From assembly GCF_002261265.1 (NCBI RefSeq), contig NZ_NEVK01000008.1:62001-126000 (forward strand): a stretch of DNA of 64,000 bases, in the 5' to 3' direction. The stretch comes from Bordetella genomosp. 7. GTDB lineage: Bacteria > Pseudomonadota > Gammaproteobacteria > Burkholderiales > Burkholderiaceae_B. Positions 1-64,000 of the stretch are shown in pieces. A model generated the notes under the pieces. It searched no databases, was not told where the DNA came from, and saw nothing but the letters and a program-made list of their open reading frames with translations. Positions within the stretch are counted from its first letter, which is position 1, and each line of letters starts with the position of its first letter. A program made the position numbers and the translations under genes.

Positions 1-172
1 TGAGCTTTTCGTTGACATACATCGTGCGCACGCGGGCGTTCTTCCTGCCCGCCATAGCGACAAATCCCTGCCGCAACACCTCTAGCTCCCCTTGCAGGCC
101 GTCCCCAACTGATACCAAGTTCCCGCCATAGCCTTTGTCTCTACCATCAAACAACCACCCCACGACCCCCAT
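1..172 (-). CDS. Uncharacterised protein, N-terminal part, cut by window edge
   Basis: An open frame enters from the left edge on the minus strand. An ATG at 172 begins MGVVGWLFDGRDKGYGG, and the frame stays open to base 1 (57 codons visible). It overlaps the last 26 bases of the upstream gene in another frame, as translationally coupled genes often do. An internal ATG at 55 (MAGRKNARVRT) is an alternative start, with a CAGGGA-like ribosome site about 9 bases upstream. I recognise no family. The visible part is too short to show more than one hydrophobic stretch followed by a charged region. Its reality as a gene is inferred from the open frame and shared direction. Confidence 0.4.
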   Translation of the reverse strand, partial: MGVVGWLFDGRDKGYGGNLVSVGDGLQGELEVLRQGFVAMAGRKNARVRTMYVNEKL

Positions 173-689
173 AATCAAACCGATACACGCCCCCAGAAAA
201 ATCCACTGCTTCAACGTAATCGGGCAGCAAACGAAACCCTTCGCAGAATATATCTTTCCCCGCAGCCTGCCAGATCAAGTCGCCCTGTAGTGACAAGCGC
301 GCAATGGTGAGTTCGCCATGGGAGATCAGGGCGGCCCGGTCTGGCTCCCAATAGACACCAAAGCAAGTAGCGGTATCGACCTTCGTTGACCAGGCCAGCT
401 CAAGGGACGGCGCTATCGCCAAACACGCCACCCGATTGCCGACAGCCAGGTAAAGCTTATCGTCTATCGCCACTGCTGAATGGGCATGTGCCGCCGAACG
501 TCCTCCCGTGGCGCCGATGACCAGAACGCGGTGGCCGTCCAGTTCAAGGCCGTGGATGGACGTGAGCGAGTCGCTTGAAAGACGCAATTCACGCGGATAT
601 GAACGGACGTTGTCCTGGGACGTGAAGGTGTAGGTCGGCTCGTCAACTACGGCGATCAGGCCGTATTGGGTGTCTATTTCCAATCGCAC
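147..689 (-). CDS. Uncharacterised protein (180 aa)
   Basis: The frame opens at a GTG (689), with AAAGG about 14 bases upstream, and runs to a TGA at 147. The protein has no signal peptide or membrane segment. It is rich in short beta-strand-like blocks (RVLVIGATGG, KLYLAVGNRVACLAI, GDLIWQAAG), reminiscent of a partial beta-propeller, but I cannot assign a family. It lies 126 bases downstream of the glycosyltransferase on the same strand and overlaps the edge-truncated frame. Its codon use is less GC-biased than the metabolic genes to the right. No function can be assigned. Confidence 0.55.
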   Translation of the reverse strand: MRLEIDTQYGLIAVVDEPTYTFTSQDNVRSYPRELRLSSDSLTSIHGLELDGHRVLVIGATGGRSAAHAHSAVAIDDKLYLAVGNRVACLAIAPSLELAWSTKVDTATCFGVYWEPDRAALISHGELTIARLSLQGDLIWQAAGKDIFCEGFRLLPDYVEAVDFSGGVYRFDYGGRGVVV

Positions 690-815
690 TGTCGCGTCTA
701 ACCTTTTTTCGGATGTCGGTCGGTTTGGAACAAGCCCAGCTGTACTGTATCGAAGGCGAGTAGCAGCCGTTCTACCAGTTTTCGCGCATCCACGCGATCC
801 TGCTTTCCGGATTAA

Positions 816-2042
816 CTACTTCTTCCACCCTTCCCCACTCACCATCGTCTCGATCATTCTTACTCCCACGCCCACGCCATCCTCTTTCGCCATAGCGCGC
901 CCGACCTCGGCCGCGCGCGCGGCAACGCCGGGCTGCTCTACAAAAGCGATCGCTCGGGCAAGCGTGTGGACGTTCAACCGCTTTGCATCGACCGCCTTGG
1001 CCGCGATGCCCCGCCGATGCAATCTATCCGCCCAGAACGCCTGGTCTCCGGCAAAGGGTATGAGGATGGATGGCTTGCCTGCCCGGGCGGCGGAGTGTGA
1101 TGTGCCCGAGCCGCCATGGTGAATGACGGCGGACATTTGGGGAAACAGCCAGTCGTGCGGCGCGGCGTCGATGCGCAGGATATTGTCTGGAAGCGCCATC
1201 GTCCCCATGTCGCTCCAGCCCGGCCAGACGACGGCGCGGCGGCCGTTCAGGGCTTTGACGACGATGCGCAGCATGCTGGGCAGGTCGATGCCTGTCATGC
1301 TGCCAAAGCCTACGTAGATGGGCGCAGGGCCGGCGGCGAGGAACTGCGTCAGCTCGGGCGGTGCAATGAAGTCGGCGGCAGGCGGCGGCACCCATTGGCC
1401 GCACATTAAGGCGTGATCGGGCCAGTCTTGGGGCTGAGGCAGCAGGCTGGGCGATATGCCGTACAGCATGGGATGCCGGGTCCAAAGCCTGGCCCGGGGC
1501 GGCAAGCCCAGCACGTCGGCCCGGGCCTGGTTCAGCGCGTTTTTTAGCGCGCGCCACAGCAGCTGGTTGGTCAGGGCAAGGCTGGCTCGGTTCAATCGGG
1601 CGGGAACCCAGGACGGGGGCAGGAAAGGGGATGGAAACTCGCGCGATGGCGTCAGGGGGATCATGCCGGCGCCGATGGCCGGAATCGCCAGGTGTTCTGC
1701 GACGGAAAGTCCCACGAAACCAGCCAGCCCCGACACTACGATTGCGTCGCAGCCTTGCGCGGCCTGCAGGGTTTGCGCCATCCAGGCGGCGGCGTTGGCG
1801 TTGGTCAGTTGCACTAGCGCCTTGGCTGTGCCTCGCGCTCCGGACTGGCCCCAGTGGGTGTACAGCGTTCGGATGTCACCGGATAACGGCGCAACCGGCA
1901 GCGCGAACTGGCGCGCCGCCCCCAATGATCGCGCTTCGCCTAGCAATGAAACCTGATGGCCCGCGCGCATCAGCGCGTGGCTCAGTGCAATCAATGGACG
2001 CGTGTCGCCTTCGGTGCCGTAGGTAAGAACGACTAGTTTCAT
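816..2042 (-). CDS. GT1-family glycosyltransferase (UDP-glycosyltransferase-like)
   Basis: This 408-residue protein probably transfers a sugar from an activated nucleotide donor to a small hydrophobic acceptor in the cytoplasm. It opens with MKLVVLTYGTEGDTRPLIAL, the usual N-terminal GT-B strand and loop. The C-terminal donor domain has YVGFGSM followed by HHGGSGTSHSAARAGKP, the histidine-glycine core of MGT/UGT enzymes, and then PFAGDQAFWADRL. I chose the ATG at 2042 because family homology begins there; the open frame continues 102 codons upstream without family-like sequence. It is divergent from a TetR regulator, with a palindromic operator between them, so TetR control is likely. The acceptor is unknown; detoxification of a phenolic or macrolide-like compound is possible. 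Confidence 0.82.
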   Translation of the reverse strand: MKLVVLTYGTEGDTRPLIALSHALMRAGHQVSLLGEARSLGAARQFALPVAPLSGDIRTLYTHWGQSGARGTAKALVQLTNANAAAWMAQTLQAAQGCDAIVVSGLAGFVGLSVAEHLAIPAIGAGMIPLTPSREFPSPFLPPSWVPARLNRASLALTNQLLWRALKNALNQARADVLGLPPRARLWTRHPMLYGISPSLLPQPQDWPDHALMCGQWVPPPAADFIAPPELTQFLAAGPAPIYVGFGSMTGIDLPSMLRIVVKALNGRRAVVWPGWSDMGTMALPDNILRIDAAPHDWLFPQMSAVIHHGGSGTSHSAARAGKPSILIPFAGDQAFWADRLHRRGIAAKAVDAKRLNVHTLARAIAFVEQPGVAARAAEVGRAMAKEDGVGVGVRMIETMVSGEGWKK

Positions 2043-2055
2043 GGGCGCGCCAATT

Positions 2056-2074
2056 AAGTAAACGACGTATACTT
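2056..2074. promoter_or_regulatory. Palindromic operator between glycosyltransferase and TetR
   Basis: A 19-bp near-perfect palindrome of form AAGTAnACGnCGTnTACTT lies in the 69-base divergent intergenic region. Only the centre and one symmetric pair deviate. It overlaps a TATACT that could serve as the -10 of the TetR gene. TetR dimers typically bind such sites, so autoregulation plus repression of the glycosyltransferase is inferred. Confidence 0.6.
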
Positions 2075-2111
2075 TAGCAGATTCATCGTTATCGACCACC
2101 ACGCGTCCAGC

Positions 2112-2756
2112 ATGCCCCGCCCCCCTGTACGACCCGACCGCCGTGCCGAGATTCCTGCGCATATTGTTCGCGTGGCTCGCCTTCTGTTCAGGTCCCGCGG
2201 CTATGCGAACGTGACAATGGAACAAGTCGCGGCCAAGGCGGCAGTGTCCAAGCGCACGCTGTACAAGTATTTTTCGGTGAAAGAGGCGCTGCTCGAACGT
2301 GTGCTGGAAGACGAGCTGGCGAATGATCTTGCCCACCGGAATTTCCACGTTGATGTGCAGGCAAGTTTCGGCAGCAGTGTTTTGCAGGTGCTGTACTTAT
2401 CTGCGCAATGGTGCGAGCAGCACACTGATTATCTGCTGCCGTATATCCGGCACAAGTTCGCAACGTTTGATCCGGGCGCGACGGCAGACAAGAACAATGG
2501 GCTTTTGCCGGTGTGGACGATGCTGATCGCCGCGGCGCAACAGCGTACGGAACTGCGCGCAGACCGCCCTGCGGGGCAGCTGGCCACCTATTTTCATTAC
2601 CTGTATCTGGGTGCGTTGATGCGCTGGCTTACGGAGCCTGGCATCGACCTGCGCCGGGAGTTCGACATGGTGGTTGCGCTGTTTGTGGACGGCGCCACCC
2701 TGGCAAAACCCTTCCCAGCGTATGCATTTCATGATGCAATCCCCGAAGCACCATGA
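2112..2756 (+). CDS. TetR/AcrR-family transcriptional regulator
   Basis: This is a 214-residue repressor. An N-terminal TetR helix-turn-helix spans about residues 13-60 (ARLLFRSRGYANVTMEQVAAKA, then VSKRTLYKYFSVKEALL), followed by a helical ligand-binding domain without a recognisable specificity motif. The ATG at 2112 fits the usual TetR length and domain start. It is divergent from the glycosyltransferase at 816-2042 and shares the palindromic operator at 2056-2074, so it probably represses that gene and itself until it binds an effector. The mechanosensitive channel follows 54 bases downstream on the same strand but has its own strong ribosome site and may be independent. Confidence 0.85.
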   Translation: MPRPPVRPDRRAEIPAHIVRVARLLFRSRGYANVTMEQVAAKAAVSKRTLYKYFSVKEALLERVLEDELANDLAHRNFHVDVQASFGSSVLQVLYLSAQWCEQHTDYLLPYIRHKFATFDPGATADKNNGLLPVWTMLIAAAQQRTELRADRPAGQLATYFHYLYLGALMRWLTEPGIDLRREFDMVVALFVDGATLAKPFPAYAFHDAIPEAP

Positions 2757-2810
2757 GACGCCACGGCATTTCCATGCCCCGCCGGCCAATAACCAAAAGG
2801 GAGAAGGATA

Positions 2811-4055
2811 ATGATGCAGGGTAATACTCGGCTTGCGTATCTTAGTGATCAGATAACGATCTGGGGCCCCAGGATCCTGGTAGCGATCCTGATATTGGTG
2901 GTTACCCACTTTGTTGCCCGCGCAGTTCGATGGGCGCTGATCAAGCTGATGGACGGCATTCCCTGGCTCAAGAAAAGTGCCTCGGCCCCGGGTGAAAGCC
3001 TGTCTGCGTCGATGGGCACTCTGGGCTACTGGCTGGTGTGGCTGGTGGGGTTGCTGGTGGCGTTGCAACCGCTGGGCCTGACACAGGCCATGGCGCCGAT
3101 CAATGCGCTGACCCAAGAGGTGTTCACCTATCTGCCGCGCATCGTGGGCGCGGCCATCATCTTCTTCGTGGGGGTGCTGATCGCGCGCATTGTGCGCACA
3201 ATTGTCGAAACCGCGCTGGGCGCGGTCAGGTGGAACAAGCTGTGCGCCCGCCTGAGCGGCGCGGGTTCCACATCGGCAACCACACCGCCGCAGGACGCGC
3301 CGCCCCCGGGCGATCGGTGCGGCGCGCTGGTTCGCGCCGCCGGTATGCTGGCGTTTACCGTCGTGGTGATTCCCGTTGCGATTTCGGCTTTGGAAACCCT
3401 GGGTATTGCGTCGATTGTGCAGCCCACGGTGTTTGTGCTGCAAACCATCCTGGATGCGATTCCGCGCATTTTTGCAGCGGCGTTGCTGATGGCGATTGCC
3501 TATGTGATTGCGCAATGGGTGCGCGGGCTGATCGAGCAGGTGCTGGCGTCTACGGGCTTTGACCGCGCGCTCACCGGCTTTGACGGGCTGCCGTCCAATG
3601 CGCACCCGTCGCGCATTGCGGGCTGGATCGCCCTGGTGGCGATCATGCTTTTTGCGGCGATCGAAGCGGCCAGTTTGCTGAAGTTCGAGCTCGTGGCCAT
3701 CATGCTCAGCCAGGTTACGGAACTGGGCGGGCAGGTGGTGTTCGGCAGCGTGATCGTGCTGGTGGGCGTCATCATGGCGCGCCTGGTGGCCAAGCTGGTG
3801 GGCGACTCTGTGGGCGAAAGCGGGCTGCCTTCCATTCTGAAGTACGCCATTATTGCCCTGGCGGTGGCGATGGGGCTGCGCTTCATGGGGCTGGCCAACG
3901 AAATCGTCAATCTGGCGTTCGGGCTGATCCTGGGGTCGGCGGCCGTGGCGTGCGCGTTGGCGTTCGGCCTGGGTGGCCGCGAAACGGCGCACCAAGTGTT
4001 GCAGCGTTGGCTGCACAACCGCAAGACCAGGCCTGCCGATGAACGCGACACATAG
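2811..4055 (+). CDS. Mechanosensitive ion channel protein, CmpX-like
   Basis: This 414-residue inner-membrane protein is built of repeated conserved TM-helix modules, each carrying a PRIVGAAIIFFVGVLIARIVRT-like pattern of hydrophobic helix plus arginines. There are copies near residues 15-45, 100-135, 215-245 and 290-330, and the C-terminal part (LAFGLGGRETAHQVLQRWL) matches the MscS-like 'GLGG' region. This arrangement is typical of CmpX-type channels, which lack the large cytoplasmic vestibule of classical MscS. The start is set by AGGGAGAAGG just ahead of the ATG at 2811. A second adjacent ATG could also be used. The next gene is a BCCT transporter, so a role in osmotic adjustment is plausible but inferred. 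Confidence 0.82.
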   Translation: MMQGNTRLAYLSDQITIWGPRILVAILILVVTHFVARAVRWALIKLMDGIPWLKKSASAPGESLSASMGTLGYWLVWLVGLLVALQPLGLTQAMAPINALTQEVFTYLPRIVGAAIIFFVGVLIARIVRTIVETALGAVRWNKLCARLSGAGSTSATTPPQDAPPPGDRCGALVRAAGMLAFTVVVIPVAISALETLGIASIVQPTVFVLQTILDAIPRIFAAALLMAIAYVIAQWVRGLIEQVLASTGFDRALTGFDGLPSNAHPSRIAGWIALVAIMLFAAIEAASLLKFELVAIMLSQVTELGGQVVFGSVIVLVGVIMARLVAKLVGDSVGESGLPSILKYAIIALAVAMGLRFMGLANEIVNLAFGLILGSAAVACALAFGLGGRETAHQVLQRWLHNRKTRPADERDT

Positions 4056-4158
4056 CCGGCGCACGGCAGTAATCGCGCGGGCTGGTACCGTTATGGCCAT
4101 ACCGCTATAGCAGCGCCAGCCACGCCACACAGGCCATTAGCAACATCAAGGAGTACCG

Positions 4159-5799
4159 ATGGCAGAAGATAGCCCAGAAAAGAAAGACCCGATGATTCCC
4201 GACGGAGAGGTCAACCCCATCGACACCGATTACCAGGTGGGGCAGGACAATGTCATTGTCAATGTCGGGCCGTTCGGCCTGGATATCCACAACCCCGTGT
4301 TCGGGGTAGCGGCCGGCCTGGTGATTGTGTTCGTGGCGTTGACGCTGGGTTTTCACGAAGAGGCCGAGCTGTTGTTCAACGGGATGAAAGACTGGCTGAC
4401 GTCGCAGCTCGACGGGTTCTTCCTGGTGGCCGGCAATATTTTTGTGTTGACCTGCCTGATCATCGCCTTTTCGCCATTGGGCAGGGTCCGGCTGGGAGGC
4501 ACCGAGGCCAAGCCCGACTACACGTACGTGGGCTGGTTCTCGATGTTGTTCGCCGCGGGCATGGGCATCGGGTTGATGTTCTTTGGCGTATCGGAACCTC
4601 TGACGCATTTCGGCACGGCGTATGACGGCATCGAGATGGCCGACGGCGTGCGCACCGACTGGGCGCCGCTGGGCGGGGCCGCCGGCGATGCGCAGGCAGC
4701 CGCTCGCCTGGGCATGGCGGCAACCATCTACCACTGGGCGCTGCACCCCTGGGCGATCTATGCCGTGCTGGCGCTGGGGTTGGCGCTGTTCTCGTTCAAC
4801 AAGGGGCTGCCGCTGACGATACGTTCGGTGTTCTACCCGCTGCTGGGCGAACGCGTGTGGGGCTGGCCGGGTCACGTCATCGATATTCTGGCGGTGCTGG
4901 CGACACTGTTCGGCCTGGCGACTTCGCTGGGGTTCGGGGCGTCGCAGGCCAGCTCGGGGCTGAATTTCTTGTTCGGCACCCCGGAAGGCACGGGCTTCCA
5001 GGTTGTGCTGGTTATCGGCATTACGGCCATCGCGCTGTTTTCGGTCGTGGCCGGGCTGGATGCGGGGGTCAAGCGCCTGTCCGAAATCAACATGGCGCTG
5101 GCCTTGCTGCTGATGCTGTTCGTGATTGTGGTGGGGCCCACGCTTAGCATCATCACCGGCTTCTTCGCGAATCTTGGCGCCTATTTGCAGTACCTGCCCG
5201 CGCTATCGAACCCTGTGGGCCGCGAGGACACCAATTTCCTGCAGGGCTGGACGGCCTTTTACTGGGCATGGTGGATTTCCTGGTCGCCCTTCGTGGGCAT
5301 GTTCATCGCGCGTGTGTCGCGTGGCCGCACTGTTCGGGAATTCATTATTTCGGTGCTGATCGTGCCATCGCTGGCCTGCACGCTATGGATGACGGTATTT
5401 GGCGAAACGGCTATTTCGCAGGTGGTGCGCTACGGCTATGAAGCCGCCCGCGATGCCGACCTGCCGCTGCAGCTGTTCATGATGCTGGATGCGTTGCCGC
5501 TGAAGTCGATCACGTCTTTCATCGCCATCGTGCTCGTGGTGGTGTTCTTTGTCACCTCGTCGGATTCGGGGTCATTGGTCATCGACGTGATTTCTGCCGG
5601 CGGCAAGGTCGACGCGCCCATGCCTCAACGCGTGTTCTGGGCCATTTTCGAAGGCCTGGTTGCCATCGCGCTGATCCTGGGTGGCGGACTGGTGGCCCTG
5701 CAGGCCATGGCGGTATCGACCGGATTGCCGTTTGCAATCGTATTGCTGGCGGCAACGCTGGCTATCGTGAAAGGGTTGATGTCAGAGCCCAGGCGCTGA
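4159..5799 (+). CDS. BCCT-family (betaine/choline/carnitine) transporter
   Basis: This 546-residue secondary transporter probably imports a quaternary-ammonium compatible solute with sodium or protons. It carries the BCCT hallmarks: GWFSMLFAAGMGIGLMFFGV with SEPLTHF near residues 118-145, and WWISWSPFVGMFIARVSRGR with TVREF around residues 370-398, which includes the tryptophan-rich substrate segment. TSSDSGSLVIDVISAGG is the later conserved helix. About 12 membrane helices are visible. The acidic N-terminal tail (MAEDSPEKKD) is cytoplasmic and short. AAGGAG precedes the ATG at 4159. It lies 103 bases after a mechanosensitive channel and ahead of a cNMP/CBS/DUF294 protein that may modulate it. 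The exact substrate cannot be read from sequence. Confidence 0.9.
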   Translation: MAEDSPEKKDPMIPDGEVNPIDTDYQVGQDNVIVNVGPFGLDIHNPVFGVAAGLVIVFVALTLGFHEEAELLFNGMKDWLTSQLDGFFLVAGNIFVLTCLIIAFSPLGRVRLGGTEAKPDYTYVGWFSMLFAAGMGIGLMFFGVSEPLTHFGTAYDGIEMADGVRTDWAPLGGAAGDAQAAARLGMAATIYHWALHPWAIYAVLALGLALFSFNKGLPLTIRSVFYPLLGERVWGWPGHVIDILAVLATLFGLATSLGFGASQASSGLNFLFGTPEGTGFQVVLVIGITAIALFSVVAGLDAGVKRLSEINMALALLLMLFVIVVGPTLSIITGFFANLGAYLQYLPALSNPVGREDTNFLQGWTAFYWAWWISWSPFVGMFIARVSRGRTVREFIISVLIVPSLACTLWMTVFGETAISQVVRYGYEAARDADLPLQLFMMLDALPLKSITSFIAIVLVVVFFVTSSDSGSLVIDVISAGGKVDAPMPQRVFWAIFEGLVAIALILGGGLVALQAMAVSTGLPFAIVLLAATLAIVKGLMSEPRR

Positions 5800-5807
5800 T
5801 CGGCCGC

Positions 5808-5830
5808 GCCCCGGCCGGATCGGCCGGGGC
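5808..5830 (+). terminator. Strong GC hairpin after BCCT gene
   Basis: A perfect 10-bp stem (GCCCCGGCCG / CGGCCGGGGC) with a 3-base loop begins 8 bases after the BCCT stop codon. No T-tract follows, so it may slow or partly end transcription, or protect the mRNA 3' end, rather than act as a classical intrinsic terminator. Confidence 0.5.
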
Positions 5831-5878
5831 CGTCCCGCGCTCGGCTTCGCCGCCCCCCACCTCGGTAGTATTGGAACC

Positions 5879-7756
5879 ATGCAGATCGAGCAGCTTGAGA
5901 TCATCGATTTTCTGCGCGCTCACCCCCCTTTCGACGCGCTGCCGGATGACGTGCTGGAAAACCTGGCCAGCGCCATCGACGTGTCCTATTACAAGGCAGG
6001 CGAGCAGATCATCGAACTGGGCCAGCCGTCCGGGCACTGGTATGTGGTGCGCAGCGGGGCGGTCGAGGTCTACCGGCGCGACGGCACGCTGTACAACCGC
6101 CTGACATCGGGGGGGTATTTTGGCGAGTCGGGACTGTTGCGGCATGGCCGGGTACGGTTTCCGGCCAAGGCGCTGGAAGACTCGCTTGTATATCTGATTC
6201 CGGGCCCGGCGTTTCTGGACCTTTTCGAAAACCACGACGCGTTCGCCGACTATGTAGAACTGGAAGACCACGCCCGCCTTCGGCAAGTGATGTCGCGCCG
6301 TGAAGATGCCAATGACTTGTCGTCGGCCACCGTAGACACCCTGGTCACGCGCGAACCGGTAACCCTGGAACGCAGCGCCACCGCTCACGATGCCGCGCAG
6401 CGCATGACGCAAGAAGGCGTGTCGTCGCTGCTGATCGTCGACGAAAACCCGGATGTTGCCGGCACGCCGTTGTTGTCGGGCATTCTTACCGACCGCGACT
6501 TGCGCACCCGGCTGCTGGCGCCGGGCCTGCCGCTGGACACGCCGGTGGCAGACATCATGACGCCGAACGTGGTAACGGTGGCCCACAACCAGCTGGTGTT
6601 TGAAGCGATGCTGGCGATGTTGCGCCATAACGTGCACCATCTGCCCGTCATGAAGCACCAGCGTCCGTTGGGTATCGTTGTGCTGTCGGACATCATCCGC
6701 TACGAATCGCGCAACAGCCTGTTCCTGGTGGGCAGCATTTTCCGCGCGCAGAACACGGATGAACTGGCCGCCCTGGTGCCGGACATGCGCGCCAGCTTCA
6801 CCCGCATGGTGGCCGAAGACGCCAGCGCCCATATGGTGGGCAGCGCCATGTCGGCCATCGGGCGCGCCGTCAAGCAGCGGCTTCTGGAACTTGCAGAAGC
6901 CGAACTCGGGCCGCCGCCCGTGCCGTACTGCTTCCTGGCCCTGGGGTCGATGGCGCGCCAGGAACAGTTGATCGTAACGGACCAGGACAACGCGCTGATC
7001 CTGGACAACAGTTTCGATGCCGCCCGACACGATGCGTGGTTCAAGGCGCTGAGCACCTTCGTTTCCGATGGCCTGGCGCGTTGCGGCTATACCTATTGCA
7101 CCGGCGGCGTCATGGCCACGAACGAAAAGTGGCGCCAGCCGCTGGCGGCATGGGAACGCCTGTTTACCGATTGGATAGAACGCCCCACGCCGGAATCGTT
7201 GCTGCACGCCGGTATCTTCTTCGACCTGGATGGCGTGTGGGGCCGCACGGATTGGGCCGTGCACCTGCGCAAGCTGATCGCGCGCAAGGCCCGCGGCAAC
7301 ACGCGATTTCTGGCCTGCATGGCGCGCAATGCGCTGCTGCGCACGCCGCCGCTGGGGTTCTTCAAAGACTTTGTCGTCGAATGCGACGGGCGCCACACGC
7401 GTGCCATCAACCTCAAGCGGCGGGGCACAGCGCCGCTGGCCGACCTGATCCGCGTGCATGCATTGGCGATAGGGTCGCAGGCGCTTAACTCGTTTGACCG
7501 CCTGCGCGAAATCATCGATGCGGGCATTCTTCCGCAGGGCCGCGGGCAAGACCTGTACGATGCGCTGGAATTCATCTCTACGGTGCGCGCCCGCAACCAG
7601 GCCGATGAAATTGCCGCGAATAACGAACCGGACAACAGTATCGAACCGGAAACGTTGTCGGACTTCGAGCGCAAGTCGCTGCGCGATGCGTTTCTGATAC
7701 TGAGCAACGCGCAAAAGTACCTTAAATTCCGTTATCAGCCGGGCCGTTCCAATTGA
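5879..7756 (+). CDS. cNMP-binding / CBS / DUF294 nucleotidyltransferase-like protein
   Basis: This is a 625-residue soluble signalling protein with four modules. Residues about 1-125 form a cyclic-nucleotide-binding barrel (VVRSGAVEVYRRDG, GGYFGESGLLR). Residues about 150-275 hold two CBS motifs (DTLVTREPVTLERSATAHDA; DIMTPNVVTV). Residues about 330-420 are the DUF294 nucleotidyltransferase domain with LGSMARQEQLIVTDQDNALI, where GS-x-AR-x-E and the D-x-D pair match GlnD-like metal-binding residues. The remainder is the DUF294 C-terminal helical domain. The exonuclease gene follows after 13 bases, a pairing common in proteobacteria near solute symporters. It may adjust transport or metabolism to nucleotide levels. 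The modified target is unknown. Confidence 0.85.
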   Translation: MQIEQLEIIDFLRAHPPFDALPDDVLENLASAIDVSYYKAGEQIIELGQPSGHWYVVRSGAVEVYRRDGTLYNRLTSGGYFGESGLLRHGRVRFPAKALEDSLVYLIPGPAFLDLFENHDAFADYVELEDHARLRQVMSRREDANDLSSATVDTLVTREPVTLERSATAHDAAQRMTQEGVSSLLIVDENPDVAGTPLLSGILTDRDLRTRLLAPGLPLDTPVADIMTPNVVTVAHNQLVFEAMLAMLRHNVHHLPVMKHQRPLGIVVLSDIIRYESRNSLFLVGSIFRAQNTDELAALVPDMRASFTRMVAEDASAHMVGSAMSAIGRAVKQRLLELAEAELGPPPVPYCFLALGSMARQEQLIVTDQDNALILDNSFDAARHDAWFKALSTFVSDGLARCGYTYCTGGVMATNEKWRQPLAAWERLFTDWIERPTPESLLHAGIFFDLDGVWGRTDWAVHLRKLIARKARGNTRFLACMARNALLRTPPLGFFKDFVVECDGRHTRAINLKRRGTAPLADLIRVHALAIGSQALNSFDRLREIIDAGILPQGRGQDLYDALEFISTVRARNQADEIAANNEPDNSIEPETLSDFERKSLRDAFLILSNAQKYLKFRYQPGRSN

Positions 7757-7769
7757 TGATGGCGACGCA

Positions 7770-8516
7770 ATGCTGCACCTGGACGACCTGAAGCCCAACG
7801 CCGCAAGGCGCGGCGGCGCCGCCCCCGATTGGCCGCAGCGGTTTGCCGCGCTGGCCCGCGCGGCGCAAGACCCGCGCCTGCAGGCCTTTTATCGGCAGGG
7901 CGCGCCGTCCGGCGACTGCCCTTTGCGCGACGTGCCCATGGCCGCGCTGGATGTCGAAACCACGGGGCTGGATGTGCGGCGCGACGAAATCGTCAGCATC
8001 GGCATCGTACCCATGACGTTGGCGCGCATCCAGGCCAGCGCCTCGCGTTATTGGGTGGTCAGGCCCACCACCGATTTAACGCCGGAATCGGTCACTATCC
8101 ACGCGATCACGCATTCCCAGATCACCACGGCGCCGGACCTGGGCGCCATACTGGAAGATGTGCTGGATGCCCTGGCGGGGCGGGTCGTGGTCGTGCATTG
8201 CCGCGACATCGAACGGCTTTTCCTGAACGCGGCGCTACAGTCCCGCATTGGCGAAGGCCTGGAGTTCCCGGTGATAGACACGATGGAACTCGAAGCGCGA
8301 CTGTATCGCCAGCCGCCCGGCCTGCTGAACAGGCTGCTGGGGCGCAAGCCGCGCCACGTGTCGATACGGCTGGCCCCCAGCCGCGAACGCTACAGACTGC
8401 CGCGCTACCGCGCCCACCATGCCCTGACCGACGCCCTGGCCACAGGCGAATTGCTGCAGGCACAGGTTGCGCACCGGTTCTCGCCGGATACGCCTTTGCG
8501 CAAACTTTGGAAGTGA
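7770..8516 (+). CDS. 3'-5' exonuclease, DnaQ/epsilon-like (DEDDh)
   Basis: This 248-residue nuclease probably degrades DNA or RNA from the 3' end. Exo I is AALDVETTGLD (D61 and E63), Exo II lies in the VVHCRDIERLFLNAAL segment near residue 150, and Exo III is HHALTDALATGELL near residue 217, where the histidine and aspartate define the DEDDh subclass. The N-terminal 55 residues are an extension typical of the stand-alone epsilon-like proteins linked to DUF294 genes. It starts 13 bases after the DUF294 stop, so the two are almost certainly co-transcribed. It lacks the C-terminal tail that binds the polymerase alpha subunit and is unlikely to be the replicative proofreader. Confidence 0.85.
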   Translation: MLHLDDLKPNAARRGGAAPDWPQRFAALARAAQDPRLQAFYRQGAPSGDCPLRDVPMAALDVETTGLDVRRDEIVSIGIVPMTLARIQASASRYWVVRPTTDLTPESVTIHAITHSQITTAPDLGAILEDVLDALAGRVVVVHCRDIERLFLNAALQSRIGEGLEFPVIDTMELEARLYRQPPGLLNRLLGRKPRHVSIRLAPSRERYRLPRYRAHHALTDALATGELLQAQVAHRFSPDTPLRKLWK

Positions 8517-8622
8517 TGCCGCCATGAACAGCCGTAAAGACCACGGCAATTACTTCAACCCTGTAGAATCGTCACGCCAGTTCACTGCGCCCACCAATCT
8601 ACGAAGGTACAAAGGAGCCTGC

Positions 8623-9159
8623 ATGACGCCCGGATATTCATATCGCCGCTTTGCCCGCCTTTCTTTGCTGGCCGCATGCCTGACTGCGGCAACCGGTGCG
8701 GCGGCGACCGACAACGTGCCGGCCGTGATGCAGGTGCCGGCCGGCAACTATCCCGCGTGGCGCGCGTCCGCCGAAGGCGTCGTGACGTATGTATGCCAGC
8801 AGGCTTCGGGCATCCCGCCCCGGCAGGCCTGGTCTATCCAGAGCGCCAAGGCCACGCTCACGGGCGACGGCCAACAGGGCGAATACGCCTATCCGCCCGA
8901 AACCTGGCGCGCCGCCGACGGCTCGACGCTTACGGGCCTGGGCATAGTGCGATTCAATGCCGCCCCCGACCGCCTGGACGACCAGCTCGTCATCGCAAAT
9001 CCGGCGGGGGGTGCGGGGGTGCTTTCCGGGGTGACATACATCCAGCGGCTGGTGCAGTCGGGGGGCGGCGCCCCTGCCAGGGCGTGCGATGCCGCTGCGA
9101 CGGGTCAACGCGTGGATGCGCCGTTCCGGGCGGTGTACATGTTCTGGAAGCCCAACTGA
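8623..9159 (+). CDS. Exported DUF3455 family protein
   Basis: This 178-residue protein has an N-terminal signal peptide (RRFARLSLLAACLTAATGAAA), placing it in the periplasm or outside. I chose the ATG at 8623 because AAAGGAG lies just upstream and the signal peptide begins there. The upstream frame extension to 8467 adds non-family residues. The body has the DUF3455 pattern: an early PAGNYPAW segment, the central ATLTGDGQQGEYAYPPETWRA stretch, and the terminal PFRAVYMFWKPN motif. Two cysteines (VTYVCQ and ARACDA) could pair. The function of the family is not known to me. It is separated by about 100 bases from the exonuclease and may have its own promoter. Confidence 0.8.
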   Translation: MTPGYSYRRFARLSLLAACLTAATGAAATDNVPAVMQVPAGNYPAWRASAEGVVTYVCQQASGIPPRQAWSIQSAKATLTGDGQQGEYAYPPETWRAADGSTLTGLGIVRFNAAPDRLDDQLVIANPAGGAGVLSGVTYIQRLVQSGGGAPARACDAAATGQRVDAPFRAVYMFWKPN

Positions 9160-9205
9160 TACCTGCGCCGAAGGTATAGGCGGGCTTGCCCGACCGCTGC
9201 CCGAT

Positions 9206-9214
9206 GTACGGAAC
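9206..9214 (+). promoter_or_regulatory. Shared GTACGGAAC motif, site A
   Basis: GTACGGAAC lies 89 bases upstream of the crotonase-fold gene start and is oriented towards it. Identical 9-mers precede three other transcription units in this catabolic region (14362, 16294, 23653). The motif is an imperfect palindrome, GTwCsGwAC. I infer an operator or activator site for one of the IclR proteins encoded here. Confidence 0.55.
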
Positions 9215-9303
9215 ACTGTAGCGTTGTTCTTGCCGGGATACAGCCTGCAACGCACACTCGGCAGGCCCCGATCCAGCACCAACTCTATGGAGCCACATTG
9301 AAC

Positions 9304-10116
9304 ATGCGCTACGACGACTTCCAATTCCTGGTATGCGAGCCGCAGGCCGACGGCGTTGTGCTCGTGACACTCAATCGGCCAGAAGCGATGAACGCCACCA
9401 ATGACCGCATGCATTGGGAACTGACCAAGATCTGGGGCATCCTCGATGAGGACCCTGGCGTCAAAGTGGTGGTAGTTACCGGCGCGGGGGATCGGGCGTT
9501 TTCGGCGGGCGGCGATCTTTCTATCGTAGAAGCCATGTCCAACAGCCACGACACCACCATGCGCGTCATGAAAGAGGCATCGGACATTGTCTACAACATG
9601 CTCGCCTGCAACAAACCGATTGTCTCGGCGATCAATGGCACGGCAGTGGGCGCCGGCCTTGCGGTGGCGCTGCTGGCCGATGTCAGCGTCATGGCTGAAG
9701 ACGCCAGGCTCACGGATGGACATGCGCGGCTGGGCGTGTCGGCGGGAGACCATGCCGCGATCATCTGGCCCATTCTCTGCGGCATGTCCAAGGCCAAGTA
9801 CTACTTGATGACCGCCGATTTTGTAGACGGCAAAGAGGCCGAGCGCATTGGCCTGGTTACATTCTGCGCGCCACGCGCCGACGTGCTGCCGAGGTCGCTT
9901 GCCATTGCCGCGAAGCTGGCACAAGGCAGCCAGACAGCTATACGCGCCACGAAAAAATCCCTGAACAACTGGATGCGTATCGCGGGGCCCGTATTCGATA
10001 ATTCACTTGCACAGGAAATGCTCTGTTTCCTGGGGCCTGACGTCAAGGAAGGGTTGGCCGCATTGCGCGAGAAGCGCGCGCCGAAGTTTCCATCCGCACA
10101 GCTTCCCGCCCACTGA
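9304..10116 (+). CDS. Crotonase-superfamily enzyme (enoyl-CoA hydratase/isomerase-like)
   Basis: This is a 270-residue crotonase-fold protein. [18 protein letters not shown] (about 56-73) is the first oxyanion-hole strand and [17 protein letters not shown] (111-127) the second. The two glutamates of classic hydratases are absent: the GGGCE glutamate aligns with A120 and the PE glutamate with H140. Instead H140 and D149 are spaced by nine residues, as in the His/Asp dyad I recall for 6-oxocamphor hydrolase. Simple hydration is therefore doubtful, and a hydrolytic or retro-Claisen C-C cleavage is possible. ATG 9304 or TTG 9298 could start translation from GGAG at 9289. It is convergent with the CoA-transferase gene and carries motif site A upstream, which links it to the IclR regulon. 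Confidence 0.82.
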
Positions 10117-10150
10117 CGCAAACACATCGCCCAAGGCGGCGGGCGGTTAC

Positions 10151-10167
10151 GCCGGCCCCCCGCCGGC
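10151..10167. terminator. Bidirectional hairpin between convergent genes
   Basis: A 6-bp perfect stem, GCCGGC-CCCCC-GCCGGC, lies in the 55-base gap between the convergent crotonase and CoA-transferase genes. A short T/A-rich stretch (CTTAAATTA) follows on the plus strand. It probably ends transcription from one or both sides. Confidence 0.45.
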
Positions 10168-10171
10168 GCCC

Positions 10172-11353
10172 TTAAATTACCCCCTGCTTTCTCAGCCGCG
10201 CGATACTGGCGGCATCGACGCCGATATCGGCCAGTATCGCGTCGGTATGCTCTCCGTTCAGCGGCGCGCGGCGCTCGATGGAGGGCGGTGTGCGCGATAA
10301 CGCCACCGGGGTATTGAAAACAGGCACTTTCCCGGGCGCGCCGGGGTAATCCATCCACCTGATGAGATTGGCGGCCTTGACTACATCGTCTTCCAATGCC
10401 TGCCGTGGCGAATTGATGCGGGCAGCGGGAATGCGCGCCTGCTCCAGCAGTGCCAGCGCTTCCTCCAGACTCTTGTCCAGGCACCATTGGCTCATGATGC
10501 CGCTCAGAAGTTCCCCGTGTTCGCCACGCAGTGCATCATCGGCGAACCGCTCATCCGCAAACAGCTCGGGGCGGCCTACGAGCCGAGTCCAACGCTTGAA
10601 CATGGCCTGCCCGATAACCTGGATAATGAACCAGCCGTCGCGTGCCTTGAATATGTCCGACGGGGCATAGCCCGATGCGCGGTTCAGCGTAGCCTGCCGG
10701 TTCACATGCAAAAGCGCTTCTTCAATCAGGGCGCCACTGGCCATGTTAAGGCCGGTGCACAGTAACGATGCACTGACCTCCTGTCCTGTACCGCTACGTT
10801 GGCGTTCATACAGGGCGAGCACCGCACCCAGCGCGCAGGCGAACGATGTCGCGAAATCCACGACGGGCACCATGGACTTCTGCGGCTGCTCGGGCGTACC
10901 CGCCAGGTAAACCGATCCGCTTAGCGCCTGTCCAACGCCATCGAAGCCCACCCTGTCCCGCACCGCCTGGGCATTGCCGAATGCACTGGAAGCAACGAGG
11001 ATGATCCGGGGATTGACGGTCTTGAGCGTCTCATAGTCCAGGCCCAGGCTCTTGAGCGTGCGCGGCGGCATATTGGCGACGACTACATCAGCGCGAATCA
11101 CCAGCTTGCGGACGATCTCGCGTCCCTGCTCGCTATCCAGATCGAGAGTCATCGACCGCTTGTTGCGGTTCAGCTGCAGAAACATGGCGCCCTCGCCGTC
11201 ATCGGTCACGGGCACGATGTAACGATCCTCCCCTCCTTCCACGCGCTCGACTCTGATGACATCGGCGCCGTAGTCAGCCAGCAGAGCGGCGCAGTACGGA
11301 CCCGCGATAAAGCGGCCGAAATCCAGGACTTTGATACCTTCGAGTACCTTCAT
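10172..11353 (-). CDS. Family III CoA-transferase (CaiB/BaiF type)
   Basis: This 393-residue enzyme should move CoA between carboxylic acids, for example from a pathway product to a fresh substrate. It begins MKVLEGIKVLDFGRFIAGPY and has the family signature NRNKRSMTLDLDSEQGREIVRKL with RADVVVANMPP, plus the later YERQRSGTGQEVSASL and RASGYAPSDIFKARDGWFII blocks. I chose the ATG at 11353 because GAGAAG precedes it by 6 bases and homology starts there. In-frame starts at 11374 and 11395 are possible. It is last in the unit ligase - IclR - CoA-transferase. Having both a ligase and a CoA-transferase implies ATP-dependent activation first and CoA recycling later, as in bai and cai operons. Confidence 0.88.
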   Translation of the reverse strand: MKVLEGIKVLDFGRFIAGPYCAALLADYGADVIRVERVEGGEDRYIVPVTDDGEGAMFLQLNRNKRSMTLDLDSEQGREIVRKLVIRADVVVANMPPRTLKSLGLDYETLKTVNPRIILVASSAFGNAQAVRDRVGFDGVGQALSGSVYLAGTPEQPQKSMVPVVDFATSFACALGAVLALYERQRSGTGQEVSASLLCTGLNMASGALIEEALLHVNRQATLNRASGYAPSDIFKARDGWFIIQVIGQAMFKRWTRLVGRPELFADERFADDALRGEHGELLSGIMSQWCLDKSLEEALALLEQARIPAARINSPRQALEDDVVKAANLIRWMDYPGAPGKVPVFNTPVALSRTPPSIERRAPLNGEHTDAILADIGVDAASIARLRKQGVI

Positions 11354-11402
11354 AAATTGCTTCTCGTTGTCCATGAGCCCATATGTACGGATCACCAGGT
11401 GC

Positions 11403-12254
11403 TCAGGGTTCTATGGCGTTGAATTCGCGTTGCAGAGCTTCTCCCATGGCGAGCAGGCGCGGACCCAGTTCTCTGGTTACGCGAGCCCGCGTCATGGCGC
11501 GGCTGGCGCCTACGCACGCCAGTACAAATGGCGAGTTTCCTTCCAGCAATACAGGGGTGGCCAGCGCGCCGAGTTCAGGTTCCCACTCGCCGATGGACAC
11601 GCAATACCCGGTTTCGGCGACCTGCGCCATGCCTTCCCATACGCGGCGCCGCAACCGGCTCCAGTCCCGCGGCATCCGACGTTGTACGTTCTCCAGCAAA
11701 TAGTTGCGCTCGAGCTCCGGCAATCCGGCGAGCAACGCCCAGCCCATCGGAGACTGCGCAATTCCTACGCGTATGCCGACATGCAGGGGTAGCGCCACCG
11801 GCGACTCCGGACTGCGACGGCATTCCAGCACGACCAGATCGAGCCGGTCGCGCAATGCCAGGCATACGTGCACCTTGTGCTGCCGCGCAAACGCTGCCAT
11901 GCGTTCGCCAGCCAGACCCTGGATGGCGGAGTGCGCCATTGCCGCATAGCCCAGTCCCAGCACCTTGGGCGACAGCCGGTACTTGCGTTCGTCGGCGTCA
12001 TGCAGCAGGTAGCCCAACTGCGCGAGCGATTGAGCCATGCGCGACACCGTGGACAAGGGCAGCCCCGTCCGTTGCGACAACTGACTGTTGCCCAGCCAAC
12101 GCTCCTGGGGAGAAAACGCCGAGATAATGAGCAGCGCGCGCACAACCGGGGTAACGACGGCGACCCCGGGCTCGCGCTGCAGCGAGGCAGACATGCCGAG
12201 CAATGCGGGCTGTGCGGCACTGGTTCTGGTGCCGACCTGGGCGCTGTATGCCAT
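11403..12254 (-). CDS. IclR-family transcriptional regulator (1)
   Basis: This is a 283-residue IclR protein. The winged helix-turn-helix lies near residues 30-95 (RALLIISAFSPQERWLGNSQLSQRTGL, then PLSTVSRMAQSLAQLGYLL). The effector-binding domain follows, with VCLALRDRLDLVVLECRRS and MGWALLAGLPELERNYLLENVQ. I set the start at ATG 12254, 13 bases after the ligase stop. ATG 12194 is an alternative. It is clearly paralogous to the IclR protein at 14607-15428: both have the 'ASFSP..W' opening, the GYxxxD wing and a matching ligand domain. Being sandwiched between the ligase and the CoA-transferase, it is a probable local regulator acting on the GTACGGAAC sites. Confidence 0.85.
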   Translation of the reverse strand: MAYSAQVGTRTSAAQPALLGMSASLQREPGVAVVTPVVRALLIISAFSPQERWLGNSQLSQRTGLPLSTVSRMAQSLAQLGYLLHDADERKYRLSPKVLGLGYAAMAHSAIQGLAGERMAAFARQHKVHVCLALRDRLDLVVLECRRSPESPVALPLHVGIRVGIAQSPMGWALLAGLPELERNYLLENVQRRMPRDWSRLRRRVWEGMAQVAETGYCVSIGEWEPELGALATPVLLEGNSPFVLACVGASRAMTRARVTRELGPRLLAMGEALQREFNAIEP

Positions 12255-12267
12255 TTGACGCGCCGCG

Positions 12268-14214
12268 TCAGCGTGCCGCCGCACGCACTTCATCAAGCGC
12301 GGCCGGGTTATCCAATGAAGAAAGATCGCCGGGCGGCTGACCGCAATAAACACTGCGGATGGCTCGCCGCATGATCTTCGAACTGCGGGTCTTGGGCAGC
12401 TGGCTTAGCACGTGTACCCTGCCTGGGCGGAAAGGTCGGCCCAGACGTTTCTCTACATGTCTTGCCACCAAGGCCTCGAGCTCGCTCTCGGCTACGTTCG
12501 CATTGGGACGGGGCACCACGAATACAACAAGTTTCTGGCCCTTGACCTCGTCCGCGACGCCAATGGCGGCGGCTTCGGACACGTCGTGGATCTCCAGGAC
12601 CACCTCTTCTACTTCGGCCGGACCCAGTCGCTTACCGGCGACCTTCAGGGTATCGTCCGAACGTCCCATCATAAAGAAGCACCCGTCCGGCGTGCGCACG
12701 GCCAGGTCTCCATGCACCCATACGCCCGGGATCGTTCGCCAATAGGTTTCCAGGTACCGGGCATCGTCGCGCCAGAAAGACTGCGTCATGCCCACGAAGG
12801 GCGCACGAACCGCCAGCTCGCCAACTTGTCCCGTCAGACTGTTTCCCTGGTAATCGACGACATCCACCGCCACACCGGGCGAAATAGTGTTGAAGCCGCT
12901 CGGTGGTATGGGCCGGATGGGCACGCTGGACAGCAAAGCTCCGGAAACCTCTGTTCCGCCGGTGTAATTCACCAATGGAGCGGTGCCGTCGCCGAAGCGC
13001 TCCTGGAACCAGATGAAATGCTCCGGCGCAATGCCTTCCCCGGCCGTGATGAGCACACGCACGGTGGAGCGATCCCCCTGCAGGGCCACGGCTTCGTTGC
13101 CTGCCATGCCGCGGATGAGCGTCGGCGCGGATCCAAAATGCGTAACTTTGTGGCGCTCTATCAGGCGGGACATGCGCGACCAGTCGGGATAATCCGGCGC
13201 ACCGTCATAACAAACAAGCGTCGCCCCGCGCAGCAGGGCGCTGGCCAGTACGAGTGTTCCGGCGATCCACCCCATGTCGGCTGGCCAGCAGTACACATCA
13301 CCTGGCTTGACATCAAAATGGACCAGCGAGTCATGAGCGATTTTGATGGGAAAGCTGCCGTGTGTGTGTACGACGCCTTTCGGCTTGCCTGTCGTGCCGG
13401 AGGTGTAGATCACCATAAACGGCGTGTCGGGCGTTACCGACAATGCGTCCTGCCCTGGCCCGTGCGCACCGCAAGCAACTTCTTGCCAGTCCAGATCGCG
13501 AGCGTCCTGCGCGCGCTCACCCTCTGCATACTTCCAGACTACGTGTTCCAGCAAGGGTAGCTGCCGCCATGCATCGCGTAGTGCGCCCTGGACATCCACG
13601 CGCTTGGTACGGCGCTGGAACCCGGTGGACGCAATTACCATGCGGGCCTCGGCGGCAGACAGGCGGGCCACGATGGCATCGACGCCAAACCCGCTGAAAA
13701 GCGGCACCACGACGGCTCCGAGATGCACAATGGCCATCAGCGAAATCGTGGCGTCCACCCCATTTTCCATCAATAGGCCTATGCGATCGCCGGGCCCAAT
13801 GCCGCTGTTGGACAGGCCGGCGGCGAATTTCCGCACTCGCTGCTCCAACTCCCGGAAAGTCAGCGAACTGCTGCTTCCGTCTTCTCGTTCGCCGACCACG
13901 GCTATTCGTTCGGCCGTGTCCGCACGCCTGGCCCAGCTATAAATGCTGTTGACCCAGTTCAGTCTACCGCCAGGAAACCAACTGGGGAATTCGGGCCCGC
14001 GCGACAGATCTACGTAATCCTTGGGCGGTTCATCCCAGACGATGCAGCACTCCTGCATCACGGTTTCCCAGTAGTGACGGGGCTCTTTCACTGACGCACG
14101 CATGAGCTCCTCGTAAGAGGTGACTCGCAGCGCTCCCATCAGGTGCGCAATTCCGGAGTTCTGCAATTCGCGCTGGCCGGGCTGCCAGACATGTGAAGGT
14201 TCTTGCTTGCTCAT
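12268..14214 (-). CDS. AMP-forming acyl-CoA synthetase (acetyl/acetoacetyl-CoA synthetase-like)
   Basis: This 648-residue ligase should activate a carboxylic acid to its CoA thioester via an acyl-adenylate. Motif A3 is VIYTSGTTGKPKGVVHTHG, YTGGTEVSG is A5-like, and GDLAVRTPDGCFFMMGRSDD with TLKVAGKRLGPAEVEEVV spans A7-A9. The catalytic lysine is in LPKTRSSKIMRRAIR near the C-terminus. The length and the N-terminal cap (HYWETVMQECCIVWDEPPKDYVD) match Acs/AacS-type synthetases rather than short benzoate or fatty-acid ligases. It is first in the minus-strand unit that continues with IclR and the CoA-transferase. A GTACGGAAC site lies 148 bases upstream. The substrate is unknown; the neighbouring reductases suggest an unsaturated or cyclic acid. 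Confidence 0.88.
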   Translation of the reverse strand: MSKQEPSHVWQPGQRELQNSGIAHLMGALRVTSYEELMRASVKEPRHYWETVMQECCIVWDEPPKDYVDLSRGPEFPSWFPGGRLNWVNSIYSWARRADTAERIAVVGEREDGSSSSLTFRELEQRVRKFAAGLSNSGIGPGDRIGLLMENGVDATISLMAIVHLGAVVVPLFSGFGVDAIVARLSAAEARMVIASTGFQRRTKRVDVQGALRDAWRQLPLLEHVVWKYAEGERAQDARDLDWQEVACGAHGPGQDALSVTPDTPFMVIYTSGTTGKPKGVVHTHGSFPIKIAHDSLVHFDVKPGDVYCWPADMGWIAGTLVLASALLRGATLVCYDGAPDYPDWSRMSRLIERHKVTHFGSAPTLIRGMAGNEAVALQGDRSTVRVLITAGEGIAPEHFIWFQERFGDGTAPLVNYTGGTEVSGALLSSVPIRPIPPSGFNTISPGVAVDVVDYQGNSLTGQVGELAVRAPFVGMTQSFWRDDARYLETYWRTIPGVWVHGDLAVRTPDGCFFMMGRSDDTLKVAGKRLGPAEVEEVVLEIHDVSEAAAIGVADEVKGQKLVVFVVPRPNANVAESELEALVARHVEKRLGRPFRPGRVHVLSQLPKTRSSKIMRRAIRSVYCGQPPGDLSSLDNPAALDEVRAAAR

Positions 14215-14606
14215 TGTTCAGATCTTCTCGGGTGCATGGAAGGGCTTGAACGTGGTTCGAGACCCCATGGCGGTATGACGGGCCGCCACGGGAAAGCGTG
14301 GGGCGCGCTGTTGCGTAAGATGAAATCCGCCTCGAAAGAGGTCAAACGTTATCCATAGCGCGTTCCGTACCTCGGCACGCCCCCGCCGGTCCCAAGATGA
14401 CGATTTGCCGTAGAAACCCACAGTTTTCCTATTCCAACACTCGGAACATTGCTCACAATCTGCTTGCCCCCTTGCGTCCGGGCTGCGACATAATTGGCGC
14501 TGGGCCTGCCAAGGCCCCGTGTATCCTCCGCCGACGCTAGCGCATGGCCAGGGATAACCCTAGGATTGCGTCACCGATTAACGTACCAAGTGGTTAAGTG
14601 TGTTTT
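14215..14606. other. Divergent regulatory region, ligase / IclR pair
   Basis: This 392-base gap separates the minus-strand ligase from the plus-strand IclR pair. I see no credible gene in it; the short frame on the minus strand at 14218-14421 has no family features. It holds the GTACGGAAC site at 14362-14370 (on the minus strand) and an inverted repeat TTCC-n7-GGAA near 14433-14447 whose right arm reads CGGAAC, resembling part of the same motif. Promoters for both directions must lie here. Confidence 0.5.
14362..14370 (-). promoter_or_regulatory. Shared GTACGGAAC motif, site B
   Basis: On the minus strand this reads GTACGGAACGCG. It lies 148 bases ahead of the ligase start and is oriented towards it. 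Three bases 3' of the 9-mer (GCG) are also shared with site C at 16294. It is probably an IclR-type operator of the same regulon. Confidence 0.55.
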
Positions 14607-15428
14607 ATGAACGACATGCTTCCCCAATCCCCCGAGCAGCAGCACGGCCTGCGAGTCTGCCGTCCCACTGTTGCCCCGTTCGCTCGCGCGTTGTCGATTC
14701 TTGCCTCGTTTTCCCCCGGGGATCAATGGCTCACCAACCGCGACTTCGCCATCCGCAGCGGCCTGCCGGCGTCCACCGTCACCCGGATGACTAACACGCT
14801 GGTTACGCTGGGATACCTGCATTGCGATCCGGGCACTCGCAGGTTTTGCCTGAAGTCGTCCGTGCTGGCGCTGGGCTACGGGGCCGCAGTGGACGCCGAG
14901 ATTCATCACCCCACTAACGAGCTGATGCGGGTTTTTGCCGAGCAGTACCAGGTCAATGTGCAACTAAGCTGCCGCGACCGACTGGATCTGGTCGTTACCG
15001 ACAGCTGCCTGACGAATGCCCTGCCTGCGATGCTGCAAACCGGCATAGGAACCCGGCTTGGCGTGGCATCATCGGCGCCGGGCTGGGCCCTGTTGGCCAG
15101 CCTGCCCGAAGCCGAGCGCGATTTCCTGTTGCGCAGCGCTCGTCAGCAGCCCCCGGATGAAGTCAAGCACGGACGCCACGCGCTGCATAAGTATGCGGGC
15201 GAAGCGATTCTGCGGGTTCGCGAAAACGGATTCTGCGTCGCGTTGGGGGAGTCGGGCCGTCCGATGACGACGGTAGCCGCTCCCGTCCGCCGGCCGGGCC
15301 TGGCGCCGCTCGCGGTCAGCTGCATGGGTCCCGCAACCCGTGTCGACAGAAACCGTAGCGCACACGAACTCGGGCCGGCGCTCGTGCGCATGGCGGAAAA
15401 GATCCAGCGCGTATGGACGACGCCATGA
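14607..15428 (+). CDS. IclR-family transcriptional regulator (2)
   Basis: This is a 273-residue IclR protein. The DNA-binding domain near residues 20-90 reads ARALSILASFSPGDQWLTNRDF followed by SGLPASTVTRMTNTLVTLGYL. The ligand domain includes VQLSCRDRLDLVVTDSC and GWALLASLPEAERDFLL. It is a paralogue of the regulator at 11403-12254 and differs in the wing and effector loop. I set the start at ATG 14607 (MNDMLPQS); the GTG at 14598 is possible. Its stop overlaps the ATG of the next IclR gene (ATGA at 15425-15428), so the two are translationally coupled. It is divergent from the ligase operon across a 392-base regulatory region. Confidence 0.85.
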   Translation: MNDMLPQSPEQQHGLRVCRPTVAPFARALSILASFSPGDQWLTNRDFAIRSGLPASTVTRMTNTLVTLGYLHCDPGTRRFCLKSSVLALGYGAAVDAEIHHPTNELMRVFAEQYQVNVQLSCRDRLDLVVTDSCLTNALPAMLQTGIGTRLGVASSAPGWALLASLPEAERDFLLRSARQQPPDEVKHGRHALHKYAGEAILRVRENGFCVALGESGRPMTTVAAPVRRPGLAPLAVSCMGPATRVDRNRSAHELGPALVRMAEKIQRVWTTP

Positions 15429-16234
15429 ACGCCCAGCCCATGCATGGCGAAGCGCAGGATTCCGAGAGCGCGGCGCTGATGACGGTAGAGCGGGGCCTGA
15501 AGGTGCTGCGCGCGTTCCGATCCGACCGCACGCCATTGAGCAATGCCGAGTTGGTGCGTCGTACCGGTCTGCCCAAAGCCACCATATCCCGCCTGACCTC
15601 CACCCTGATCCAGGTAGGTTTTCTGCGACAGGTTCCGGGCCGCCGCGAGTTCGAGATCGCCACTGGCTCGCTCAGTATCGGACACGCCTACCTGGACACC
15701 AACGAAATGCTCCAGGCTGCGCAGCCGCTTATGCAAGATCTGGCCGACCAGCTGAATGTGTCCGTTGCCCTGGGCATTCAAGATGGCCTGGATCTGCTTT
15801 ACATTGCCTATCGAGTCAGCCGCAAGGTCGCGACGCTGCGCCTCGGCGTCGGTTCAGTGTTGCCCATGGGCACCACCTCAATCGGACGCGCCTACTTATG
15901 GGCCCTGCCCCAGGCGCAAAGAGAGCCGCTGATCGCGGAATACAAACAACAGGCCGGGCCCGACGGCGATGCCCTGGAACAATCGATACGCGCTTCGTTT
16001 GACGATCTGGAAGCCACGGGAACCTGCGCTGTGCTGGGTGGATTCCAGCGCAGCACTTACGGAGTCGCCACCCCCATCTGGGCGGGGCGCAACCGTATAC
16101 CTATCGCCATGAGCTGCGGCAAAGCAGACGTCAATCTCGATCTGGAAGCCGAGCGGCAGCGCATCGCGCCTGCGCTCAAGCAGACAGCCGCGGAGCTCCA
16201 GGCAGCGCTGCGCGACTTCGAAGGCCCCCTCTGA
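15425..16234 (+). CDS. IclR-family transcriptional regulator (3)
   Basis: This is a 269-residue IclR protein of a different subgroup from the two paralogues nearby. MTVERGLKVLRAF and LVRRTGLPKATISRLTSTLIQVGFL form the winged helix near residues 20-65. The effector domain has LNVSVALGIQDGLDLLYIAYR and MGTTSIGRAYLWALPQAQRE. I chose the ATG at 15425 for its 4-base ATGA overlap with the preceding IclR gene; the open frame starts 4 codons earlier. Co-expression of two different IclR regulators suggests hetero-regulation or sensing of two pathway intermediates. The downstream SDR gene has its own motif site C, so transcription may restart there. Confidence 0.85.
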   Translation: MNAQPMHGEAQDSESAALMTVERGLKVLRAFRSDRTPLSNAELVRRTGLPKATISRLTSTLIQVGFLRQVPGRREFEIATGSLSIGHAYLDTNEMLQAAQPLMQDLADQLNVSVALGIQDGLDLLYIAYRVSRKVATLRLGVGSVLPMGTTSIGRAYLWALPQAQREPLIAEYKQQAGPDGDALEQSIRASFDDLEATGTCAVLGGFQRSTYGVATPIWAGRNRIPIAMSCGKADVNLDLEAERQRIAPALKQTAAELQAALRDFEGPL

Positions 16235-16293
16235 TCCGTATTTGTAGGCCTGACCCAAGGGCCCGATCAGCATACCGGGCCTGCGCCGCCGTT

Positions 16294-16302
16294 GTACGGA
16301 AC
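16294..16302 (+). promoter_or_regulatory. Shared GTACGGAAC motif, site C
   Basis: GTACGGAACGCG lies 66 bases upstream of the SDR start at 16369, oriented towards it. Just before it, GGCCCG and CGGGCC near 16259-16280 can form a hairpin that may end the IclR transcript. The same 9-mer precedes three other units of the cluster. Confidence 0.55.
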
Positions 16303-16368
16303 GCGCCATACGGCGACATTGATACACGCAGGCTGCCCCGATGTAATTCCCACTAACAGGAGACAAAT

Positions 16369-17151
16369 ATGGATCTGAAACTATCGGGTCAGCGCGTGTT
16401 GGTAACCGGGGCCTCGCAAGGCATCGGCGCGGGTCTCGCCCACGCCTTCGCGGCCGAAGGCTGTCACCTGGCTCTGGTGGCCCGTTCGGCAGACAAGCTC
16501 CAGGCGCTGGCAGACGGCTTGATATCTGACTACGGCGTACAGGTTTCGTTGCTGCCGCTGGACATGACCCTGCCCGGAGCGATCGAGCGGGTGGCGGAAT
16601 TCGCGGGCGATGTGGACGTACTGGTAAACAACGCGGGCGCGATTCCGGGCGGCGACCTTTGGGATGTGGACGCGCAGGCCTGGCGCAAGGGCTGGGAACT
16701 GAAGGTCTTTGGCTATATCGACCTGGTCCGCGCCATCTATCCGCGCATGAAGACGCGAGGCAGAGGCGTCATTCTCAACAACATCGGCAATGGCGGCCAG
16801 AACCCCGACTTCAACTACATCGCAGGCTCGACAGGCAACGCCGCTCTGATGGCGTTTACCTGTGCCCTGGGCGGCCGAAGCCTGGAAGACGGTATTCGTG
16901 TCATCGGCGTGAATCCCGGGCCGGTGGCGACGGAACGCATTGCCAAAGTGCTAAAGAGTCATGCCGCCCGGCTGCTGGGCGACGAAAACCGATCCAGCGA
17001 ACTGCTGGCTGCCTATCCGCGTGGGCGCGCCGCTACGGTAGAAGAAGTGGCGGACGTGTTCGTCTATCTGGCCTCGCCGCGCTCTTCGTACACCAGCGGC
17101 ACCATTGTCACTATCGACGGCGGCATCTCATCTAAACGTTCGGTGGCATGA
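16369..17151 (+). CDS. Short-chain dehydrogenase/reductase family protein, atypical active site
   Basis: This is a 260-residue SDR. VLVTGASQGIGAGLAHAFAAEG (13-34) is the TGxxxGxG nucleotide motif, and VDVLVNNAGAIPGG follows. The usual catalytic Y-x3-K reads Y150-IAG-S154 here (NYIAGSTGNAALMAFT), so the lysine is serine. The usual catalytic serine strand reads ILNNIGNGG without the SS pair. Related SDRs with AGNAALMAFT exist, so this is probably a subgroup feature, but standard carbonyl reduction is uncertain. Sequence after the active site (GIRVIGVNPGPVATERI) is canonical. Its stop overlaps the start of the flavoenzyme gene by 4 bases, indicating coupled translation. It is preceded by motif site C. 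Confidence 0.87.
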   Translation: MDLKLSGQRVLVTGASQGIGAGLAHAFAAEGCHLALVARSADKLQALADGLISDYGVQVSLLPLDMTLPGAIERVAEFAGDVDVLVNNAGAIPGGDLWDVDAQAWRKGWELKVFGYIDLVRAIYPRMKTRGRGVILNNIGNGGQNPDFNYIAGSTGNAALMAFTCALGGRSLEDGIRVIGVNPGPVATERIAKVLKSHAARLLGDENRSSELLAAYPRGRAATVEEVADVFVYLASPRSSYTSGTIVTIDGGISSKRSVA

Positions 17152-19118
17152 CTGCGTATAGAAATCTCTTCTCGCCGCTGTTGATCGGAGGCGTCGAGAT
17201 TTCGAATCGCATCGTGCGGACGGCGCATGCGACGCGGCTGGCGCAAGGCTATGTCAACGACGACCTGATCGCCTATCACCTCGAACGAGCCAAGGGCGGA
17301 GTCGGACTTTCCATTCTGGAAAGCACGTCGGTTCATCCGTCCTCTACGTTCTCGCTCACTGCAGCGGACGACGGCGCGATCGCACCTATGCGCCGCCTGG
17401 TGGACGCCATTGCACCCACCGGCATGAAGCTCTTCACCCAACTGTGGCACGGAGGATATACCGACCCGGCGGCAGATGGAGGCCTGCCCTGGGCGGTAAG
17501 CGCGCTGCCCGGTCGCTACTCGGTGGCGCCGCCGGTTCCGATGACCACCGGCCAGATCGGCGAGCTGGTCGAGGCTTACGGAAAGGCAGCGGCCCGCATG
17601 CAGGCAGCCGGCCTGAATGGCGTCGAGGTTCTGGCGGGCGCGGGTTATCTGTTTTCACAGTTCTTCTCGCCGGTGCTCAACCAGCGAACAGACGTCTACG
17701 GTGGCCGCCTGGAAAACCGCATGCGCGCGTTGCTGGAAACTCTGCGCGCCATACGGAGCGCAACCTCGGCCGAGTTCGCCGTCGGTATCCGCGTCAGCGC
17801 AAGTACGGACCCACGCATTCTGTCGACCGAAGATGTCAACGCGATTCTGCTGAGGGTGCAAGACGAAGGCTTGGTCGACTTCGTCGATATCACCCACGGC
17901 GACTATTACTTCCATGTGGAACGCTACGCCGGAATGGATCGGCCGGTTGGCTACCAGCTTCCCGCAAGCGACCGCATAAGCCACGGTGTCACTGTGCCGC
18001 GCATCATTGTGGGCCGTTACGCCACGCTGGACGATGCGGAACAGGCCATCAGGGAAAGCCACGCCGAAATGATAGGCATGGTGCGCGGCATGATCGCCGA
18101 CCCGATGCTGATCGAGAAAGCGCGTGCCGGACGCGGCACCGATGTGCGCCCCTGCATCAGCTGCAACCAGGGATGCATCGGCGGTGTATTCACCGGGCGC
18201 ATGCGCTGCGCCGTGAACCCGGTCGTGGGCGACGAACGGCATCTGGCGGAAAGCCGCCTTGTCGCCGCGGCGGCGCCTCGCAAGGTCGTGGTGGTTGGTG
18301 GTGGGGTGGCAGGCATGGAGGCAGCGCGCGTTGCCCGGCTGCTGGGCCATCACGTCACATTGCTGGAAGCCGGCGCCACGCTGGGAGGCCTGCTCAACTA
18401 TGCCAAGCAGCTGCCCAAGCTGCACCTGATAGGCGACATCGCCCTTTGGCTGGAGAACGAAATCTACCGGCTGGGCGTAGAAGTGCGCATGGCAACCTAT
18501 GCCGAGGCAGAAGACGTCTCGGCCGAGCAACCTGACGTGGTCATTGTTGCAACCGGGTCCATGCCGACGGACGCCACCGCTTTTCGCCAGACGGCCGACC
18601 CGGCCGCCAGCCTGGCCATTGCGCCTGATGCAAACGTGCTGACGTCATGCGAGCTATGCATGAAAACGCAAGGCCAGTATGGAACGACCGCTTTGGTCTT
18701 TGACGATATCGGCCATTATGAGGCCATTGGCTGCTGCGAAGCCTTGATCGAGTCTGGCGCCGCGGTAACCTACGTCACCCGCCATTCGATGTTCGCGCCC
18801 GCAGTAGAAGGAACAGGACGCACACAGGCCGCGCTGCAACGGTTTTACAAAGCAGGCGACTTCCGCATCTTGACGCAGTTCGCTCTCGTTTCCATTGACC
18901 AGGGATCGGCGCGAGTTCGGCCGCTATATGGCGAGCACGCTACTGTCGTAAGTGCCGACACCGTGGTATTGGTTGGGTACCGGCAATCATTGAACGATGT
19001 CTGGAGTACGCTGCAAGGTCGGGTTCCACAGCTGCACATCGTCGGCGATGCCCTTTCAACGCGTGACGTGCAGGCGGCGATTCGCGAAGGGCATCTGGCG
19101 GCGCGGGCCATCACGTAA
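17148..19118 (+). CDS. FMN/FAD/4Fe-4S ene-reductase, 2,4-dienoyl-CoA reductase / BaiCD type
   Basis: This 656-residue oxidoreductase should reduce a conjugated C=C bond, probably in a CoA ester or enone, with NAD(P)H. Residues about 1-330 form the old-yellow-enzyme TIM barrel (NLFSPLLIGGVEISNRIV; FSQFFSPVLNQRTDVYGG with RLENRMR). An iron-sulfur cluster motif follows near 336-355 (CISCNQGCIGG, then RMRCAVNP). From about 380 there is a dinucleotide-binding domain (KVVVVGGGVAGMEAARVARL). This layout matches FadH, trimethylamine dehydrogenase-like and BaiCD enzymes. It overlaps the SDR stop by 4 bases and ends the plus-strand unit, convergent with the Liv transporter genes. Near a CoA-ligase and CoA-transferase it suggests degradation of an unsaturated alicyclic, aromatic-derived or terpenoid acid. 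Confidence 0.9.
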   Translation: MTAYRNLFSPLLIGGVEISNRIVRTAHATRLAQGYVNDDLIAYHLERAKGGVGLSILESTSVHPSSTFSLTAADDGAIAPMRRLVDAIAPTGMKLFTQLWHGGYTDPAADGGLPWAVSALPGRYSVAPPVPMTTGQIGELVEAYGKAAARMQAAGLNGVEVLAGAGYLFSQFFSPVLNQRTDVYGGRLENRMRALLETLRAIRSATSAEFAVGIRVSASTDPRILSTEDVNAILLRVQDEGLVDFVDITHGDYYFHVERYAGMDRPVGYQLPASDRISHGVTVPRIIVGRYATLDDAEQAIRESHAEMIGMVRGMIADPMLIEKARAGRGTDVRPCISCNQGCIGGVFTGRMRCAVNPVVGDERHLAESRLVAAAAPRKVVVVGGGVAGMEAARVARLLGHHVTLLEAGATLGGLLNYAKQLPKLHLIGDIALWLENEIYRLGVEVRMATYAEAEDVSAEQPDVVIVATGSMPTDATAFRQTADPAASLAIAPDANVLTSCELCMKTQGQYGTTALVFDDIGHYEAIGCCEALIESGAAVTYVTRHSMFAPAVEGTGRTQAALQRFYKAGDFRILTQFALVSIDQGSARVRPLYGEHATVVSADTVVLVGYRQSLNDVWSTLQGRVPQLHIVGDALSTRDVQAAIREGHLAARAIT

Positions 19119-19123
19119 TCTGC

Positions 19124-19141
19124 GGCGGCCGCGGTGCCGCC
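19124..19141. terminator. Hairpin between convergent flavoenzyme and LivF genes
   Basis: GGCGGC-CGCGGT-GCCGCC gives a 6-bp stem in the 25-base gap between the two convergent genes. It probably serves as a bidirectional stop. No T-tract follows. Confidence 0.4.
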
Positions 19142-19143
19142 GA

Positions 19144-19863
19144 TCAAAGACCCAAGTATGCCTTTTTGATGTCCGGGTCGTTAAGAAACACGGACGCCGG
19201 ACCATGCTTGACGACCTTGCCCGATTCCAGCACATAGCTGTAGTCGCTGACTCGTAACGCGACTTCCGCGTTCTGCTCTACCAGCAGCACTGTCACGCCC
19301 TGCCGATTGATATCGCGCACCACCTTGCTGATGACGTTGACGAAGGCAGGCGCCAGCCCGATAGTAGGTTCGTCCAGCAACAGCATACTTGGCGAGCTCA
19401 TAAGGGCGCGCGCCACTGCCACCATTTGCTGCTGCCCTCCGGAAAGCGAATTTGCCGGACTGGACAGCTTTGCCTCCAAATCTGGAAAGTAATGCAGGCA
19501 CGTCGCGAGCAGATCGGATCGTTTCTGCACACTATCGATCAGGTACGCTCCCATCTCCAGGTTTTCGCGCACCGTCATGCTGCCGAACAGGCGCCTGCCT
19601 TCCGGCACCAGCGCCACGCCATGACCAAGGATAATGTTGGGCTCGCAATTGACGAACGACTTGCCTCCATAGGCGATGTCACCTTTGGAAGTTTTCACCA
19701 GGCCGGTAATTGCTTTGATCAAAGTGGATTTTCCGGCGCCATTGGCCCCGATCAGGCTCACGATGGCCCCGCCTTTCACCTCCAGGCTCACATCCATGAT
19801 GGCGGGTACGGTTCCGTAACTGACTGACAGGTTCCGCACCATCAGAGAATTTTCAGAGGTCAT
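19144..19863 (-). CDS. livF: Branched-chain-type ABC transporter ATPase (LivF-like)
   Basis: This 239-residue ATPase energises the importer encoded by the four genes upstream. The Walker A is GANGAGKST, the signature is LSGGQQQMVAVARAL, and Walker B is MLLLDEPTIGLAP. The C-terminus (YVLESGKVVKHGPASVFLNDPDIKKAYLGL) is typical of LivF. The ATG at 19863 fits the family length, and its first 11 bases overlap the end of the LivG gene. Substrate specificity lies in the binding protein at 22389-23558. In this setting it probably imports the acid degraded by the surrounding CoA-dependent pathway rather than leucine. Confidence 0.9.
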   Translation of the reverse strand: MTSENSLMVRNLSVSYGTVPAIMDVSLEVKGGAIVSLIGANGAGKSTLIKAITGLVKTSKGDIAYGGKSFVNCEPNIILGHGVALVPEGRRLFGSMTVRENLEMGAYLIDSVQKRSDLLATCLHYFPDLEAKLSSPANSLSGGQQQMVAVARALMSSPSMLLLDEPTIGLAPAFVNVISKVVRDINRQGVTVLLVEQNAEVALRVSDYSYVLESGKVVKHGPASVFLNDPDIKKAYLGL

Positions 19864-20602
19864 GCGCTTCCCCCAGATATGCCCGAAGCACGGTTTCACT
19901 CGCCTTTACCTCATCCGGCGTACCGCTGCAGATTATCTCTCCGTGATGCAGTACGTAAATTCGATCGCAGATGTTCATCACGGCGCGCATATTGTGTTCA
20001 ACCAGCAAGATCGACATATCGTGCTCTGCCCTGAGCCGCCTGAATACGCCCAGTGTCTCGGCCACTTCTGTCTGGTTCAGGCCGGTCAGGGGCTCATCCA
20101 GGCAAAGCAGCGAAGGGCCGGCCGCGAACGCCATGGCCATGCTGACCAGCCGCTGTAACCCATGCGGCAGGTTCCTGGCGATCTCGCGTTCATACCCCGC
20201 CAGGCCGAACAGTTCGATGGCCTGCGAGATCACCCGATCTTGATCGCCGGACGACACCCGACCTACGCGCTTGCCTCCCAGGCATCCGATCAGCACGTTA
20301 TCGCGCACCGACATCGAAGGCAGATAGCTGCCATGCTGGAACGTGCGCACCAAGCCTTGCTTGCTGATGCGCTCGGGTTTGGCGTTAGTCATTCTTGCGC
20401 CGTTGATCTCAAGGCGTCCCGATGTCGGCCTCAGGAACCCGGACAGCAGGTTGAACGTGGTGCTCTTTCCGGCACCGTTGGGGCCGATGAGACCTACGAT
20501 TTCACCTTGCCTGATCTCGATATCGACCTTGGAAACTGCCAGCAGCCCCTTGAACTGCTTGGATAGGTTCTTGCCTGAAAGTAGCGTTGATCCCGTCTGC
20601 AT
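19853..20602 (-). CDS. livG: Branched-chain-type ABC transporter ATPase (LivG-like)
   Basis: This is a 249-residue ATPase and the second nucleotide-binding subunit of the heteromeric importer. The Walker A is GPNGAGKSTTFNLLSG, with LCLDEPLTGLNQTEV at Walker B and the LivG-type segment TNAKPERISKQGLVRTFQH. The signature region reads NLPHGLQRLVSMAMA, with LPHGLQR replacing the usual LSYGQQR, a modest departure from the ABC consensus. It overlaps LivF by 11 bases and follows LivM with a 9-base gap, so it sits within one operon. Confidence 0.9.
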   Translation of the reverse strand: MQTGSTLLSGKNLSKQFKGLLAVSKVDIEIRQGEIVGLIGPNGAGKSTTFNLLSGFLRPTSGRLEINGARMTNAKPERISKQGLVRTFQHGSYLPSMSVRDNVLIGCLGGKRVGRVSSGDQDRVISQAIELFGLAGYEREIARNLPHGLQRLVSMAMAFAAGPSLLCLDEPLTGLNQTEVAETLGVFRRLRAEHDMSILLVEHNMRAVMNICDRIYVLHHGEIICSGTPDEVKASETVLRAYLGEAHDL

Positions 20603-20611
20603 GGTGTCCTC

Positions 20612-21508
20612 TCAGCGGCTCTTGAACAGGCCCATCAGGCCCTTGGGCAGGAACAACACCGAGACAATGATGGCCAGGCCATAGAGTATGTGCTCATTGC
20701 CGCCCAACGTCTGCGCGTAGCTGGCGATGCCCACGAGCAATACGGCCCCGATGACTGGCCCCAGCGGACTGTCTTCGCCACCCACTTTCAGGTATGCCAA
20801 TGCAAATGTAGAGAGCATGAAGCCAAAGTCCAACGGGCTGATTACATTGTTGGCATAGGCATGTACAGACCCAGCCAGTCCAGCCACCGCCGAAGCCACC
20901 GCGAAGCACAGGACCTTGGTCATGAACACCGGAATACCAACGCTGCGCACCACGTTTTCGTTATCGCGGATGGCGATGAACACCTTGCCCAGGTTGGAAC
21001 GCTCGACGAACCACATCGCCGTGATCAACCCGAAACTTAGTATTGTCACAAAGTACTGGTAATAGGCGTCGAGCCATTCTGGCGGAAATATGCCTACCAG
21101 GCCGGAGTTGCCGCCCAGTACGTCGGTGCGGCTGTACAAAATGCGCATCGCCTCTGTAAACGCAAAGCCGATAAGCAGGAAGTACGGCCCCTTTACCCTG
21201 AGCGTAATGCATCCGAACACCACACTGACCAGCAGTGCCAGGATCGTGCTGGCAGCCAGCGTCAGCAAGAATGGCCATTCCAGATAGTTCACGATATAGC
21301 CGGTGCAATATGCACCGATACCGAAGAACGCAGCAGTGGCGAAGTTCAGTTCGCCTATCAGCAACACAAACCGCAGGCTGGCCGCCATGACGGCGGCGAT
21401 GCTCATCCATACGACCAGGTTTCCGGTGTAGCCGCCGCCAAACGCGATGCAGCCCACCAGTACCGCGGCAATGAGCAAGATAAGTGGAAGGTCGGTTCTT
21501 TTAGTCAT
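20612..21508 (-). CDS. livM: Branched-chain-type ABC transporter permease (LivM-like)
   Basis: This 298-residue inner-membrane permease has about 8-9 helices. The LivM motif is NFATAAFFGIGAYCTGYI near the first third, and LGKVFIAIRDNENVVRSVG with PVFMTKVLCFAVASAVAGLAG is the conserved cytoplasmic loop contacting the ATPases. It starts at ATG 21508, overlapping the LivH gene by 8 bases. It lacks the long N-terminal extension of E. coli LivM, as is usual for amide, urea and aromatic-acid variants of the family. Confidence 0.9.
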   Translation of the reverse strand: MTKRTDLPLILLIAAVLVGCIAFGGGYTGNLVVWMSIAAVMAASLRFVLLIGELNFATAAFFGIGAYCTGYIVNYLEWPFLLTLAASTILALLVSVVFGCITLRVKGPYFLLIGFAFTEAMRILYSRTDVLGGNSGLVGIFPPEWLDAYYQYFVTILSFGLITAMWFVERSNLGKVFIAIRDNENVVRSVGIPVFMTKVLCFAVASAVAGLAGSVHAYANNVISPLDFGFMLSTFALAYLKVGGEDSPLGPVIGAVLLVGIASYAQTLGGNEHILYGLAIIVSVLFLPKGLMGLFKSR

Positions 21509-22382
21509 TGCCGAAGAAGCCCTTGGGTTTGATCAGCAGCACCAGCATCACGATCACAAAAATAGTCAGGTTTGCGGCCGACGGATCAAAGTAAAAGCCG
21601 ACAAAGGTCTCCAGGATGGCGATCAGCAAACTGCCGAGTATGGCGCCCACGATGCTGCCCATGCCCCCCACCACCACGGCTATGAAACCCTTGACCAAGT
21701 ATGAATCGCCCAATGTGGGAGTCACCGCCGCAACGGGTGCGATCAGCATGCCCGCAATCGCCGCCACGCCGGTCGCGATCAGAAATCCATGCAGTGCTAT
21801 TTTTCGGTAGGCAATGCCCTGCAGCATCGCTGCTTCGTGGTCGATCGCCACGGCCCGCAGCGCCTTGCCGAAACGCGTGCTCTTGAGCAGGGCGATGATG
21901 ACCCCCGTGAGCACCGCAGCAAAAACAAACAGGATCAACCGTTGCTTTGAAACGGAAATGCCTGCGACATCGAGATTGCCTTCCACGAGAGATGGAACCG
22001 GCCGGACTGCGCCGCCGAAGACCTCGAGCATGAGGCCCTCAAAAAGCAGCACCAGCCCCGCCGACAGGATGAAGGAGCCGATCATGTCGCGCTCCAACCG
22101 CTTGAATCCGAACTGATATAGCACCAGTCCGAACAGCAGGCACGCGGCCAGCCCGCCCATACCGGCCAGCGCATACACCAAGTAGGGGTTGCCGATGCGC
22201 GGAGCCAGCCAGGACAGCCCCAGCGACAGCATCAAGGCTGCAAACGTAAAGAACTGACCGTGCGCAAAGTTCACGACCTTCAGTACGCCGAAGATGATCG
22301 TCAGCCCTAGTGAGAAAAGGATGTACACCGAGCTGATCTGCAGCGCCGTGAACAGCAGCTGGAGGTTGTCCTGCATGTGCAT
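21501..22382 (-). CDS. livH: Branched-chain-type ABC transporter permease (LivH-like)
   Basis: This 293-residue permease pairs with LivM to form the membrane channel. SLGLTIIFGVLKVVNFAHGQFFTF near residues 25-48 is the LivH signature. RAVAIDHEAAMLQGI is the coupling loop and VVVGGMGSIVGAILGSLLIA the late conserved helix. Its start lies 6 bases after the binding-protein stop, so it is tightly coupled to it. It is the second gene of the five-gene operon. Confidence 0.9.
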   Translation of the reverse strand: MHMQDNLQLLFTALQISSVYILFSLGLTIIFGVLKVVNFAHGQFFTFAALMLSLGLSWLAPRIGNPYLVYALAGMGGLAACLLFGLVLYQFGFKRLERDMIGSFILSAGLVLLFEGLMLEVFGGAVRPVPSLVEGNLDVAGISVSKQRLILFVFAAVLTGVIIALLKSTRFGKALRAVAIDHEAAMLQGIAYRKIALHGFLIATGVAAIAGMLIAPVAAVTPTLGDSYLVKGFIAVVVGGMGSIVGAILGSLLIAILETFVGFYFDPSAANLTIFVIVMLVLLIKPKGFFGND

Positions 22383-22388
22383 GGCTCC

Positions 22389-23558
22389 TTATTTCTGCAC
22401 GCGCCCAACTTCCTTCAGCGTCGTCCCGGCGATTTGGGTAATGATGACGGGCAGTTGCATCTGCTGGTCGCTACCGTATACATCCTTTCCGCCGAAACCG
22501 ACCTCGCCGAAGAACGACTGGAACTTGACCTCCGGCATCACTTTGGCCACCTGCTCCGGGTCAACGCTCTGCGCCTTTTCCATTGCGGCTTTCAGTGCCC
22601 ATACGGCGTCGTACATTCCGATCTGCACCGAGTTGATGTCTTCCCCCGTTACTTTCCGCACCCCGTCGTTCAGCTCTTTCTGGTGCGGATTCATGCTGGA
22701 AACCGCAACCGCGGCTCCAAGGTAGGTGCCATCAACGGCGTTCTTGCCAGTGGCCAGCAGGCCGTCGGCCCCCGTGCCGACTTCCACGACCTTGATGCCG
22801 TTCCATCCCAAAGCGTTCAACTCTCGGAACACCAGCCCTGCGTCGGCGGGCGGAGTGGATGCCAGATCAACCACATCGGGTTTGAGCGAGTTCAGCTTCG
22901 CCGCAATCGGCTGGAATTCGCTGGTGCCGCGTTCATACCAGTCGCTGACCAGTACCTTCACGCCATGGCGCTCCCATGCGGCGCGCGCCACCTTCTCGGT
23001 TTCCTGGCCTGTGGCGTCGTTGGGATTGAGCAATGCCACCGTCTTGATCTCTGGATGCAGCTTCTTCACATGAGCGATCATCGGGTCGGATATCTCGTTG
23101 ACCGAATTCATCTGCGAGAAGGTCAATGGGAACTTGGGCCCCTTGATCGAGTTTCCCCAGGCGGCAGTGAACAGCAGCACACCCCTGCGTTCAGTCAGTG
23201 ACTGCAGCGCCCGCACGGGCGCCACGCCGATACTGCCTGCGACATACTTCACGCCATCGCGTGCGACCAACGCCTGCGCGACCTTGGCTCCTTCCGCCGC
23301 GTTGTACTTGTTGTCGTAGCCTACACATTCGAAGTTATAGGTGGCGTCCTTTACCTTGACTCCGCCGGCAGCCTTGATTTCTTCGGCCGCCTTGGTGCAC
23401 AGCCACTCAGACCCTTTCCCCCAATTGGCGCCCGCGCCAGACAATGGGATGGACATGCCCAGCTTGATGGTTTCCGCGTGGGCAAAAGCGGACGCGGCGA
23501 ACAAAGCAATCGCGAAGCCGGCCTTGATCGACATCGTCTTTTTAATCGGTGCTTTCAT
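22389..23558 (-). CDS. Liv-type ABC transporter substrate-binding protein
   Basis: This is a 389-residue periplasmic type I binding protein. The Sec signal peptide is MKAPIKKTMSIKAGFAIALF and onward to AHAETIKLG. The mature part has IKLGMSIPLSGAGANWGKGSEW, the typical opening, then AALNPNDATGQE-like mid-domain strands and a C-terminal VIITQIAGTTLKEVG. GGAGGA precedes the ATG at 23558. The upstream frame to 23750 is not credible as coding. It leads the importer operon and has motif site D 94 bases upstream. An aromatic or alicyclic acid ligand is inferred from context. The ligand cannot be read from sequence. Confidence 0.88.
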   Translation of the reverse strand: MKAPIKKTMSIKAGFAIALFAASAFAHAETIKLGMSIPLSGAGANWGKGSEWLCTKAAEEIKAAGGVKVKDATYNFECVGYDNKYNAAEGAKVAQALVARDGVKYVAGSIGVAPVRALQSLTERRGVLLFTAAWGNSIKGPKFPLTFSQMNSVNEISDPMIAHVKKLHPEIKTVALLNPNDATGQETEKVARAAWERHGVKVLVSDWYERGTSEFQPIAAKLNSLKPDVVDLASTPPADAGLVFRELNALGWNGIKVVEVGTGADGLLATGKNAVDGTYLGAAVAVSSMNPHQKELNDGVRKVTGEDINSVQIGMYDAVWALKAAMEKAQSVDPEQVAKVMPEVKFQSFFGEVGFGGKDVYGSDQQMQLPVIITQIAGTTLKEVGRVQK

Positions 23559-23652
23559 AGTCTCCTCCGGTAGGGTTCGTATGGCGCACGCGCCAGACCC
23601 GTACGAATTAGAGTCTTCGCCACAGAAGCGGGTCAAATTAGATTCTGCGCTC

Positions 23653-23661
23653 GTTCCGTAC
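23653..23661 (-). promoter_or_regulatory. Shared GTACGGAAC motif, site D
   Basis: On the minus strand GTACGGAAC lies 94 bases ahead of the binding-protein start. It ties the transporter to the ligase, SDR/flavoenzyme and crotonase units. The surrounding gap (23559-23811) holds no other clear element apart from two similar AATTAGA-containing stretches near 23606 and 23637. Confidence 0.55.
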
Positions 23662-23811
23662 CCTGGAATCGTTGCCGGCGCGGCTGATATGCCCAATTCG
23701 CGACGATCACCCTGCCCGGAGCGACGTGGATGTCCCGCGACAGACGACATCCTTGGACGGCGCGCAACGCGCGCCGAATAAGCCAGTAGAAGCCCGATTC
23801 CAGTCGACGAA

Positions 23812-24639
23812 CTAGTTGGCCCGCGCCTCGGCCTTCCATTCCCGAGGCGACCTGCCCGAATGCGCCTTGAATGCGCGCGATAGCGCGGCTTCGCTGCCGT
23901 AACCCACCTCGGCCGCGATGATCTTCAACGGGCGTCCGCGCTGAAGCGCCTTTTGCGCAAGCCGGACGCGCCAGCTTTGCAGGTACTGCCCGGGCGTGAT
24001 GCCCACGGTGTCGCGAAAGGTGGTGGCAAACACGCTGCGCGACATGCCGGCCGCCTCGGCCAGCGAATCCAGCGTCCATTCCTTCGCGGGCGCTTCGTGC
24101 ATGGCCACCAGGGCATTGCGCAGGCGCGCATGCGCCAGGCCCGACAGCAGGCCGCCGCGTACTTTGCCGGTTTCCATCAACTGGCGCAGCACCTGAATCA
24201 TCACGACTTCGAACAGACGTTCTACCAGCGCGACGCGCCCGCACCGCTGTTCCTGCGCCTCGTCGAACAGCACGGCCAGCACGGGCGCTGCGCCATCGAT
24301 CTCTTCAAGCGGCAGGCACACCAGGTCCGGCAAGGCTGCGGCGATGGGGTTGTAGGCGCCCCCCTCGAACGACAGCGTGGCGCCCACCATGTCGGCGCCG
24401 GGTTCGGGCGCGACGACGAAGCCCGGGTTGGGCAACCTTGAAATAAGCAAGAGGCTGGGCCGCTCGACGCACAAGGCCTGCTGGCCATATCGAAAATCCA
24501 CCCGGCCGCTGCGCACCAGATGCAGTTGGCCGTGAAGGTCGTTGCTGCGCGCAGCGATGAAGCCCGGGGCGGCGCCTGCTCCGTACACCTTTGCGCTTAC
24601 GGGGAAATGCGCCATCAGCGCAGCGAGCCGGTCGGCCAT
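23812..24639 (-). CDS. AraC-family transcriptional regulator
   Basis: This is a 275-residue regulator. The N-terminal part (about 1-170) resembles the cupin-type sensor of AraC proteins that respond to small molecules ([36 protein letters not shown]). The C-terminal double helix-turn-helix spans about 180-270: [25 protein letters not shown], then [24 protein letters not shown] with SGRSPREWK. It is divergent from the secreted haloperoxidase-like hydrolase, with 119 bases between starts. This is a common arrangement in which the AraC protein activates its neighbour in response to stress or substrate. Confidence 0.88.
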
Positions 24640-24758
24640 ATCGTACTCGTGATCAAGTTTTCAGAACTTTACATCACCAATGGTGTTGCCGGGGCCTGCA
24701 GAATACGCCTTACCCAAGCAGCAAACACCACATCAACCCCTTTACAGGAATCAACGCC

Positions 24759-25703
24759 ATGAATGCTACCACCCGCAACCTTGTCGCCGGCGTGCTCGCC
24801 GCCACCTTGCAATCGGGCGTCGCCGCGCAAGCCGGCACCCCGGCCGAAGTCGCGGCGCAAGCCACCGTGCAAGGCAACTACGTCGTCACCGCCGACGGCG
24901 TGCGCCTTTACTACAAAGACTGGGGCCCCAAAGATGGCCCGGTCGTCACGCTGAGCCATGGATGGCCGCTCAGCTCCGATAGCTGGGAATCGCAGATGCT
25001 CTTCCTGGCCGAGCAGGGCTACCGCGTGGTCGCGCATGACCGCCGCGGCCATGGCCGATCGAGCCAACCCTGGGACGGCAACGATATGGACCATTACGCC
25101 GACGACCTGGCCGCCGTGATCCAGGCACTGAACCTGAACAACATTACCGCCGTGGGCTTCTCGACCGGCGGCGGCGAGGTCGCCCGCTATATCGGACGCC
25201 ACGGCACAGACCGCGTAAAGAAGGCGGTGCTGGTCAGCGCCGTGCCGCCGTTGATGGTGAAGACGCCCGACAACCCCGGCGGCGTGCCGATTGAAGTGTT
25301 CGACGGGCTGCGCAAAGCGTCGCTGGATAACCGCTCGCAGCTGTACCTGGACGTGGCGTCGGGCCCGTTCTATGGCTTCAATCGCCCGGGAGCGAAGGCC
25401 TCGCAAGGGCTGATCAACAGCTGGTGGTCGCAAGGCATGCAGGCCGGCCACAAGAACACCTACGATTCCATCGCGGCGTTCTCGGCCACTGACTTCCGCG
25501 CGGACCTGAAGAAGTTCGACGTGCCTACGCTGGTGATCCATGGCGACGACGACCAGATCGTACCGCTGGACATCTCGGGCAAGGCGTCAGCCGCGCTGGT
25601 CAAGGGCGCAAAGCTGATCGTGTACCCGGGCGCACCGCACGGCCTGACCGACACGCACAAAGACCGCTTCAACCAGGACTTGCTGGACTTCTTGAAGCAG
25701 TGA
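24759..25703 (+). CDS. Exported alpha/beta hydrolase (non-heme haloperoxidase-like)
   Basis: This 314-residue protein resembles cofactor-free chloroperoxidases and arylesterases. The triad is S135 in GFSTGGGE, the aspartate in [11 protein letters not shown] and the histidine in [21 protein letters not shown] supplies the oxyanion hole. Unlike most family members it has a 36-residue N-terminal extension ([20 protein letters not shown], ending AAQAG) that looks like a signal peptide, so a periplasmic location is likely. The ATG at 24759 is preceded by ACAGGAA. It is divergent from an AraC regulator. The biological substrate is unknown. Perhydrolase or halogenating activity in this family is often incidental, so an esterase role is equally possible. 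Confidence 0.87.
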
Positions 25704-25719
25704 ACGTCGGGCGCGGCAT

Positions 25720-25750
25720 GCCGGCTGCGGGGCAAGCCCCTGCAGCCGGC
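25720..25750. terminator. Strong bidirectional hairpin terminator
   Basis: GCCGGCTGC-GGGGC pairs with GCCCC-T-GCAGCCGGC across a 2-base AA loop, a 14-bp stem with one bulged T. It lies between the convergent hydrolase and MFS genes. It is among the strongest hairpins in the window. Confidence 0.6.
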
Positions 25751-25767
25751 CCGTAACAACCCGATAG

Positions 25768-27012
25768 TCAGGCCCGCATATCCTGCCTGGCGGCGCGGGC
25801 AGCGGGAAGCCCCGCGAAAGCAGCCGCCGCGCCTGCCACCGCCACGCCCACCGCAAGGCCTATCCACGCGCCATGCAGCGCATGGCTCAACAGAAGCCCG
25901 CCTACAACGGGCGAAGCAACATCGGCGACGGCGATCAGGGCTTGTGCCGCGCCCAGCATCGCCCCCTGGCGCGGCAGCGGCGTTCGCACGGACAGGGCGG
26001 CCAGGTAGGTAGGTTTGGCGATGGCGTCTCCGATACTGACGCACAGCACCGCGAAAACGAGCACGGGTATGGTGCCGGCCAGCCCCAGAACCACGAAACC
26101 GGTGCCGAGCAAGGTAAATATCAGGACGATCAGGCTCCTGTCGCTGAACCTTGCTCCCAGCCAGCCCAGCAGCGTGAACTGCACCAGCACATTGACCGCC
26201 CCATCGGCCATCATCAAATAGCTCAGTTGTTTCGGCCCGAAAGGATGGCCGTTCCAGACAAACGTGTCGGCCAGAAAAACCGGCACCTGCGAGGTGTACA
26301 TGCCGAAGGCAAAGAAATGGCACATCATCACCGCGAGCAGAATGCGGATGGCCGGCGCCCGCAGGACCGACGCAATCGAGCCGCCGGCTCGATTGGCCTG
26401 GCCAGGCTCTGCCGGCGCGGCGTGCCCGTCGTCCAGCCCGTACGTCGCCGCGCACAGCGCCAATAGCGTCAGCACCAGAGCTGCATATATGGGCGCGTTC
26501 AGCGACACATCGGAAAGCAGGCCGGACAGGCCCGCACCGACAATGCCCCCCAGCCCGACGCTACCTGTCAGTATGCCGATAGCCTGGCGCCGATGGTCGG
26601 GATGGGACCGCTCCGCAACATAGGCCGCCGCTGCCGAAAGGTTTCCCGCGGCGGTGCCGAATAGCGCGCGAGCCAGTAGTACGCACAGCAGCCCCGGGGC
26701 AGCCGCCAGCAACAGCAGACTTGCCGCCGCGACAACCTGGGTGCCCAGCAGGACACGCTTGCGGCCATAACGGTCGGACAGTTGGCCGATAAGCGGCGCG
26801 AAGACGAACTGGCTTAGCGCTTCAATGGCAAAGACTACGCCGAGCATCAGCGCAGAGCCGCCCATTTCCCTGACATAGAACGGCAGTACCGGCAGCACCG
26901 CGGCCATGCCGGCCCCGTACATGCAGACGATAAAGCCCACGATGGCAACAGTGCGCCACGGGATGGCCTTGTGGCCCGGGCGGTGCTCGCCCGCCTGCAT
27001 GCATGCGGTCAT
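25768..27012 (-). CDS. MFS transporter, drug-efflux type
   Basis: This 414-residue, 12-helix major facilitator probably exports a small molecule. Motif A between helices 2 and 3 is GQLSDRYGRKRVLLG, and AALLSDVSLNAP-type loop residues follow the motif C-like glycine-rich helix (TGSVGLGGIVGAGLSGLLSD). The ATG at 27012 is 22 bases after the monooxygenase stop, so both belong to one MarR-controlled operon. The longer upstream frame runs antisense-like through the monooxygenase and is not coding. The TetA-like layout and adjacency to a flavin monooxygenase suggest resistance to, or handling of, an aromatic toxin or antibiotic. Confidence 0.87.
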   Translation of the reverse strand: MTACMQAGEHRPGHKAIPWRTVAIVGFIVCMYGAGMAAVLPVLPFYVREMGGSALMLGVVFAIEALSQFVFAPLIGQLSDRYGRKRVLLGTQVVAAASLLLLAAAPGLLCVLLARALFGTAAGNLSAAAAYVAERSHPDHRRQAIGILTGSVGLGGIVGAGLSGLLSDVSLNAPIYAALVLTLLALCAATYGLDDGHAAPAEPGQANRAGGSIASVLRAPAIRILLAVMMCHFFAFGMYTSQVPVFLADTFVWNGHPFGPKQLSYLMMADGAVNVLVQFTLLGWLGARFSDRSLIVLIFTLLGTGFVVLGLAGTIPVLVFAVLCVSIGDAIAKPTYLAALSVRTPLPRQGAMLGAAQALIAVADVASPVVGGLLLSHALHGAWIGLAVGVAVAGAAAAFAGLPAARAARQDMRA

Positions 27013-27034
27013 GTTGGGTACTCTGGTGTGCGTC

Positions 27035-28543
27035 TTAGTCTGCGCGGGCAGCGTACGCCGGCATGGCCATGCGGCGCAGGTAAGCGTCGAGCTCGGCAAG
27101 GCGGCCGGCATGGGCGATGGCCGCCACGTAGCCGTCAGGCCGCACCAGCACACAATCGCCGGGCGCCAGGCCGTATGCGTCCTGGACATGGCTCCATGCG
27201 TCGACCGTGTCGCCGTCAGGGCCGACATGGCGCACGCGCAGCCCAGCGCGGGTAGCAAATGCGCCGAGCCGCGCCTGGTAAGCCAGCAACGTCCAGTGCG
27301 TACCCTGGAACAGTTGGAACAAGCGCGTCGGCTGGCCCGATGCGCCGCGTACAGGCGCATCCGGTGCGCGGTCGCCTGCGCGCAGGCCGTGGATGCGCGC
27401 AGGCAGTTCCAGGGCAAGCGCGGAATCGCGGTAGCCAATATCCAACTGGCGCACCTCGCGGCCGCGCCGCATGTCGCCGTGTTGCTGGGCCTGTAGCAAT
27501 CGAGTGGAAAGGCCCAGCATGGATTCGGCTACCGGACGCCGCTCGGCCTCGTAGGTATCGAGCAACGCCTGATCCGCTCCTTTCAATACTGCCGCGAGCT
27601 TCCAGCCCAGGTTGTAGGCGTCTTGCACACTGGTGTTCAGGCCCTGGCCACCCGTGGGAGGATGCACATGCGCGGCGTCGCCCGCCAGAAACACCCTGCC
27701 CGCGCGATACTGGCCCGCAAGCCGCGCGCTCATTTGATAATCGGACGCCCACGATACGGACTGGACCTTGATGTCATCGCGCCCGCTGCGCTCGGCCACG
27801 AGAGCGGCCAGCCCGTGGCCCGTAAGATCCACCGGCGCATCCGAGGCGACGGCGGCCTGAACCTGGAAAAGCCCGGTGCCCGCCAGCGGGCAGATGGCCA
27901 TCATGCGATGCCTGTCGCCCATGTTGAACTGGTGCCAGGCGTCGCGGCCCAGGCCCGACAGGATCACGTCGGCCACGATGGCGCGCGCTCCCAGCGACCT
28001 GCCCGCGAAGGGCACGCCCAGTGCGCCGCGCACGTAGCTGTGGCCGCCATCCGCGCCGATCAGGTAGCGGACCCGGACGGTCGTGTCGCCCCCGGCGCTG
28101 TGCACGCGCGCCGTGACGCCGTTGGCGTCCTGATCGAACCCGGTCAGCTCCGTGCCCCATTCGACCTGGTGCCCTAGTTCGGCCAGCCGGTCGCGCATGA
28201 CGCGTTCCGTGAGAAACTGCGGCACCATCAGCGCAGACGGGTGCGGTTCGGCCGCCGTAGGTTCGACGCGTTCGGCGATATCGGCGTCGAACCAGCTGCC
28301 GTCGTCGCGGTACGTGCGCGCGGGCGGATAAATGCCGCCCGCCGCGAACAGGGCGTCGAGTATGCCCAGGTCTTCGAATATTTCCTGTGTTCGCGGTTGT
28401 ATTCCCTTGCCGCGCGAGCCGGGAAAAGGCGTGGCGCTTTTTTCGATCAGCCGGAAGGGTATGCCCCTTCGGGCGAATTCCAGGGCCAGCGTCAAGCCCG
28501 TGGCGCCGGCGCCGCAGACCAGTATGTCGGGGGACGAATGCAT
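27035..28543 (-). CDS. FAD-dependent aromatic monooxygenase (PHBH/phenol hydroxylase fold)
   Basis: This 502-residue class A flavin monooxygenase hydroxylates an aromatic or polyketide substrate with NAD(P)H and O2. The FAD motif is ILVCGAGATGLTLALEFARRG near residues 6-26. The DG motif is LIGADGGHSYVRGALG, and FLAGDAAHVHPPTGGQGLNT with QDAYNLGWKLAA is the GD motif. The C-terminal 110 residues form the thioredoxin-like cap seen in pentachlorophenol and rifampicin or tetracycline monooxygenase relatives. I chose the ATG at 28543 (MHSSPDILV) as the family start. It is first in the operon with the MFS pump and divergent from a MarR regulator, with a palindromic operator between them. Confidence 0.88.
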   Translation of the reverse strand: MHSSPDILVCGAGATGLTLALEFARRGIPFRLIEKSATPFPGSRGKGIQPRTQEIFEDLGILDALFAAGGIYPPARTYRDDGSWFDADIAERVEPTAAEPHPSALMVPQFLTERVMRDRLAELGHQVEWGTELTGFDQDANGVTARVHSAGGDTTVRVRYLIGADGGHSYVRGALGVPFAGRSLGARAIVADVILSGLGRDAWHQFNMGDRHRMMAICPLAGTGLFQVQAAVASDAPVDLTGHGLAALVAERSGRDDIKVQSVSWASDYQMSARLAGQYRAGRVFLAGDAAHVHPPTGGQGLNTSVQDAYNLGWKLAAVLKGADQALLDTYEAERRPVAESMLGLSTRLLQAQQHGDMRRGREVRQLDIGYRDSALALELPARIHGLRAGDRAPDAPVRGASGQPTRLFQLFQGTHWTLLAYQARLGAFATRAGLRVRHVGPDGDTVDAWSHVQDAYGLAPGDCVLVRPDGYVAAIAHAGRLAELDAYLRRMAMPAYAARAD

Positions 28544-28561
28544 GGTCGTCTCGTGGTAGAT

Positions 28562-28578
28562 GTGTGTATTATGCACAC
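28562..28578. promoter_or_regulatory. Palindromic MarR-type operator
   Basis: GTGTGTATTATGCACAC is a 17-bp palindrome with two mismatched symmetric positions around the centre. It is placed midway in the 50-base gap between the divergent monooxygenase and MarR genes. It covers the likely promoters of both, so MarR repression of both genes is inferred. Confidence 0.6.
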
Positions 28579-28593
28579 GATAGGAGCAATACT

Positions 28594-29079
28594 ATGGCAT
28601 CGCGAAAAAATGTGCAAGATACACATATATCGGCGCAGATGAAGGCGCTGCATGGGGCGCTTATCAGCATCGCAAGCACGCTGAACCGGCCCCAGAATGA
28701 CGAGAACATGATCCAGAAGGCCGGCATACGGCTGGATCGCGCCCTGTTCTCGGTGCTGGTCAGCATCGAGCGGCTTGGGCCGGTAGGTATCGTGGAGCTG
28801 GCCGATCGTACCGGGCGCGACTACACCACGATCAGCCGCCAGGTGGCCAAACTGGAAAGCCTGGGGCTGGCACGGCGCCACGAAAACGCGCAAGACCGCC
28901 GCATCCGCGAGGCGTTGGTCACACCCGAGGGCAAGGCGATGACGGATCGCATCGACGCCGCACGAGAACGCATGGCCCGGACGATATTCAAAGACTGGAC
29001 CGCTGACGAAATCGGCAGCTTCGTCGCTCAGTTGCGCCGCTTCGCGGACGCCCTGGAAAAAGAAGCGCAGCGCTCATGA
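28594..29079 (+). CDS. MarR-family transcriptional regulator
   Basis: This is a 161-residue winged-helix repressor. The DNA-binding part reads GIVELADRTGRDYTTISRQVAKLESLGLARR near residues 67-97, followed by the wing ENAQDRRIREALVTPEGK. Helical dimerisation segments lie at both ends. TAGGAG precedes the ATG at 28594; the frame extends upstream but overlaps the divergent gene. It lies 50 bases from the monooxygenase start, with the palindrome at 28562-28578 in between, so it probably represses the monooxygenase-MFS operon and itself until an aromatic effector binds. It ends convergent with the large FAD/Fe-S dehydrogenase. Confidence 0.9.
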   Translation: MASRKNVQDTHISAQMKALHGALISIASTLNRPQNDENMIQKAGIRLDRALFSVLVSIERLGPVGIVELADRTGRDYTTISRQVAKLESLGLARRHENAQDRRIREALVTPEGKAMTDRIDAARERMARTIFKDWTADEIGSFVAQLRRFADALEKEAQRS

Positions 29080-29142
29080 TCAAACGGGTTGCGACGCGCC
29101 GTGCGCCCGACGTGTTGCGCCGCGCGCGCAAGACCCCAGGCG

Positions 29143-32100
29143 TCAGCCGGCCAACGCCCTGTGCAGGACGCGCGCCACATGCTCGGCCTTCATGCGCGCG
29201 TCCGCCCGGGTGCCGTCGGCAATCTGGTGCCGGCAACTGGTGCCGTCGGCCACCAGCAGCGTATCGGCCCCGGCGTTGCGCACCGCGGGCAACAGCGACA
29301 GTTCGGCCATTTTCATGGACGTGTCGTAATGCGAAGCCTCGTAGCCGAAGCTGCCTGCCATGCCGCAGCAACTGGATTCGATCAGCTCCACTTTCAGTTC
29401 AGGAATCAACCCCAGTATCTGCTGCACCGGCCTGACCGCGTCGAAGGCCTTCTGGTGGCAGTGCCCGTGCAGCAGCGCCCGCTTTTGCGGCAACGGTTTC
29501 AGCTTCAGGTTCAAGCGCCCCGCTTTCAGCTCGGTGGATAGAAACTCTTCGAACAGGTAGGCATGCCGCGACAACGCCTGGGCATCGTCGCCCAGGCCCA
29601 TGACCAGGAACTCGTCGCGCAGGGTCAACAGGCACGACGGTTCCAGGCCCACGATCGGCACGCCGCGTTCGACAAAGGGTTGCAGGGCATTGACCACGCG
29701 GCGGGCTTCGGCCCTGGCCTGATCGACCATGCCCGCCGCCAGATACGTGCGGCCGCAGCACAGGGGCCTCCGCGGTTCGGCATCGCCGGGCGCGGGCGCG
29801 GCGACGTGCACACGGTAGCCGGCCGCCTGCAGCACTTGCTGCGCGGCACGAGCATTGTCCGCCTCGAAGTAATTGTTGAAGGTGTCCGCGAACAGCACCA
29901 CGTCTGCCGTGTTCGAGTCGGCGGACTTGGCGTGGCGGGTGAAGACATCGCTGCTCCATTGCGGCAGCGTGCGCTGCGCGGAAAAGCCCAGCAGCCGTTC
30001 GGACAACCGCGCCAGCCCGGGCAGCGCGTCGCGCAGGTTCAGCAAGAACGGCACGCGGCTGGCCCAGGGCGCCCAGCGCGGCAGCGTAGCGACCATCTTG
30101 TCTTTTAGCGCCAGCCCGCGCTTCTGCCGCCATTGGTTCAGGAACTCGATTTTCATGCGGGCCATGTCGATGCCGGTGGGGCAGTCGCGCTTGCAGCCTT
30201 TGCAACTGACGCACAGGTCCATGGTGGCGCGCATTTCGTCGGACACCAGCGCATCGGGGCCCAGCTGCCCCGACAGGGCCAGCCGCAGGGTATTGGCGCG
30301 CCCGCGCGTCAGGTGCTGTTCATCGCGCGTGACACGGTAGCTGGGGCACATGGTGCCCGCATCGAACTTGCGGCAATGGCCATTGTTGTTGCACATTTCC
30401 ACGGCCTTGCCCAGCCCATGGGCAGGGTCTCCGCCAGTGCCGGGCGCGGTCAGCGTCTCGGTGGCGGGGTCGCTGTTCACGTTCCAGGCCGACCAGTCCA
30501 GCGCGGGCTTCAGCGCAATGACCTGGTATTCGGGCTTGAAGCGGAACAGCGTGCGATCGTCCATGCGTGTGCTGCGCACGATCTTGCCCGGGTTCATTAG
30601 GCGGTCGGGGTCGAAGGCGTCTTTGATTTCTTCGAAGGCGCGCGTCAGCCGGGGGCCGAACTGCCACGCCACCCACTCGCTGCGCACCAGCCCGTCGCCG
30701 TGCTCGCCGGAAAACGCGCCCTTGTAGCGCCGCACCAGCGCCCCGGCCTCTTCGGCGATGGCGCGCATCCGGGCCGCGCCGTCGCGGCGCATATCCAGGA
30801 TGGGCCGGACGTGCAGCGTACCCACCGATGCATGCGCATACCACGTGCCCTTCGTGCCGTGCCTGGCGAACACCTCGGTCAGCTGGCTGGTGTATTCGGC
30901 CAGGTGCTCCAGGGGCACCGCACAGTCTTCGATGAACGACACAGGCTTGCCGTCGCCGCGCATGCTCATCATGATGTTCAGGCCGGCCTTGCGCACGTCC
31001 CACAACGCCTTTTGCGCGGCCGCGTCGGGCATTTCGACCACCGACCCCGGCAGGCCCAGGTCGCCCATCAGTTCCACCAGCCTGGCCAGGTTGGCCAGCT
31101 GGTCTGCATGCGACTGGCCCGCGAACTCCACCAGCAGGATGGCCTCGGGTTCGCCGATGAGCGCCTTGTCGATCACCGGGCGGAAGGCCGGGTTGCCGCG
31201 CGCCAGGTCTATCATCGTGCGATCCACCAGTTCGACCGCACAGGGCCCCAGCCCCACGATATGGCGGGTCATGTCCATGGCCTGGTAGAACGTGGGAAAG
31301 TTCACCACGCCTAGTGCCTTGGCAGCGGGCAGCGGCGACAGCTTCAGGGTGATGCCGCGCGTGTAGGCCAGCGTGCCTTCGCTGCCCACCAGCATGTGCG
31401 CCAGGTTGACCTGCCCGTCGGCCGTATAGGGGCGCGGGCTTTGCGGGTGAAAGATGTCCAGGTTGTAGCCGCCCACCCGGCGCAGCACGGCGGGCACCTT
31501 GCCCGCGATTTCGTCGCGCTCGCGCGCGGCAATGTCGGCCAGCCGGTCCATGATGGCGCGCACGCGCGGCGGCGCGTTGCCCATGCGGCTGGTGTCGGTG
31601 AACGTGGCCGCCGTGCCATCGAGCAGCAAGGCATCGATGGCCAGCACGTTGTGCACCATGTTGCCATAGGCGATGGATCGCGACCCGCAGGAATTATTGC
31701 CCGCCATGCCGCCCAGCGTGCACTGCGCCGATGTGCTCACATCCACCGGGAACCACACGCCATGGGGCTTGAGCCAGGCGTTCAGGTGATCCAGCACGAT
31801 GCCGGGCTCCACCGTGACGGTCATGGCTTCCAGGTTGAAATCAAGGACGCGGTTCAAGTACTTGCTGTTGTCGATGACCAGCGCCGCGCCCACCGTCTGC
31901 CCGCACTGCGATGTGCCCGCGCCGCGAGCGAGCACCGGCACGCCCATTTCGCGACACAGCCCCAGCGCCGCGGCGACATCATCGGCCGACCGCGGCACCA
32001 GCACGCCCACCGGATCCACCTGGTAGATGGATGCATCGGTGGCATAGCGCCCCCTGGCGCCCCGCTCGAACAGCACTTCGCCCTGTGTGGCGCCCTGCAA

Positions 32101-32169
32101 TCGCGCGGCCAGTTCCAGGTGCAAGGGGTTCAGTTCGGCATGCAGGGGCGGGGGCAGGGGCGCGTTCAT
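29143..32169 (-). CDS. FAD- and 4Fe-4S-binding 2-hydroxyacid dehydrogenase (GlcD-GlcF fusion type)
   Basis: This 1008-residue fused oxidoreductase oxidises a 2-hydroxyacid and passes electrons to iron-sulfur centres and quinones or an electron-transfer flavoprotein. The FAD-binding PCMH domain is near 45-230 (VLVPRSADDVAAALGLC, ARGAGTSQCGQTVG, GGMAGNNSCGSRS). The FAD-oxidase C-terminal domain runs to about 530. Cysteine clusters follow near 600-690 (CNNNGHCRK, CVSCKGCKRDCP), then GlcF-like CCG segments (RPLCCGRTY, LEPSCLL, SSCCGMAGSFG). The ATG at 32169 begins family homology; the longer upstream frame belongs to the GntR gene region in another frame. It follows the GntR gene by 26 bases. D-2-hydroxyglutarate, D-lactate or glycolate are candidate substrates. 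Confidence 0.88.
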   Translation of the reverse strand: MNAPLPPPLHAELNPLHLELAARLQGATQGEVLFERGARGRYATDASIYQVDPVGVLVPRSADDVAAALGLCREMGVPVLARGAGTSQCGQTVGAALVIDNSKYLNRVLDFNLEAMTVTVEPGIVLDHLNAWLKPHGVWFPVDVSTSAQCTLGGMAGNNSCGSRSIAYGNMVHNVLAIDALLLDGTAATFTDTSRMGNAPPRVRAIMDRLADIAARERDEIAGKVPAVLRRVGGYNLDIFHPQSPRPYTADGQVNLAHMLVGSEGTLAYTRGITLKLSPLPAAKALGVVNFPTFYQAMDMTRHIVGLGPCAVELVDRTMIDLARGNPAFRPVIDKALIGEPEAILLVEFAGQSHADQLANLARLVELMGDLGLPGSVVEMPDAAAQKALWDVRKAGLNIMMSMRGDGKPVSFIEDCAVPLEHLAEYTSQLTEVFARHGTKGTWYAHASVGTLHVRPILDMRRDGAARMRAIAEEAGALVRRYKGAFSGEHGDGLVRSEWVAWQFGPRLTRAFEEIKDAFDPDRLMNPGKIVRSTRMDDRTLFRFKPEYQVIALKPALDWSAWNVNSDPATETLTAPGTGGDPAHGLGKAVEMCNNNGHCRKFDAGTMCPSYRVTRDEQHLTRGRANTLRLALSGQLGPDALVSDEMRATMDLCVSCKGCKRDCPTGIDMARMKIEFLNQWRQKRGLALKDKMVATLPRWAPWASRVPFLLNLRDALPGLARLSERLLGFSAQRTLPQWSSDVFTRHAKSADSNTADVVLFADTFNNYFEADNARAAQQVLQAAGYRVHVAAPAPGDAEPRRPLCCGRTYLAAGMVDQARAEARRVVNALQPFVERGVPIVGLEPSCLLTLRDEFLVMGLGDDAQALSRHAYLFEEFLSTELKAGRLNLKLKPLPQKRALLHGHCHQKAFDAVRPVQQILGLIPELKVELIESSCCGMAGSFGYEASHYDTSMKMAELSLLPAVRNAGADTLLVADGTSCRHQIADGTRADARMKAEHVARVLHRALAG

Positions 32170-32195
32170 AAGCCTTTTGAACAGAGAGTGGCGGG

Positions 32196-32951
32196 TCAGG
32201 CGGCATCCGACGGGTCTGGCCCATCGGCGCCGTCGGCGGACTGAAGGTGCTCTAGCACCGCTTCGCACTTGCGCCGCAGGTGCTGGCGCAGTATGTGGGC
32301 TAGCCGGGGACCGTCTCGCGAGGCCAGCGCATCGGCCATTTCCAGGTGTTCCTGCATGGCCTTGTCCCACTTTTCGAGGTTCAGGTTGGAACGGAACCGC
32401 AGGTTCTGCAGGCGCAGATTGATGTTGGTATATACCTGCGCCAGCAACTGGTTGTGCCCTGCCGCATTGATCCGGTCGTGGATGACCCGGTTCAAGTGGT
32501 AGTACGCCGACAGGTTGCGTCGGGCGTGGCATGCCTGCATTTCGAACGTCAGCGCCTTGATCTCGGCGATTTCCTGGTCGCTGATGCGCTCGCAGGCCAG
32601 TTCGCCGGACAGGGCTTCCAGCGCGCCCATCACTTCGAAGCTTTCGCGGACATCGTGCTGGGACAGCGCCACCACATGCGCGCCGCGGTTGGGCTGCATG
32701 CGTACCAGCCCTTCGGCCGACAACAGGCGGAAGGCCTCGCGCAATGGTGTGCGCGACACCTGCAGGCGGTCGCACAAGGCGCGTTCATTCAAACGCACGC
32801 CCGCGGCCAGTTCGCCCTCGATGATCATATTGCGCAAGCGCTCGGCAATCGCGGCCGGCAGCGTGCGCCGGTCTACCGCCGCAGACGGGGGGATGGCTTC
32901 GGATGCGGAAGGGACCGCCGGGGTATGCAGGCTCACGGGCTCGATCTTCAT
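32196..32951 (-). CDS. GntR-family regulator, FCD/FadR subfamily
   Basis: This is a 251-residue repressor. The winged helix near residues 30-95 reads IAERLRNMIIEGELAAGVRLNE, then LCDRLQVSRTPLREAFRLLSAEGLV. The FCD ligand domain has the metal-site histidines in YYHLNRVIHDRINAAGHN and in the EHLEMADAL region. The ATG at 32951 is the last base of overlap with its own operator (TTGGTATACAAA, 32951-32962), a direct hint of autorepression. A matching inverted copy lies at the divergent aminotransferase promoter. It is co-transcribed with the dehydrogenase downstream and probably senses a hydroxy- or keto-acid. Confidence 0.88.
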   Translation of the reverse strand: MKIEPVSLHTPAVPSASEAIPPSAAVDRRTLPAAIAERLRNMIIEGELAAGVRLNERALCDRLQVSRTPLREAFRLLSAEGLVRMQPNRGAHVVALSQHDVRESFEVMGALEALSGELACERISDQEIAEIKALTFEMQACHARRNLSAYYHLNRVIHDRINAAGHNQLLAQVYTNINLRLQNLRFRSNLNLEKWDKAMQEHLEMADALASRDGPRLAHILRQHLRRKCEAVLEHLQSADGADGPDPSDAA

Positions 32952-32962
32952 TGGTATACAAA
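32951..32962. promoter_or_regulatory. GntR-type operator at regulator start
   Basis: TTGGTATACAAA touches the first codon of the GntR gene. Its reverse complement occurs within the site at 33121-33139. FCD-type GntR proteins often bind TTGTATACAA-like sequences. Position over the start codon suggests repression of the regulator and dehydrogenase operon. Confidence 0.6.
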
Positions 32963-33120
32963 GTGGCAAGGGCGCATATCGTCGCCGGATTGGCCCCCGC
33001 GCCGCGTCGTGGCGTTGGAGCCGCCCCATTTTAATGGCTGCTTCCTTTCCAGAAATTGCTGTGCCGCCGCATTGAATCTGCTTGCAGAACTGCTTGTTTA
33101 GTGCGTATTCTTCCCCACAA

Positions 33121-33139
33121 TTGGTATTTTGTATACCAA
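33121..33139. promoter_or_regulatory. GntR-type operator upstream of aminotransferase
   Basis: TTGGTAT-TTTGT-ATACCAA is a perfect 7-bp inverted repeat with a 5-base spacer, ending 17 bases before the aminotransferase ATG. It includes TTTGTATACCAA, the exact reverse complement of the site at the GntR start. It probably controls the aminotransferase-TctCBA unit. Confidence 0.6.
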
Positions 33140-33156
33140 ATTCTCAGGAGCTCAAC

Positions 33157-34362
33157 ATGCAGCCGTTGTACTCGCACCCTTCCGGTCGTCACTTCCTGCA
33201 GATTCCGGGGCCCACCAATGTGCCCGATCGCGTGCTGCGAGCCATAGACCACGCCACCATCGACCATCGCGGCCCGGAATTCGGCGAGTTGGGCAAGACG
33301 GTGCTGGCCGGCATGAAGAAGGTGTTCAAGACCGACGGCGACGTCATCATCTACCCGTCATCGGGCACCGGCGCCTGGGAAGCCGCCCTGGTCAACACCC
33401 TGTCGCCCGGCGACAAAGTGTTGATGGCCGAAACCGGCCATTTCGCCACGCTATGGAAAAAAATGGCCGAGCGCCTGGGCCTGCAGGTCGAGTTCCAGGA
33501 TGGCGACTGGCGCCACGGCGCCGACCCCGAGCAAATAGGCAGGCGCCTGGCGGCGGACCCGGGCCACGAGATCAAGGCGGTGTGCGTGGTGCACAACGAA
33601 ACCGCCACGGGCGTGGTCAGCAACGTGCCGGCGGTGCGCAAGGCCATCGACGCCGCCGGGCACCCTGCCCTGCTGATGGTGGACACCATCTCGTCACTGG
33701 GGTCGCTGGACTACCGCCACGATGAATGGGGCGTTGACGTCACCGTGTCCGGCTCGCAAAAGGGCATGATGCTGCCGCCAGGGCTGTCTTTCAATGCAGT
33801 CAGCGCCAAGGCCCTGAAGGCTGCCGATACGGCCCGGCTTCCCCGTTCGTACTGGGACTGGAAAGAAATGCTGGCGATCAACCCGCGGGGTTATTTTCCG
33901 TACACGCCCGCAACCAACCTGCTCTACGGCTTGCGCGAAGCGCTGGACATGCTGTTTACCGAAGGTCTGGACAACGTGTTTGCGCGCCACCAGCGCCATG
34001 GCGAGGCCACCCGCCGCGCCGTGCGCGCATGGGGCCTGGAGATTCTGTGCGCGCGGCCCGAAGAATACAGCCCCGCCCTTACCGCGGTGATGATGCCCGA
34101 CGGACATAGCGCCGACGCCTTGCGCAAGACCGTACTCGACCATTTCAACATGTCGCTGGGACAAGGCCTGAGCAAGCTCTCGGACAGGGTTTTCCGTATC
34201 GGGCACCTGGGCGACTTCAACGACCTGACGCTTTGCGCCACCTTGTCGGGCGTGGAAATGGGCCTGAAGAAGGCCGGCGTGCCGCATCGCGCGGGCGGCG
34301 TGCAGGCGGCCATGGACTATCTGGCAGAGACCAGCCGGCCCTGCCCGGCGCAAGCGACGTAA
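33157..34362 (+). CDS. Class V aminotransferase, serine-glyoxylate type
   Basis: This 401-residue PLP enzyme most resembles serine-glyoxylate aminotransferase (SgaA). The start FLQIPGPTNVPDRVLRAI with IDHRGPEF is characteristic. The PLP lysine is K202 in VTVSGSQKGMMLPPGL, and VDTISSLGSLDYRHDEWGVD precedes it as expected. CAGGAG lies 7 bases ahead of the ATG at 33157; an operator lies just upstream of that. Length and residues are complete. It heads a plus-strand unit with the Tct transporter and faces the GntR/dehydrogenase operon. Together they suggest uptake and oxidation or transamination of a 2-hydroxy or 2-amino acid with glyoxylate or pyruvate as acceptor. Confidence 0.88.
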   Translation: MQPLYSHPSGRHFLQIPGPTNVPDRVLRAIDHATIDHRGPEFGELGKTVLAGMKKVFKTDGDVIIYPSSGTGAWEAALVNTLSPGDKVLMAETGHFATLWKKMAERLGLQVEFQDGDWRHGADPEQIGRRLAADPGHEIKAVCVVHNETATGVVSNVPAVRKAIDAAGHPALLMVDTISSLGSLDYRHDEWGVDVTVSGSQKGMMLPPGLSFNAVSAKALKAADTARLPRSYWDWKEMLAINPRGYFPYTPATNLLYGLREALDMLFTEGLDNVFARHQRHGEATRRAVRAWGLEILCARPEEYSPALTAVMMPDGHSADALRKTVLDHFNMSLGQGLSKLSDRVFRIGHLGDFNDLTLCATLSGVEMGLKKAGVPHRAGGVQAAMDYLAETSRPCPAQAT

Positions 34363-34509
34363 GCGCGTACGGCCGGGCCGCAAGCGTAGCGCGGCATCAA
34401 CAAGGAAGTCCGCAGCAAGGGGAGCAACAACAGGACTAGCAGTACAGGAAGGCTCGAACCAGGCGTACCGATACCGGGCGTCCCCGTGACACCACCGGAG
34501 GAGACACAC

Positions 34510-35529
34510 ATGAAGCACCTGACTCAAAGACTGTCGAAGAAAACCTGCTTGATCGCATCGCTGGCCGCACTGGGCGGCCTTGCGGCTGTGCCGGCCCAGG
34601 CCTGGGAACCTACGCGGCCGGTAGAAATCATCGTGCCGGCCGGCGCGGGCGGCGCATCGGACCAGATGGCGCGCACGCTGCAAAGCATCATCCTCAAGCA
34701 CAACCTGATGAAGCAATCGACGCTGGTGCTGAACAAGGGCGGCGCCAGCGGAGCCGAAGGCATCATGGACACCAAGGCGTCGTCCGGCAACCCGCACAAA
34801 CTGATGGTGGCGTTTTCCGCCATCTACACGCTTCCCATTGCGGTGAACCTGCCCTTCAACTGGCGCGACCTGAACCCCGTGGCCATGATCGCGCAGGACG
34901 AATTCCTGCTGTGGACCAACTCGGAAGAGCCATACAAAACCGCCGCTGAGTACCTGGATGCGGTGAAGGCCGCGCCGCCGGGCAAGTTCAAGATGGGCGG
35001 CACGGGCGCCAAGCGCGAAGACCAGATCATTACGGTGGCGCTCGAAAAAGCGGCCGACGTGAAGTTCACCTACGTGCCCTACAAAAGCGGCGGCGAAGCG
35101 GTGACCCAGCTTGTGGGCAAGCACACCAACTCCAACGTCAACAACCCCAGCGAGAACATCGCCCAGTGGCGCGCCGGGCAAGTCAATGCCTTGTGCGTGT
35201 TCTCGAATGAGCGCATGACCTTCAAGGACAAGATCACCAAGGATCAGTCCTGGGCCGACATTCCCACCTGCAAGGAAGAAGGCTATGACGTGCAGTACCA
35301 GATGCTGCGCGCGTTCTTCCTTCCGCCGGAAACCACGCCCGAGCATGCGGCCTACTACGCCGACCTGATCAAGAAGATCAGCGAAACCCAGGAATGGAAG
35401 GATTACCTGGCCAAGCAGGCGCTCAAGGGCGACTACCGCACCGGCGAAGCTTTCGTGAAGTTCCTGGAAGAGGACGAAGCCAAGCACAAGACCCTGATGC
35501 AGGAAGCCGGCCTGGCCGCGAAGAAATAA
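34510..35529 (+). CDS. tctC: Tripartite tricarboxylate transporter binding protein (TctC/Bug)
   Basis: This 339-residue periplasmic receptor has a Sec signal peptide (LIASLAALGGLAAVPAQA, cleaved before WEPTRP). The mature start VEIIVPAGAGGASDQMARTL is the Bug-family first strand and loop; FTYVPYKSGGEAVTQLVGKH is the second carboxylate-binding loop. I took ATG 34510 (MKHLTQ), with GGAGGAG upstream, rather than the GTG-type start 24 bases earlier. It precedes TctB by 15 bases and TctA follows, making a complete transporter. The ligand is probably a di- or hydroxy-carboxylate that feeds the neighbouring dehydrogenase and aminotransferase. Confidence 0.9.
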   Translation: MKHLTQRLSKKTCLIASLAALGGLAAVPAQAWEPTRPVEIIVPAGAGGASDQMARTLQSIILKHNLMKQSTLVLNKGGASGAEGIMDTKASSGNPHKLMVAFSAIYTLPIAVNLPFNWRDLNPVAMIAQDEFLLWTNSEEPYKTAAEYLDAVKAAPPGKFKMGGTGAKREDQIITVALEKAADVKFTYVPYKSGGEAVTQLVGKHTNSNVNNPSENIAQWRAGQVNALCVFSNERMTFKDKITKDQSWADIPTCKEEGYDVQYQMLRAFFLPPETTPEHAAYYADLIKKISETQEWKDYLAKQALKGDYRTGEAFVKFLEEDEAKHKTLMQEAGLAAKK

Positions 35530-35544
35530 GCCGAGGAGCGCAGG

Positions 35545-36060
35545 ATGGATCAACAGCAAGCGCAGGGCGGCGCGTCGTCGGGCGGGCTGACACACAGCAC
35601 GGTCGACGCCATAACCGCAGTCGTGTTCTTCATCATCGGCGCGGTGATGATGGTGGACAACCACCGTATCGGCACCAGCTGGGCGGCAGACGGGCCGGAA
35701 ACCGGCTATTTCCCGTACCACGTGGGAATGATCATCTGCCTGGCCAGCGTGGCGGTCTTCGTGAAAGCGGTTTTCGGCAAGAACCGCAACCGCGAAGTGT
35801 TCGTCACCTGGAACCGGTTCCGCCTGGTGCTGCTGGTGCTGCTGCCCACTGCCGTGTATGTGCTGTTGATCCAGTTCCTGGGCATCTACGTCGCATCGAC
35901 GCTCTTCATTGCCGCGTTCATGCGCATCCTGGGCAAGATCTCCTGGCTGAAGACGCTGCTCGTCAGCGTGGGCGTGAACGTACTGCTGTTCTGGATGTTC
36001 GAGGTCCAGTTCCTGGTGCCTTTGCCCAAGGGGCCGCTTGAAGCCCTGTTTGGCTACTGA
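35545..36060 (+). CDS. tctB: Tripartite tricarboxylate transporter small subunit (TctB)
   Basis: This 171-residue membrane protein has four predicted helices: one at residues 20-38 (ITAVVFFIIGAVMMV), one near 55-75 (FPYHVGMIICLASVAVFV), and two in the second half (LVLLVLLPTAVYVLLIQFLG; LLVSVGVNVLLFWMFEV). ETGYFPYHVG matches the conserved TctB loop between the first two helices. It is sandwiched between TctC and TctA with gaps of 15 and 21 bases. It stabilises or assists the TctA channel. Its own role in the family is only partly known. Confidence 0.88.
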   Translation: MDQQQAQGGASSGGLTHSTVDAITAVVFFIIGAVMMVDNHRIGTSWAADGPETGYFPYHVGMIICLASVAVFVKAVFGKNRNREVFVTWNRFRLVLLVLLPTAVYVLLIQFLGIYVASTLFIAAFMRILGKISWLKTLLVSVGVNVLLFWMFEVQFLVPLPKGPLEALFGY

Positions 36061-36081
36061 TCCGGCAACGGGAGACCGCAA

Positions 36082-37632
36082 GTGGATGAACTGAACGCGT
36101 TATTCCATGGCTTTGGCACCGTCCTGAGCTGGTACAACCTGGCCATGATGTTCATCGGCCTGGTGCTGGGCGTGATCATCGGTGTGCTTCCCGGGCTGGG
36201 CGGCCCCAACGGGGTGGCCATTCTGCTGCCCCTGACCTTCACCATGCCCCCCACGTCGGCCATCATCATGCTGTCGTGCATCTACTGGGGGTCGTTGTTC
36301 GCGGGGGCCATCACCTCGATCCTGTTCAACATCCCCGGCGAAACGTCATCGGTGGCCACCACCTTCGACGGCTATCCGCTGGCGCAGCAGGGCCGGGCCG
36401 GCAATGCGCTGACGGCATCGTTCACCGGATCGTTCTTCGGCGCCCTGTCGGGCGTGCTGCTGATCACCTTCCTGGCGCCGCTGGTGTCGAAGTTTGCCCT
36501 GCGGTTCGGCCCGCCCGAGTTCTTCGCGGTGTTCCTGCTGACCTTCTGCAGTTTCGTCGGCACCGACAAAAAAACGCCCTTCAAGACCATTATTTCCATG
36601 ATGGTGGGGTTTGGGCTGGCCGCCATCGGCATGGACACCATCAGCGGCAGCCTGCGCATGACTTTCGGCTGGTCCGAGCTGTTGCGAGGCGTCGATTTTC
36701 TGGTGGTCGTGATCGGCCTGTTCGGCATAGGCGAAATCCTGGTCAGCATGGAAGAAGGCCTTAAGTTCGAAGGCAAGAACGGCCGCATCAACCTGAAAGT
36801 GGTGCTGCAGACCTGGAAAGAAATGCCCCGGTACTGGATGACGCTGGTGCGCAGCACGGTGGTCGGCTGCTGGATGGGCGTGACGCCCGGCGGCGCCACG
36901 GCGGCGTCGTTCATGGGCTATGGCCTGGCGCAGCGTTTCTCGCGCAATGGCCACAAGTTCGGCACCGGCCAGATTGAAGGTGTCATCGCCCCCGAAACCG
37001 CTGCCCATGCCTCGGGCACGTCGGCGCTGCTTCCCATGCTGGCGCTGGGCATCCCCGGCTCGGCCACCGCGGCGGTATTGCTGGGCGGCCTGATGATCTG
37101 GGGCCTGCAGCCCGGCCCGCTGCTGTTTGTGGAACAAAAAGACTTTGTATGGGGATTGATCGCCAGCATGTATCTGGGCAACTTCGTCGGCCTGCTCATC
37201 GTGTTGAGTACGGTGCCCCTGTTTGCCGCGATACTGCGCATTCCGTTTGCCATCGTGGCCCCCATCATCATCGTGGTGTGCGCCATCGGCGCCTACTCGG
37301 TCAACAATGCCATGCTCGACGTGTGGTTCATGTTGCTGTTCGGGGTGATCGGCTATGTGTTGAAAAAGCTGTCGTACCCGCTGGCGCCCATGATCCTGGC
37401 GCTGGTGCTGGGCGATCGCATGGAAGACGCCTTCCGCCAGTCCATGCTGGGGCCGGGCACCGGGCTGCACGTGTTCTGGTCCAACGGGCTGGTGGGCACC
37501 ATCACCACGCTGGCGCTGATCATGCTGGTATGGCCCTTGGTGCAGGCGCTGTGGCGCCTGGCGCGCGGACGGGGCGGCGGTGGCGCCAACGGCGCGGCCG
37601 TCGGTCACACGGGCGAAGAACTGCCGCGCTGA
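36082..37632 (+). CDS. tctA: Tripartite tricarboxylate transporter large subunit (TctA)
   Basis: This 516-residue permease has about 11-12 helices. The TctA signature is present near residues 30-110: GVLPGLGGPNGVAILLPLTF, then IYWGSLFAGAITSILFNIPG with ETSSVATTFDGYPLAQQG. The internal repeat VTPGGATAASFMGYGLAQ appears in the second half (about 270-290), with PETAAHASGTSALLPMLALG. The start is a GTG at 36082 preceded by GGGAGA. It completes the TctCBA system, which imports carboxylates using a cation gradient and the periplasmic receptor. Length and motifs are normal. Confidence 0.92.
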   Translation: MDELNALFHGFGTVLSWYNLAMMFIGLVLGVIIGVLPGLGGPNGVAILLPLTFTMPPTSAIIMLSCIYWGSLFAGAITSILFNIPGETSSVATTFDGYPLAQQGRAGNALTASFTGSFFGALSGVLLITFLAPLVSKFALRFGPPEFFAVFLLTFCSFVGTDKKTPFKTIISMMVGFGLAAIGMDTISGSLRMTFGWSELLRGVDFLVVVIGLFGIGEILVSMEEGLKFEGKNGRINLKVVLQTWKEMPRYWMTLVRSTVVGCWMGVTPGGATAASFMGYGLAQRFSRNGHKFGTGQIEGVIAPETAAHASGTSALLPMLALGIPGSATAAVLLGGLMIWGLQPGPLLFVEQKDFVWGLIASMYLGNFVGLLIVLSTVPLFAAILRIPFAIVAPIIIVVCAIGAYSVNNAMLDVWFMLLFGVIGYVLKKLSYPLAPMILALVLGDRMEDAFRQSMLGPGTGLHVFWSNGLVGTITTLALIMLVWPLVQALWRLARGRGGGGANGAAVGHTGEELPR

Positions 37633-37810
37633 GCGTCGCGCCCTGGTTGTAAGCTGTATCGAGACGTACCCGTCGGTGTATCCCGGTAGTCAACGCGGGG
37701 CGGGCGGCACACAATAAACCCATGCCGCCCCCGGCGCGCCTTTTCTGGCTCGCCGCCCACCCGCCGCGCATGCGTCTTCGCGCATGCCTGCCCACTACGG
37801 GAGCCCGCCC

Positions 37811-38680
37811 ATGGATAGCCAGGTGCGCCATTGCCGCCGCAACATCAACGGTATCGATATCTTCTATCGCGAGGCCGGCCCGCCCCGCGCCCCCGTCGTG
37901 CTGCTTCCGCATGGCTACCCATGTTCTTCGTACGAATTCCGCAATCTGATGCCCAGGCTGGCCGACCGGTGGCGCCTGGTGGCGCCCGACTTTCCCGGCG
38001 CGGGGCATAGCGCCACACCAGACGACTTCGACTACAGCTTCGACGGCTACGCGGCTTTTCTGGACAGTTTCGTGCAGGCCCTGGGCCTGGACCGCTTCGT
38101 GCTTTATCTGCATGATTTCGGCTCGCCCATCGGCGCCCGCCTGGCGATCATGCGGCCTGGGCGCATCGTTGCCCTGGTCATCCAGAACGGCGATATCCCC
38201 TACGAAGACGCGCTGGGCCCCAAGTACGCCGACATCGAGGCCACCTGGAACCTGCCCGAGCCCGACATGCGCCGGGCCATCGCCGGCAGCATTACCGAAG
38301 ATATTTTCAAAGAAGAGTTCCTGAACGCAGTACGCCCGGACATCGCGCAGCGCATACCGCCCGACCTGTGGAAGCTGCACTGGCTGCTGATGACGCCGCG
38401 GCGCAAAGAGGCCGCCATCGACCTGATAGCCGGCCTGAAGCAGAATCGCGCCTGGTTTGCGCGCCATCGCGAATATCTGGCCCGGCACCGCCCGCCCACG
38501 CTGATAGTGTGGGGGCCGCAAGACCACTACATGCCCGAGGCCTCTGCGCGCGCGTACCTGCGCGACCTGCCGGATGCCGAGCTACACCTGCTGGACGGCG
38601 GGCACTGGCTGCTGGAAACCAACCTGGACGAAGTAACCGCGTTGATGCGCGAATTTCTGGAACGGGTGCATCCGGGATAG
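37811..38680 (+). CDS. Alpha/beta hydrolase, epoxide-hydrolase-like
   Basis: This is a 289-residue alpha/beta-fold enzyme. The nucleophile elbow is LHDFGSPIG, placing an aspartate (D102) where esterases have serine, as in epoxide hydrolases and dehalogenases. HGYP near residue 34 is the matching oxyanion motif. The acid is the aspartate in VWGPQDHYMPE and the base the histidine in DGGHWLLE. A helical cap (about 140-220) separates the halves. I chose ATG 37811 because GGGAG is 7 bases upstream; ATG 37784 is possible. It follows TctA by about 180 bases, so co-expression is uncertain. Substrate unknown. Confidence 0.85.
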   Translation: MDSQVRHCRRNINGIDIFYREAGPPRAPVVLLPHGYPCSSYEFRNLMPRLADRWRLVAPDFPGAGHSATPDDFDYSFDGYAAFLDSFVQALGLDRFVLYLHDFGSPIGARLAIMRPGRIVALVIQNGDIPYEDALGPKYADIEATWNLPEPDMRRAIAGSITEDIFKEEFLNAVRPDIAQRIPPDLWKLHWLLMTPRRKEAAIDLIAGLKQNRAWFARHREYLARHRPPTLIVWGPQDHYMPEASARAYLRDLPDAELHLLDGGHWLLETNLDEVTALMREFLERVHPG

Positions 38681-38699
38681 CCGGGCCCGCGCTGCGCGC

Positions 38700-39098
38700 T
38701 TATTCCGGCGGCATCACCCTGCGGCTGTCTTTGCGCCAGATGCGCCAGGCCCCGTCTTCGTACACCAGGTCGTCCGTCGAATCACGAATGCCCAGCAGCT
38801 GAGGCACGGATACGCCCGGGCGTGTTTCGTAGGCAGTCATGTAGAAGCGGACCCGCGCCCGGCCGGGCTCCGCGCTTTCGACGCGCAGGTTGCTGACCAC
38901 GTGCGCAGTGGCCCGCTGGGGGTCGCGTTGCTCCAGCGCCTTGAGCACCGCATCACGGCCCTTGAGCTCGGCGCCTTGCCGCACCCAGGTGCCGTCGCGG
39001 GCCATCAGCGCCGCCGCCTGTTCATGGTTGCGCGTGTCCAGCGCGCTGAAGAACTCGCATACCACCGAGGCCAGGGCGTTTGTGTCCGGCGTATTCAT
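38700..39098 (-). CDS. SnoaL/NTF2-like protein
   Basis: This is a 132-residue protein of the small cone-shaped NTF2-like fold. Its opening (VVCEFFSALDTRNHEQAAALMARDGTW) and KGRDAVLKALEQRD, then RVRFYMTAYE, follow the pattern of SnoaL-like enzymes and ring-hydroxylating dioxygenase beta subunits. It is last in the long minus-strand aromatic operon, 38 bases after the ferredoxin reductase gene. It could be a lactone or double-bond isomerase, a dehydratase or an accessory protein for the oxygenase. No catalytic residues can be assigned with confidence. Confidence 0.75.
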   Translation of the reverse strand: MNTPDTNALASVVCEFFSALDTRNHEQAAALMARDGTWVRQGAELKGRDAVLKALEQRDPQRATAHVVSNLRVESAEPGRARVRFYMTAYETRPGVSVPQLLGIRDSTDDLVYEDGAWRIWRKDSRRVMPPE

Positions 39099-39136
39099 AC
39101 TTGCTTCCTGTCAGTGAAAAATAAAACGGTATGTCG

Positions 39137-40366
39137 TCAGCCCGCGACGGCCAGCCTGGCAACTTTTTCAAGCGGGGTCGACAGATCGGCCAGGCCGTCG
39201 CGATCCAGCAGCGTCCCCTCGGCGATATGCCGCCGCAAGAACCGCAAGTCGCGCGGCGCATTGATGCCCAGCCCGAACAACAGGCGGCCACCATCGTCCA
39301 GCGCGATATGCGTCTGGCGCAGGCCATCGTGTGCGCGCACCACCCAGTCGGCGGCGCATGCTGCATCGCCCGCCATCTGCATCAGCACGTCGTACTGCTG
39401 CGACCAGAAGAACGGCACCGGGTCGTAATGCACGGGCTTGCCCAGGATGGCCTGCGCCGCCGCGATGCCCTGGTCTTGTGCGTTCTGCCAGGATTCGAGC
39501 CGCCGCAGCGATCCGTCGGGCCGCCGCAGCACGGCCACGTCGCCAGCGGCATAGATGGCCGGGTCCGATGTGCGGCAATGCGCATCCACCACAATGCCGC
39601 CCTGGCATTCAAGCCCGGCGGCCACGGCAAGTTCGTCATTGGCCTTGAGGCCGGCTCCCACCACCACGAAGTCAGCCTGCTGCTCGTTCGCATCGGTAAA
39701 CACCGCCGTGCAGCCGCCCCGTTCCCCCGGCCGCAGGGCCGTAACGCTCACGCCCAGGCGCACGGACACGCCCCGCGAGGCGTGCAGGCCGGCCAGATAG
39801 CTCGACAGTGACGCCGGGGCGCTGCGCGCGCACAGGCGTTGCGACATCTCGACGAGCGTCACCTCGCAGCCCGCATCCCGGGCGGCCGCGGCCACCTCCA
39901 GGCCTATCCAGCCGCCGCCCACAACCAGGACGCGCGCGCCGGTTTGAAACCTGCCGCGCAGGCGGCGCGCGTCGGGCAAGGTTCTTAACGTATGCACGCA
40001 GTCCAGCTCGAACCCGGGCACCGGCGGCAGGTAGGCGCGCCCGCCGGTGGCGAGCACCAACGCGCCATAGGCCAGCGTTGCGCCCGACGCCAGCGCTACC
40101 GTGCGGGCGTCCCGGTCGATACGCACGGCCGCATCGCCGCCTATCCACTCGACCTGCAAGGCGGCAAATTCCTCGTGCGCAATCAGGTAGGGCATGCACG
40201 GCGGTTCGGCCTGCAGTTGTTCCTTGGACAATGGCGGCCGTTCGTACGGAGGATCTTGCTCATCGCCGCACAGTACGATGCCGCCGCCATAGCCCTCGTT
40301 TCGCAGCGTGCGCGCCACCCAGGCCCCCGCCTGGCCCGCGCCGATGATCAATACGGATTGCGTCAT
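39137..40366 (-). CDS. FAD-dependent ferredoxin reductase (GR-type)
   Basis: This 409-residue flavoprotein of the glutathione-reductase fold is like BphA4 and rhodocoxin reductase. The FAD motif is VLIIGAGQAGAWVARTLRNEGY at the N-terminus, NAD binding VLVVGGGWIGLEVAAAARDAG near residue 145, and AIYAAGDVAVLRRPDG the second FAD segment near 275. It should pass electrons from NAD(P)H to the Rieske ferredoxin encoded at 51775-52089 and so to the terminal oxygenase. Although 11.4 kb separates ferredoxin and reductase genes, all genes between run the same way with short gaps, so a single operon is likely. Confidence 0.88.
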   Translation of the reverse strand: MTQSVLIIGAGQAGAWVARTLRNEGYGGGIVLCGDEQDPPYERPPLSKEQLQAEPPCMPYLIAHEEFAALQVEWIGGDAAVRIDRDARTVALASGATLAYGALVLATGGRAYLPPVPGFELDCVHTLRTLPDARRLRGRFQTGARVLVVGGGWIGLEVAAAARDAGCEVTLVEMSQRLCARSAPASLSSYLAGLHASRGVSVRLGVSVTALRPGERGGCTAVFTDANEQQADFVVVGAGLKANDELAVAAGLECQGGIVVDAHCRTSDPAIYAAGDVAVLRRPDGSLRRLESWQNAQDQGIAAAQAILGKPVHYDPVPFFWSQQYDVLMQMAGDAACAADWVVRAHDGLRQTHIALDDGGRLLFGLGINAPRDLRFLRRHIAEGTLLDRDGLADLSTPLEKVARLAVAG

Positions 40367-40402
40367 GGTTGTTTCCGTAAGCCTTGTGTGTGTGCCGCGA
40401 CG

Positions 40403-41146
40403 CTAGAAGCCGCCACGCACGTCCAGCAATGCGCCCGTGACATACGCCGCCGCAGGCGAGGCCAGCCACAGCACCGCGTTGGCAATTTCGTCGGCGCTGG
40501 CCATGCGTCCCAGCGGAATCGCCGCCGTCATGCGCGCCAGCTCTTGCGGGCTGCGGCCCGCCTGAATATCGGTATCGACCAGTCCCGGCCTGACGGCATT
40601 GACCCGGATACCTTCGGCCGCCACTTCCTTGGAAAGCCCGATGGTCATCGTGTCGATGGCGCCCTTGCTGGCCGCGTAGTGCACCCAGTGATTGGGCGAT
40701 CCCAGTACCGACGCGCCCGACGAAACGTTGATGATCACGCCGCCCTCGCCGCCTGCCGCGGTGGACATGCGGCGTACCGCTTCCCGCGCGGCGAGGAACG
40801 CGCCTTGCACGTTCACCCGCAATACCTCGGACAGCGCCTGGGCCGACACCTCGCGCACGCGGGACAGCCCGCCGGTGATAGCAGCGTTGTTGACCAGCAC
40901 ACCCACCCGGCCCAGCAGATCCAGCTGCTCGAAGGCGTCCATCAACGCCATTTCGTCGCCCACATCGCACTGGATCGCCGTGCAGACACCCCCTTCGCGC
41001 TCGATGCTTGCCACCACGCGGGCAGCCTCATCGCTGTTGGACCGATACAGAATCGCCACGGGATAGTGCCGCGCGGCCTGCTGCGCGATGGCAGCGCCAA
41101 TTCCACGGCTGCCTCCGGTTACCAGGAATATCGGGCGGCGGTACAT
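40403..41146 (-). CDS. Short-chain dehydrogenase/reductase
   Basis: This is a 247-residue classical SDR. FLVTGGSRGIGAAIAQQAARH (7-27) binds NAD(P), with VLVNNAAITGG near residue 83. The catalytic serine lies in VIINVSSGASVLG, and Y-x3-K is HYAASKGAIDTM. The C-terminus AAYVTGALLDVRGGF is usual. Its start lies 2 bases after the LivF stop and it precedes the ferredoxin reductase by 36 bases. In a Rieske pathway it could dehydrogenate a cis-dihydrodiol or reduce a side-chain ketone. FabG-like sequence alone cannot decide. Confidence 0.87.
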   Translation of the reverse strand: MYRRPIFLVTGGSRGIGAAIAQQAARHYPVAILYRSNSDEAARVVASIEREGGVCTAIQCDVGDEMALMDAFEQLDLLGRVGVLVNNAAITGGLSRVREVSAQALSEVLRVNVQGAFLAAREAVRRMSTAAGGEGGVIINVSSGASVLGSPNHWVHYAASKGAIDTMTIGLSKEVAAEGIRVNAVRPGLVDTDIQAGRSPQELARMTAAIPLGRMASADEIANAVLWLASPAAAYVTGALLDVRGGF

Positions 41147-41148
41147 GG

Positions 41149-41844
41149 CTACACGCTAAGGTGGGTGCCAAGCACCTCTTCATTGCCGCGCAGCGCATCG
41201 CTGGTGCCGGTAAAACAGATTTCTCCCTTGGACAGCACGTAGTGAATGTCCCCCACGTCCAGCGCGGCGCTCAAGTTCTGTTCCACCAGCAGCACGGCCA
41301 GGCCCTCGGATTTGAGCTGATGCAGTATGGCCACGATCTCATCGACGATCATGGGCGCCAGGCCTTCGGAAGGCTCGTCCAGTATCATCACCGACGGGTT
41401 CAGCATCAGCGCGCGCGCGATCGACACCATTTGCTGTTCGCCGCCCGATAGCTGGAAACCCCGGTTGTTGCGGCGTTCCTTCAGGCGGGGAAACAGCTCG
41501 TAGATGCGCTCGCATGTCCATTTGCCATCGCGCCCGGGGCGCGCGGCCACCGTCAGGTTCTCTTCTACGCTAAGGCTGGGAAACACGCCGCGTTCCTGCG
41601 GCACGAAACCCAGGCCCAGGCGCGATATCCGATGCGAAGGCATGCCCACCAAGCTGGTTCCGTTATAGGTGACAGCGCCCTTGCGGGGCTTCAGGTATCC
41701 CATGATGCTGAGCACGGTCGTAGTCTTGCCCGCGCCGTTGCGGCCCAGTATGGACGTTACCTGGCCGGGCTGCACCTGCAGTGAAATACCGCGCAGGGCA
41801 TGGCTCTGGCCATAATAGGCATGGATGTTGTCGACGACCAGCAT
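41149..41844 (-). CDS. livF: Liv-type ABC transporter ATPase (LivF-like), aromatic operon
   Basis: This is a 231-residue ATPase. Walker A is GRNGAGKTTTVLSIMG, the signature QLSGGEQQMVSIARAL, and Walker B VMILDEPSEGLAP. The ATG at 41844 shares its last base with the LivG stop (TGATG), indicating translational coupling. The longer upstream frame is not coding. It is part of the second Liv importer in this window, whose genes are embedded in the aromatic-oxygenase operon. It probably imports the aromatic acid substrate. Confidence 0.9.
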   Translation of the reverse strand: MLVVDNIHAYYGQSHALRGISLQVQPGQVTSILGRNGAGKTTTVLSIMGYLKPRKGAVTYNGTSLVGMPSHRISRLGLGFVPQERGVFPSLSVEENLTVAARPGRDGKWTCERIYELFPRLKERRNNRGFQLSGGEQQMVSIARALMLNPSVMILDEPSEGLAPMIVDEIVAILHQLKSEGLAVLLVEQNLSAALDVGDIHYVLSKGEICFTGTSDALRGNEEVLGTHLSV

Positions 41845-42587
41845 CAGTGCTTTCCTCCCAGATACACTTCGCGCACGCGCTGGTTGGCCTGGATCTGCTG
41901 CGGCGTGCCGCTGGCCAGGATCTCGCCGTAATAGAGCACGGTGATGGTGTGCGCCAGCGACAGCACGACTTTCATGTCGTGCTCGATGATCAGCAGCCCC
42001 AGCGATGCGGGCAGGCTCTGCACCAGCGCGATCATGCGATTGGTCTCGGCCGGCGACATACCCGAGGTAGGCTCGTCCAGCAGCAGCAGTTCGGGCTCGG
42101 CGGCCAGCGCGATGGCGATTTCCAGCTGGCGTTGTTCGCCATATGACAGGTTGGCCACCGGCCGCCCGGCGCAGTCCTGCAGATGCACCTGGGCGAGCAG
42201 TTCTTCGGTGCGCCGCCATTGCTCGCGCCGCGACGCCACGCTGCGCAGAGCTTCGTACCAGCCGCCCTGCTTGGCCTGCACCGCCAGCCGCACGTTTTCT
42301 TCGACCGTCAGCGAGCGGAACAAGGTGTTCTTCTGGAACGTGCGCCCCACCCCCAGCTGGCAGATTTTCTCGGGCGCCGCGCCGGTGATGTCCATGCCCT
42401 TGAACAGGATGCGGCCGGAGGTCGGGCGCAGGGTGCCCGTCAGCTGGTGCACCAGGCTGGTCTTGCCGGCGCCATTCGGGCCGATGATCACGTGGCGCTC
42501 ACCTTCGCGCACGACCAGGTCCACATTGCGCGTCACTTCCAGGCTGCCGAACGCCTTGCACAGGTTTTCTGTCTGCAGCAGTGTCAT
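41844..42587 (-). CDS. livG: Liv-type ABC transporter ATPase (LivG-like), aromatic operon
   Basis: This is a 247-residue ATPase. The start is MTLLQTENLCKAFGSLEV. Walker A is GPNGAGKTSLVHQLTG, the signature NLSYGEQRQLEIAIALA, and Walker B LLLLDEPTSGMSPAE, all canonical. The LivG-type insert is KGMDITGAAPEKICQLGVGR. It overlaps LivM by 4 bases (ATGA) and LivF by 1. Together these overlaps indicate one tightly coupled cistron series. Confidence 0.9.
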   Translation of the reverse strand: MTLLQTENLCKAFGSLEVTRNVDLVVREGERHVIIGPNGAGKTSLVHQLTGTLRPTSGRILFKGMDITGAAPEKICQLGVGRTFQKNTLFRSLTVEENVRLAVQAKQGGWYEALRSVASRREQWRRTEELLAQVHLQDCAGRPVANLSYGEQRQLEIAIALAAEPELLLLDEPTSGMSPAETNRMIALVQSLPASLGLLIIEHDMKVVLSLAHTITVLYYGEILASGTPQQIQANQRVREVYLGGKH

Positions 42588-43594
42588 TTGCTGTCTCCCA
42601 GCGCCTTGTCCAGGGCAGACGGCGGCGTCGTGGCCGCGGCGGGCGCGTCGGCCGCCGCGCATCGCCGCGCGCACAGCCGCGACATCAGGTAGCCCCACAC
42701 TCCTTCGCGCATGAACATCACGCAGAAGATGAAGATGATGCCGATCCAGAAGGCCCAGTAGTCGTTGTACGAGCTGAGGAAGTTTTTCATCAGCAGGAAC
42801 AGCGCGGCGCCCACTGCGGGGCCGAACAGGGTGCCGCTTCCGCCCAGGATCACCATCAACATGGCGTCGCCCGACAGGTGCCAATGCAGGATGTCGGTGG
42901 ACACGTAGCCGTTGAACAAGGCGTAGAGCGCCCCGCCCACGCCGGCGAGCGCGCCCGCCAGGGTGAAGGCAATCAGTTTGAAGCGCTGTACCGGGTATCC
43001 GATGGAACGCATGCGCTGCTCGTTGTCACGGATGCCGATGAAGATCGAGCCCAGCGGCGACTTCACCAGGCAACCCATGAACCCCAGCACCAGCAGGAAG
43101 CCGGCCACCACCACGACATAGCGGGCCACGGGGTCTGAACCCAGGTTGTAGCCGAACAGTTCGGGAGGCATGAAGCCGATCAGGCCATCCGTGCCGCCGG
43201 TCACCGTGCGCCACTTCAGGGCGGTGGCGAACAGCAGCTGGGAAAACGCCATGGTCAGCATCAGGAACGGAATGCCGCTTACCCGGATGCAGGCCAGGCC
43301 GATCAGCGCCGCCAGGCCGGTGGACACCAGTATGCCGACCAGCGCGCCTATCCAGCCCGAGATCCCCAGGTGCACTCCCAGGCCGATGACCACATACGTG
43401 GATACGCCGAAGAACGCGGCATGCCCGAACGACAGCAGGCCGGTGTAGCCCACCAGCAGGTTCAGGCTCATGGCGAAGATCGCGAAAATCAGGATCTCGG
43501 ACGTAATGCCCAGCAGATAATTGCCGCCCAACGGAGCCGCCGCCAGCAGCGCGCACAGCAGCAGCACGCCAAGTACAGAAGAAGTTCTTTTCAT
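42584..43594 (-). CDS. livM: Liv-type ABC transporter permease (LivM-like), aromatic operon
   Basis: This 336-residue membrane permease has about nine helices. LLVGYTGLLSFGHAAFFGVSTYV is the LivM signature near residues 44-66. GSIFIGIRDNEQRMRSIGYP is the ATPase-coupling loop, and VILGGSGTLFGPAVGAALFL the late helix. Its C-terminal tail is extended and rich in alanine and charged residues (CARRCAAADAPAAATTPPSA), reaching beyond the last helix. It starts 2 bases after LivH and overlaps LivG by 4 bases. Confidence 0.9.
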   Translation of the reverse strand: MKRTSSVLGVLLLCALLAAAPLGGNYLLGITSEILIFAIFAMSLNLLVGYTGLLSFGHAAFFGVSTYVVIGLGVHLGISGWIGALVGILVSTGLAALIGLACIRVSGIPFLMLTMAFSQLLFATALKWRTVTGGTDGLIGFMPPELFGYNLGSDPVARYVVVVAGFLLVLGFMGCLVKSPLGSIFIGIRDNEQRMRSIGYPVQRFKLIAFTLAGALAGVGGALYALFNGYVSTDILHWHLSGDAMLMVILGGSGTLFGPAVGAALFLLMKNFLSSYNDYWAFWIGIIFIFCVMFMREGVWGYLMSRLCARRCAAADAPAAATTPPSALDKALGDSK

Positions 43595-43596
43595 GT

Positions 43597-44460
43597 TCAG
43601 GCCTTTGCCACGCCAAACAGCCCCTGTGGCCGGGTCAGCAGCACCACCACCATGAGCAGGTAGATCATGAACAACGCGTAGTCCGGAAAGTAGGCCTTGC
43701 CGAACGTGTCGATCAGGCCCACCAGCAGGCCCGCGGCCAGCGCGCCGCGCAGGCTGCCCATTCCTCCCACCACTGTGACAATGAACGCGGGAATCAGGAT
43801 CTCGATATCCATGCCCAGGTAGGTTCCCAGGATCGGGCCCGCCACAATGCCGCCTATGGCCGCCAGCGCCGCGCCCAGGGCGAAGATGCCGCCGAACAGC
43901 AGCGGCACGTTGATGCCGATGCCCGCGGCGGTAGCGGCATCGTCGACACCGGCGCGCACCATGGCGCCTATCCGGCTGCGCTCCAGGAACCACCACAGCA
44001 GCGCCGCCACCACGGCGCCGAACAGCACCAGGAACACCCGGTACTTGGGCAGCATCGTGTCGCCCAGCGCAAACACTCCCGCCAGGGCCTCGGGCGGCGC
44101 AATGTTGCGTATGTCCGGCCCCCACAGGTATTTGCAGATATCGCCAAATACAAAAATGAAGCCGAAGGTCAGCAACACCTGGTCCAGGTGCGGCCGGCTG
44201 TACATCGGCCGGATGAAAAGGCGCTCCATCATGACTGCCGCGGCCACCGCCGGCACCCAGCCCACGGCCAGCGCGAACCAGAAGTTGCCCGACCACTGCG
44301 CCAGCGTGAACGCGGTAAACGAACCAATCATGAAGAACGAGCCGTGCGCAAGGTTGACCACGTTCATCAGGCCGAACGTCAACGACAGGCCCGCCGACAT
44401 CATGAACAGCAGCATGCCGAACACCAGGCTGTTCAATAGTTGTGTAATAAGAAAATCCAT
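43597..44460 (-). CDS. livH: Liv-type ABC transporter permease (LivH-like), aromatic operon
   Basis: This is a 287-residue permease. SAGLSLTFGLMNVVNLAHGSFFMIG near residues 22-46 is the LivH signature, and VVGGMGSLRGALAAGLLVG the conserved late segment. ARAGVDDAATAAGIGIN-like sequence is the coupling loop. It follows the binding-protein gene after 64 bases that contain a stable hairpin, so transporter subunits may be made in smaller amounts than the receptor. Confidence 0.9.
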   Translation of the reverse strand: MDFLITQLLNSLVFGMLLFMMSAGLSLTFGLMNVVNLAHGSFFMIGSFTAFTLAQWSGNFWFALAVGWVPAVAAAVMMERLFIRPMYSRPHLDQVLLTFGFIFVFGDICKYLWGPDIRNIAPPEALAGVFALGDTMLPKYRVFLVLFGAVVAALLWWFLERSRIGAMVRAGVDDAATAAGIGINVPLLFGGIFALGAALAAIGGIVAGPILGTYLGMDIEILIPAFIVTVVGGMGSLRGALAAGLLVGLIDTFGKAYFPDYALFMIYLLMVVVLLTRPQGLFGVAKA

Positions 44461-44487
44461 AGCGCCATCGAATACAGACAGGAGGAC

Positions 44488-44507
44488 GCCGGCCCAGCCG
44501 GGCCGGC
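44488..44507 (-). terminator. Intra-operon hairpin between binding protein and LivH
   Basis: GCCGGCCC-AGCC-GGGCCGGC forms an 8-bp perfect stem in the 64-base gap. Such hairpins after receptor genes often stabilise the upstream mRNA or attenuate transcription, giving excess binding protein. No T-tract is seen. Confidence 0.5.
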
Positions 44508-44524
44508 GCGCGGGCCGTGGCCGA

Positions 44525-45745
44525 TCAGGCGGGGCGCTCGGCCGGGTCGGTGATGTTTTCCACGGTGTGGATCACCTTATTGGTAATGCGCCCGTCGATT
44601 TCCGCCACTTCGCGTATATAGATGTTGTGGACAGGGCCCTGGCTCTTGGGATTGAAGCTGAAGGGCCCGCGCGGCGCGGCCAGCTTCACTTCCAGCATGG
44701 CCTTGCGCAGCTTTTCCTTGTCGGATGCGTCGCCGTCTATGGCTTCCAGCGCGGCGTGGATGACGCGCGCCGCCACGTAGCCGTACTCGGAATACACGCT
44801 GGGATACTCGTTGTGCGCCTCGCGGTAGCCGGCCACGAATTTCTTGTTGGCTTCGTTATCCAGCGTATCGGCATAATGCAGCGCGTTGCGCACGCCCAGC
44901 GCCGAGGCGCCCTGCGCCGGCAGAGTGTCGCTGTCCAGCATGAACCCGGAGCCCGTCATGGGCACGGCCTTTTTCAGCCCGTACTCGTCGTATTGCTTGA
45001 CGAAGCGCACGGCGTCGGTACCCGCGTAGAAGCTGAAGGTCGCCGGCGGGTCGATGTTGCGGATGTCGGCAAGATAGGGGCTGAAGTCGTTGTTGCCCAG
45101 CGGCGGGTAGATCTCTTTGATGATCTTGCCGCCCCGCCCGGTGAACCCTGCCTTGAACTCCTTGAGCGACCCGCGGCCGCCCGCGAAGTCCGACGCGCTG
45201 AGCACGATTTCCTTGGTGACGTTGTCGTACACCCATTCGCCCATCGTCGAATGCAGGGGATAGGTGTCGACCGAGCACCGGAAGAAGTACGGCAGGCCGG
45301 TGAACGCCAGGTCTACCAGGCCCGCGCCCGAACAAAGCATGAAGGCCCCGCTCTGGCGCAGGTACTGCACGGCCGCCATGGCGACGTTGCTGGCCTGGAT
45401 ACCCGTGATGATGTCGCAGTTGTCGCTTTGCACCAGCTTGCGCAGTTTCTGCAGGCCAACCTGCGGATTGATCTCGTCGTCTTCGCGTATGACTTCGATC
45501 TTGCGCCCGGCAATGGTGTTGCCGATTTCGTTGAAGTACAGGTTCATGCCGCGTACGTTGGCATTACCCAGCGCCGCAAACACTTTCGAATAGGAGTTCA
45601 GCGCGCCGATCTTCAATGGCTGCCGCGATTGCGCCAGCACTGCCGGCGGCATGCCGCCGAACAGACTGGCCGCGCCCACCGCGCCGACCCCTTTTATAAA
45701 CCCCCGCCGTGTCAGGCCTGATTGTGTGATGTTGTGCTTTTCCAT
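44525..45745 (-). CDS. Liv-type ABC transporter binding protein with Tat signal
   Basis: This is a 406-residue periplasmic type I binding protein. Its N-terminus LTRRGFIKGVGAVGAASLFG carries a twin-arginine motif (R13-R14-G-F-I-K), so export by the Tat pathway is likely, in contrast to the Sec-type receptor at 22389-23558. The mature part opens PLKIGALNSYSKVFAALGNANV with RGMNLYFNEIGNTIAGRKIEVI, the family opening, and GSGFMLDSDTLPAQGASALG lies near the ligand cleft. It is encoded between the oxygenase genes and the permeases. A ring-substituted benzoate-like ligand is inferred from context. Confidence 0.88.
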   Translation of the reverse strand: MEKHNITQSGLTRRGFIKGVGAVGAASLFGGMPPAVLAQSRQPLKIGALNSYSKVFAALGNANVRGMNLYFNEIGNTIAGRKIEVIREDDEINPQVGLQKLRKLVQSDNCDIITGIQASNVAMAAVQYLRQSGAFMLCSGAGLVDLAFTGLPYFFRCSVDTYPLHSTMGEWVYDNVTKEIVLSASDFAGGRGSLKEFKAGFTGRGGKIIKEIYPPLGNNDFSPYLADIRNIDPPATFSFYAGTDAVRFVKQYDEYGLKKAVPMTGSGFMLDSDTLPAQGASALGVRNALHYADTLDNEANKKFVAGYREAHNEYPSVYSEYGYVAARVIHAALEAIDGDASDKEKLRKAMLEVKLAAPRGPFSFNPKSQGPVHNIYIREVAEIDGRITNKVIHTVENITDPAERPA

Positions 45746-45784
45746 GTCTCCATCCTGGCTCTTGGTAGTTAAATGAATAGCCGT

Positions 45785-46849
45785 CTATTGGTCATCTATT
45801 AATCTGACGAGCTGTTTACCCGTGTTTCGCCCCGACAGCAGGCCGATGCAGGCGCCGGGTGCCGCCTCGATGCCCTGGGCGATGGTTTCCTGGTAGCGCA
45901 GCCGGCCTTCGTCGAACAGCGCGCCGAGCTCATCCACCGCCTGGCTCCAGAGGTCGACGTGGTCCCAGACGATGAACCCCTGCGCGCGCAGCCTCGATAT
46001 CAGCAGGTAACCATGCGCTGCAAGGTGGTTGGGCGCCTGCCCGTAACGCGCAATCATTCCGCACAGCGCAATGCGCCCGTGCAGGTTCATGCGCGGCAGT
46101 ATGGCGTCCAGCACCCACCCGTTCACATTGTCGAAACAGGCGTCGAAGCCTTCGGGTGCGCAACGTGCCAGCGCGTCGCCCAGCGCCTGGCCCGACTGTT
46201 CCTGCTTGTAATCGACGCAGGCGTCCGCACCCAGCACCTGGGTGACGTAGGCGCACTTGGCCGCGCCGCCAGCGATGCCCACCACGCGGCAGCCGCGCGC
46301 CTTGGCCAATTGAACGGCAACGCCTCCCACGGCGCCCGCCGCGGCGCTGACCACCACCGTCGAGCCGTGCTCGGGCCGGCAGATCTGCGTCATGCCATAC
46401 CAGGCCGTAACCCCCGTCATGCCCAGCGCCCCCAGGTAAGCCTGCAGCGGCGCGCGCGAGGTGTCTGCGCGCCGCAGGCCCTGGCCATCCGAAACCGCCT
46501 GCTCCTGCCACCCCAGCGGGCCGACGACGTATTCGCCCACCGCGAACCCGGGGTGCCGCGATTCCACCACCTGCCCGGCCGTCTCGCCCGGCATGATCTC
46601 GCCGATGCCGGTGCTGGCCGCATAGGAACGCGATTCATACATGCGTCCCACCATGTAGGGGTCGATGGACAGATAGTGGTTGCGCACACGCACCTGCCCC
46701 GCATCCAGTGCCGGCGCGGCGCTCTGCTCTACCCTGAAGTTGTCGGGCTGTGGAAGGCCGGCCGGCCGCGACGCCAGCACCACCCGCGTGTAGGTCGCGG
46801 GCCAGCTGGCGCCGGCCTGGGCCGGGGTAGGCGCCTGGCTATGTTGCAT
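45785..46849 (-). CDS. Zinc-independent NADP-dependent MDR oxidoreductase
   Basis: This is a 354-residue medium-chain reductase of the leukotriene-B4 dehydrogenase/CurA type. HYLSIDPYMVGRMYES matches the family's substrate-binding opening, VVVSAAAGAVGGVAVQLAKARG is the NADP motif (AAxGxxG) near residue 155, and CFDNVNGWVLDAILPRMNLHGRIALCG is the conserved FDNVGG-type segment. No zinc ligands are seen. The ATG at 46849 shares bases with the oxygenase stop (TGATG). Such enzymes reduce alpha,beta-unsaturated ketones or quinones, so it may act on a ring-cleavage or side-chain intermediate. Confidence 0.87.
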   Translation of the reverse strand: MQHSQAPTPAQAGASWPATYTRVVLASRPAGLPQPDNFRVEQSAAPALDAGQVRVRNHYLSIDPYMVGRMYESRSYAASTGIGEIMPGETAGQVVESRHPGFAVGEYVVGPLGWQEQAVSDGQGLRRADTSRAPLQAYLGALGMTGVTAWYGMTQICRPEHGSTVVVSAAAGAVGGVAVQLAKARGCRVVGIAGGAAKCAYVTQVLGADACVDYKQEQSGQALGDALARCAPEGFDACFDNVNGWVLDAILPRMNLHGRIALCGMIARYGQAPNHLAAHGYLLISRLRAQGFIVWDHVDLWSQAVDELGALFDEGRLRYQETIAQGIEAAPGACIGLLSGRNTGKQLVRLIDDQ

Positions 46850-48087
46850 CACAACCCCATCGCCGCGCGGTAGTGTTTATAGAAGGCGCGTATCAGCACC
46901 TCGGTGACCATGTGGTCTTGTTTTTCCACATCTTTGCCCCCCATTTCCACCACGGCGGCGCGGTGCCCGTAATGGTGAGCGCCCAACTGCGATTCGCTGA
47001 GCACCTCGCCGTCTTCCATGGCGACAAAGCCGGCCGGCCCATACAGGTTGGCGTGCCGCACGCGCAGGCGGGTCATTTCATCGTCGTCGTCCTCGTATCC
47101 GAAGAAGGTCCAGGCCAGCTCGAACGATCCGGTGCCCTTGGGAATGACATGCCGCATGCCAAAGGTATTGGCCTGCTGGTGCACCACCACGGTGGGGAAA
47201 TGCGTAATGGCCACGACTTTGCCGTCTTCGAACTCCGTACGCGGCGTCACCGTGTCGCGGTCGTGCAGTTCCAGTTCTTCCTTGAAACGCGCGATCTCGG
47301 CGGCGGCCTCGTTGCGCTTCTTGCCTACGTTGCGCGACACCATGATGCTGTGGCCTTCGCCGGTGGGAATGCTTTCCGACTGCGTGTCGGCGCGCCACAG
47401 GCCGAACGTAATAAGGAACGAGTGCAGCAGTGTCGCGTGATACGGGTCTTTCAGGTTTTCGAAGTAAAGCTTCCAGTTGCTGGCGATACGCTGGCGGTTG
47501 TATCCCAGCAGCTTGAGCTTCTTTCCGGGAAACTGGCGCCGCAGGCCGGCCATGACCTCTTCGCCGCAGTACTCTTCAAACGGCATCGGGTTTTCGTGAA
47601 AGCTGGCCCATATCGACCCGCCTTCAACATGCACGCGCAGTTGCTTCAGGCCGTGGTCGGCGTTGTCGAAATCGGCCGGCATGCCGCCCTGGCGCATCAT
47701 GCCCCGCTTCAGGGGAACACCCTGGAGCTTGCCGTCCAGCGCGAAGTTCCATTGGTGATACGGACAGGTAAACGACTCTTCCTTGCCCTTGTTCTTCCAG
47801 CACACCCGGGCGCCGCGGTGCGCGCAGCGGTTTTCCCACACGTGAATCTGGTCGTTGTCGCCGCGCACCACCACGACCTGCCGCTCGCCTATCCAGCTGC
47901 GCTTGTACGACCCGCGCTCGGGCACTTCGCATTCCAGGGCCACGTAGTTCCAGCCGGGGCCATAAAAGAACGTGTCCAGCTCTTGCTGATAGATGGCAGG
48001 GTCGGAATAAACCCAGTACGGCACGCGCGTCCAGCCGGCGTCCGGCCAACGGCGGTCTGCCAGAGCCACAGTACTTTCCTGTTGCAT
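46849..48087 (-). CDS. Rieske ring-hydroxylating oxygenase, alpha subunit
   Basis: This is the 412-residue terminal oxygenase catalytic subunit. The Rieske cluster ligands are C88-x-H90 and C108-x2-H111 (ENRCAHRGARVC; FTCPYHQWNF). The mononuclear iron site is in NWKLYFENLKDPYHATLLHSF near residues 200-220, where the bridging aspartate and two histidines are intact. Length and motifs resemble the salicylate 5-hydroxylase, anthranilate and terephthalate dioxygenase large subunits. The ATG at 48087 (MQQESTVAL) fits this; the longer frame is not coding. With the beta subunit 17 bases upstream and a gentisate-type cupin in the operon, 5-hydroxylation of a salicylate-like acid is a good guess. Confidence 0.9.
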   Translation of the reverse strand: MQQESTVALADRRWPDAGWTRVPYWVYSDPAIYQQELDTFFYGPGWNYVALECEVPERGSYKRSWIGERQVVVVRGDNDQIHVWENRCAHRGARVCWKNKGKEESFTCPYHQWNFALDGKLQGVPLKRGMMRQGGMPADFDNADHGLKQLRVHVEGGSIWASFHENPMPFEEYCGEEVMAGLRRQFPGKKLKLLGYNRQRIASNWKLYFENLKDPYHATLLHSFLITFGLWRADTQSESIPTGEGHSIMVSRNVGKKRNEAAAEIARFKEELELHDRDTVTPRTEFEDGKVVAITHFPTVVVHQQANTFGMRHVIPKGTGSFELAWTFFGYEDDDDEMTRLRVRHANLYGPAGFVAMEDGEVLSESQLGAHHYGHRAAVVEMGGKDVEKQDHMVTEVLIRAFYKHYRAAMGL

Positions 48088-48104
48088 TTTCGGTCTCCTA
48101 GGCC

Positions 48105-48623
48105 TTAGACGGGTACGATCAGCGAGCGGGTGACGTGGTGGTTGTCGAACACCGCCAGCCGCTGCCTGAACTTCAGCCCGTCGCCGTCTCGCACCAGCAC
48201 GTCCAGGTATTCGCCCACCAGGAATATCGTCGGGTCCATGTCCGACATGGCTTCGGTAATCAGGAAGTTGGCCCGGGCGTGAATGCCGTCTTTTTCCACT
48301 GCCGTCACGCGAACGCCGCTGATGAAATGTCGCCATACGCGCGGCACGTATACCTGTGTTTCGCGCAGTGCTATCACCCTGTCGCGCACCATGCCGATGC
48401 CGTCGCAATAGATCGTGGCCTGTGGCAGGTCTTCGGCGTAGTTCTCGCGCGACACCACCTGGTACAGGCAATCTTCCACGAAGTGGTCGGGAAAACTTTC
48501 CACGTCGTCTTCGTCCAGCTGCGCCGCGACCACATCGTAGAAGCGGCGGATCTGGTTCTCGAGTTCATACAGTTCGCTGCCGGCAGGCAGGCTTGCGTGC
48601 AAAGGCGCTATACGATTGAGCAT
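48105..48623 (-). CDS. Rieske ring-hydroxylating oxygenase, beta subunit
   Basis: This is a 172-residue small subunit with the NTF2-like fold. The opening ELENQIRRFYDVVAAQLDEDDVES, then EDCLYQVVSRENYAEDLPQATIYCDG with IGMVRDRVIALRETQVYVPR, is characteristic of the benzoate, salicylate and terephthalate group of beta subunits. The terminal RQRLAVFDNHHVTRSLIVPV completes it. ATG 48623 lies 5 bases after the cupin stop. It supports the alpha3beta3 structure and has no redox centre. A much longer frame exists on the same strand but only this part is family-like. Confidence 0.88.
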   Translation of the reverse strand: MLNRIAPLHASLPAGSELYELENQIRRFYDVVAAQLDEDDVESFPDHFVEDCLYQVVSRENYAEDLPQATIYCDGIGMVRDRVIALRETQVYVPRVWRHFISGVRVTAVEKDGIHARANFLITEAMSDMDPTIFLVGEYLDVLVRDGDGLKFRQRLAVFDNHHVTRSLIVPV

Positions 48624-48628
48624 GACTG

Positions 48629-49732
48629 TTACCCCGCTACGGCGGCCAGGTTGGTCTGCACGCCCGACTCCGATCCCAGCTTGAGAATCGGCGACTTCAG
48701 GGTTTCCTGCCACAGCAGCGATTCCATCGCGATGTGCAGCGGATGGTCCTGGATGGTAAGCGCGACAAAGCCGTTTTCGCGCGACGCATGGTTGTGCACC
48801 GACCAGCCGGGCGCCGAGAAGTGCAGGTCGCCTTCCTGCCACTGGATGCGTTCGCCATTGACCGCGCTTTTGCCGTGCCCCCACATGATGTAGTTGATGG
48901 CGGCCGAGGTGTGGCGGTGCGGCATATCCACCTTGCCCGGCGGCAGCTTGGCGATGGTGGCAAAGAAACTGTGCGACGTGCCGATGCGGCGTTCGGTGGC
49001 CGGGTTGTACAACACGTACAAGTGGCGGCCGGTGTAGCGCAGGTCCATGCCGTACACGATTTCCAGGTGCGGCGCGACTTCTTTCCAGGGCCAGTGCAGC
49101 ATGCGCGAATCGACCTTCTCGATATCCACCAGCCATTCGTAGCCCAGCATCTGGGCGCCGTCGCTGCCGATAATGATGGGCCTGGCGGCGTCGCGCGCGC
49201 TGTGGACCGCGCCGCCCGCCGACTCGGCCGCTGCGCCTTGCGGGCGCGGAATCGATTCGGAGCCGTCTTCGACGTAGTGAACTTCCAGGCGTTCGAGCAA
49301 TGGCGCATTGCTGTACGACAGCCTGACGAACAGGTCGTTGCCGTCATTGCGATACCGCACCGGCTGCAGGGCCGGCGTGTTCCAGACGTCGAACTTTTCG
49401 ACCTGGAACGTCTTGCCGCCGCTTTCAACGGTGCCGGTGCCGCGGATGCACATGTCCACGTGGCTGGAATTGCGCAACGCCGCCACGGTTTCTTCGCCGG
49501 GCTTGAGCACGACGATATGCACGTCGATACCGGGCGCGAAGGCGGGCACGGGGCCTTTATTCTGCGGATGATTCACCGCGGCCGCGCGACGCCCGTCCGA
49601 CGGGCGGGCGATATCCGCCAGCCGCTCGATTTCCTGGTCGATGCGCGCCTTGGGCAGCACCACCGTGGACCACCGCTCTTGCTGCCGGGGCCCCTGGCCG
49701 CTTACGTCTACGAGCGTAATGTCGGACTGCAT
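48629..49732 (-). CDS. Gentisate 1,2-dioxygenase-like bicupin
   Basis: This 367-residue two-domain cupin probably opens a hydroxylated ring with Fe(II) and O2. The second cupin carries MPHRHTSAAINYIMWGHGKS near residue 270, with the metal histidines H-x-H, and SAPGWSVHNHASRENG, the C-terminal histidine motif typical of gentisate and salicylate 1,2-dioxygenases. The first cupin (residues about 85-150; SHVDMCIRGTGTV) has lost most metal ligands, as in the family. It lies 5 bases upstream of the beta-subunit gene. The product of gentisate cleavage would be maleylpyruvate. Amino- or chloro-gentisate analogues are also possible. Confidence 0.82.
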   Translation of the reverse strand: MQSDITLVDVSGQGPRQQERWSTVVLPKARIDQEIERLADIARPSDGRRAAAVNHPQNKGPVPAFAPGIDVHIVVLKPGEETVAALRNSSHVDMCIRGTGTVESGGKTFQVEKFDVWNTPALQPVRYRNDGNDLFVRLSYSNAPLLERLEVHYVEDGSESIPRPQGAAAESAGGAVHSARDAARPIIIGSDGAQMLGYEWLVDIEKVDSRMLHWPWKEVAPHLEIVYGMDLRYTGRHLYVLYNPATERRIGTSHSFFATIAKLPPGKVDMPHRHTSAAINYIMWGHGKSAVNGERIQWQEGDLHFSAPGWSVHNHASRENGFVALTIQDHPLHIAMESLLWQETLKSPILKLGSESGVQTNLAAVAG

Positions 49733-49753
49733 CGTTGTCTCCTCTGAACCTGT

Positions 49754-50761
49754 TTAAGTAGCTTGCGCCGTCTGGGCGGAAGACCACCGCAGCCTGGCGC
49801 CGGTAGTTAATGGAATTTCCTGCCCGATGCCGGCCTCGCGGGCCCGGCGGTAGGCCAGCGCCGCCACCGATAAGTCCGATATTCCCATGCCCATCGACTT
49901 GAACAAGGTGATATCGGCGTCGCCGGGACGGCGTTCGCCTTTGGCAATGAGTTCGCCCAACGGGCGCACACGGCCCCAGTCTCCGTCGCCGAACTGGTCG
50001 ATGAATTCGCGCGAGGCCTTGCGGGTGTTGGCGACGTCGTCAACGGCGATCATGTTCGCACGCTTGAATACGTCCTGGTGGAACTCCGCGTTGGCCGGCA
50101 GAATAGCCCCCACCGCGTTCAAATGCGCGCCGCGCGCGAGCATGTCCGCGTGCAGGAAGGGCGTGGTGGCGCGTGTCACCGTGGTAACCAGCGGAGCGTC
50201 CCGCAGCGCCTGTTCCAGGGTGGGTTCTTCAATGACTTCCATGGAAAACTGCTGGCGTACCTGTTCGCAGAAAGCGCGCCGCTTGTCTGCGGTGGGGCTC
50301 CAGATACGCAGCCGCTTCAGCGGGCGTACCAGGTTTACCGCCGCCACCTGGGCCAGCGCCTGGCGGCCCGATCCCACCATGGCCATTTCGTCGACGCCTT
50401 CCGGCGCCATCCACCTGGTGCCCAGGCCAGTCATCGCCGATGTGCGCAACTGGCCCAGCACGTTGGCTTCCATGAACGCCAGCAGGCGGCCTTCGTGCGA
50501 GTCGAACAGCACGAACATGGCCTTGGCGCCGCGTGGCGTGTTGATCCAGTTCTTGTAGCCGCATACGTGCGCTTCGGTCAGCGCCGACCCCAGCGAATGC
50601 ATGGACGAAGCGGCGTCGATGGTGCCCAGCGCCTTGGGAATATTGAATCCCTTGCCCTCACCCAGCGAGCGCATGCCCACTTCGAGCTCGTCGATGATGT
50701 CGTTGAGGCTGACCAGCGACGCAACGTCCTGTTCACTAAGCCAGATGGCGGATTGATGCAT
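49754..50761 (-). CDS. Ornithine cyclodeaminase / mu-crystallin family protein
   Basis: This is a 335-residue NAD(P)-binding protein of the OCD/mu-crystallin family. Conserved features are the lysine in HVCGYKNWINTPRG, the LRTSAMTGLGTRWM segment with its arginine, the Rossmann loop EMAMVGSGRQALAQVAAV near residue 130, and the aspartates in MIAVDDVANTRKASREF. Members include imine reductases, ketimine reductases, amino-acid dehydrogenases and cyclodeaminases. Finding one between a ring-cleavage cupin and a FAH hydrolase is unusual and suggests that a nitrogen-bearing intermediate may be processed. ATG 50761 is the family start; the frame extends farther upstream but without homology. Confidence 0.87.
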   Translation of the reverse strand: MHQSAIWLSEQDVASLVSLNDIIDELEVGMRSLGEGKGFNIPKALGTIDAASSMHSLGSALTEAHVCGYKNWINTPRGAKAMFVLFDSHEGRLLAFMEANVLGQLRTSAMTGLGTRWMAPEGVDEMAMVGSGRQALAQVAAVNLVRPLKRLRIWSPTADKRRAFCEQVRQQFSMEVIEEPTLEQALRDAPLVTTVTRATTPFLHADMLARGAHLNAVGAILPANAEFHQDVFKRANMIAVDDVANTRKASREFIDQFGDGDWGRVRPLGELIAKGERRPGDADITLFKSMGMGISDLSVAALAYRRAREAGIGQEIPLTTGARLRWSSAQTAQAT

Positions 50762-50774
50762 GGATAACCCTCGG

Positions 50775-51638
50775 TCAGGTGGCCTGTGCCACGGAATTGC
50801 GCAGTACGCCGACACCCGAGATATCGACCTCGAATACGTCGCCGGGCCGCAGGTAGCGCGGCGGCTTGCGAGTAAAGCCGACGCCCGCGGGGGTGCCGGT
50901 GGCGATGACGTCGCCCGGCATGAGTTCGGTAAAGGTCGACAGGTAGGCGATGACCTGCGCAACCGTAAAGATCATGTTCTTGCCCAGGTCGTCCTGCATG
51001 GTTTCGCCGTTCAGGCGTCCGATGATGCGCATCTGCTCTACCGGCCCGGCCTCGTCGGGCGTGACCAGGTACGGGCCAAGCGCCCCCGAACGCACGAAGT
51101 TCTTGCCGGGCGTGGCCTGGTTGGAATGGCGCTGCCAGTCGCGCACCGAGTTCTCGGCCATGCAGGTGTAGCCCGCCACGCAATCCATGGCCTGCTCTTC
51201 TGTCACCTCGTAGGCTCGGCGGCCGATCACCACCGCCAGCTCGGCCTCGTAGTCGAATTGCTCCGACACCTTGGGCCGCAGCACGGGCTGTTCGTGACCG
51301 GCCAGCGACGATCCGAAACGCACGAATATGGATGGCTTGCCCGGCACGGCCATGCCCGCTTCTTCGGCATGCAGGAAGTAGTTCAGCCCCACGCACAGGA
51401 TCTTTTCCGGGTCGGGAATGGGGGGCAGCAGCCGCACTTCGCTTTCCGCCACGCCGTCTTGCGCATCCAGCGCGGCGCGGGCGCGCCTGCCCAGGCCGTC
51501 TATCCCCTCCAGGGCCAGCGCGTGGCGCAGGCTCGGAGCCTGTGCCGTCGTAAGCCGCACGATCCGGCCGTCGGCCAGGACGCCGTAGTCTGCCGCCGCG
51601 TCCGAGCCCTGCGTCGCCTGATAACTGACGAATTTCAC
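50775..51638 (-). CDS. Fumarylacetoacetate hydrolase family protein (fumarylpyruvate hydrolase-like)
   Basis: This 287-residue enzyme should hydrolyse a C-C bond of a ring-cleavage product such as fumarylpyruvate. The metal site is in FDYEAELAVVIGRRAYEVTEEQ, and CVAGYTCMAENSVRDWQRHSN is the conserved catalytic loop. MTPGDVIATGTPAGVGFTRKP-like sequence near the C-terminus completes the family pattern (here MPGDVIATGTPAGVG). The best start is a GTG at 51638 with GGAG 6 bases upstream; the frame also begins at TTG 51650. It follows the ferredoxin gene after 136 bases, which may hold a second promoter. Maleylpyruvate isomerase is not encoded here, so direct hydrolysis or an isomerase elsewhere is required. 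Confidence 0.87.
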   Translation of the reverse strand: MKFVSYQATQGSDAAADYGVLADGRIVRLTTAQAPSLRHALALEGIDGLGRRARAALDAQDGVAESEVRLLPPIPDPEKILCVGLNYFLHAEEAGMAVPGKPSIFVRFGSSLAGHEQPVLRPKVSEQFDYEAELAVVIGRRAYEVTEEQAMDCVAGYTCMAENSVRDWQRHSNQATPGKNFVRSGALGPYLVTPDEAGPVEQMRIIGRLNGETMQDDLGKNMIFTVAQVIAYLSTFTELMPGDVIATGTPAGVGFTRKPPRYLRPGDVFEVDISGVGVLRNSVAQAT

Positions 51639-51774
51639 TACTGTCTCCAAGTTGCATGCGAGTTCTTGTCGACTCGCTGTCTATTTATGTATGTGTCGCG
51701 TCGAGTATGTCGCACCCCTGCCGCCCCAACAACGAGCGGCCAGGAAAAGCAATTGTTCCGATCCGTTTAAAAGA

Positions 51775-52089
51775 TCAGTCGATGCCTATCGAAATGCGGC
51801 CATCGACGAGCTTGACGGGGTAGGTGCGCACGTCGGTGGTCAGGGGCGCGCACAACGCCCGTCCGTCGCGGATATCGAACCGCCCCTGGTGCAGCGGGCA
51901 TTCGATCTCGTAGCCTTCCAGGTAGCCATCGCACAGCCGGGCGTTGCCGTGGGTGCACAGGTTGTCGGTGGCATAGATTTCTTCGCCCACCCGATACAAG
52001 GCCAGCTCTTTGCCGGCGACCACGACCGATGATGGATATTCCTCTCCCACGTCATCGACGGGGCCCGCGTCCAGCCACTGCTCGCTCAT
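51775..52089 (-). CDS. Rieske [2Fe-2S] ferredoxin
   Basis: This 104-residue electron carrier serves the ring-hydroxylating oxygenase. The cluster ligands are clear: [12 protein letters not shown] gives C-x-H and [15 protein letters not shown] gives C-x2-H. The ATG at 52089 has GGAG 9 bases upstream; another ATG lies at 52104. Size and sequence resemble NagAb and BphA3-type ferredoxins. It is the first gene of the long minus-strand aromatic operon. With the GR-type reductase at 39137-40366 and alpha/beta subunits at 46849-48623, it makes a three-component oxygenase. Confidence 0.9.
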
Positions 52090-52177
52090 GCGCTTTGTCT
52101 CCATAAGCCATTTTTTGTTGGCGCTATGTTGGCCTGCGGCAAGCAAGCCGGCAAGGCACGCGACGTAACAACACCTG

Positions 52178-52189
52178 TTCCATTTGGAA
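52178..52189. promoter_or_regulatory. Inverted repeat upstream of aromatic operon
   Basis: TTCC-ATTT-GGAA lies in the divergent region between the ferredoxin gene (minus) and the DMT transporter (plus), 89 bases ahead of the ferredoxin start. Flanking CCTG and AAGGCAGG extend partial symmetry. It is a candidate regulator site; the binding protein is not identified. Confidence 0.4.
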
Positions 52190-52273
52190 TAAGGCAGGCG
52201 TGGGCCGCGGTGGGATAATCCTGGCAAAAATCATATTGCCGCTGCCGCACGACGGCCGGAAACGAGGAGACAA

Positions 52274-53164
52274 ATGGCCAACCCTGGCATGCATCCGGTT
52301 ACCCAAGCCGCCGCCTGGATGGGCGGCGCGCTGGTCGCACTGGCCGCCATGGCGGTCGCATCGCGCGAACTGGCCGCCCACCTGAGCATCTTCCAGATAC
52401 TGTTCTTTCGCAGCGCATGCGGGCTGCTGGTGGTCAGCCTGATTCTGTGGCGCGCCGGATGGGGCCAGGTGCGCACCCGGCGGCTGCGCGGCCACCTGGT
52501 GCGCAACGCCAGCCATTTCTGCGCCCAGTACGGCTGGGTGTACGGCATGGTCTATATACCGATGGCGGCCGTCATCGCCATCGAGTTCACGGCCCCGGTG
52601 TGGACCATTCTTCTGGCCGCCGTCATAGTCAATGAAAGAATCACGCCGCCGCGCATGGTGTCGGTGGCGCTGGGCCTGGCCGGTGTATGGCTGATCGTGC
52701 AGCCCGCGGGCGCGCCCGTTCATCCCGCCGCGTTGGCGGTGCTGGCCAGTTCGGTTGCCTTTGCCCTGACGTATGTCATGACCAAGAAGCTGACGCCGAC
52801 CGAAACCCCGCTGTGCATCCTGTTCTACATGAGCGCGGTGCAGCTGGCGCTTGCGGCCGTGCCGTCGGCGTTCGACTGGCGCCCCATTCCGCTGCAGGCA
52901 ATACACTGGATCGTCGTAGTGGGGCTGGCCTCGCTGGTGACCCACTACTGCCTGGCGCGCGCCATGAAGCTGGCCGACGCCACCATCGTCGTGCCGCTGG
53001 ACTTCCTGCGGCTGCCTTTCATCGCCATGATAGGGGCGCTGCTGTACGGAGAATCCGTAAGGATGTCGCTGTTTGCCGGCGCAGCGCTGATACTGGCCGG
53101 CAACCTGTATAGCGTGGCGGCCGAAAAGCGCCGCTCGCGCAGCCTACAGGGCAGCGGATCGTAG
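52274..53164 (+). CDS. DMT-superfamily (EamA) transporter
   Basis: This 296-residue inner-membrane protein has ten predicted helices in two EamA repeats. The first repeat includes LSIFQILFFRSACGLLVVS and AAVIAIEFTAPVWTILLAAV; the second LPFIAMIGALLYGESVRMSL, near the C-terminus, is the conserved ending glycine-glutamate segment. GAGGAG precedes the ATG at 52274. It is divergent from the aromatic operon and its last 21 bases overlap the convergent LysR gene. It could export a toxic intermediate or amino acid. Substrate is not readable. Confidence 0.87.
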   Translation: MANPGMHPVTQAAAWMGGALVALAAMAVASRELAAHLSIFQILFFRSACGLLVVSLILWRAGWGQVRTRRLRGHLVRNASHFCAQYGWVYGMVYIPMAAVIAIEFTAPVWTILLAAVIVNERITPPRMVSVALGLAGVWLIVQPAGAPVHPAALAVLASSVAFALTYVMTKKLTPTETPLCILFYMSAVQLALAAVPSAFDWRPIPLQAIHWIVVVGLASLVTHYCLARAMKLADATIVVPLDFLRLPFIAMIGALLYGESVRMSLFAGAALILAGNLYSVAAEKRRSRSLQGSGS

Positions 53165-54127
53165 TTCGGTATCCGCGGGCGCCTGGCTGCCCGACAGGCA
53201 CGACTTCAGGAACTCGAGGCCCGCCTGGATCTTGAGCGACCCCGCCGCCCGGTTCGGCAGCACCGCGTACACGGCCCGGTTGCGGGGCACGAAATCGGCC
53301 AGCACTTCGACCAGCCGGCCAGTGCGCAGGTCGGCATCCAGCAGCCAGCGGGGCGCCATCATGATGCCTATGCCTTCCAGGCATGCGTAGCGCACCGCCT
53401 CGCCGTTATCGGCAAGCAGGTTGCCCTTGACGCTTACATGCGTGATCTCGCCGTTTTGCCACACGGGCCACCGCGACGTCATGGTCAGGCCCTTGGTGAT
53501 CAGGCAATTGTGGTTGATCAGGTCGGAAGGCACTTGCGGGGTGCCATGGCGTTCCAGATATTCGGGCGAAGCACAGAAGGCGCGCACATAGGGCGCGAGC
53601 TTCACCGCCACCAGCCCGGCGTCGATGGAGTCGGCGATGCGCACCGCGATGTCCATGCGCGCTTCATAGAGATCGACCTTCTCCATGGAAAAGTTGATCT
53701 CGACGGAAAGCTGGGGATAGGTCTTCAACAGGCGGGGAATCTGCGGGGCGATGAAGGCGCGGCCCAGCATGGCCGGCACCGTCAGGCGCAGGCAGCCGCT
53801 GGGCGTGTGCTGCATGCCGGCCAGGGCCTCGGCAGCGTGGTCCAGTTCGATCAGTGCCCGCATGCAATGGGCATACAGGCGTTCGCCTGCTTCGGTGACG
53901 ACCAGGCGACGGGTATCGCGGTTGAGCAACCGCTGCCCGACTTCAGCTTCCAGCGTGGCGATGCGCTTGCTTACCATGGCGGGCGTCACATCGATGCGCC
54001 GCGCCACTTCAGAAAAGCTGCCGATTTCTACCGTGCGCACGAAGATGCGCAAGGTGGTCAGGTCTTTGAAAATCGCCGAGTGCATGATCTGCGACTCTGA
54101 AAATTTTGCCGATCCACTAGTCGTCAT
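53144..54127 (-). CDS. LysR-family transcriptional regulator (1)
   Basis: This is a 327-residue LysR protein. The N-terminal winged helix near residues 20-80 (LRIFVRTVEIGSFSEVARRIDVT, PAMVSKRIATLEAEVGQRLLNR) is followed by DTRRLVVTEAGERLYAHC. The effector domain is of the CrgA-like group (LRLTVPAMLGRAFIAPQIPRLL). I took ATG 54127 because GGAG lies 6 bases upstream; ATG 54085 also fits. Its 3' end overlaps the DMT transporter gene by 21 bases. It could control the nearby DMT transporter or the aromatic operon, but is not adjacent to either promoter. Confidence 0.87.
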   Translation of the reverse strand: MTTSGSAKFSESQIMHSAIFKDLTTLRIFVRTVEIGSFSEVARRIDVTPAMVSKRIATLEAEVGQRLLNRDTRRLVVTEAGERLYAHCMRALIELDHAAEALAGMQHTPSGCLRLTVPAMLGRAFIAPQIPRLLKTYPQLSVEINFSMEKVDLYEARMDIAVRIADSIDAGLVAVKLAPYVRAFCASPEYLERHGTPQVPSDLINHNCLITKGLTMTSRWPVWQNGEITHVSVKGNLLADNGEAVRYACLEGIGIMMAPRWLLDADLRTGRLVEVLADFVPRNRAVYAVLPNRAAGSLKIQAGLEFLKSCLSGSQAPADTELRSAAL

Positions 54128-54270
54128 GGGGCTCTCCATGCATACCCGCCATCACAGCCCCTGCGGCAATCGCACCCAGGAAGCTGGCCCGCCATCATAG
54201 TACGGCCCGCGCCGCCACCCCGTGCTGCGATGCCGCGAGGCGGTGCCGAGGCGAGTCGGAGGCGGGGTCA

Positions 54271-54346
54271 GAGACGTGTCAGAGGCGGTGTCCAGGTGGG
54301 GGCGGAGACGAGTCAGAGGCGGTGTCCAGGTGGGGCCAGAGACGAG
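54271..54346 (+). repeat. 34-bp tandem repeat array
   Basis: The block starting GAGACGnGTCAGAGGCGG and continuing TGTCCAGGTGGGG recurs with a 34-base period from 54271 and 54305. A third copy starts at 54339 and turns into the 127-bp repeat. A more degenerate piece precedes it from 54248. All three plus-strand frames are open here, but the sequence is low-complexity and not a gene. Confidence 0.7.
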
Positions 54347-54720
54347 TCAGAGGCGGTGTCAGACACCTTCGGAGTCAGACACCGCAGCGCCGGCATACCG
54401 CAGCCCTGCACCAACCTCTCCAGGTGTCTGACCCCGAAAGGTGTCAGACACCCCACCGCACCAACCACACCATTCAGAGGCGGTGTCAGACACCTTCGGA
54501 GTCAGACACCGCAGCGCCGGCATACCGCAGCCCTGCACCAACCTTTCCAGGTGTCTGACTCCGAAAGGTGTCAGACACCCCACCGCGCCAAACACACCAT
54601 TCATGGCGTCAGACACCCCATGCAACCCCAAACACTTCATTCAAGGTGTCTGACTCCGAAAGGTGTCAGACACCCCCACCGCGCCACCCACACCCTTCAT
54701 GGCGTCAGACACCCACGCAA
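54347..54720 (+). repeat. 127-bp direct repeat with GTGTCAGACACC palindromes
   Basis: Two nearly identical 127-base units occupy 54347-54473 and 54474-54600, differing at only a few positions. A shorter degenerate continuation runs to 54720. Each carries a hairpin of GGTGTCTGAC, a 10-base spacer and GTCAGACACC (54423-54452, 54550-54579, 54645-54674), plus extra GGTGTCAGACACC palindromes. The array lies between the LysR promoter region and an SDR gene. It resembles dispersed palindromic repeats of proteobacteria. The remaining bases to 54860 hold only an A/T-rich promoter-like stretch. Confidence 0.75.
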
Positions 54721-54860
54721 CACCTAACACGCCCCGATTATTAACGATTTTTGAATTCTTAAACCGATTTCGGCCCATTTATTCAATATGCACAAACGAT
54801 CATCATGACTCCATCGCGCCAGATTCCTCGGCGCACCGATAAACACTTCGACGGAGCTCA

Positions 54861-55625
54861 ATGATGACCAAGCCCATTACCCCAGTTTCCACCCCGGCCG
54901 TTCGCACGGCGATTGTCACGGGCGCGTCGCGCGGCATAGGCAGGGCGATCGCCATGCGCCTGGCCCAGGACGGCTATCGAGTGGTGGTGAACTACTCGGG
55001 CAACCAGGCCAGCGCGGCCGACGTGGTGGCCGACATCCGGGCGGCAGGCGGACAGGCGGTTGCCGTGCAGGCCGATGTCTCGAACGGCGATGACGTGCGG
55101 CGGCTGTTCCGGGAAGGCCGCGCTGCCCTTGGCGCAATCGACGCCATCGTGCACAGCGCCGGCGTCATGTCGCTGGCGCCGATATCGCCCGACCACGTCG
55201 ACGTATTCGACCGGATGGTCAACACGAACCTGCGCGGCGCCTTCCTGGTGCTGGCCCAGGCAGCGCAGGAACTGACGCAAGGCGGCCGCATCATCGCGAT
55301 ATCCACCAGCGTCATTGCCAAGGCCTTTCCCAACTACGGCGCCTATATCGCATCGAAGGCCGGCGTCGAGGGGCTGGTGCACGTGCTGGCCAACGAACTG
55401 CGCGGCCGCGGCATTACGGTAAACGCCGTGGCGCCTGGCCCGGTAGCCACCGAGCTTTTCATGGAAGGCAAGAGCCAGGCGCAGATCGCGGAGCTTTCCA
55501 ACATGGTGCCTTTGCAACGGCTGGGCACTCCGCAAGACATCGCCAACGCCGTGTCGTTCCTGGCAGGCCCCGACGGCGGCTGGATCAACGGACAGGTATT
55601 GCGTGCCAATGGCGGCTTTGCCTGA
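54861..55625 (+). CDS. Short-chain dehydrogenase/reductase, FabG-like
   Basis: This is a 254-residue classical SDR. AIVTGASRGIGRAIAMRLAQDG (17-38) is the cofactor motif. NYSGNQASAADVV after strand 2 points to NADP preference. The catalytic serine is in IIAISTSVIAK, and Y-x3-K in YGAYIASKAGVEGL. The C-terminus GGWINGQVLRANGGFA is typical. GGAG lies 8 bases before the ATG pair at 54861. A LysR gene follows on the same strand, about 100 bases on, and is a likely regulator. Substrate unknown. Confidence 0.88.
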   Translation: MMTKPITPVSTPAVRTAIVTGASRGIGRAIAMRLAQDGYRVVVNYSGNQASAADVVADIRAAGGQAVAVQADVSNGDDVRRLFREGRAALGAIDAIVHSAGVMSLAPISPDHVDVFDRMVNTNLRGAFLVLAQAAQELTQGGRIIAISTSVIAKAFPNYGAYIASKAGVEGLVHVLANELRGRGITVNAVAPGPVATELFMEGKSQAQIAELSNMVPLQRLGTPQDIANAVSFLAGPDGGWINGQVLRANGGFA

Positions 55626-55721
55626 CGGCGCGCCCGCCGATCGGGCCCTTCTGCCCATTGACCGCCAACCGCGGCATCGGGTGCAATTGGCTTTCGCCCA
55701 TTTACGCGACGACTGACACCT

Positions 55722-56633
55722 ATGGACCGCTTCGCCGCCTTGCAGTTATTCAACCGCATTGTTGAGTTGGGCAGCTTCACCGAAGCAGCCGAAGTGCTGG
55801 ACATCCCGCGCGCGACGGCCACGCATGCGATCAAGCAACTGGAAAGCCGCCTGGGCGTCAGGCTGCTCGACCGCACCACCCGCCAGGTCAGGCCTACCCT
55901 GGACGGCCAGGCCTTCTACGAGCGCAGCAAGCGTGTACTGGCCGAACTGGAAGACGCCGAAACGTCGCTCAGCACGCACGTGGCCAACCCGCACGGCACG
56001 CTGCGGCTGGACGTGCATGGCGCGCATGCCACGGCGATTATTCTGCCGCACATCACCGAATTCCGGGAACGCTATCCGAACATCGACGTGGTGCTCAGCA
56101 GCGGCGACCGGCTGGTCGACCTGGTAAAAGAAGGCGTCGATTGCGTGGTGCGCGCCGGCCACCCGCGCGATTCATCGCTGGTGGTCAGGAAGCTGGCCAG
56201 CATGCCGGAAATCATCTGCGCCAGCCCGGCGTACCTTGAACGCTACGGCACGCCGCAGCACCCCGTCGAACTCGAAGCGCATCATGGCATCGGATTCTTT
56301 ACGCGCGGCAACGACAACCGCTATCCGTTCACCGTGATCATCGATGGCAAAGTTACCGAATTCGAATCCAGCGGCTGGATCAAGGTCAGCGATGCCGACT
56401 GCTACACCAGCGCCGCGCTGGCGGGCTGCGGCCTGATACAGGTGCCGCGCTTCCGCCTTGAAGAACACCTGAATGCGGGTCGGCTGGTGCAAGTTTTGCA
56501 GGCATGGCGTTGCCCCGACATGCCCGTGTCTGTGCTGTATCCATCGCACCGGCAACTGTCGCCCCGCGTGCGTGTTTTTATAGACTGGGCGCGCGAGCTG
56601 TATGCCCAGAAATTCGGCGCGCCCGGCCATTGA
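55722..56633 (+). CDS. LysR-family transcriptional regulator (2)
   Basis: This is a 303-residue LysR protein. MDRFAALQLFNRIVELGSFTEA, then PRATATHAIKQLESRLGVRLLD with RTTRQVRPTLDG, is the winged helix in residues 1-65. The effector domain (LRLDVHGAHATAIILPHITEF; GVDCVVRAGHPRDSS) matches the CrgA/DhcR-like group that often governs an adjacent SDR. It lies about 97 bases after the SDR and may be co-transcribed with it. The start with no extension is standard for the family. Confidence 0.9.
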   Translation: MDRFAALQLFNRIVELGSFTEAAEVLDIPRATATHAIKQLESRLGVRLLDRTTRQVRPTLDGQAFYERSKRVLAELEDAETSLSTHVANPHGTLRLDVHGAHATAIILPHITEFRERYPNIDVVLSSGDRLVDLVKEGVDCVVRAGHPRDSSLVVRKLASMPEIICASPAYLERYGTPQHPVELEAHHGIGFFTRGNDNRYPFTVIIDGKVTEFESSGWIKVSDADCYTSAALAGCGLIQVPRFRLEEHLNAGRLVQVLQAWRCPDMPVSVLYPSHRQLSPRVRVFIDWARELYAQKFGAPGH

Positions 56634-57105
56634 TGCCCACATGAAAGCGGCCCGCGCAACTGGCCGGCGGGTGGACAGGACTGCTCTATATCCCTATACT
56701 TACGCATCTTTACAGGCGTTCCAGGCTGCACAAGCCAATCGGGGCGCCTATCAACAGGCCGCGTACAGCGGCCCGGCATTTTGCTGAAACACATCAAGCC
56801 GGCCTACTTGGGCCGCGCAACAATATAGCCGGCTCACCAGGCTGGCTCAGCGCTTACCGACACCGGGGCCAATTTCCAGGACTCCACCCGTGGGGTAGCG
56901 ATGCACCTTTGTGTGCGATTTTTTTATGCTGCGTGCGCAGCCGTCGATCCGGCTCGTCCGCACATATTGCTCGCGCGTACCGTTCGTACGAGCCGTGTTT
57001 CAGCGCGCCAATGGGGTAGTTGCCACCCATCGCGTAGCGCGAAATGGCATGGGCGCATAGCACCCGCCTGACGGCGAGTCGCTGCAAAGGAGCAAGGACC
57101 ACCTA
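56634..57105 (+). other. Long intergenic leader with several hairpins
   Basis: This is a 472-base region without a credible gene. It contains a weak terminator-like GCAC-CTTTGT-GTGC followed by a run of seven T near 56904-56925, and GCTGCG-TG-CGCAGC (56928-56941). Nearer the symporter are a GCTC..GTAC/GTAC..GAGC arm pair, ATGGG/CCCAT, and CGCG-TAG-CGCG hairpins. The last part may be a structured 5' leader of the symporter mRNA. No known riboswitch is recognised. Confidence 0.4.
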
Positions 57106-58797
57106 ATGCAGGATACGCAGTTTTTTCAGTTGTCCGCCTCTACGGCAATCTTGTTATTGATAGGGTTCTACGGCCTGACTTTCCTGATGTCGCTATGCAT
57201 CGGCAAACGCCAGGAAAGCGTAGATGGCTACATGACGTCGAACAATGCGGTCGGATTCGGCCTGTCGGCCGCCAGCATGATCGCTACCTGGATCTGGGCG
57301 GCATCGTTCTACGCCAGCGCCACTTCCGGGTTCAAGTACGGCTTGTCCGGCCCCATCCATTACGGCTTGTGGGGCGCGCTGATGATTCTGTTTATCTACC
57401 CGTTCGGCCGGCGCTTCCGTGCGCTTGCCCCCAAGGCCCATACGCTGGCCGAGATCATGCACGCCCGCCACGGCGCATCCAGCCAGATGATCATGGCGAT
57501 TTCCAATATCGTGGGCAGCTGCATCAGCCTGATGGTGAACTTCACTGCGGCCGGCGCGCTGGTATCTATCCTGAGCCCGCTGACGTTTATCCAGGGTGTG
57601 CTGATCGCCGGACTGGGGGTGTTGTCGTATTCATTCTGGTCGGGGTTCCGCGCATCGGTGATGACGGACTTCGCGCAACTGGTGGCGATGATCCTGTCGG
57701 CCGTGGTCATTATTCCGCTGATCTTCTTCAACGCGGGCGGCACTGACGTCATCACGTCCAACATGTGGCGGCTGTCGCCCGAGCAGGCAAGCTTTTATTC
57801 GCCGCAAGCGATCCTGGAACAGGGCGCCCCTTACTTCGTGGCGGTGCTGGCGTATGCGATCGGCAACCAGACCATTGCGCAGCGGCTTTTCGCGGTGCGC
57901 GAGGACCTGATCAAACCCACCTTTCTGACCGCCACGATAGGCTACGGCGCGGTGGTGATCGGCCTGGGCATGCTGGGCCTGCTGGCCTTGTTCGTGGGCC
58001 TGCAGCCGGCCGACGGCAACATGAACAACATCATCCCGCAAATGGCCTCGGCATATCTGCCGCCGGTGGGCATTGCGCTGTTCTTCATACTGGTGATCGG
58101 CTCGCTTTCGTCTACGGCCGACTCCGACCTTGCCGCGCTTTCGGCCATTGTAATGACGGACATCTATGCGAAGAACCTGGCGCGCAATCGCCCGGATCCG
58201 CGCCGCATGCTGTGGTGGGGCCGCGCCACCATGGTGGTGGCGACCATGGCCGGCGTCATCTTCGCCAGCCTGCGGCTGGACATCCTGGTCATGCTGGTGT
58301 TCGTCGGCGCGCTGTGGGGCGCCATCGTGTTCCCCGTCATCGCCAGCTTCTTCTGGGACCGCGTGGACAACCGCGCGTTCGTATGGTCGGTGCTGTCCGC
58401 GGTCGTGCTGTTTACCATCGTGCGTTTCGAACTGGTGCCCATTGAAGGCGCAATCGCGGTGTTCTATGAGATCTGCGCCGGCATAGGCGCTGGCGTGGTG
58501 CTGGGCTTGATGGCGTTCGGGTTCTTCGGCCGCCGCGTCGCGCTGGTGGTGGGCGTACTGGCCGCCGCCGTGGCGACGCCCTTCTTCCTGGGCTTCCTGC
58601 GCGACTACATCGTGTTGACCGGGTCGCTGACCGCGTACGGCGTCAGCGCAGCGGTATGCACGGCGCTCAGCCTGCGCAGCCGTGAGCGCTTCGATTTCAG
58701 CGTGCTGGCAGACCGCGTGACCTCGTTCCAGGAGGACGATGACGGCCAGCCTGACGCCATCTCGCCGCGCCCCGCCCCCCAACCGGCGCAAGCCTGA
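57106..58797 (+). CDS. Sodium:solute symporter family transporter
   Basis: This is a 563-residue SSS-family permease with about 13-14 helices. It has the family pattern VDGYMTSNNAVGFGLSAASM with IATWIWAASFYASATSG near residues 38-75. GNQTIAQRLFAVRED, near residue 245, resembles the motif in solute symporters for pantothenate, urea or carboxylates. IGSLSSTADSDLAALSAIVM (about 325) is the conserved helix with the sodium-site serines. AAAGGAGCAAGG precedes the ATG at 57106. A 39-residue membrane peptide follows after 15 bases, as is seen for related transporters. The substrate is unknown; urea-, purine- or carboxylate-like compounds are possible. Confidence 0.88.
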   Translation: MQDTQFFQLSASTAILLLIGFYGLTFLMSLCIGKRQESVDGYMTSNNAVGFGLSAASMIATWIWAASFYASATSGFKYGLSGPIHYGLWGALMILFIYPFGRRFRALAPKAHTLAEIMHARHGASSQMIMAISNIVGSCISLMVNFTAAGALVSILSPLTFIQGVLIAGLGVLSYSFWSGFRASVMTDFAQLVAMILSAVVIIPLIFFNAGGTDVITSNMWRLSPEQASFYSPQAILEQGAPYFVAVLAYAIGNQTIAQRLFAVREDLIKPTFLTATIGYGAVVIGLGMLGLLALFVGLQPADGNMNNIIPQMASAYLPPVGIALFFILVIGSLSSTADSDLAALSAIVMTDIYAKNLARNRPDPRRMLWWGRATMVVATMAGVIFASLRLDILVMLVFVGALWGAIVFPVIASFFWDRVDNRAFVWSVLSAVVLFTIVRFELVPIEGAIAVFYEICAGIGAGVVLGLMAFGFFGRRVALVVGVLAAAVATPFFLGFLRDYIVLTGSLTAYGVSAAVCTALSLRSRERFDFSVLADRVTSFQEDDDGQPDAISPRPAPQPAQA

Positions 58798-58812
58798 GCA
58801 AAGGAGACCTCT

Positions 58813-58932
58813 ATGTTGACGCTATACATACTGATCTGGCCCGTGATCTCGGCCGCCATCCTGGCCCTGCTGGTCGTGGCCCTGTGGCGCGACCTGCGAC
58901 GCGCCCGGAAAAACGGCGAATCCATGGTCTGA
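58813..58932 (+). CDS. Small membrane protein, putative transporter small subunit
   Basis: This is a 39-residue protein, too short for a usual ORF cut-off. It is [20 protein letters not shown] followed by [19 protein letters not shown]. One helix (residues 4-25) is followed by a basic tail, which predicts the C-terminus in the cytoplasm. AAGGAG lies 7 bases ahead of the ATG. It begins 15 bases after the symporter stop. Small subunits of this length are known beside some sodium:solute symporters, so I infer a partner role. Confidence 0.75.
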
Positions 58933-58999
58933 AGCCACGGGCGGCGCAGTCCGGCCTGTCGCTACAATGCCGCCCGTCACTTCACTCCATAGGTGCGTT

Positions 59000-59971
59000 A
59001 TGTCTTATCGATTCAAGCGCCTGGCCGCCATCGCAGCCGGCGTTCTCATTACCGCAGCCGGCGCCGCGCAAGCGGCCTACCCCGACAGGCCGGTCAACAT
59101 GATCGTGCCCTTTCCTCCCGGACAGGCCACCGACATCTTCGCCCGTATGCTGGCCGAACGTCTTGCCAAAGACATCGGCCAACCCGTGGTCGTCGAAAAC
59201 AAGGCGGGCGCGGGCAGCAACATCGGCATGCAGTACGTAGCGCGCTCGGCTCCGGACGGCTACACGCTGGTCGTGGGCGGCAGCGCCGCCGCGGTCAACC
59301 AGACGCTCTACAGCAATCCGGGTTATTCGCTGCGCAACGACTTCACACCGGTAGGCGGCATCTTTACCGTGCCGCTGGTGTTCCTGGCCACGCCCGCCAG
59401 CGGCATCACGTCGCTGCAGCAGCTTATTGAGCAAGCCAAGGCGCGCCCGGACGAACTGGCCTATGCCAGCGCCGGCATAGGCGGCACGCAGCACCTGTCG
59501 GCCGAGATGTTCAAGGCCGACGCCAACGTCGAACTGCGCCACATCCCCTACAAGGGCAGCGGCCCGGCGCAGGCGGACTTCCTGGGCAACCACGTGCCCC
59601 TGATGGTGGACTCGGTTACCGCCGCCCTGCCCCACGTGCAATCGAAGGCGGCGGTGCCCCTGGCCGTAACCACGCGCGAACGCGTGCCGCAACTGGCGCA
59701 AGTGCCCACGGTGGCCGAATCGGGCCTGCCGGGCTTCGAGGCCGTAGGCTGGGCCATGGTGTTCGCCCCCGCAAAAACGCCTGCGGACGTCGTGAACTAC
59801 CTGAACGAGCGGATCAACGCCATTCTCCGGTCGCCCGAGATGTCGCGCGCGCTGGCCGAACGCGGCGGCCAGCCGCTTATCTACCAGCCGGAAGAAGGTC
59901 GCCGCTTCGTGCAAACCGAAGTCGACAAGTGGGGCAAGGCGGTCAAGCGCTCTGGCGCCACCGTCGATTGA
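59000..59971 (+). CDS. Orphan Bug-family binding protein (TctC-like)
   Basis: This is a 323-residue periplasmic receptor. The Sec signal peptide is [19 protein letters not shown], cleaved before [32 protein letters not shown] is the Bug first domain, and [20 protein letters not shown] with [19 protein letters not shown] the ligand loops. No TctA or TctB gene lies nearby, which is typical for the many orphan Bug proteins of Bordetella relatives, some of which serve sensing rather than transport. The start ATG 59000 fits the signal peptide. It ends convergent with the XRE-cupin regulator. Confidence 0.9.
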
Positions 59972-59979
59972 GCGGCAGC

Positions 59980-60000
59980 GGGCCCGCGCATTGCGGGCCC
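59980..60000. terminator. Hairpin between convergent Bug and XRE genes
   Basis: GGGCCCGC-GCATT-GCGGGCCC forms an 8-bp perfect stem 8 bases after the Bug stop, in the 44-base convergent gap. It is likely a bidirectional terminator. Confidence 0.5.
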
Positions 60001-60015
60001 TGACCCTAGGGTGAC

Positions 60016-60651
60016 TTATGAGCGCGGGCGGCTTTTCGCGCCGCTTCGCGCGCCGGCCGACTCGTCCGGACGCGCGGCGCGGCCAGGCCTGGCGGGCTTG
60101 GACTCGCGCCGCTTCTGCGGCGTTTTACGCGGCGATATCACAATCAATACCTTTGCATCCGCGCCGCTGAGCGACGATATTTTGTGCGGCACCGTGGAAT
60201 CGAAGTGCGCACAGTCTCCTGTCTCGAGCACTTCCTTGCGTTTGACCAGTTGCAGCTCGACCCGCCCAGCCAGCACGTAGACCAGTTCTTCGCCATCGTG
60301 ATGGCCGGTGGGATTGGCTGGCGATCGGGCATCGTCCGGGTGGATCACGAAGGCCAGCATATTCCAGCGTGGCGAGGCGCCCGCCACCAATTGCAAGGCG
60401 CCCGTGGCGTTGCCCCCGCGTGCTAACGGATCACGGATGACTGACACCGAATCCGTCGGCTCATCGGTGTCGAACAGAGACTCGATGGGAACATCCAGCG
60501 CCCGCGATATGCGCAACGCCGAACTGATGGACGGCGTCGAGATCCCGCGCTCGATCTTGGACAGATAGCTGCGCGTGAGATTCGTCTGGGCGGCGAGTTC
60601 TTCCAGCGTCAATCCCGACTGGACTCTCAGCACCCGTAGCGTTGCGGACAT
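60016..60651 (-). CDS. XRE-family regulator with cupin sensor domain
   Basis: This is a 211-residue regulator. The helix-turn-helix is at residues 5-60 (LRVLRVQSGLTLEELAAQTNLT with RSYLSKIERGISTPSISSAL), and the cupin at about 110-180 (GEELVYVLAGRVELQLVKRK, then LETGDCAHFDSTVPHKIS). It has an unusually basic, proline-rich tail of about 30 residues. GGAG is upstream of the ATG at 60651. It is divergent from the aldolase operon. A 26-bp element at 60757-60782, repeated at 61747-61772, is a good candidate for its operator. Such proteins usually sense a small molecule bound in the cupin. Confidence 0.88.
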   Translation of the reverse strand: MSATLRVLRVQSGLTLEELAAQTNLTRSYLSKIERGISTPSISSALRISRALDVPIESLFDTDEPTDSVSVIRDPLARGGNATGALQLVAGASPRWNMLAFVIHPDDARSPANPTGHHDGEELVYVLAGRVELQLVKRKEVLETGDCAHFDSTVPHKISSLSGADAKVLIVISPRKTPQKRRESKPARPGRAARPDESAGARSGAKSRPRS

Positions 60652-60756
60652 CGCCCTATCTCCATTTTTTTGATAACCAACTTCGGCCGGGCACGGCGGC
60701 GGCTGCCCACTGGCGCGCCGGGTAAGTACTTTCCCGAAGTATGGCGAAATACCCAC

Positions 60757-60782
60757 ATGTCCTGTAGGACACTTGTGTCATA
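60757..60782. promoter_or_regulatory. 26-bp operator, copy 1
   Basis: ATGTCCTGTAGGACAC and, three bases later, TGTCATA form a composite element with the palindrome TGTCCT-GT-AGGACA inside. It lies in the XRE/aldolase divergent gap, 106 bases from the XRE start and 150 from the aldolase. 20 of 26 positions match the copy at 61747-61772. Confidence 0.65.
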
Positions 60783-60931
60783 CTGGATTCACGGCACACA
60801 AACTATCACGTTTCTACCGAGAAGTGTGCCGGAACTGGATTTTACGTGTATTGCCCGTGCGCACGGCCCGACTGCCGGGCCGCGCCTGCGCGCGCCGGCG
60901 GTACGTCCGGCAAGGCAGCAAAGGAGCTTCA

Positions 60932-61717
60932 ATGGCCACGACTTTCGCGGAAAACAAAGAACAACTGCTCAAGCAGGCAGAGGAAAAACTCCTGGCGTCG
61001 TTCGACGACCAGGACGAATACACGATTCAGCAAAAAATCGCCCTTACCTGCCGGGTGTTGCATGAACACGGCCACGGCTCGGGCGTGGCCGGCCAGATCA
61101 CCGCCAGGGGCCCCGAACCGGGCACCTACTACACGCAACGTTTCGGCCTGGCCTTCGACGAAATCAAGGCCAGCAATCTGCTGTTGGTCAACGAAGACCT
61201 CGACGTGCTGCAGGGCAAAGGCATGCCCAACCCGGCCAATCGCTTTCATTCCTGGGTTTACCGTGCCCGGCCGGACGCTCAGTGCATTATCCACACGCAT
61301 GCCATGTATACGGCGGCGCTCAGCCAGCTTGAACAGCCGCTGGTTATCTCGCATATGGACAACTGCCTGCTGTACGAAGATGTGGAATTCGTCGGCGCCT
61401 GGCCAGGAGTGCCGTTCGGCAACGAAGACGGCGACATGATCTCCCAAGCGCTCAATGGCAAGCGGGCCCTGCTGATGGCGCACCACGGACTGCTGGTGGC
61501 AGGCGGATCGGTAGAGGAAGCCTGCATGCTGGCAGTGACGTTCGAACGAGCCGCCCGCCTGCAGTTGATGAGCATGGCGGCCGGCGAGATCAAGCCCATC
61601 GACCCCCAGAAAGGCCGGCAGGCGCACGATTGGCTGATCAAGCCCAAGCACACCAAGGTAGCGTTCTTCAACATGGCGCGCCGCGTCCTGGACAGGCACC
61701 CCGACTGCTTCGAATAA
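60932..61717 (+). CDS. Class II aldolase/adducin family protein
   Basis: This 261-residue zinc-dependent enzyme resembles fuculose-phosphate aldolases and L-ribulose-phosphate epimerases. IIHTHAMYTAALS holds the zinc H-x-H, and LLMAHHGLLVAGGSVEEAC the third histidine region. The N-terminal HGHGSGVAGQITAR is the phosphate-binding-like loop, here altered. ATG 60932 follows AAAGGAG. It sits ahead of an SDR and a TRAP transporter, so cleavage or isomerisation of a sugar acid or hydroxy-acid is inferred. Many of these proteins act on non-phosphorylated acids. Confidence 0.87.
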   Translation: MATTFAENKEQLLKQAEEKLLASFDDQDEYTIQQKIALTCRVLHEHGHGSGVAGQITARGPEPGTYYTQRFGLAFDEIKASNLLLVNEDLDVLQGKGMPNPANRFHSWVYRARPDAQCIIHTHAMYTAALSQLEQPLVISHMDNCLLYEDVEFVGAWPGVPFGNEDGDMISQALNGKRALLMAHHGLLVAGGSVEEACMLAVTFERAARLQLMSMAAGEIKPIDPQKGRQAHDWLIKPKHTKVAFFNMARRVLDRHPDCFE

Positions 61718-61746
61718 TCGTCGCCCCGCACACGGGGAAAACGCTT

Positions 61747-61772
61747 ATGTCTTATATGACACAAATGTCATA
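61747..61772. promoter_or_regulatory. 26-bp operator, copy 2
   Basis: ATGTCTTATATGACAC and, three bases later, TGTCATA match the element at 60757-60782 at 20 of 26 positions, including both TGTC half-sites and GACAC. It also contains the perfect inverted repeat TATGACA-CAAA-TGTCATA. It is 80 bases upstream of the SDR start. Confidence 0.65.
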
Positions 61773-61852
61773 GGATCAACACGAACTTCCAGCCGCCCCT
61801 CAACAGACCTCAAGTGTCATGGGCGGGCGGATCATGATGACGGAGCAGGGCA

Positions 61853-62572
61853 ATGACATATCAATCCGATCTATTCGCCGGCAAGCGGGTATTGGTCACG
61901 GGCGGCACGCGCGGCATAGGCGCAGCCGTGGCCGATCGCATGGCCGGCCTGGGCGCCCGCGTGCTGGCGACCGCGCGCAGCACGGCTGACGCGGAAGTCA
62001 GCGACAAGGTGGAAGTCGCTGTCATGGACGTCAGCCGCGCCAGCGACGTCGATAGCGTCCTGGCGAGCCTGGACAGGCTCGACGTGGTCGTGAACTGCGC
62101 CGGCGCCATCCAGCGCGGCAAAGAGCACGAGATCGATTCATTCGAACACGTGGTTGGCATCAACCTGACCGGCACAATGCGCGTTTGCTCGGCCGCTCGC
62201 CCGCTGTTGGCAAAAACAGGCGGTGTGATCGTGAACATGGCGTCGATGCTCAGCTACTTCGGCGGCCCGCTGGTGCCTGCCTATTCGGCCAGCAAGGGCG
62301 CGGTGGCGCAATTGACCAAGTCGCTTGCCATTGCCTACGCGGCCGAGGGTATCCGAGTCAACGCGATCGCGCCGGGGTGGATCGCCACGAAGTTCACCCA
62401 GGGTGTGCAAGATGATCCGGCGCGCAATCGGGCCATTCTGGAGCGTACGCCCATGGGCCGGTGGGGCACCCCCGATGACATCGCGACGGTGGCGGTGTTT
62501 CTGTGCACCGAGGCGGCGGGCTTTATTACAGGCGCCATCATCCCGGTAGATGGCGGGTATCTGGCAGTCTGA
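61853..62572 (+). CDS. Short-chain dehydrogenase/reductase
   Basis: This is a 239-residue classical SDR. VLVTGGTRGIGAAVADRMAGLG (14-35) is the cofactor motif, VVVNCAGAIQRG the NAG-type segment, VIVNMASMLSYFG holds the catalytic serine and VPAYSASKGAVAQL the Y-x3-K. The C-terminus GAIIPVDGGYLAV is usual. It is preceded by operator copy 2 and followed by the TRAP receptor gene after 80 bases. It probably oxidises or reduces a sugar acid or hydroxy-acid delivered by the TRAP transporter and acted on by the aldolase. Confidence 0.88.
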   Translation: MTYQSDLFAGKRVLVTGGTRGIGAAVADRMAGLGARVLATARSTADAEVSDKVEVAVMDVSRASDVDSVLASLDRLDVVVNCAGAIQRGKEHEIDSFEHVVGINLTGTMRVCSAARPLLAKTGGVIVNMASMLSYFGGPLVPAYSASKGAVAQLTKSLAIAYAAEGIRVNAIAPGWIATKFTQGVQDDPARNRAILERTPMGRWGTPDDIATVAVFLCTEAAGFITGAIIPVDGGYLAV

Positions 62573-62652
62573 ACACATGGAACAGCCCTGTCAGGGGGTT
62601 ACCTGACTTACTGCATAACGACAGCACAACAAAAAATTGCCTGGAGAGAGTA

Positions 62653-63645
62653 ATGAAGATTTCCCGTCGCAGCATGCTTTCGGTTGTAATGTCTGGCGCG
62701 TTCGCCGTGGGTATGGCGATGCTGCCCGCGCAAGCCGCCACGACCCTGAAGCTGGCCGAAACCCTGCCGATTGGCTACCCCACCACTGAAGCGCTGACCG
62801 AGATGTCGGATCTGCTCGGCGCAAAGACCAATGGCGAGCTCAAGATACAAGTGTATGCGGGCGGCCAGCTCGGCAACGAAAAGGAAACCATCGAACAAAC
62901 CCAGCTTGGCGCGATCCAGCTCAGCCGCGTAAACGCGCTGGTGCTGGCGTCGATCGTGGACGAGCTGAACGTACTGGCCCTGCCCTACTTGTTCAAGGAT
63001 CAGGCGCATCTCGAACGATTGATCGAGAGCCCACTTGGCGACCAGTTGCTCGATCGCATTACCAATCAGCCCAATTCGCGTCTGGTTGCGCTTACATGGA
63101 TCGGCGCGGGCGCGCGCAGCATGCTGACCACCAAGAAGCAGGTAGAAACTGCACAAGACCTGCAAGGCCAGAAGATCCGTGTCATTCCCAACCCCATTCT
63201 GTCTGACGCGATTGAAGCCATGGGCGCCGCCGGCGTGCCGCTGGGTTTTGGCGATGTGTTCGCAGGCATGCAGACGGGTATGCTGGACGGCGCAGAAGGC
63301 GCGGCGCCCACGCTGGTGGCGGCCTCGTTTCACCGGGTAGCCAAGCATTATTCACTGACCGAACACCTGATCGTTCCCGACGTGCTGGTCATGTCGCGAC
63401 GCGCCTGGGACAAGCTTACCCCGCAGCAGCAGCAAGCCGTAAAACAAAGCGCGAAAGAAGCAGAAAAGCGCCAGCGCGAGCTGTGGAAGGCGGCCGACGG
63501 GCAAGCGCTGCAGGACATGCGCGCGGCGGGCGTGGAAGTGATTGAATTCCAGGGCAAGGATGTGCTGCGCGAGAAAACCGCGCCGGTGCGCGAGAAGTAT
63601 GGCGCGAAGCACCAAGACCTGATCCTGGCTATCGAAGCCATCTGA
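62653..63645 (+). CDS. dctP: TRAP transporter substrate-binding protein (DctP)
   Basis: This is a 330-residue periplasmic receptor. The signal peptide is SRRSMLSVVMSGAFAVGMAM, with LPAQAA as cleavage region. The mature start TTLKLAETLPIGYPTTEALTEM, GELKIQVYAGGQLGNEKETIEQ and IRVIPNPILSDAIEAMGAAGVPL (including the conserved carboxylate-binding arginine region) fit the DctP family. GGAGAG precedes the ATG at 62653. It pairs with the DctQ subunit just downstream and a DctM permease presumably beyond the window. A sugar acid or other organic acid ligand is likely. Confidence 0.9.
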   Translation: MKISRRSMLSVVMSGAFAVGMAMLPAQAATTLKLAETLPIGYPTTEALTEMSDLLGAKTNGELKIQVYAGGQLGNEKETIEQTQLGAIQLSRVNALVLASIVDELNVLALPYLFKDQAHLERLIESPLGDQLLDRITNQPNSRLVALTWIGAGARSMLTTKKQVETAQDLQGQKIRVIPNPILSDAIEAMGAAGVPLGFGDVFAGMQTGMLDGAEGAAPTLVAASFHRVAKHYSLTEHLIVPDVLVMSRRAWDKLTPQQQQAVKQSAKEAEKRQRELWKAADGQALQDMRAAGVEVIEFQGKDVLREKTAPVREKYGAKHQDLILAIEAI

Positions 63646-63670
63646 GCCCACGGCCGCCCGGGTTACGCAA

Positions 63671-64000
63671 ATGCAGAAGCTTGCTTGCTGGGCCAGGAGC
63701 ATCTCGATGTTCCTGGCCGCGATTTCACTGGCGTTGATTGCCATACTGATACCGGTGGGCGTGGCTGCGCGGTATGGGCTGAACGCCCCCATAGGGTGGA
63801 TAGAGCCGGTGGCGGCGATTCTGCTGGTGGCGTTTACCTTCCTATCGGCGGCCGTCACGATGGCCGACCGTCTGCATGTGTGCGTCAACACCTTCACCAA
63901 CATGCTGCCTGCGCGGCTGCGCATTATCAACGCCAACGTCGTGCACGTCCTGCTGCTTGCACTGCTGGTGGCAATGGCCGCGGCCAGTTGGGAACTCGTC
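63671..64000 (+). CDS. dctQ: TRAP transporter small permease (DctQ), cut by window end
   Basis: A frame opens at ATG 63671 and is still open at the last base (110 codons). It reads MQKLACWARSISMFLAAISL, then IPVGVAARYGLNAPIGWIEPV, with a conserved-looking ADRLHVCVN segment and a third helix VVHVLLLALLVAMAAA. Helix spacing and the loop with RYGLNAPIGW-type sequence match DctQ proteins, which have four helices. It starts 25 bases after the DctP stop. Confidence 0.82.
   Translation, partial: MQKLACWARSISMFLAAISLALIAILIPVGVAARYGLNAPIGWIEPVAAILLVAFTFLSAAVTMADRLHVCVNTFTNMLPARLRIINANVVHVLLLALLVAMAAASWELV

Follow-up and report, generated by a model that had tools for sequence, protein, structure and literature searches.

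In a 64,000-nucleotide stretch of the Bordetella genomosp. 7 genome (hereafter the window), one 9-mer, GTACGGAAC, recurs ahead of four transcription units of a CoA-dependent gene cluster. Whether this 9-mer is an operator, how far the element to which it belongs extends, which proteins read it and with what consequence for transcription are the questions that the locus raises.

Sites and genes of the cluster

The preliminary description had placed four copies at 9206 (+), 14362 (-), 16294 (+) and 23653 (-), and both coordinates and orientations are correct. It had also found no other copy by eye; a fifth is, in fact, present at 2545 (+), inside a TetR-type CDS, with neither a flanking half-site nor a -35 box. 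Dinucleotide shuffling predicts about 0.15 copies for the window, and none of 100 shuffles reached five; the whole genome (4.13 Mb) holds 23 copies, 5 of them in a ~21-kb part of the window.

The first putative operator, A (9198..9214, +; core 9206-9214), is a 17-bp dyad before a crotonase gene (9298..10116, +; PF00378, NCBIfam PRK07327 subfamily), whose TTG start codon at 9298 lies 83 bases from the core; it matches CCNNNGTACGGAAC-N15-TTG with 0 mismatches, the -35-like TTGCCG (9230..9235, +) following the core by 15 bp. Site B (14362..14378, -; core 14362-14370), with 0 mismatches to the composite pattern described below and the -35-like TTGACC (14340..14345, -) 16 bp after the core, precedes a presumed ligase operon. 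Its first gene encodes an acetyl/acetoacetyl-CoA-synthetase-like acyl-CoA ligase (12268..14214, -; 147 bases from core to start at 14214), followed by the IclR-type regulator X2 (class X; 11403..12353, -) and, as the last gene, a CaiB/BaiF-type (family III) CoA-transferase (10172..11395, -). Two further IclR-type regulators form a tandem pair, X1 (class X; 14598..15428, +) being the upstream member and Y (class Y; 15413..16234, +) overlapping its end, and the cluster contains three IclR genes as originally reported.

Site C (16286..16302, +; core 16294-16302) has 1 mismatch to the composite pattern (TTGAT), the -35-like TTGATA (16319..16324, +) lying 16 bp after the core. It precedes the genes of an SDR oxidoreductase (16369..17151, +; PRK06125 subfamily; 66 bases from core to start at 16369) and of an old-yellow-enzyme/FadH-type flavoenzyme (17148..19118, +; best NCBIfam models TIGR03997 and BaiCD, both below cut-off). 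Site D (23653..23669, -; core 23653-23661; 0 mismatches), with the -35-like TTGACC (23631..23636, -) 16 bp after the core, stands before the operon of a Liv-type ABC importer (two ATPases, two permeases and a binding protein; 19144..23558, -). For the binding protein, the start at 23750 of the mechanical ORF, upstream of the site, is probably not the true one; ATG 23558, preceded by GGAGGAG, is the likely start and lies 94 bases from the core. An AraC-type regulator gene is found at 23812, just upstream of the Liv operon. All four core-to-start spans fall within the 66-148 bases first given, and sites B and C do share extra bases, which are four (GCGC) rather than three and are not conserved in other sites. 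An NCBIfam scan of the cluster enzymes named no substrate, model names being generic or below cut-off.

A dyad in fixed register with the -35 box

The proposal of the 9-mer as operator identified the right site, but the full element comprises 17 bp and a fixed promoter geometry; the preliminary description had noted neither the upstream half-site nor the constant spacing to TTGAC. GTACGGAAC is the promoter-proximal half of an imperfect 17-bp dyad, TTCCRnnGTACGGAAC, the core of which is followed, after 15-16 bp, by a TTGAC-like -35 box; being half of a dyad linked to a promoter, the 9-mer was rejected as a complete site. In the organism's own genome, CCNNNGTACGGAAC-N16-TTGAC has four exact matches and one with a single mismatch, all inside two clusters, the next-best matches carrying 2 mismatches, and the 2 exact matches to CCNNNGTACGGAAC-N15-TTG both lie in the same clusters. 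At each of the seven own-genome promoters (7/7), 15 or 16 bp separate the site from the -35 box downstream. Exact cores with TTGAC 5-30 bp downstream number 30, with N16 in 25, N15 in 5 and other spacings in 0; the class I-type geometry, i.e. an operator placed a fixed distance ahead of the -35 box, is seen in 30/30 core-TTGAC pairs. The cluster stretches contain 44 exact cores, 10 of which have no TTG at 15/16 bp; 500 permuted cores gave a mean of 0.1 and a largest value of 5 against the 34 observed. The orientation of the operator towards the promoter is fixed, and the operator is asymmetric.

A profile of 33 sites was drawn from cores with at most 1 mismatch, the 1-mismatch cores being also selected on CC and TTG. 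Position 4 is C/T in 32/33, position 5 is C in 33/33 and position 6 is A/G in 33/33; the right half ACGGAAC is near-invariant, in part through the selection, and the distal half is loose. Free of that selection are the pattern scans of the family and order, the core-TTGAC spacing and a de novo motif search by EM. In a first EM on 68 regions the gain was 351 vs 53-59 in 3 shuffles, with 11 region pairs having common divergent DNA and the real set being run from more starts; the EM was therefore rerun on 57 non-shared upstream regions, one of each pair sharing divergent DNA being removed and real and shuffled sets being given equal starts, and recovered the same motif with a gain of 239 vs 54-62 in 10 shuffles, which preserve base composition only.

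The -35 boxes of these promoters are good or near consensus, the -10 boxes are weak and the spacer is ~18 bp. GGAAC resembles the -35 boxes of ECF sigma factors; such a reading was abandoned, since the element that stays constant downstream, TTGAC, is a sigma-70-like -35 box and by eye there is no ECF-type -10.

Distribution within the genome and among relatives

The local regulon of four units originally proposed finds support, but is wider than that: three further operator sites occur in a second cluster of the same genome, on contig C8, whose units encode a CoA-transferase, a MaoC hydratase/SDR/thiolase set and an acyl-CoA dehydrogenase/ETF set, along with an overlapping pair of IclR genes related to the window pair (classes X and Y). 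The genome-wide scan shows that the composite element (N16 exact or with one mismatch, N15 exact) is not scattered at random but confined to these two clusters.

Conservation ahead of orthologous operons, on which the operator proposal had been made to depend, is observed, and over 268 genomes of the family the element tracks IclR-Y: 12 exact composite matches fall in 6 genomes, each of which is one of the 8 that hold Y at E 1e-60, vs 7 matches of a reversed-pattern control in 7 genomes, of which a single one has Y. These IclR counts hinge on the E-value thresholds and on how few candidates were scored for each genome (no more than 9, 6 or 8, depending on the survey); the Y of G215 (39%) is missed at the 1e-60 limit, and Y occurs in at least 9/268 genomes. 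In an order sample of 399 genomes there are 6 matches in 3 genomes, two of which (G000 and G421) are the only genomes with Y, the third (G395) having one match, inside a predicted ORF; the reversed pattern gave 10 matches in 10 genomes, G000 and G421 not among them. The element is also found in X + Y loci of Pandoraea, Paraburkholderia, Burkholderia and Cupriavidus, and, in plasmid records, cores with the TTG link occur in 5/5 betaproteobacterial Y loci. TTG at that spacing is absent from two exact cores before the Liv operon in G073 and from 1/3 sites in G421. Operator-like sites away from the pair (G081 contig C7, L082; G002 contig C6, L052) are compatible with control in trans. In alpha-proteobacteria, the exact core is absent from the loci of the two relatives examined out of three matches (H7 left out), and Sulfitobacter has one near-relative of the core, TTTCCAATATGCGGAAC.

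That all this reflects chance recurrence, or an ordinary repeat devoid of regulatory role, has a negligible probability. The 9-mer does occur 16 more times in the genome, and the 15 extra copies outside the window all lie within mechanical ORFs of at least 120 aa; the three C8 operator sites do so too, so that ORF location does not discriminate. Motif-only chance was rejected on the shuffles, the reversed-pattern controls and the 500 permuted cores, to which the fixed spacing and the cross-genus conservation are to be added. It is also very improbable that the site belongs to the AraC-type regulator, suggested by the location of its gene, or to some other local regulator: no match to it was found in the loci compared (E limits 1e-10 and 1e-15), among the matches listed, where operator and X/Y persist, and the sequence fits an IclR dyad. 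What the DNA shows directly is an element of fixed geometry that is conserved and co-occurs with the IclR pair.

The IclR pair and its likely role

The two Pfam domains HTH_IclR and IclR_C both score above the gathering threshold in all five proteins, three from the window and two from C8. The best NCBIfam model for each of the five is PcaR/PcaU/PobR (TIGR02431), of which they are not members (126, 89, 99, 92 and 105 bits vs a cut-off of 284.75). We hold it highly likely, from the sequence comparisons, that the element is the operator and dependent promoter of the conserved pair X/Y, activating a regulon for CoA-dependent carboxylate catabolism; it would very probably be the switch through which the pair controls operons that seem to import and burn an organic acid. 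That X/Y bind the element and activate transcription instead of repressing it is inferred, as are effector and substrate, in the following scheme. X/Y would bind TTCCRnnGTACGGAAC, centred ~25 bp ahead of the -35 box (~-60), and, on a signal that may be the imported acid or its CoA ester, would activate the regulon; uptake would proceed through the Liv ABC importer, CoA thioester formation through the ligase and CoA-transferases, and stepwise oxidation through acyl-CoA dehydrogenase/ETF, MaoC hydratase, SDR and thiolase, along with crotonase, SDR and the old yellow enzyme.

The same operator and regulators could instead mediate repression, the upstream IclR proteins hindering RNA polymerase until the substrate appears. 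The position of the operator is, by itself, also compatible with this reading, which we regard as unlikely. Good -35 boxes are often absent from activator-dependent promoters, and those found here are near consensus; against repression are the weak -10, the ~18 bp spacer, the site lying upstream of the -35 box by a constant distance in all own-genome promoters, and the best model for X/Y, since PcaR/PcaU/PobR regulators are largely activators. Repressors do belong to the IclR family as portrayed in PMC8222616.

How X and Y share the operator is a separate matter. A Y homodimer may bind alone, X being accessory or acting elsewhere: the recognition helix varies far less in Y than in X (6.8 vs 13.2 bits summed over 14 columns in 16 pairs, Sdub being left out), with similar whole-protein variation (1.38 vs 1.46 bits per column), and the GTACGGAAC half is nearly invariant, partly by selection. 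On the other hand, at least one X lies within the stretch in 17/17 operator-bearing Y loci examined; the distances among X proteins parallel those among Y proteins (r 0.835, matched by 0/2000 permutations) in a test that includes Sdub and omits the two extra IclR proteins of G102 (32% identity), the single ones of Aory and G007, second X copies (window 11403, Pandoraea 6044) and B. pseudomultivorans, the Y gene of which is in two pieces; and a homodimer does not require an asymmetric operator of fixed orientation. It may alternatively be proposed, as tentatively, that X and Y are ancient paralogues, usually an adjacent and co-inherited pair, binding jointly as a hetero-oligomer, with Y reading the invariant promoter-proximal half TACGGAAC and X the looser distal half, the complex being thereby oriented towards RNA polymerase. 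Joint action on an asymmetric operator is the novel, and unproven, part of the proposal; should X and Y act together, they would provide a hetero-oligomeric member of the IclR family and explain the oriented operator.

For an uncharacterised IclR subgroup, the element offers an operator that is precisely defined and transferable, making the regulon predictable in genomes that carry the pair. It also joins transport, ligase, CoA-transferase, dehydrogenase, hydratase, SDR, thiolase, crotonase and flavoenzyme genes of the two clusters as one likely pathway, so that the search for the substrate can treat them as a whole.

No description of the operator or of a paired IclR regulator was found in the literature searched by title and abstract, with partial coverage, and the passages found in PMC13273656, PMC5029015 and PMC9582017 contain none on a joint IclR pair. 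The family binds as dimers or tetramers in the account of PMC8222616, whose relevant passages leave heterodimers unmentioned and whose main text nowhere contains Burkholderia, Cupriavidus, Bordetella or Alcaligen-. With PcaR/PcaU/PobR, X and Y (89-126 bits, far below cut-off) share membership of the IclR family and, probably, the control of catabolic operons, but they seem to be aimed at CoA-thioester oxidation and not at protocatechuate, and the PcaU and PobR boxes quoted in PMC8222616 (TTTGTTCGATWATCGMACAMA and TTGTCCGATSATCGGACAR, respectively) are unlike the present element. GenR of Corynebacterium glutamicum (ATTCC-N7(5)-GGAAT; PMC8222616) follows the same TTCC...GGAA dyad logic, but is actinobacterial, serves the gentisate pathway and has a box without the GTACGGAAC half. 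The closest match is to the group 1 operator consensus of the family, GKTYCRYW3-4RYGRAMC (PMC8222616): the right half ACGGAAC fits RYGRAAC exactly, the left half gives TYCR, and odd length and half-sites 3 bp apart are common to both, the 33-site profile and the EM motif agreeing on this palindrome, with the outermost left G not kept in the profile. A second site 18-22 bp away is common in group 1 according to the same source; TTGAC, considered as a piece of such a site, by eye fits no half-site at that distance. What sets the present element apart from group 1, as far as PMC8222616 describes it, is its marked asymmetry, with a nearly invariant proximal and a loose distal half, and its constant 15-16 bp link to TTGAC.

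The shared element and its promoter geometry

The 9-mer GTACGGAAC (the core) precedes four units of the window, namely crotonase (site A, 9206, +), ligase-IclR(X2)-CoA-transferase (site B, 14362, -), SDR-OYE (site C, 16294, +) and the Liv importer (site D, 23653, -), as the preliminary description had it; its statement that these were the only copies does not hold, a fifth exact one lying at 2545-2553 (+) inside a TetR-type coding sequence, with neither left half-site nor -35 link, and being taken as background. The chance expectation for the window is 0.15 copies. Genome-wide (8 contigs, 4.13 Mb), the core is found 23 times and its backward reading 64 times, so that it is not a common word. 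Inspection of the flanks of all 23 copies revealed seven that combine CC(A/G) starting 5 bp before the core with TTG 15 or 16 bp after it, a combination present in none of the others; these are sites A-D and three sites on contig C8, which carries a second cluster, at 753845 (+), 759861 (-) and 759948 (+), the last two pointing away from each other.

When the genome was searched for CCNNNGTACGGAAC-N16-TTGAC, four exact matches were obtained (sites B and D and two on C8), with site C as the single 1-mismatch match and the next best carrying 2 mismatches; the N15 form with TTG has two exact matches genome-wide, site A and the remaining C8 site. The core is, therefore, the promoter-proximal half of a 17-bp imperfect dyad, the profile of which, from 33 sites, is TTCCRAWGTACGGAACA, and the centre of which lies ~25 bp upstream of the -35 box, i.e. 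at ~ -60. The -10 is weak (roughly NANNAT), ~18 bp downstream of the -35, and the promoter at site C leaves only a short leader up to the SDR start codon.

The same arrangement emerges from checks free of site selection. Across 19 cluster stretches (373,706 bases), TTGAC was found 5-30 bp downstream of an exact core in 30 cases, 25 at N16, 5 at N15 and none at other spacings; for the reversed core there were two such cases (N13, N14), both located on the reverse side of an operator that lies in a divergent region. Core-N15/16-TTG was counted 34 times, whereas 500 permuted cores gave 0.1 on average and 5 at most; the TTG link is missing in 10 of 44 exact cores. Unseeded motif building by EM on both strands of 57 upstream regions, from which shared divergent DNA had been removed, recovered the operator as its reverse complement, TGTTCCGTAC.TtGgaA (~27 sites), with a log-likelihood gain of 239 versus 54-62 in ten base-composition shuffles; with the 68 regions of an earlier set, which included shared DNA, the gain was 351.

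Recurrence with the regulator pair and before orthologous operons

Each of the two clusters contains an overlapping tandem of two IclR genes, of classes X and Y. The Y proteins (window 15413, C8 locus L018 12269) are 53% identical and the X proteins (14598 and 13057, respectively) 44%, and the window gene at 11403 (X2) is an additional X copy, 61% identical to L018 13057. X is directly upstream of Y in operator-bearing tandem loci, and the two are ~4 kb apart in genome G002 and ~7 kb apart in Cupriavidus sp. P-10, both operator-bearing. In a midpoint-rooted tree of 41 proteins X stands apart from Y and the subgroups match on both sides; X and Y distances correlate over 17 pairs (0.835, reached by 0 of 2000 permutations), a result that co-inheritance of neighbouring genes would also produce.

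Among 268 family genomes, Y (E <= 1e-60) is found in eight and X (E <= 1e-50) in the same eight plus G215, where a 39% Y adjoins X and two exact cores have TTGAC at N16, with TC replacing CC. The exact composite gives 12 matches in six of the 268, from six genera, all with Y (hypergeometric ~6e-11 by our own arithmetic, relatedness making the figure only a guide), whereas the backward-pattern control matched once in each of 7 genomes, of which one has Y. Of the two Y genomes without exact composite, G002 has 1-mismatch forms before crotonase, CoA-transferase and SDR/thiolase units, and G073 two exact cores before the Liv operon, without TTG link. Over 399 genomes sampled across the order, Y was found in G000 and G421 only; a slightly looser pattern (YC for CC) matched in these and in G395, there within a 342-aa ORF (simple gene picker), and the backward control matched once in each of 10 genomes, G000 and G421 not being among them. 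Pandoraea terrigena (L050) has two sites, one CC, one TC. Cores with TTG link also lie <=15 kb from Y on plasmids of Paraburkholderia hospita, Burkholderia arboris, Cupriavidus pinatubonensis, Cupriavidus sp. P-10 and B. pseudomultivorans, the left half varying (CC, TC, TT) on these five beta-proteobacterial plasmids. Neither of two alpha-proteobacterial loci fetched (of three hits) has a core with TTG link, and in the Sulfitobacter locus, which is without exact core, Y precedes X. The IclR genes on the Sulfitobacter dubius plasmid (L101, 12256, -), 34-38% to X/Y, overlap and belong to an acyl-CoA/TRAP cluster; the TAXI transporter genes there are preceded by a single site, TTTCCAATATGCGGAAC, which has the outer bases of the operator and a changed centre. 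In G007 (L069, 9606, +), a single IclR gene (~36-37% identity to X/Y) has ATTCCGTATGGCGGAAC across its start, possibly as an autoregulatory site of a related IclR.

The element recurs before orthologous operons: in the divergent MaoC/acyl-CoA dehydrogenase region (G000, P. terrigena, G081, G189, G200, B. arboris), before the Liv binding protein (G000, P. terrigena, G102, with cores also in G073), the AcetylCoA_hydro-type CoA-transferase (G000, G226, P. hospita and, with one core mismatch each, G002, G081 and G200), crotonase (G000, G002) and ligase (G000, G421). An exact forward core is present in 24 of 68 upstream regions and only a reversed one in 6, the 38 with none including some weak homologues or 1-mismatch cores; not all cluster genes in all genomes carry a site. 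The finding of the preliminary description is upheld, and more strongly than was stated there.

In the divergent MaoC/acyl-CoA dehydrogenase region of loci L066 (14605, -) and L073 (1522, -), the reversed core is followed, 13-14 bp on, by a further TTGAC, nearer the dyad centre than usual by about one helical turn; a second core for the dehydrogenase was sought in L066 and none was found, so that one operator may serve both directions there. Two operator-like sites with TTG link lie on a different contig from the pair, one at L052 9966 (+) on contig C6 of G002 and one at L082 1522 (-) on contig C7 of G081, the latter before a CoA-transferase III gene; they would be compatible with control in trans. 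A 141-aa ORF of G002 (L051, 9128-9553, -) has short matches to SDR (88%) and MaoC hydratase (65%), as if remnants of both genes had been fused by deletion. On the B. arboris plasmid (L097, 4683-5888), a predicted OXA beta-lactamase label (RGI, via PLSDB) looks misplaced, the stretch being the cluster thiolase by tblastn (81% identity).

Predicted regulon content and the probable owner of the operator

The C8 units with operator are an AcetylCoA_hydro-type CoA-transferase, MaoC hydratase-SDR-thiolase and acyl-CoA dehydrogenase-EtfB-EtfA, and both clusters together would provide for uptake, activation and beta-oxidation, with additional redox and crotonase steps. Both C8 IclR genes follow the MaoC hydratase-SDR-thiolase genes on the same strand and, therefore, may be under the operator of that unit. 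Cytochrome bd oxidase genes (L018, 8407-10891) lie directly upstream of the operator-bearing CoA-transferase.

The strong half of the dyad is the promoter-proximal one, as judged relative to TTGAC. The recognition helix of Y is strongly conserved and that of X varies; a Lys just after the turn is invariant in 16/16 Y proteins scored and aligns, by eye, with TtgV Arg47, position 28 in PMC8222616, which predicts a Lys-G contact there, mainly in another subgroup. Position 4 of the loose half is C in 19/21 family and Pandoraea sites versus 4/10 Burkholderia/Cupriavidus sites (Fisher p 0.006, sites of one genome not being independent). The conserved Y helix, the variable X helix and the lineage-variable loose half fit a joint reading, put forward tentatively, in which Y would bind the proximal and X the distal half. 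The contrast between the helices would also suit a Y homodimer on the operator, with X binding elsewhere, a possibility that we likewise hold at somewhat below an even chance; however, at least one X, along with at least one Y, is present in 17/17 operator-bearing loci fetched around Y, including that of B. pseudomultivorans, where Y is in pieces. On that plasmid (L099, 14998-15775) the annotation splits the Y gene in two, transposases lie nearby, and core copies persist before SDR/OYE genes and elsewhere.

Activation by X/Y is the proposed mode of control, on the grounds that the operator sits at a fixed distance upstream of the -35, that the -10 is poor and that PcaR/PcaU/PobR is the top-scoring NCBIfam model, although below its cut-off. 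The sequence thus predicts, for a known regulator family, an operator and a regulon that are new, under an unusual pair of regulators that may be hetero-oligomeric. The operator likely belongs to an IclR protein of the X/Y pair, given the co-occurrence with X/Y and the fit to the IclR group 1 consensus, GKTYCRYW3-4RYGRAMC in Suvorova and Gelfand (PMC8222616), to which the right half, ACGGAAC, conforms exactly and the left, TYCR, nearly always.
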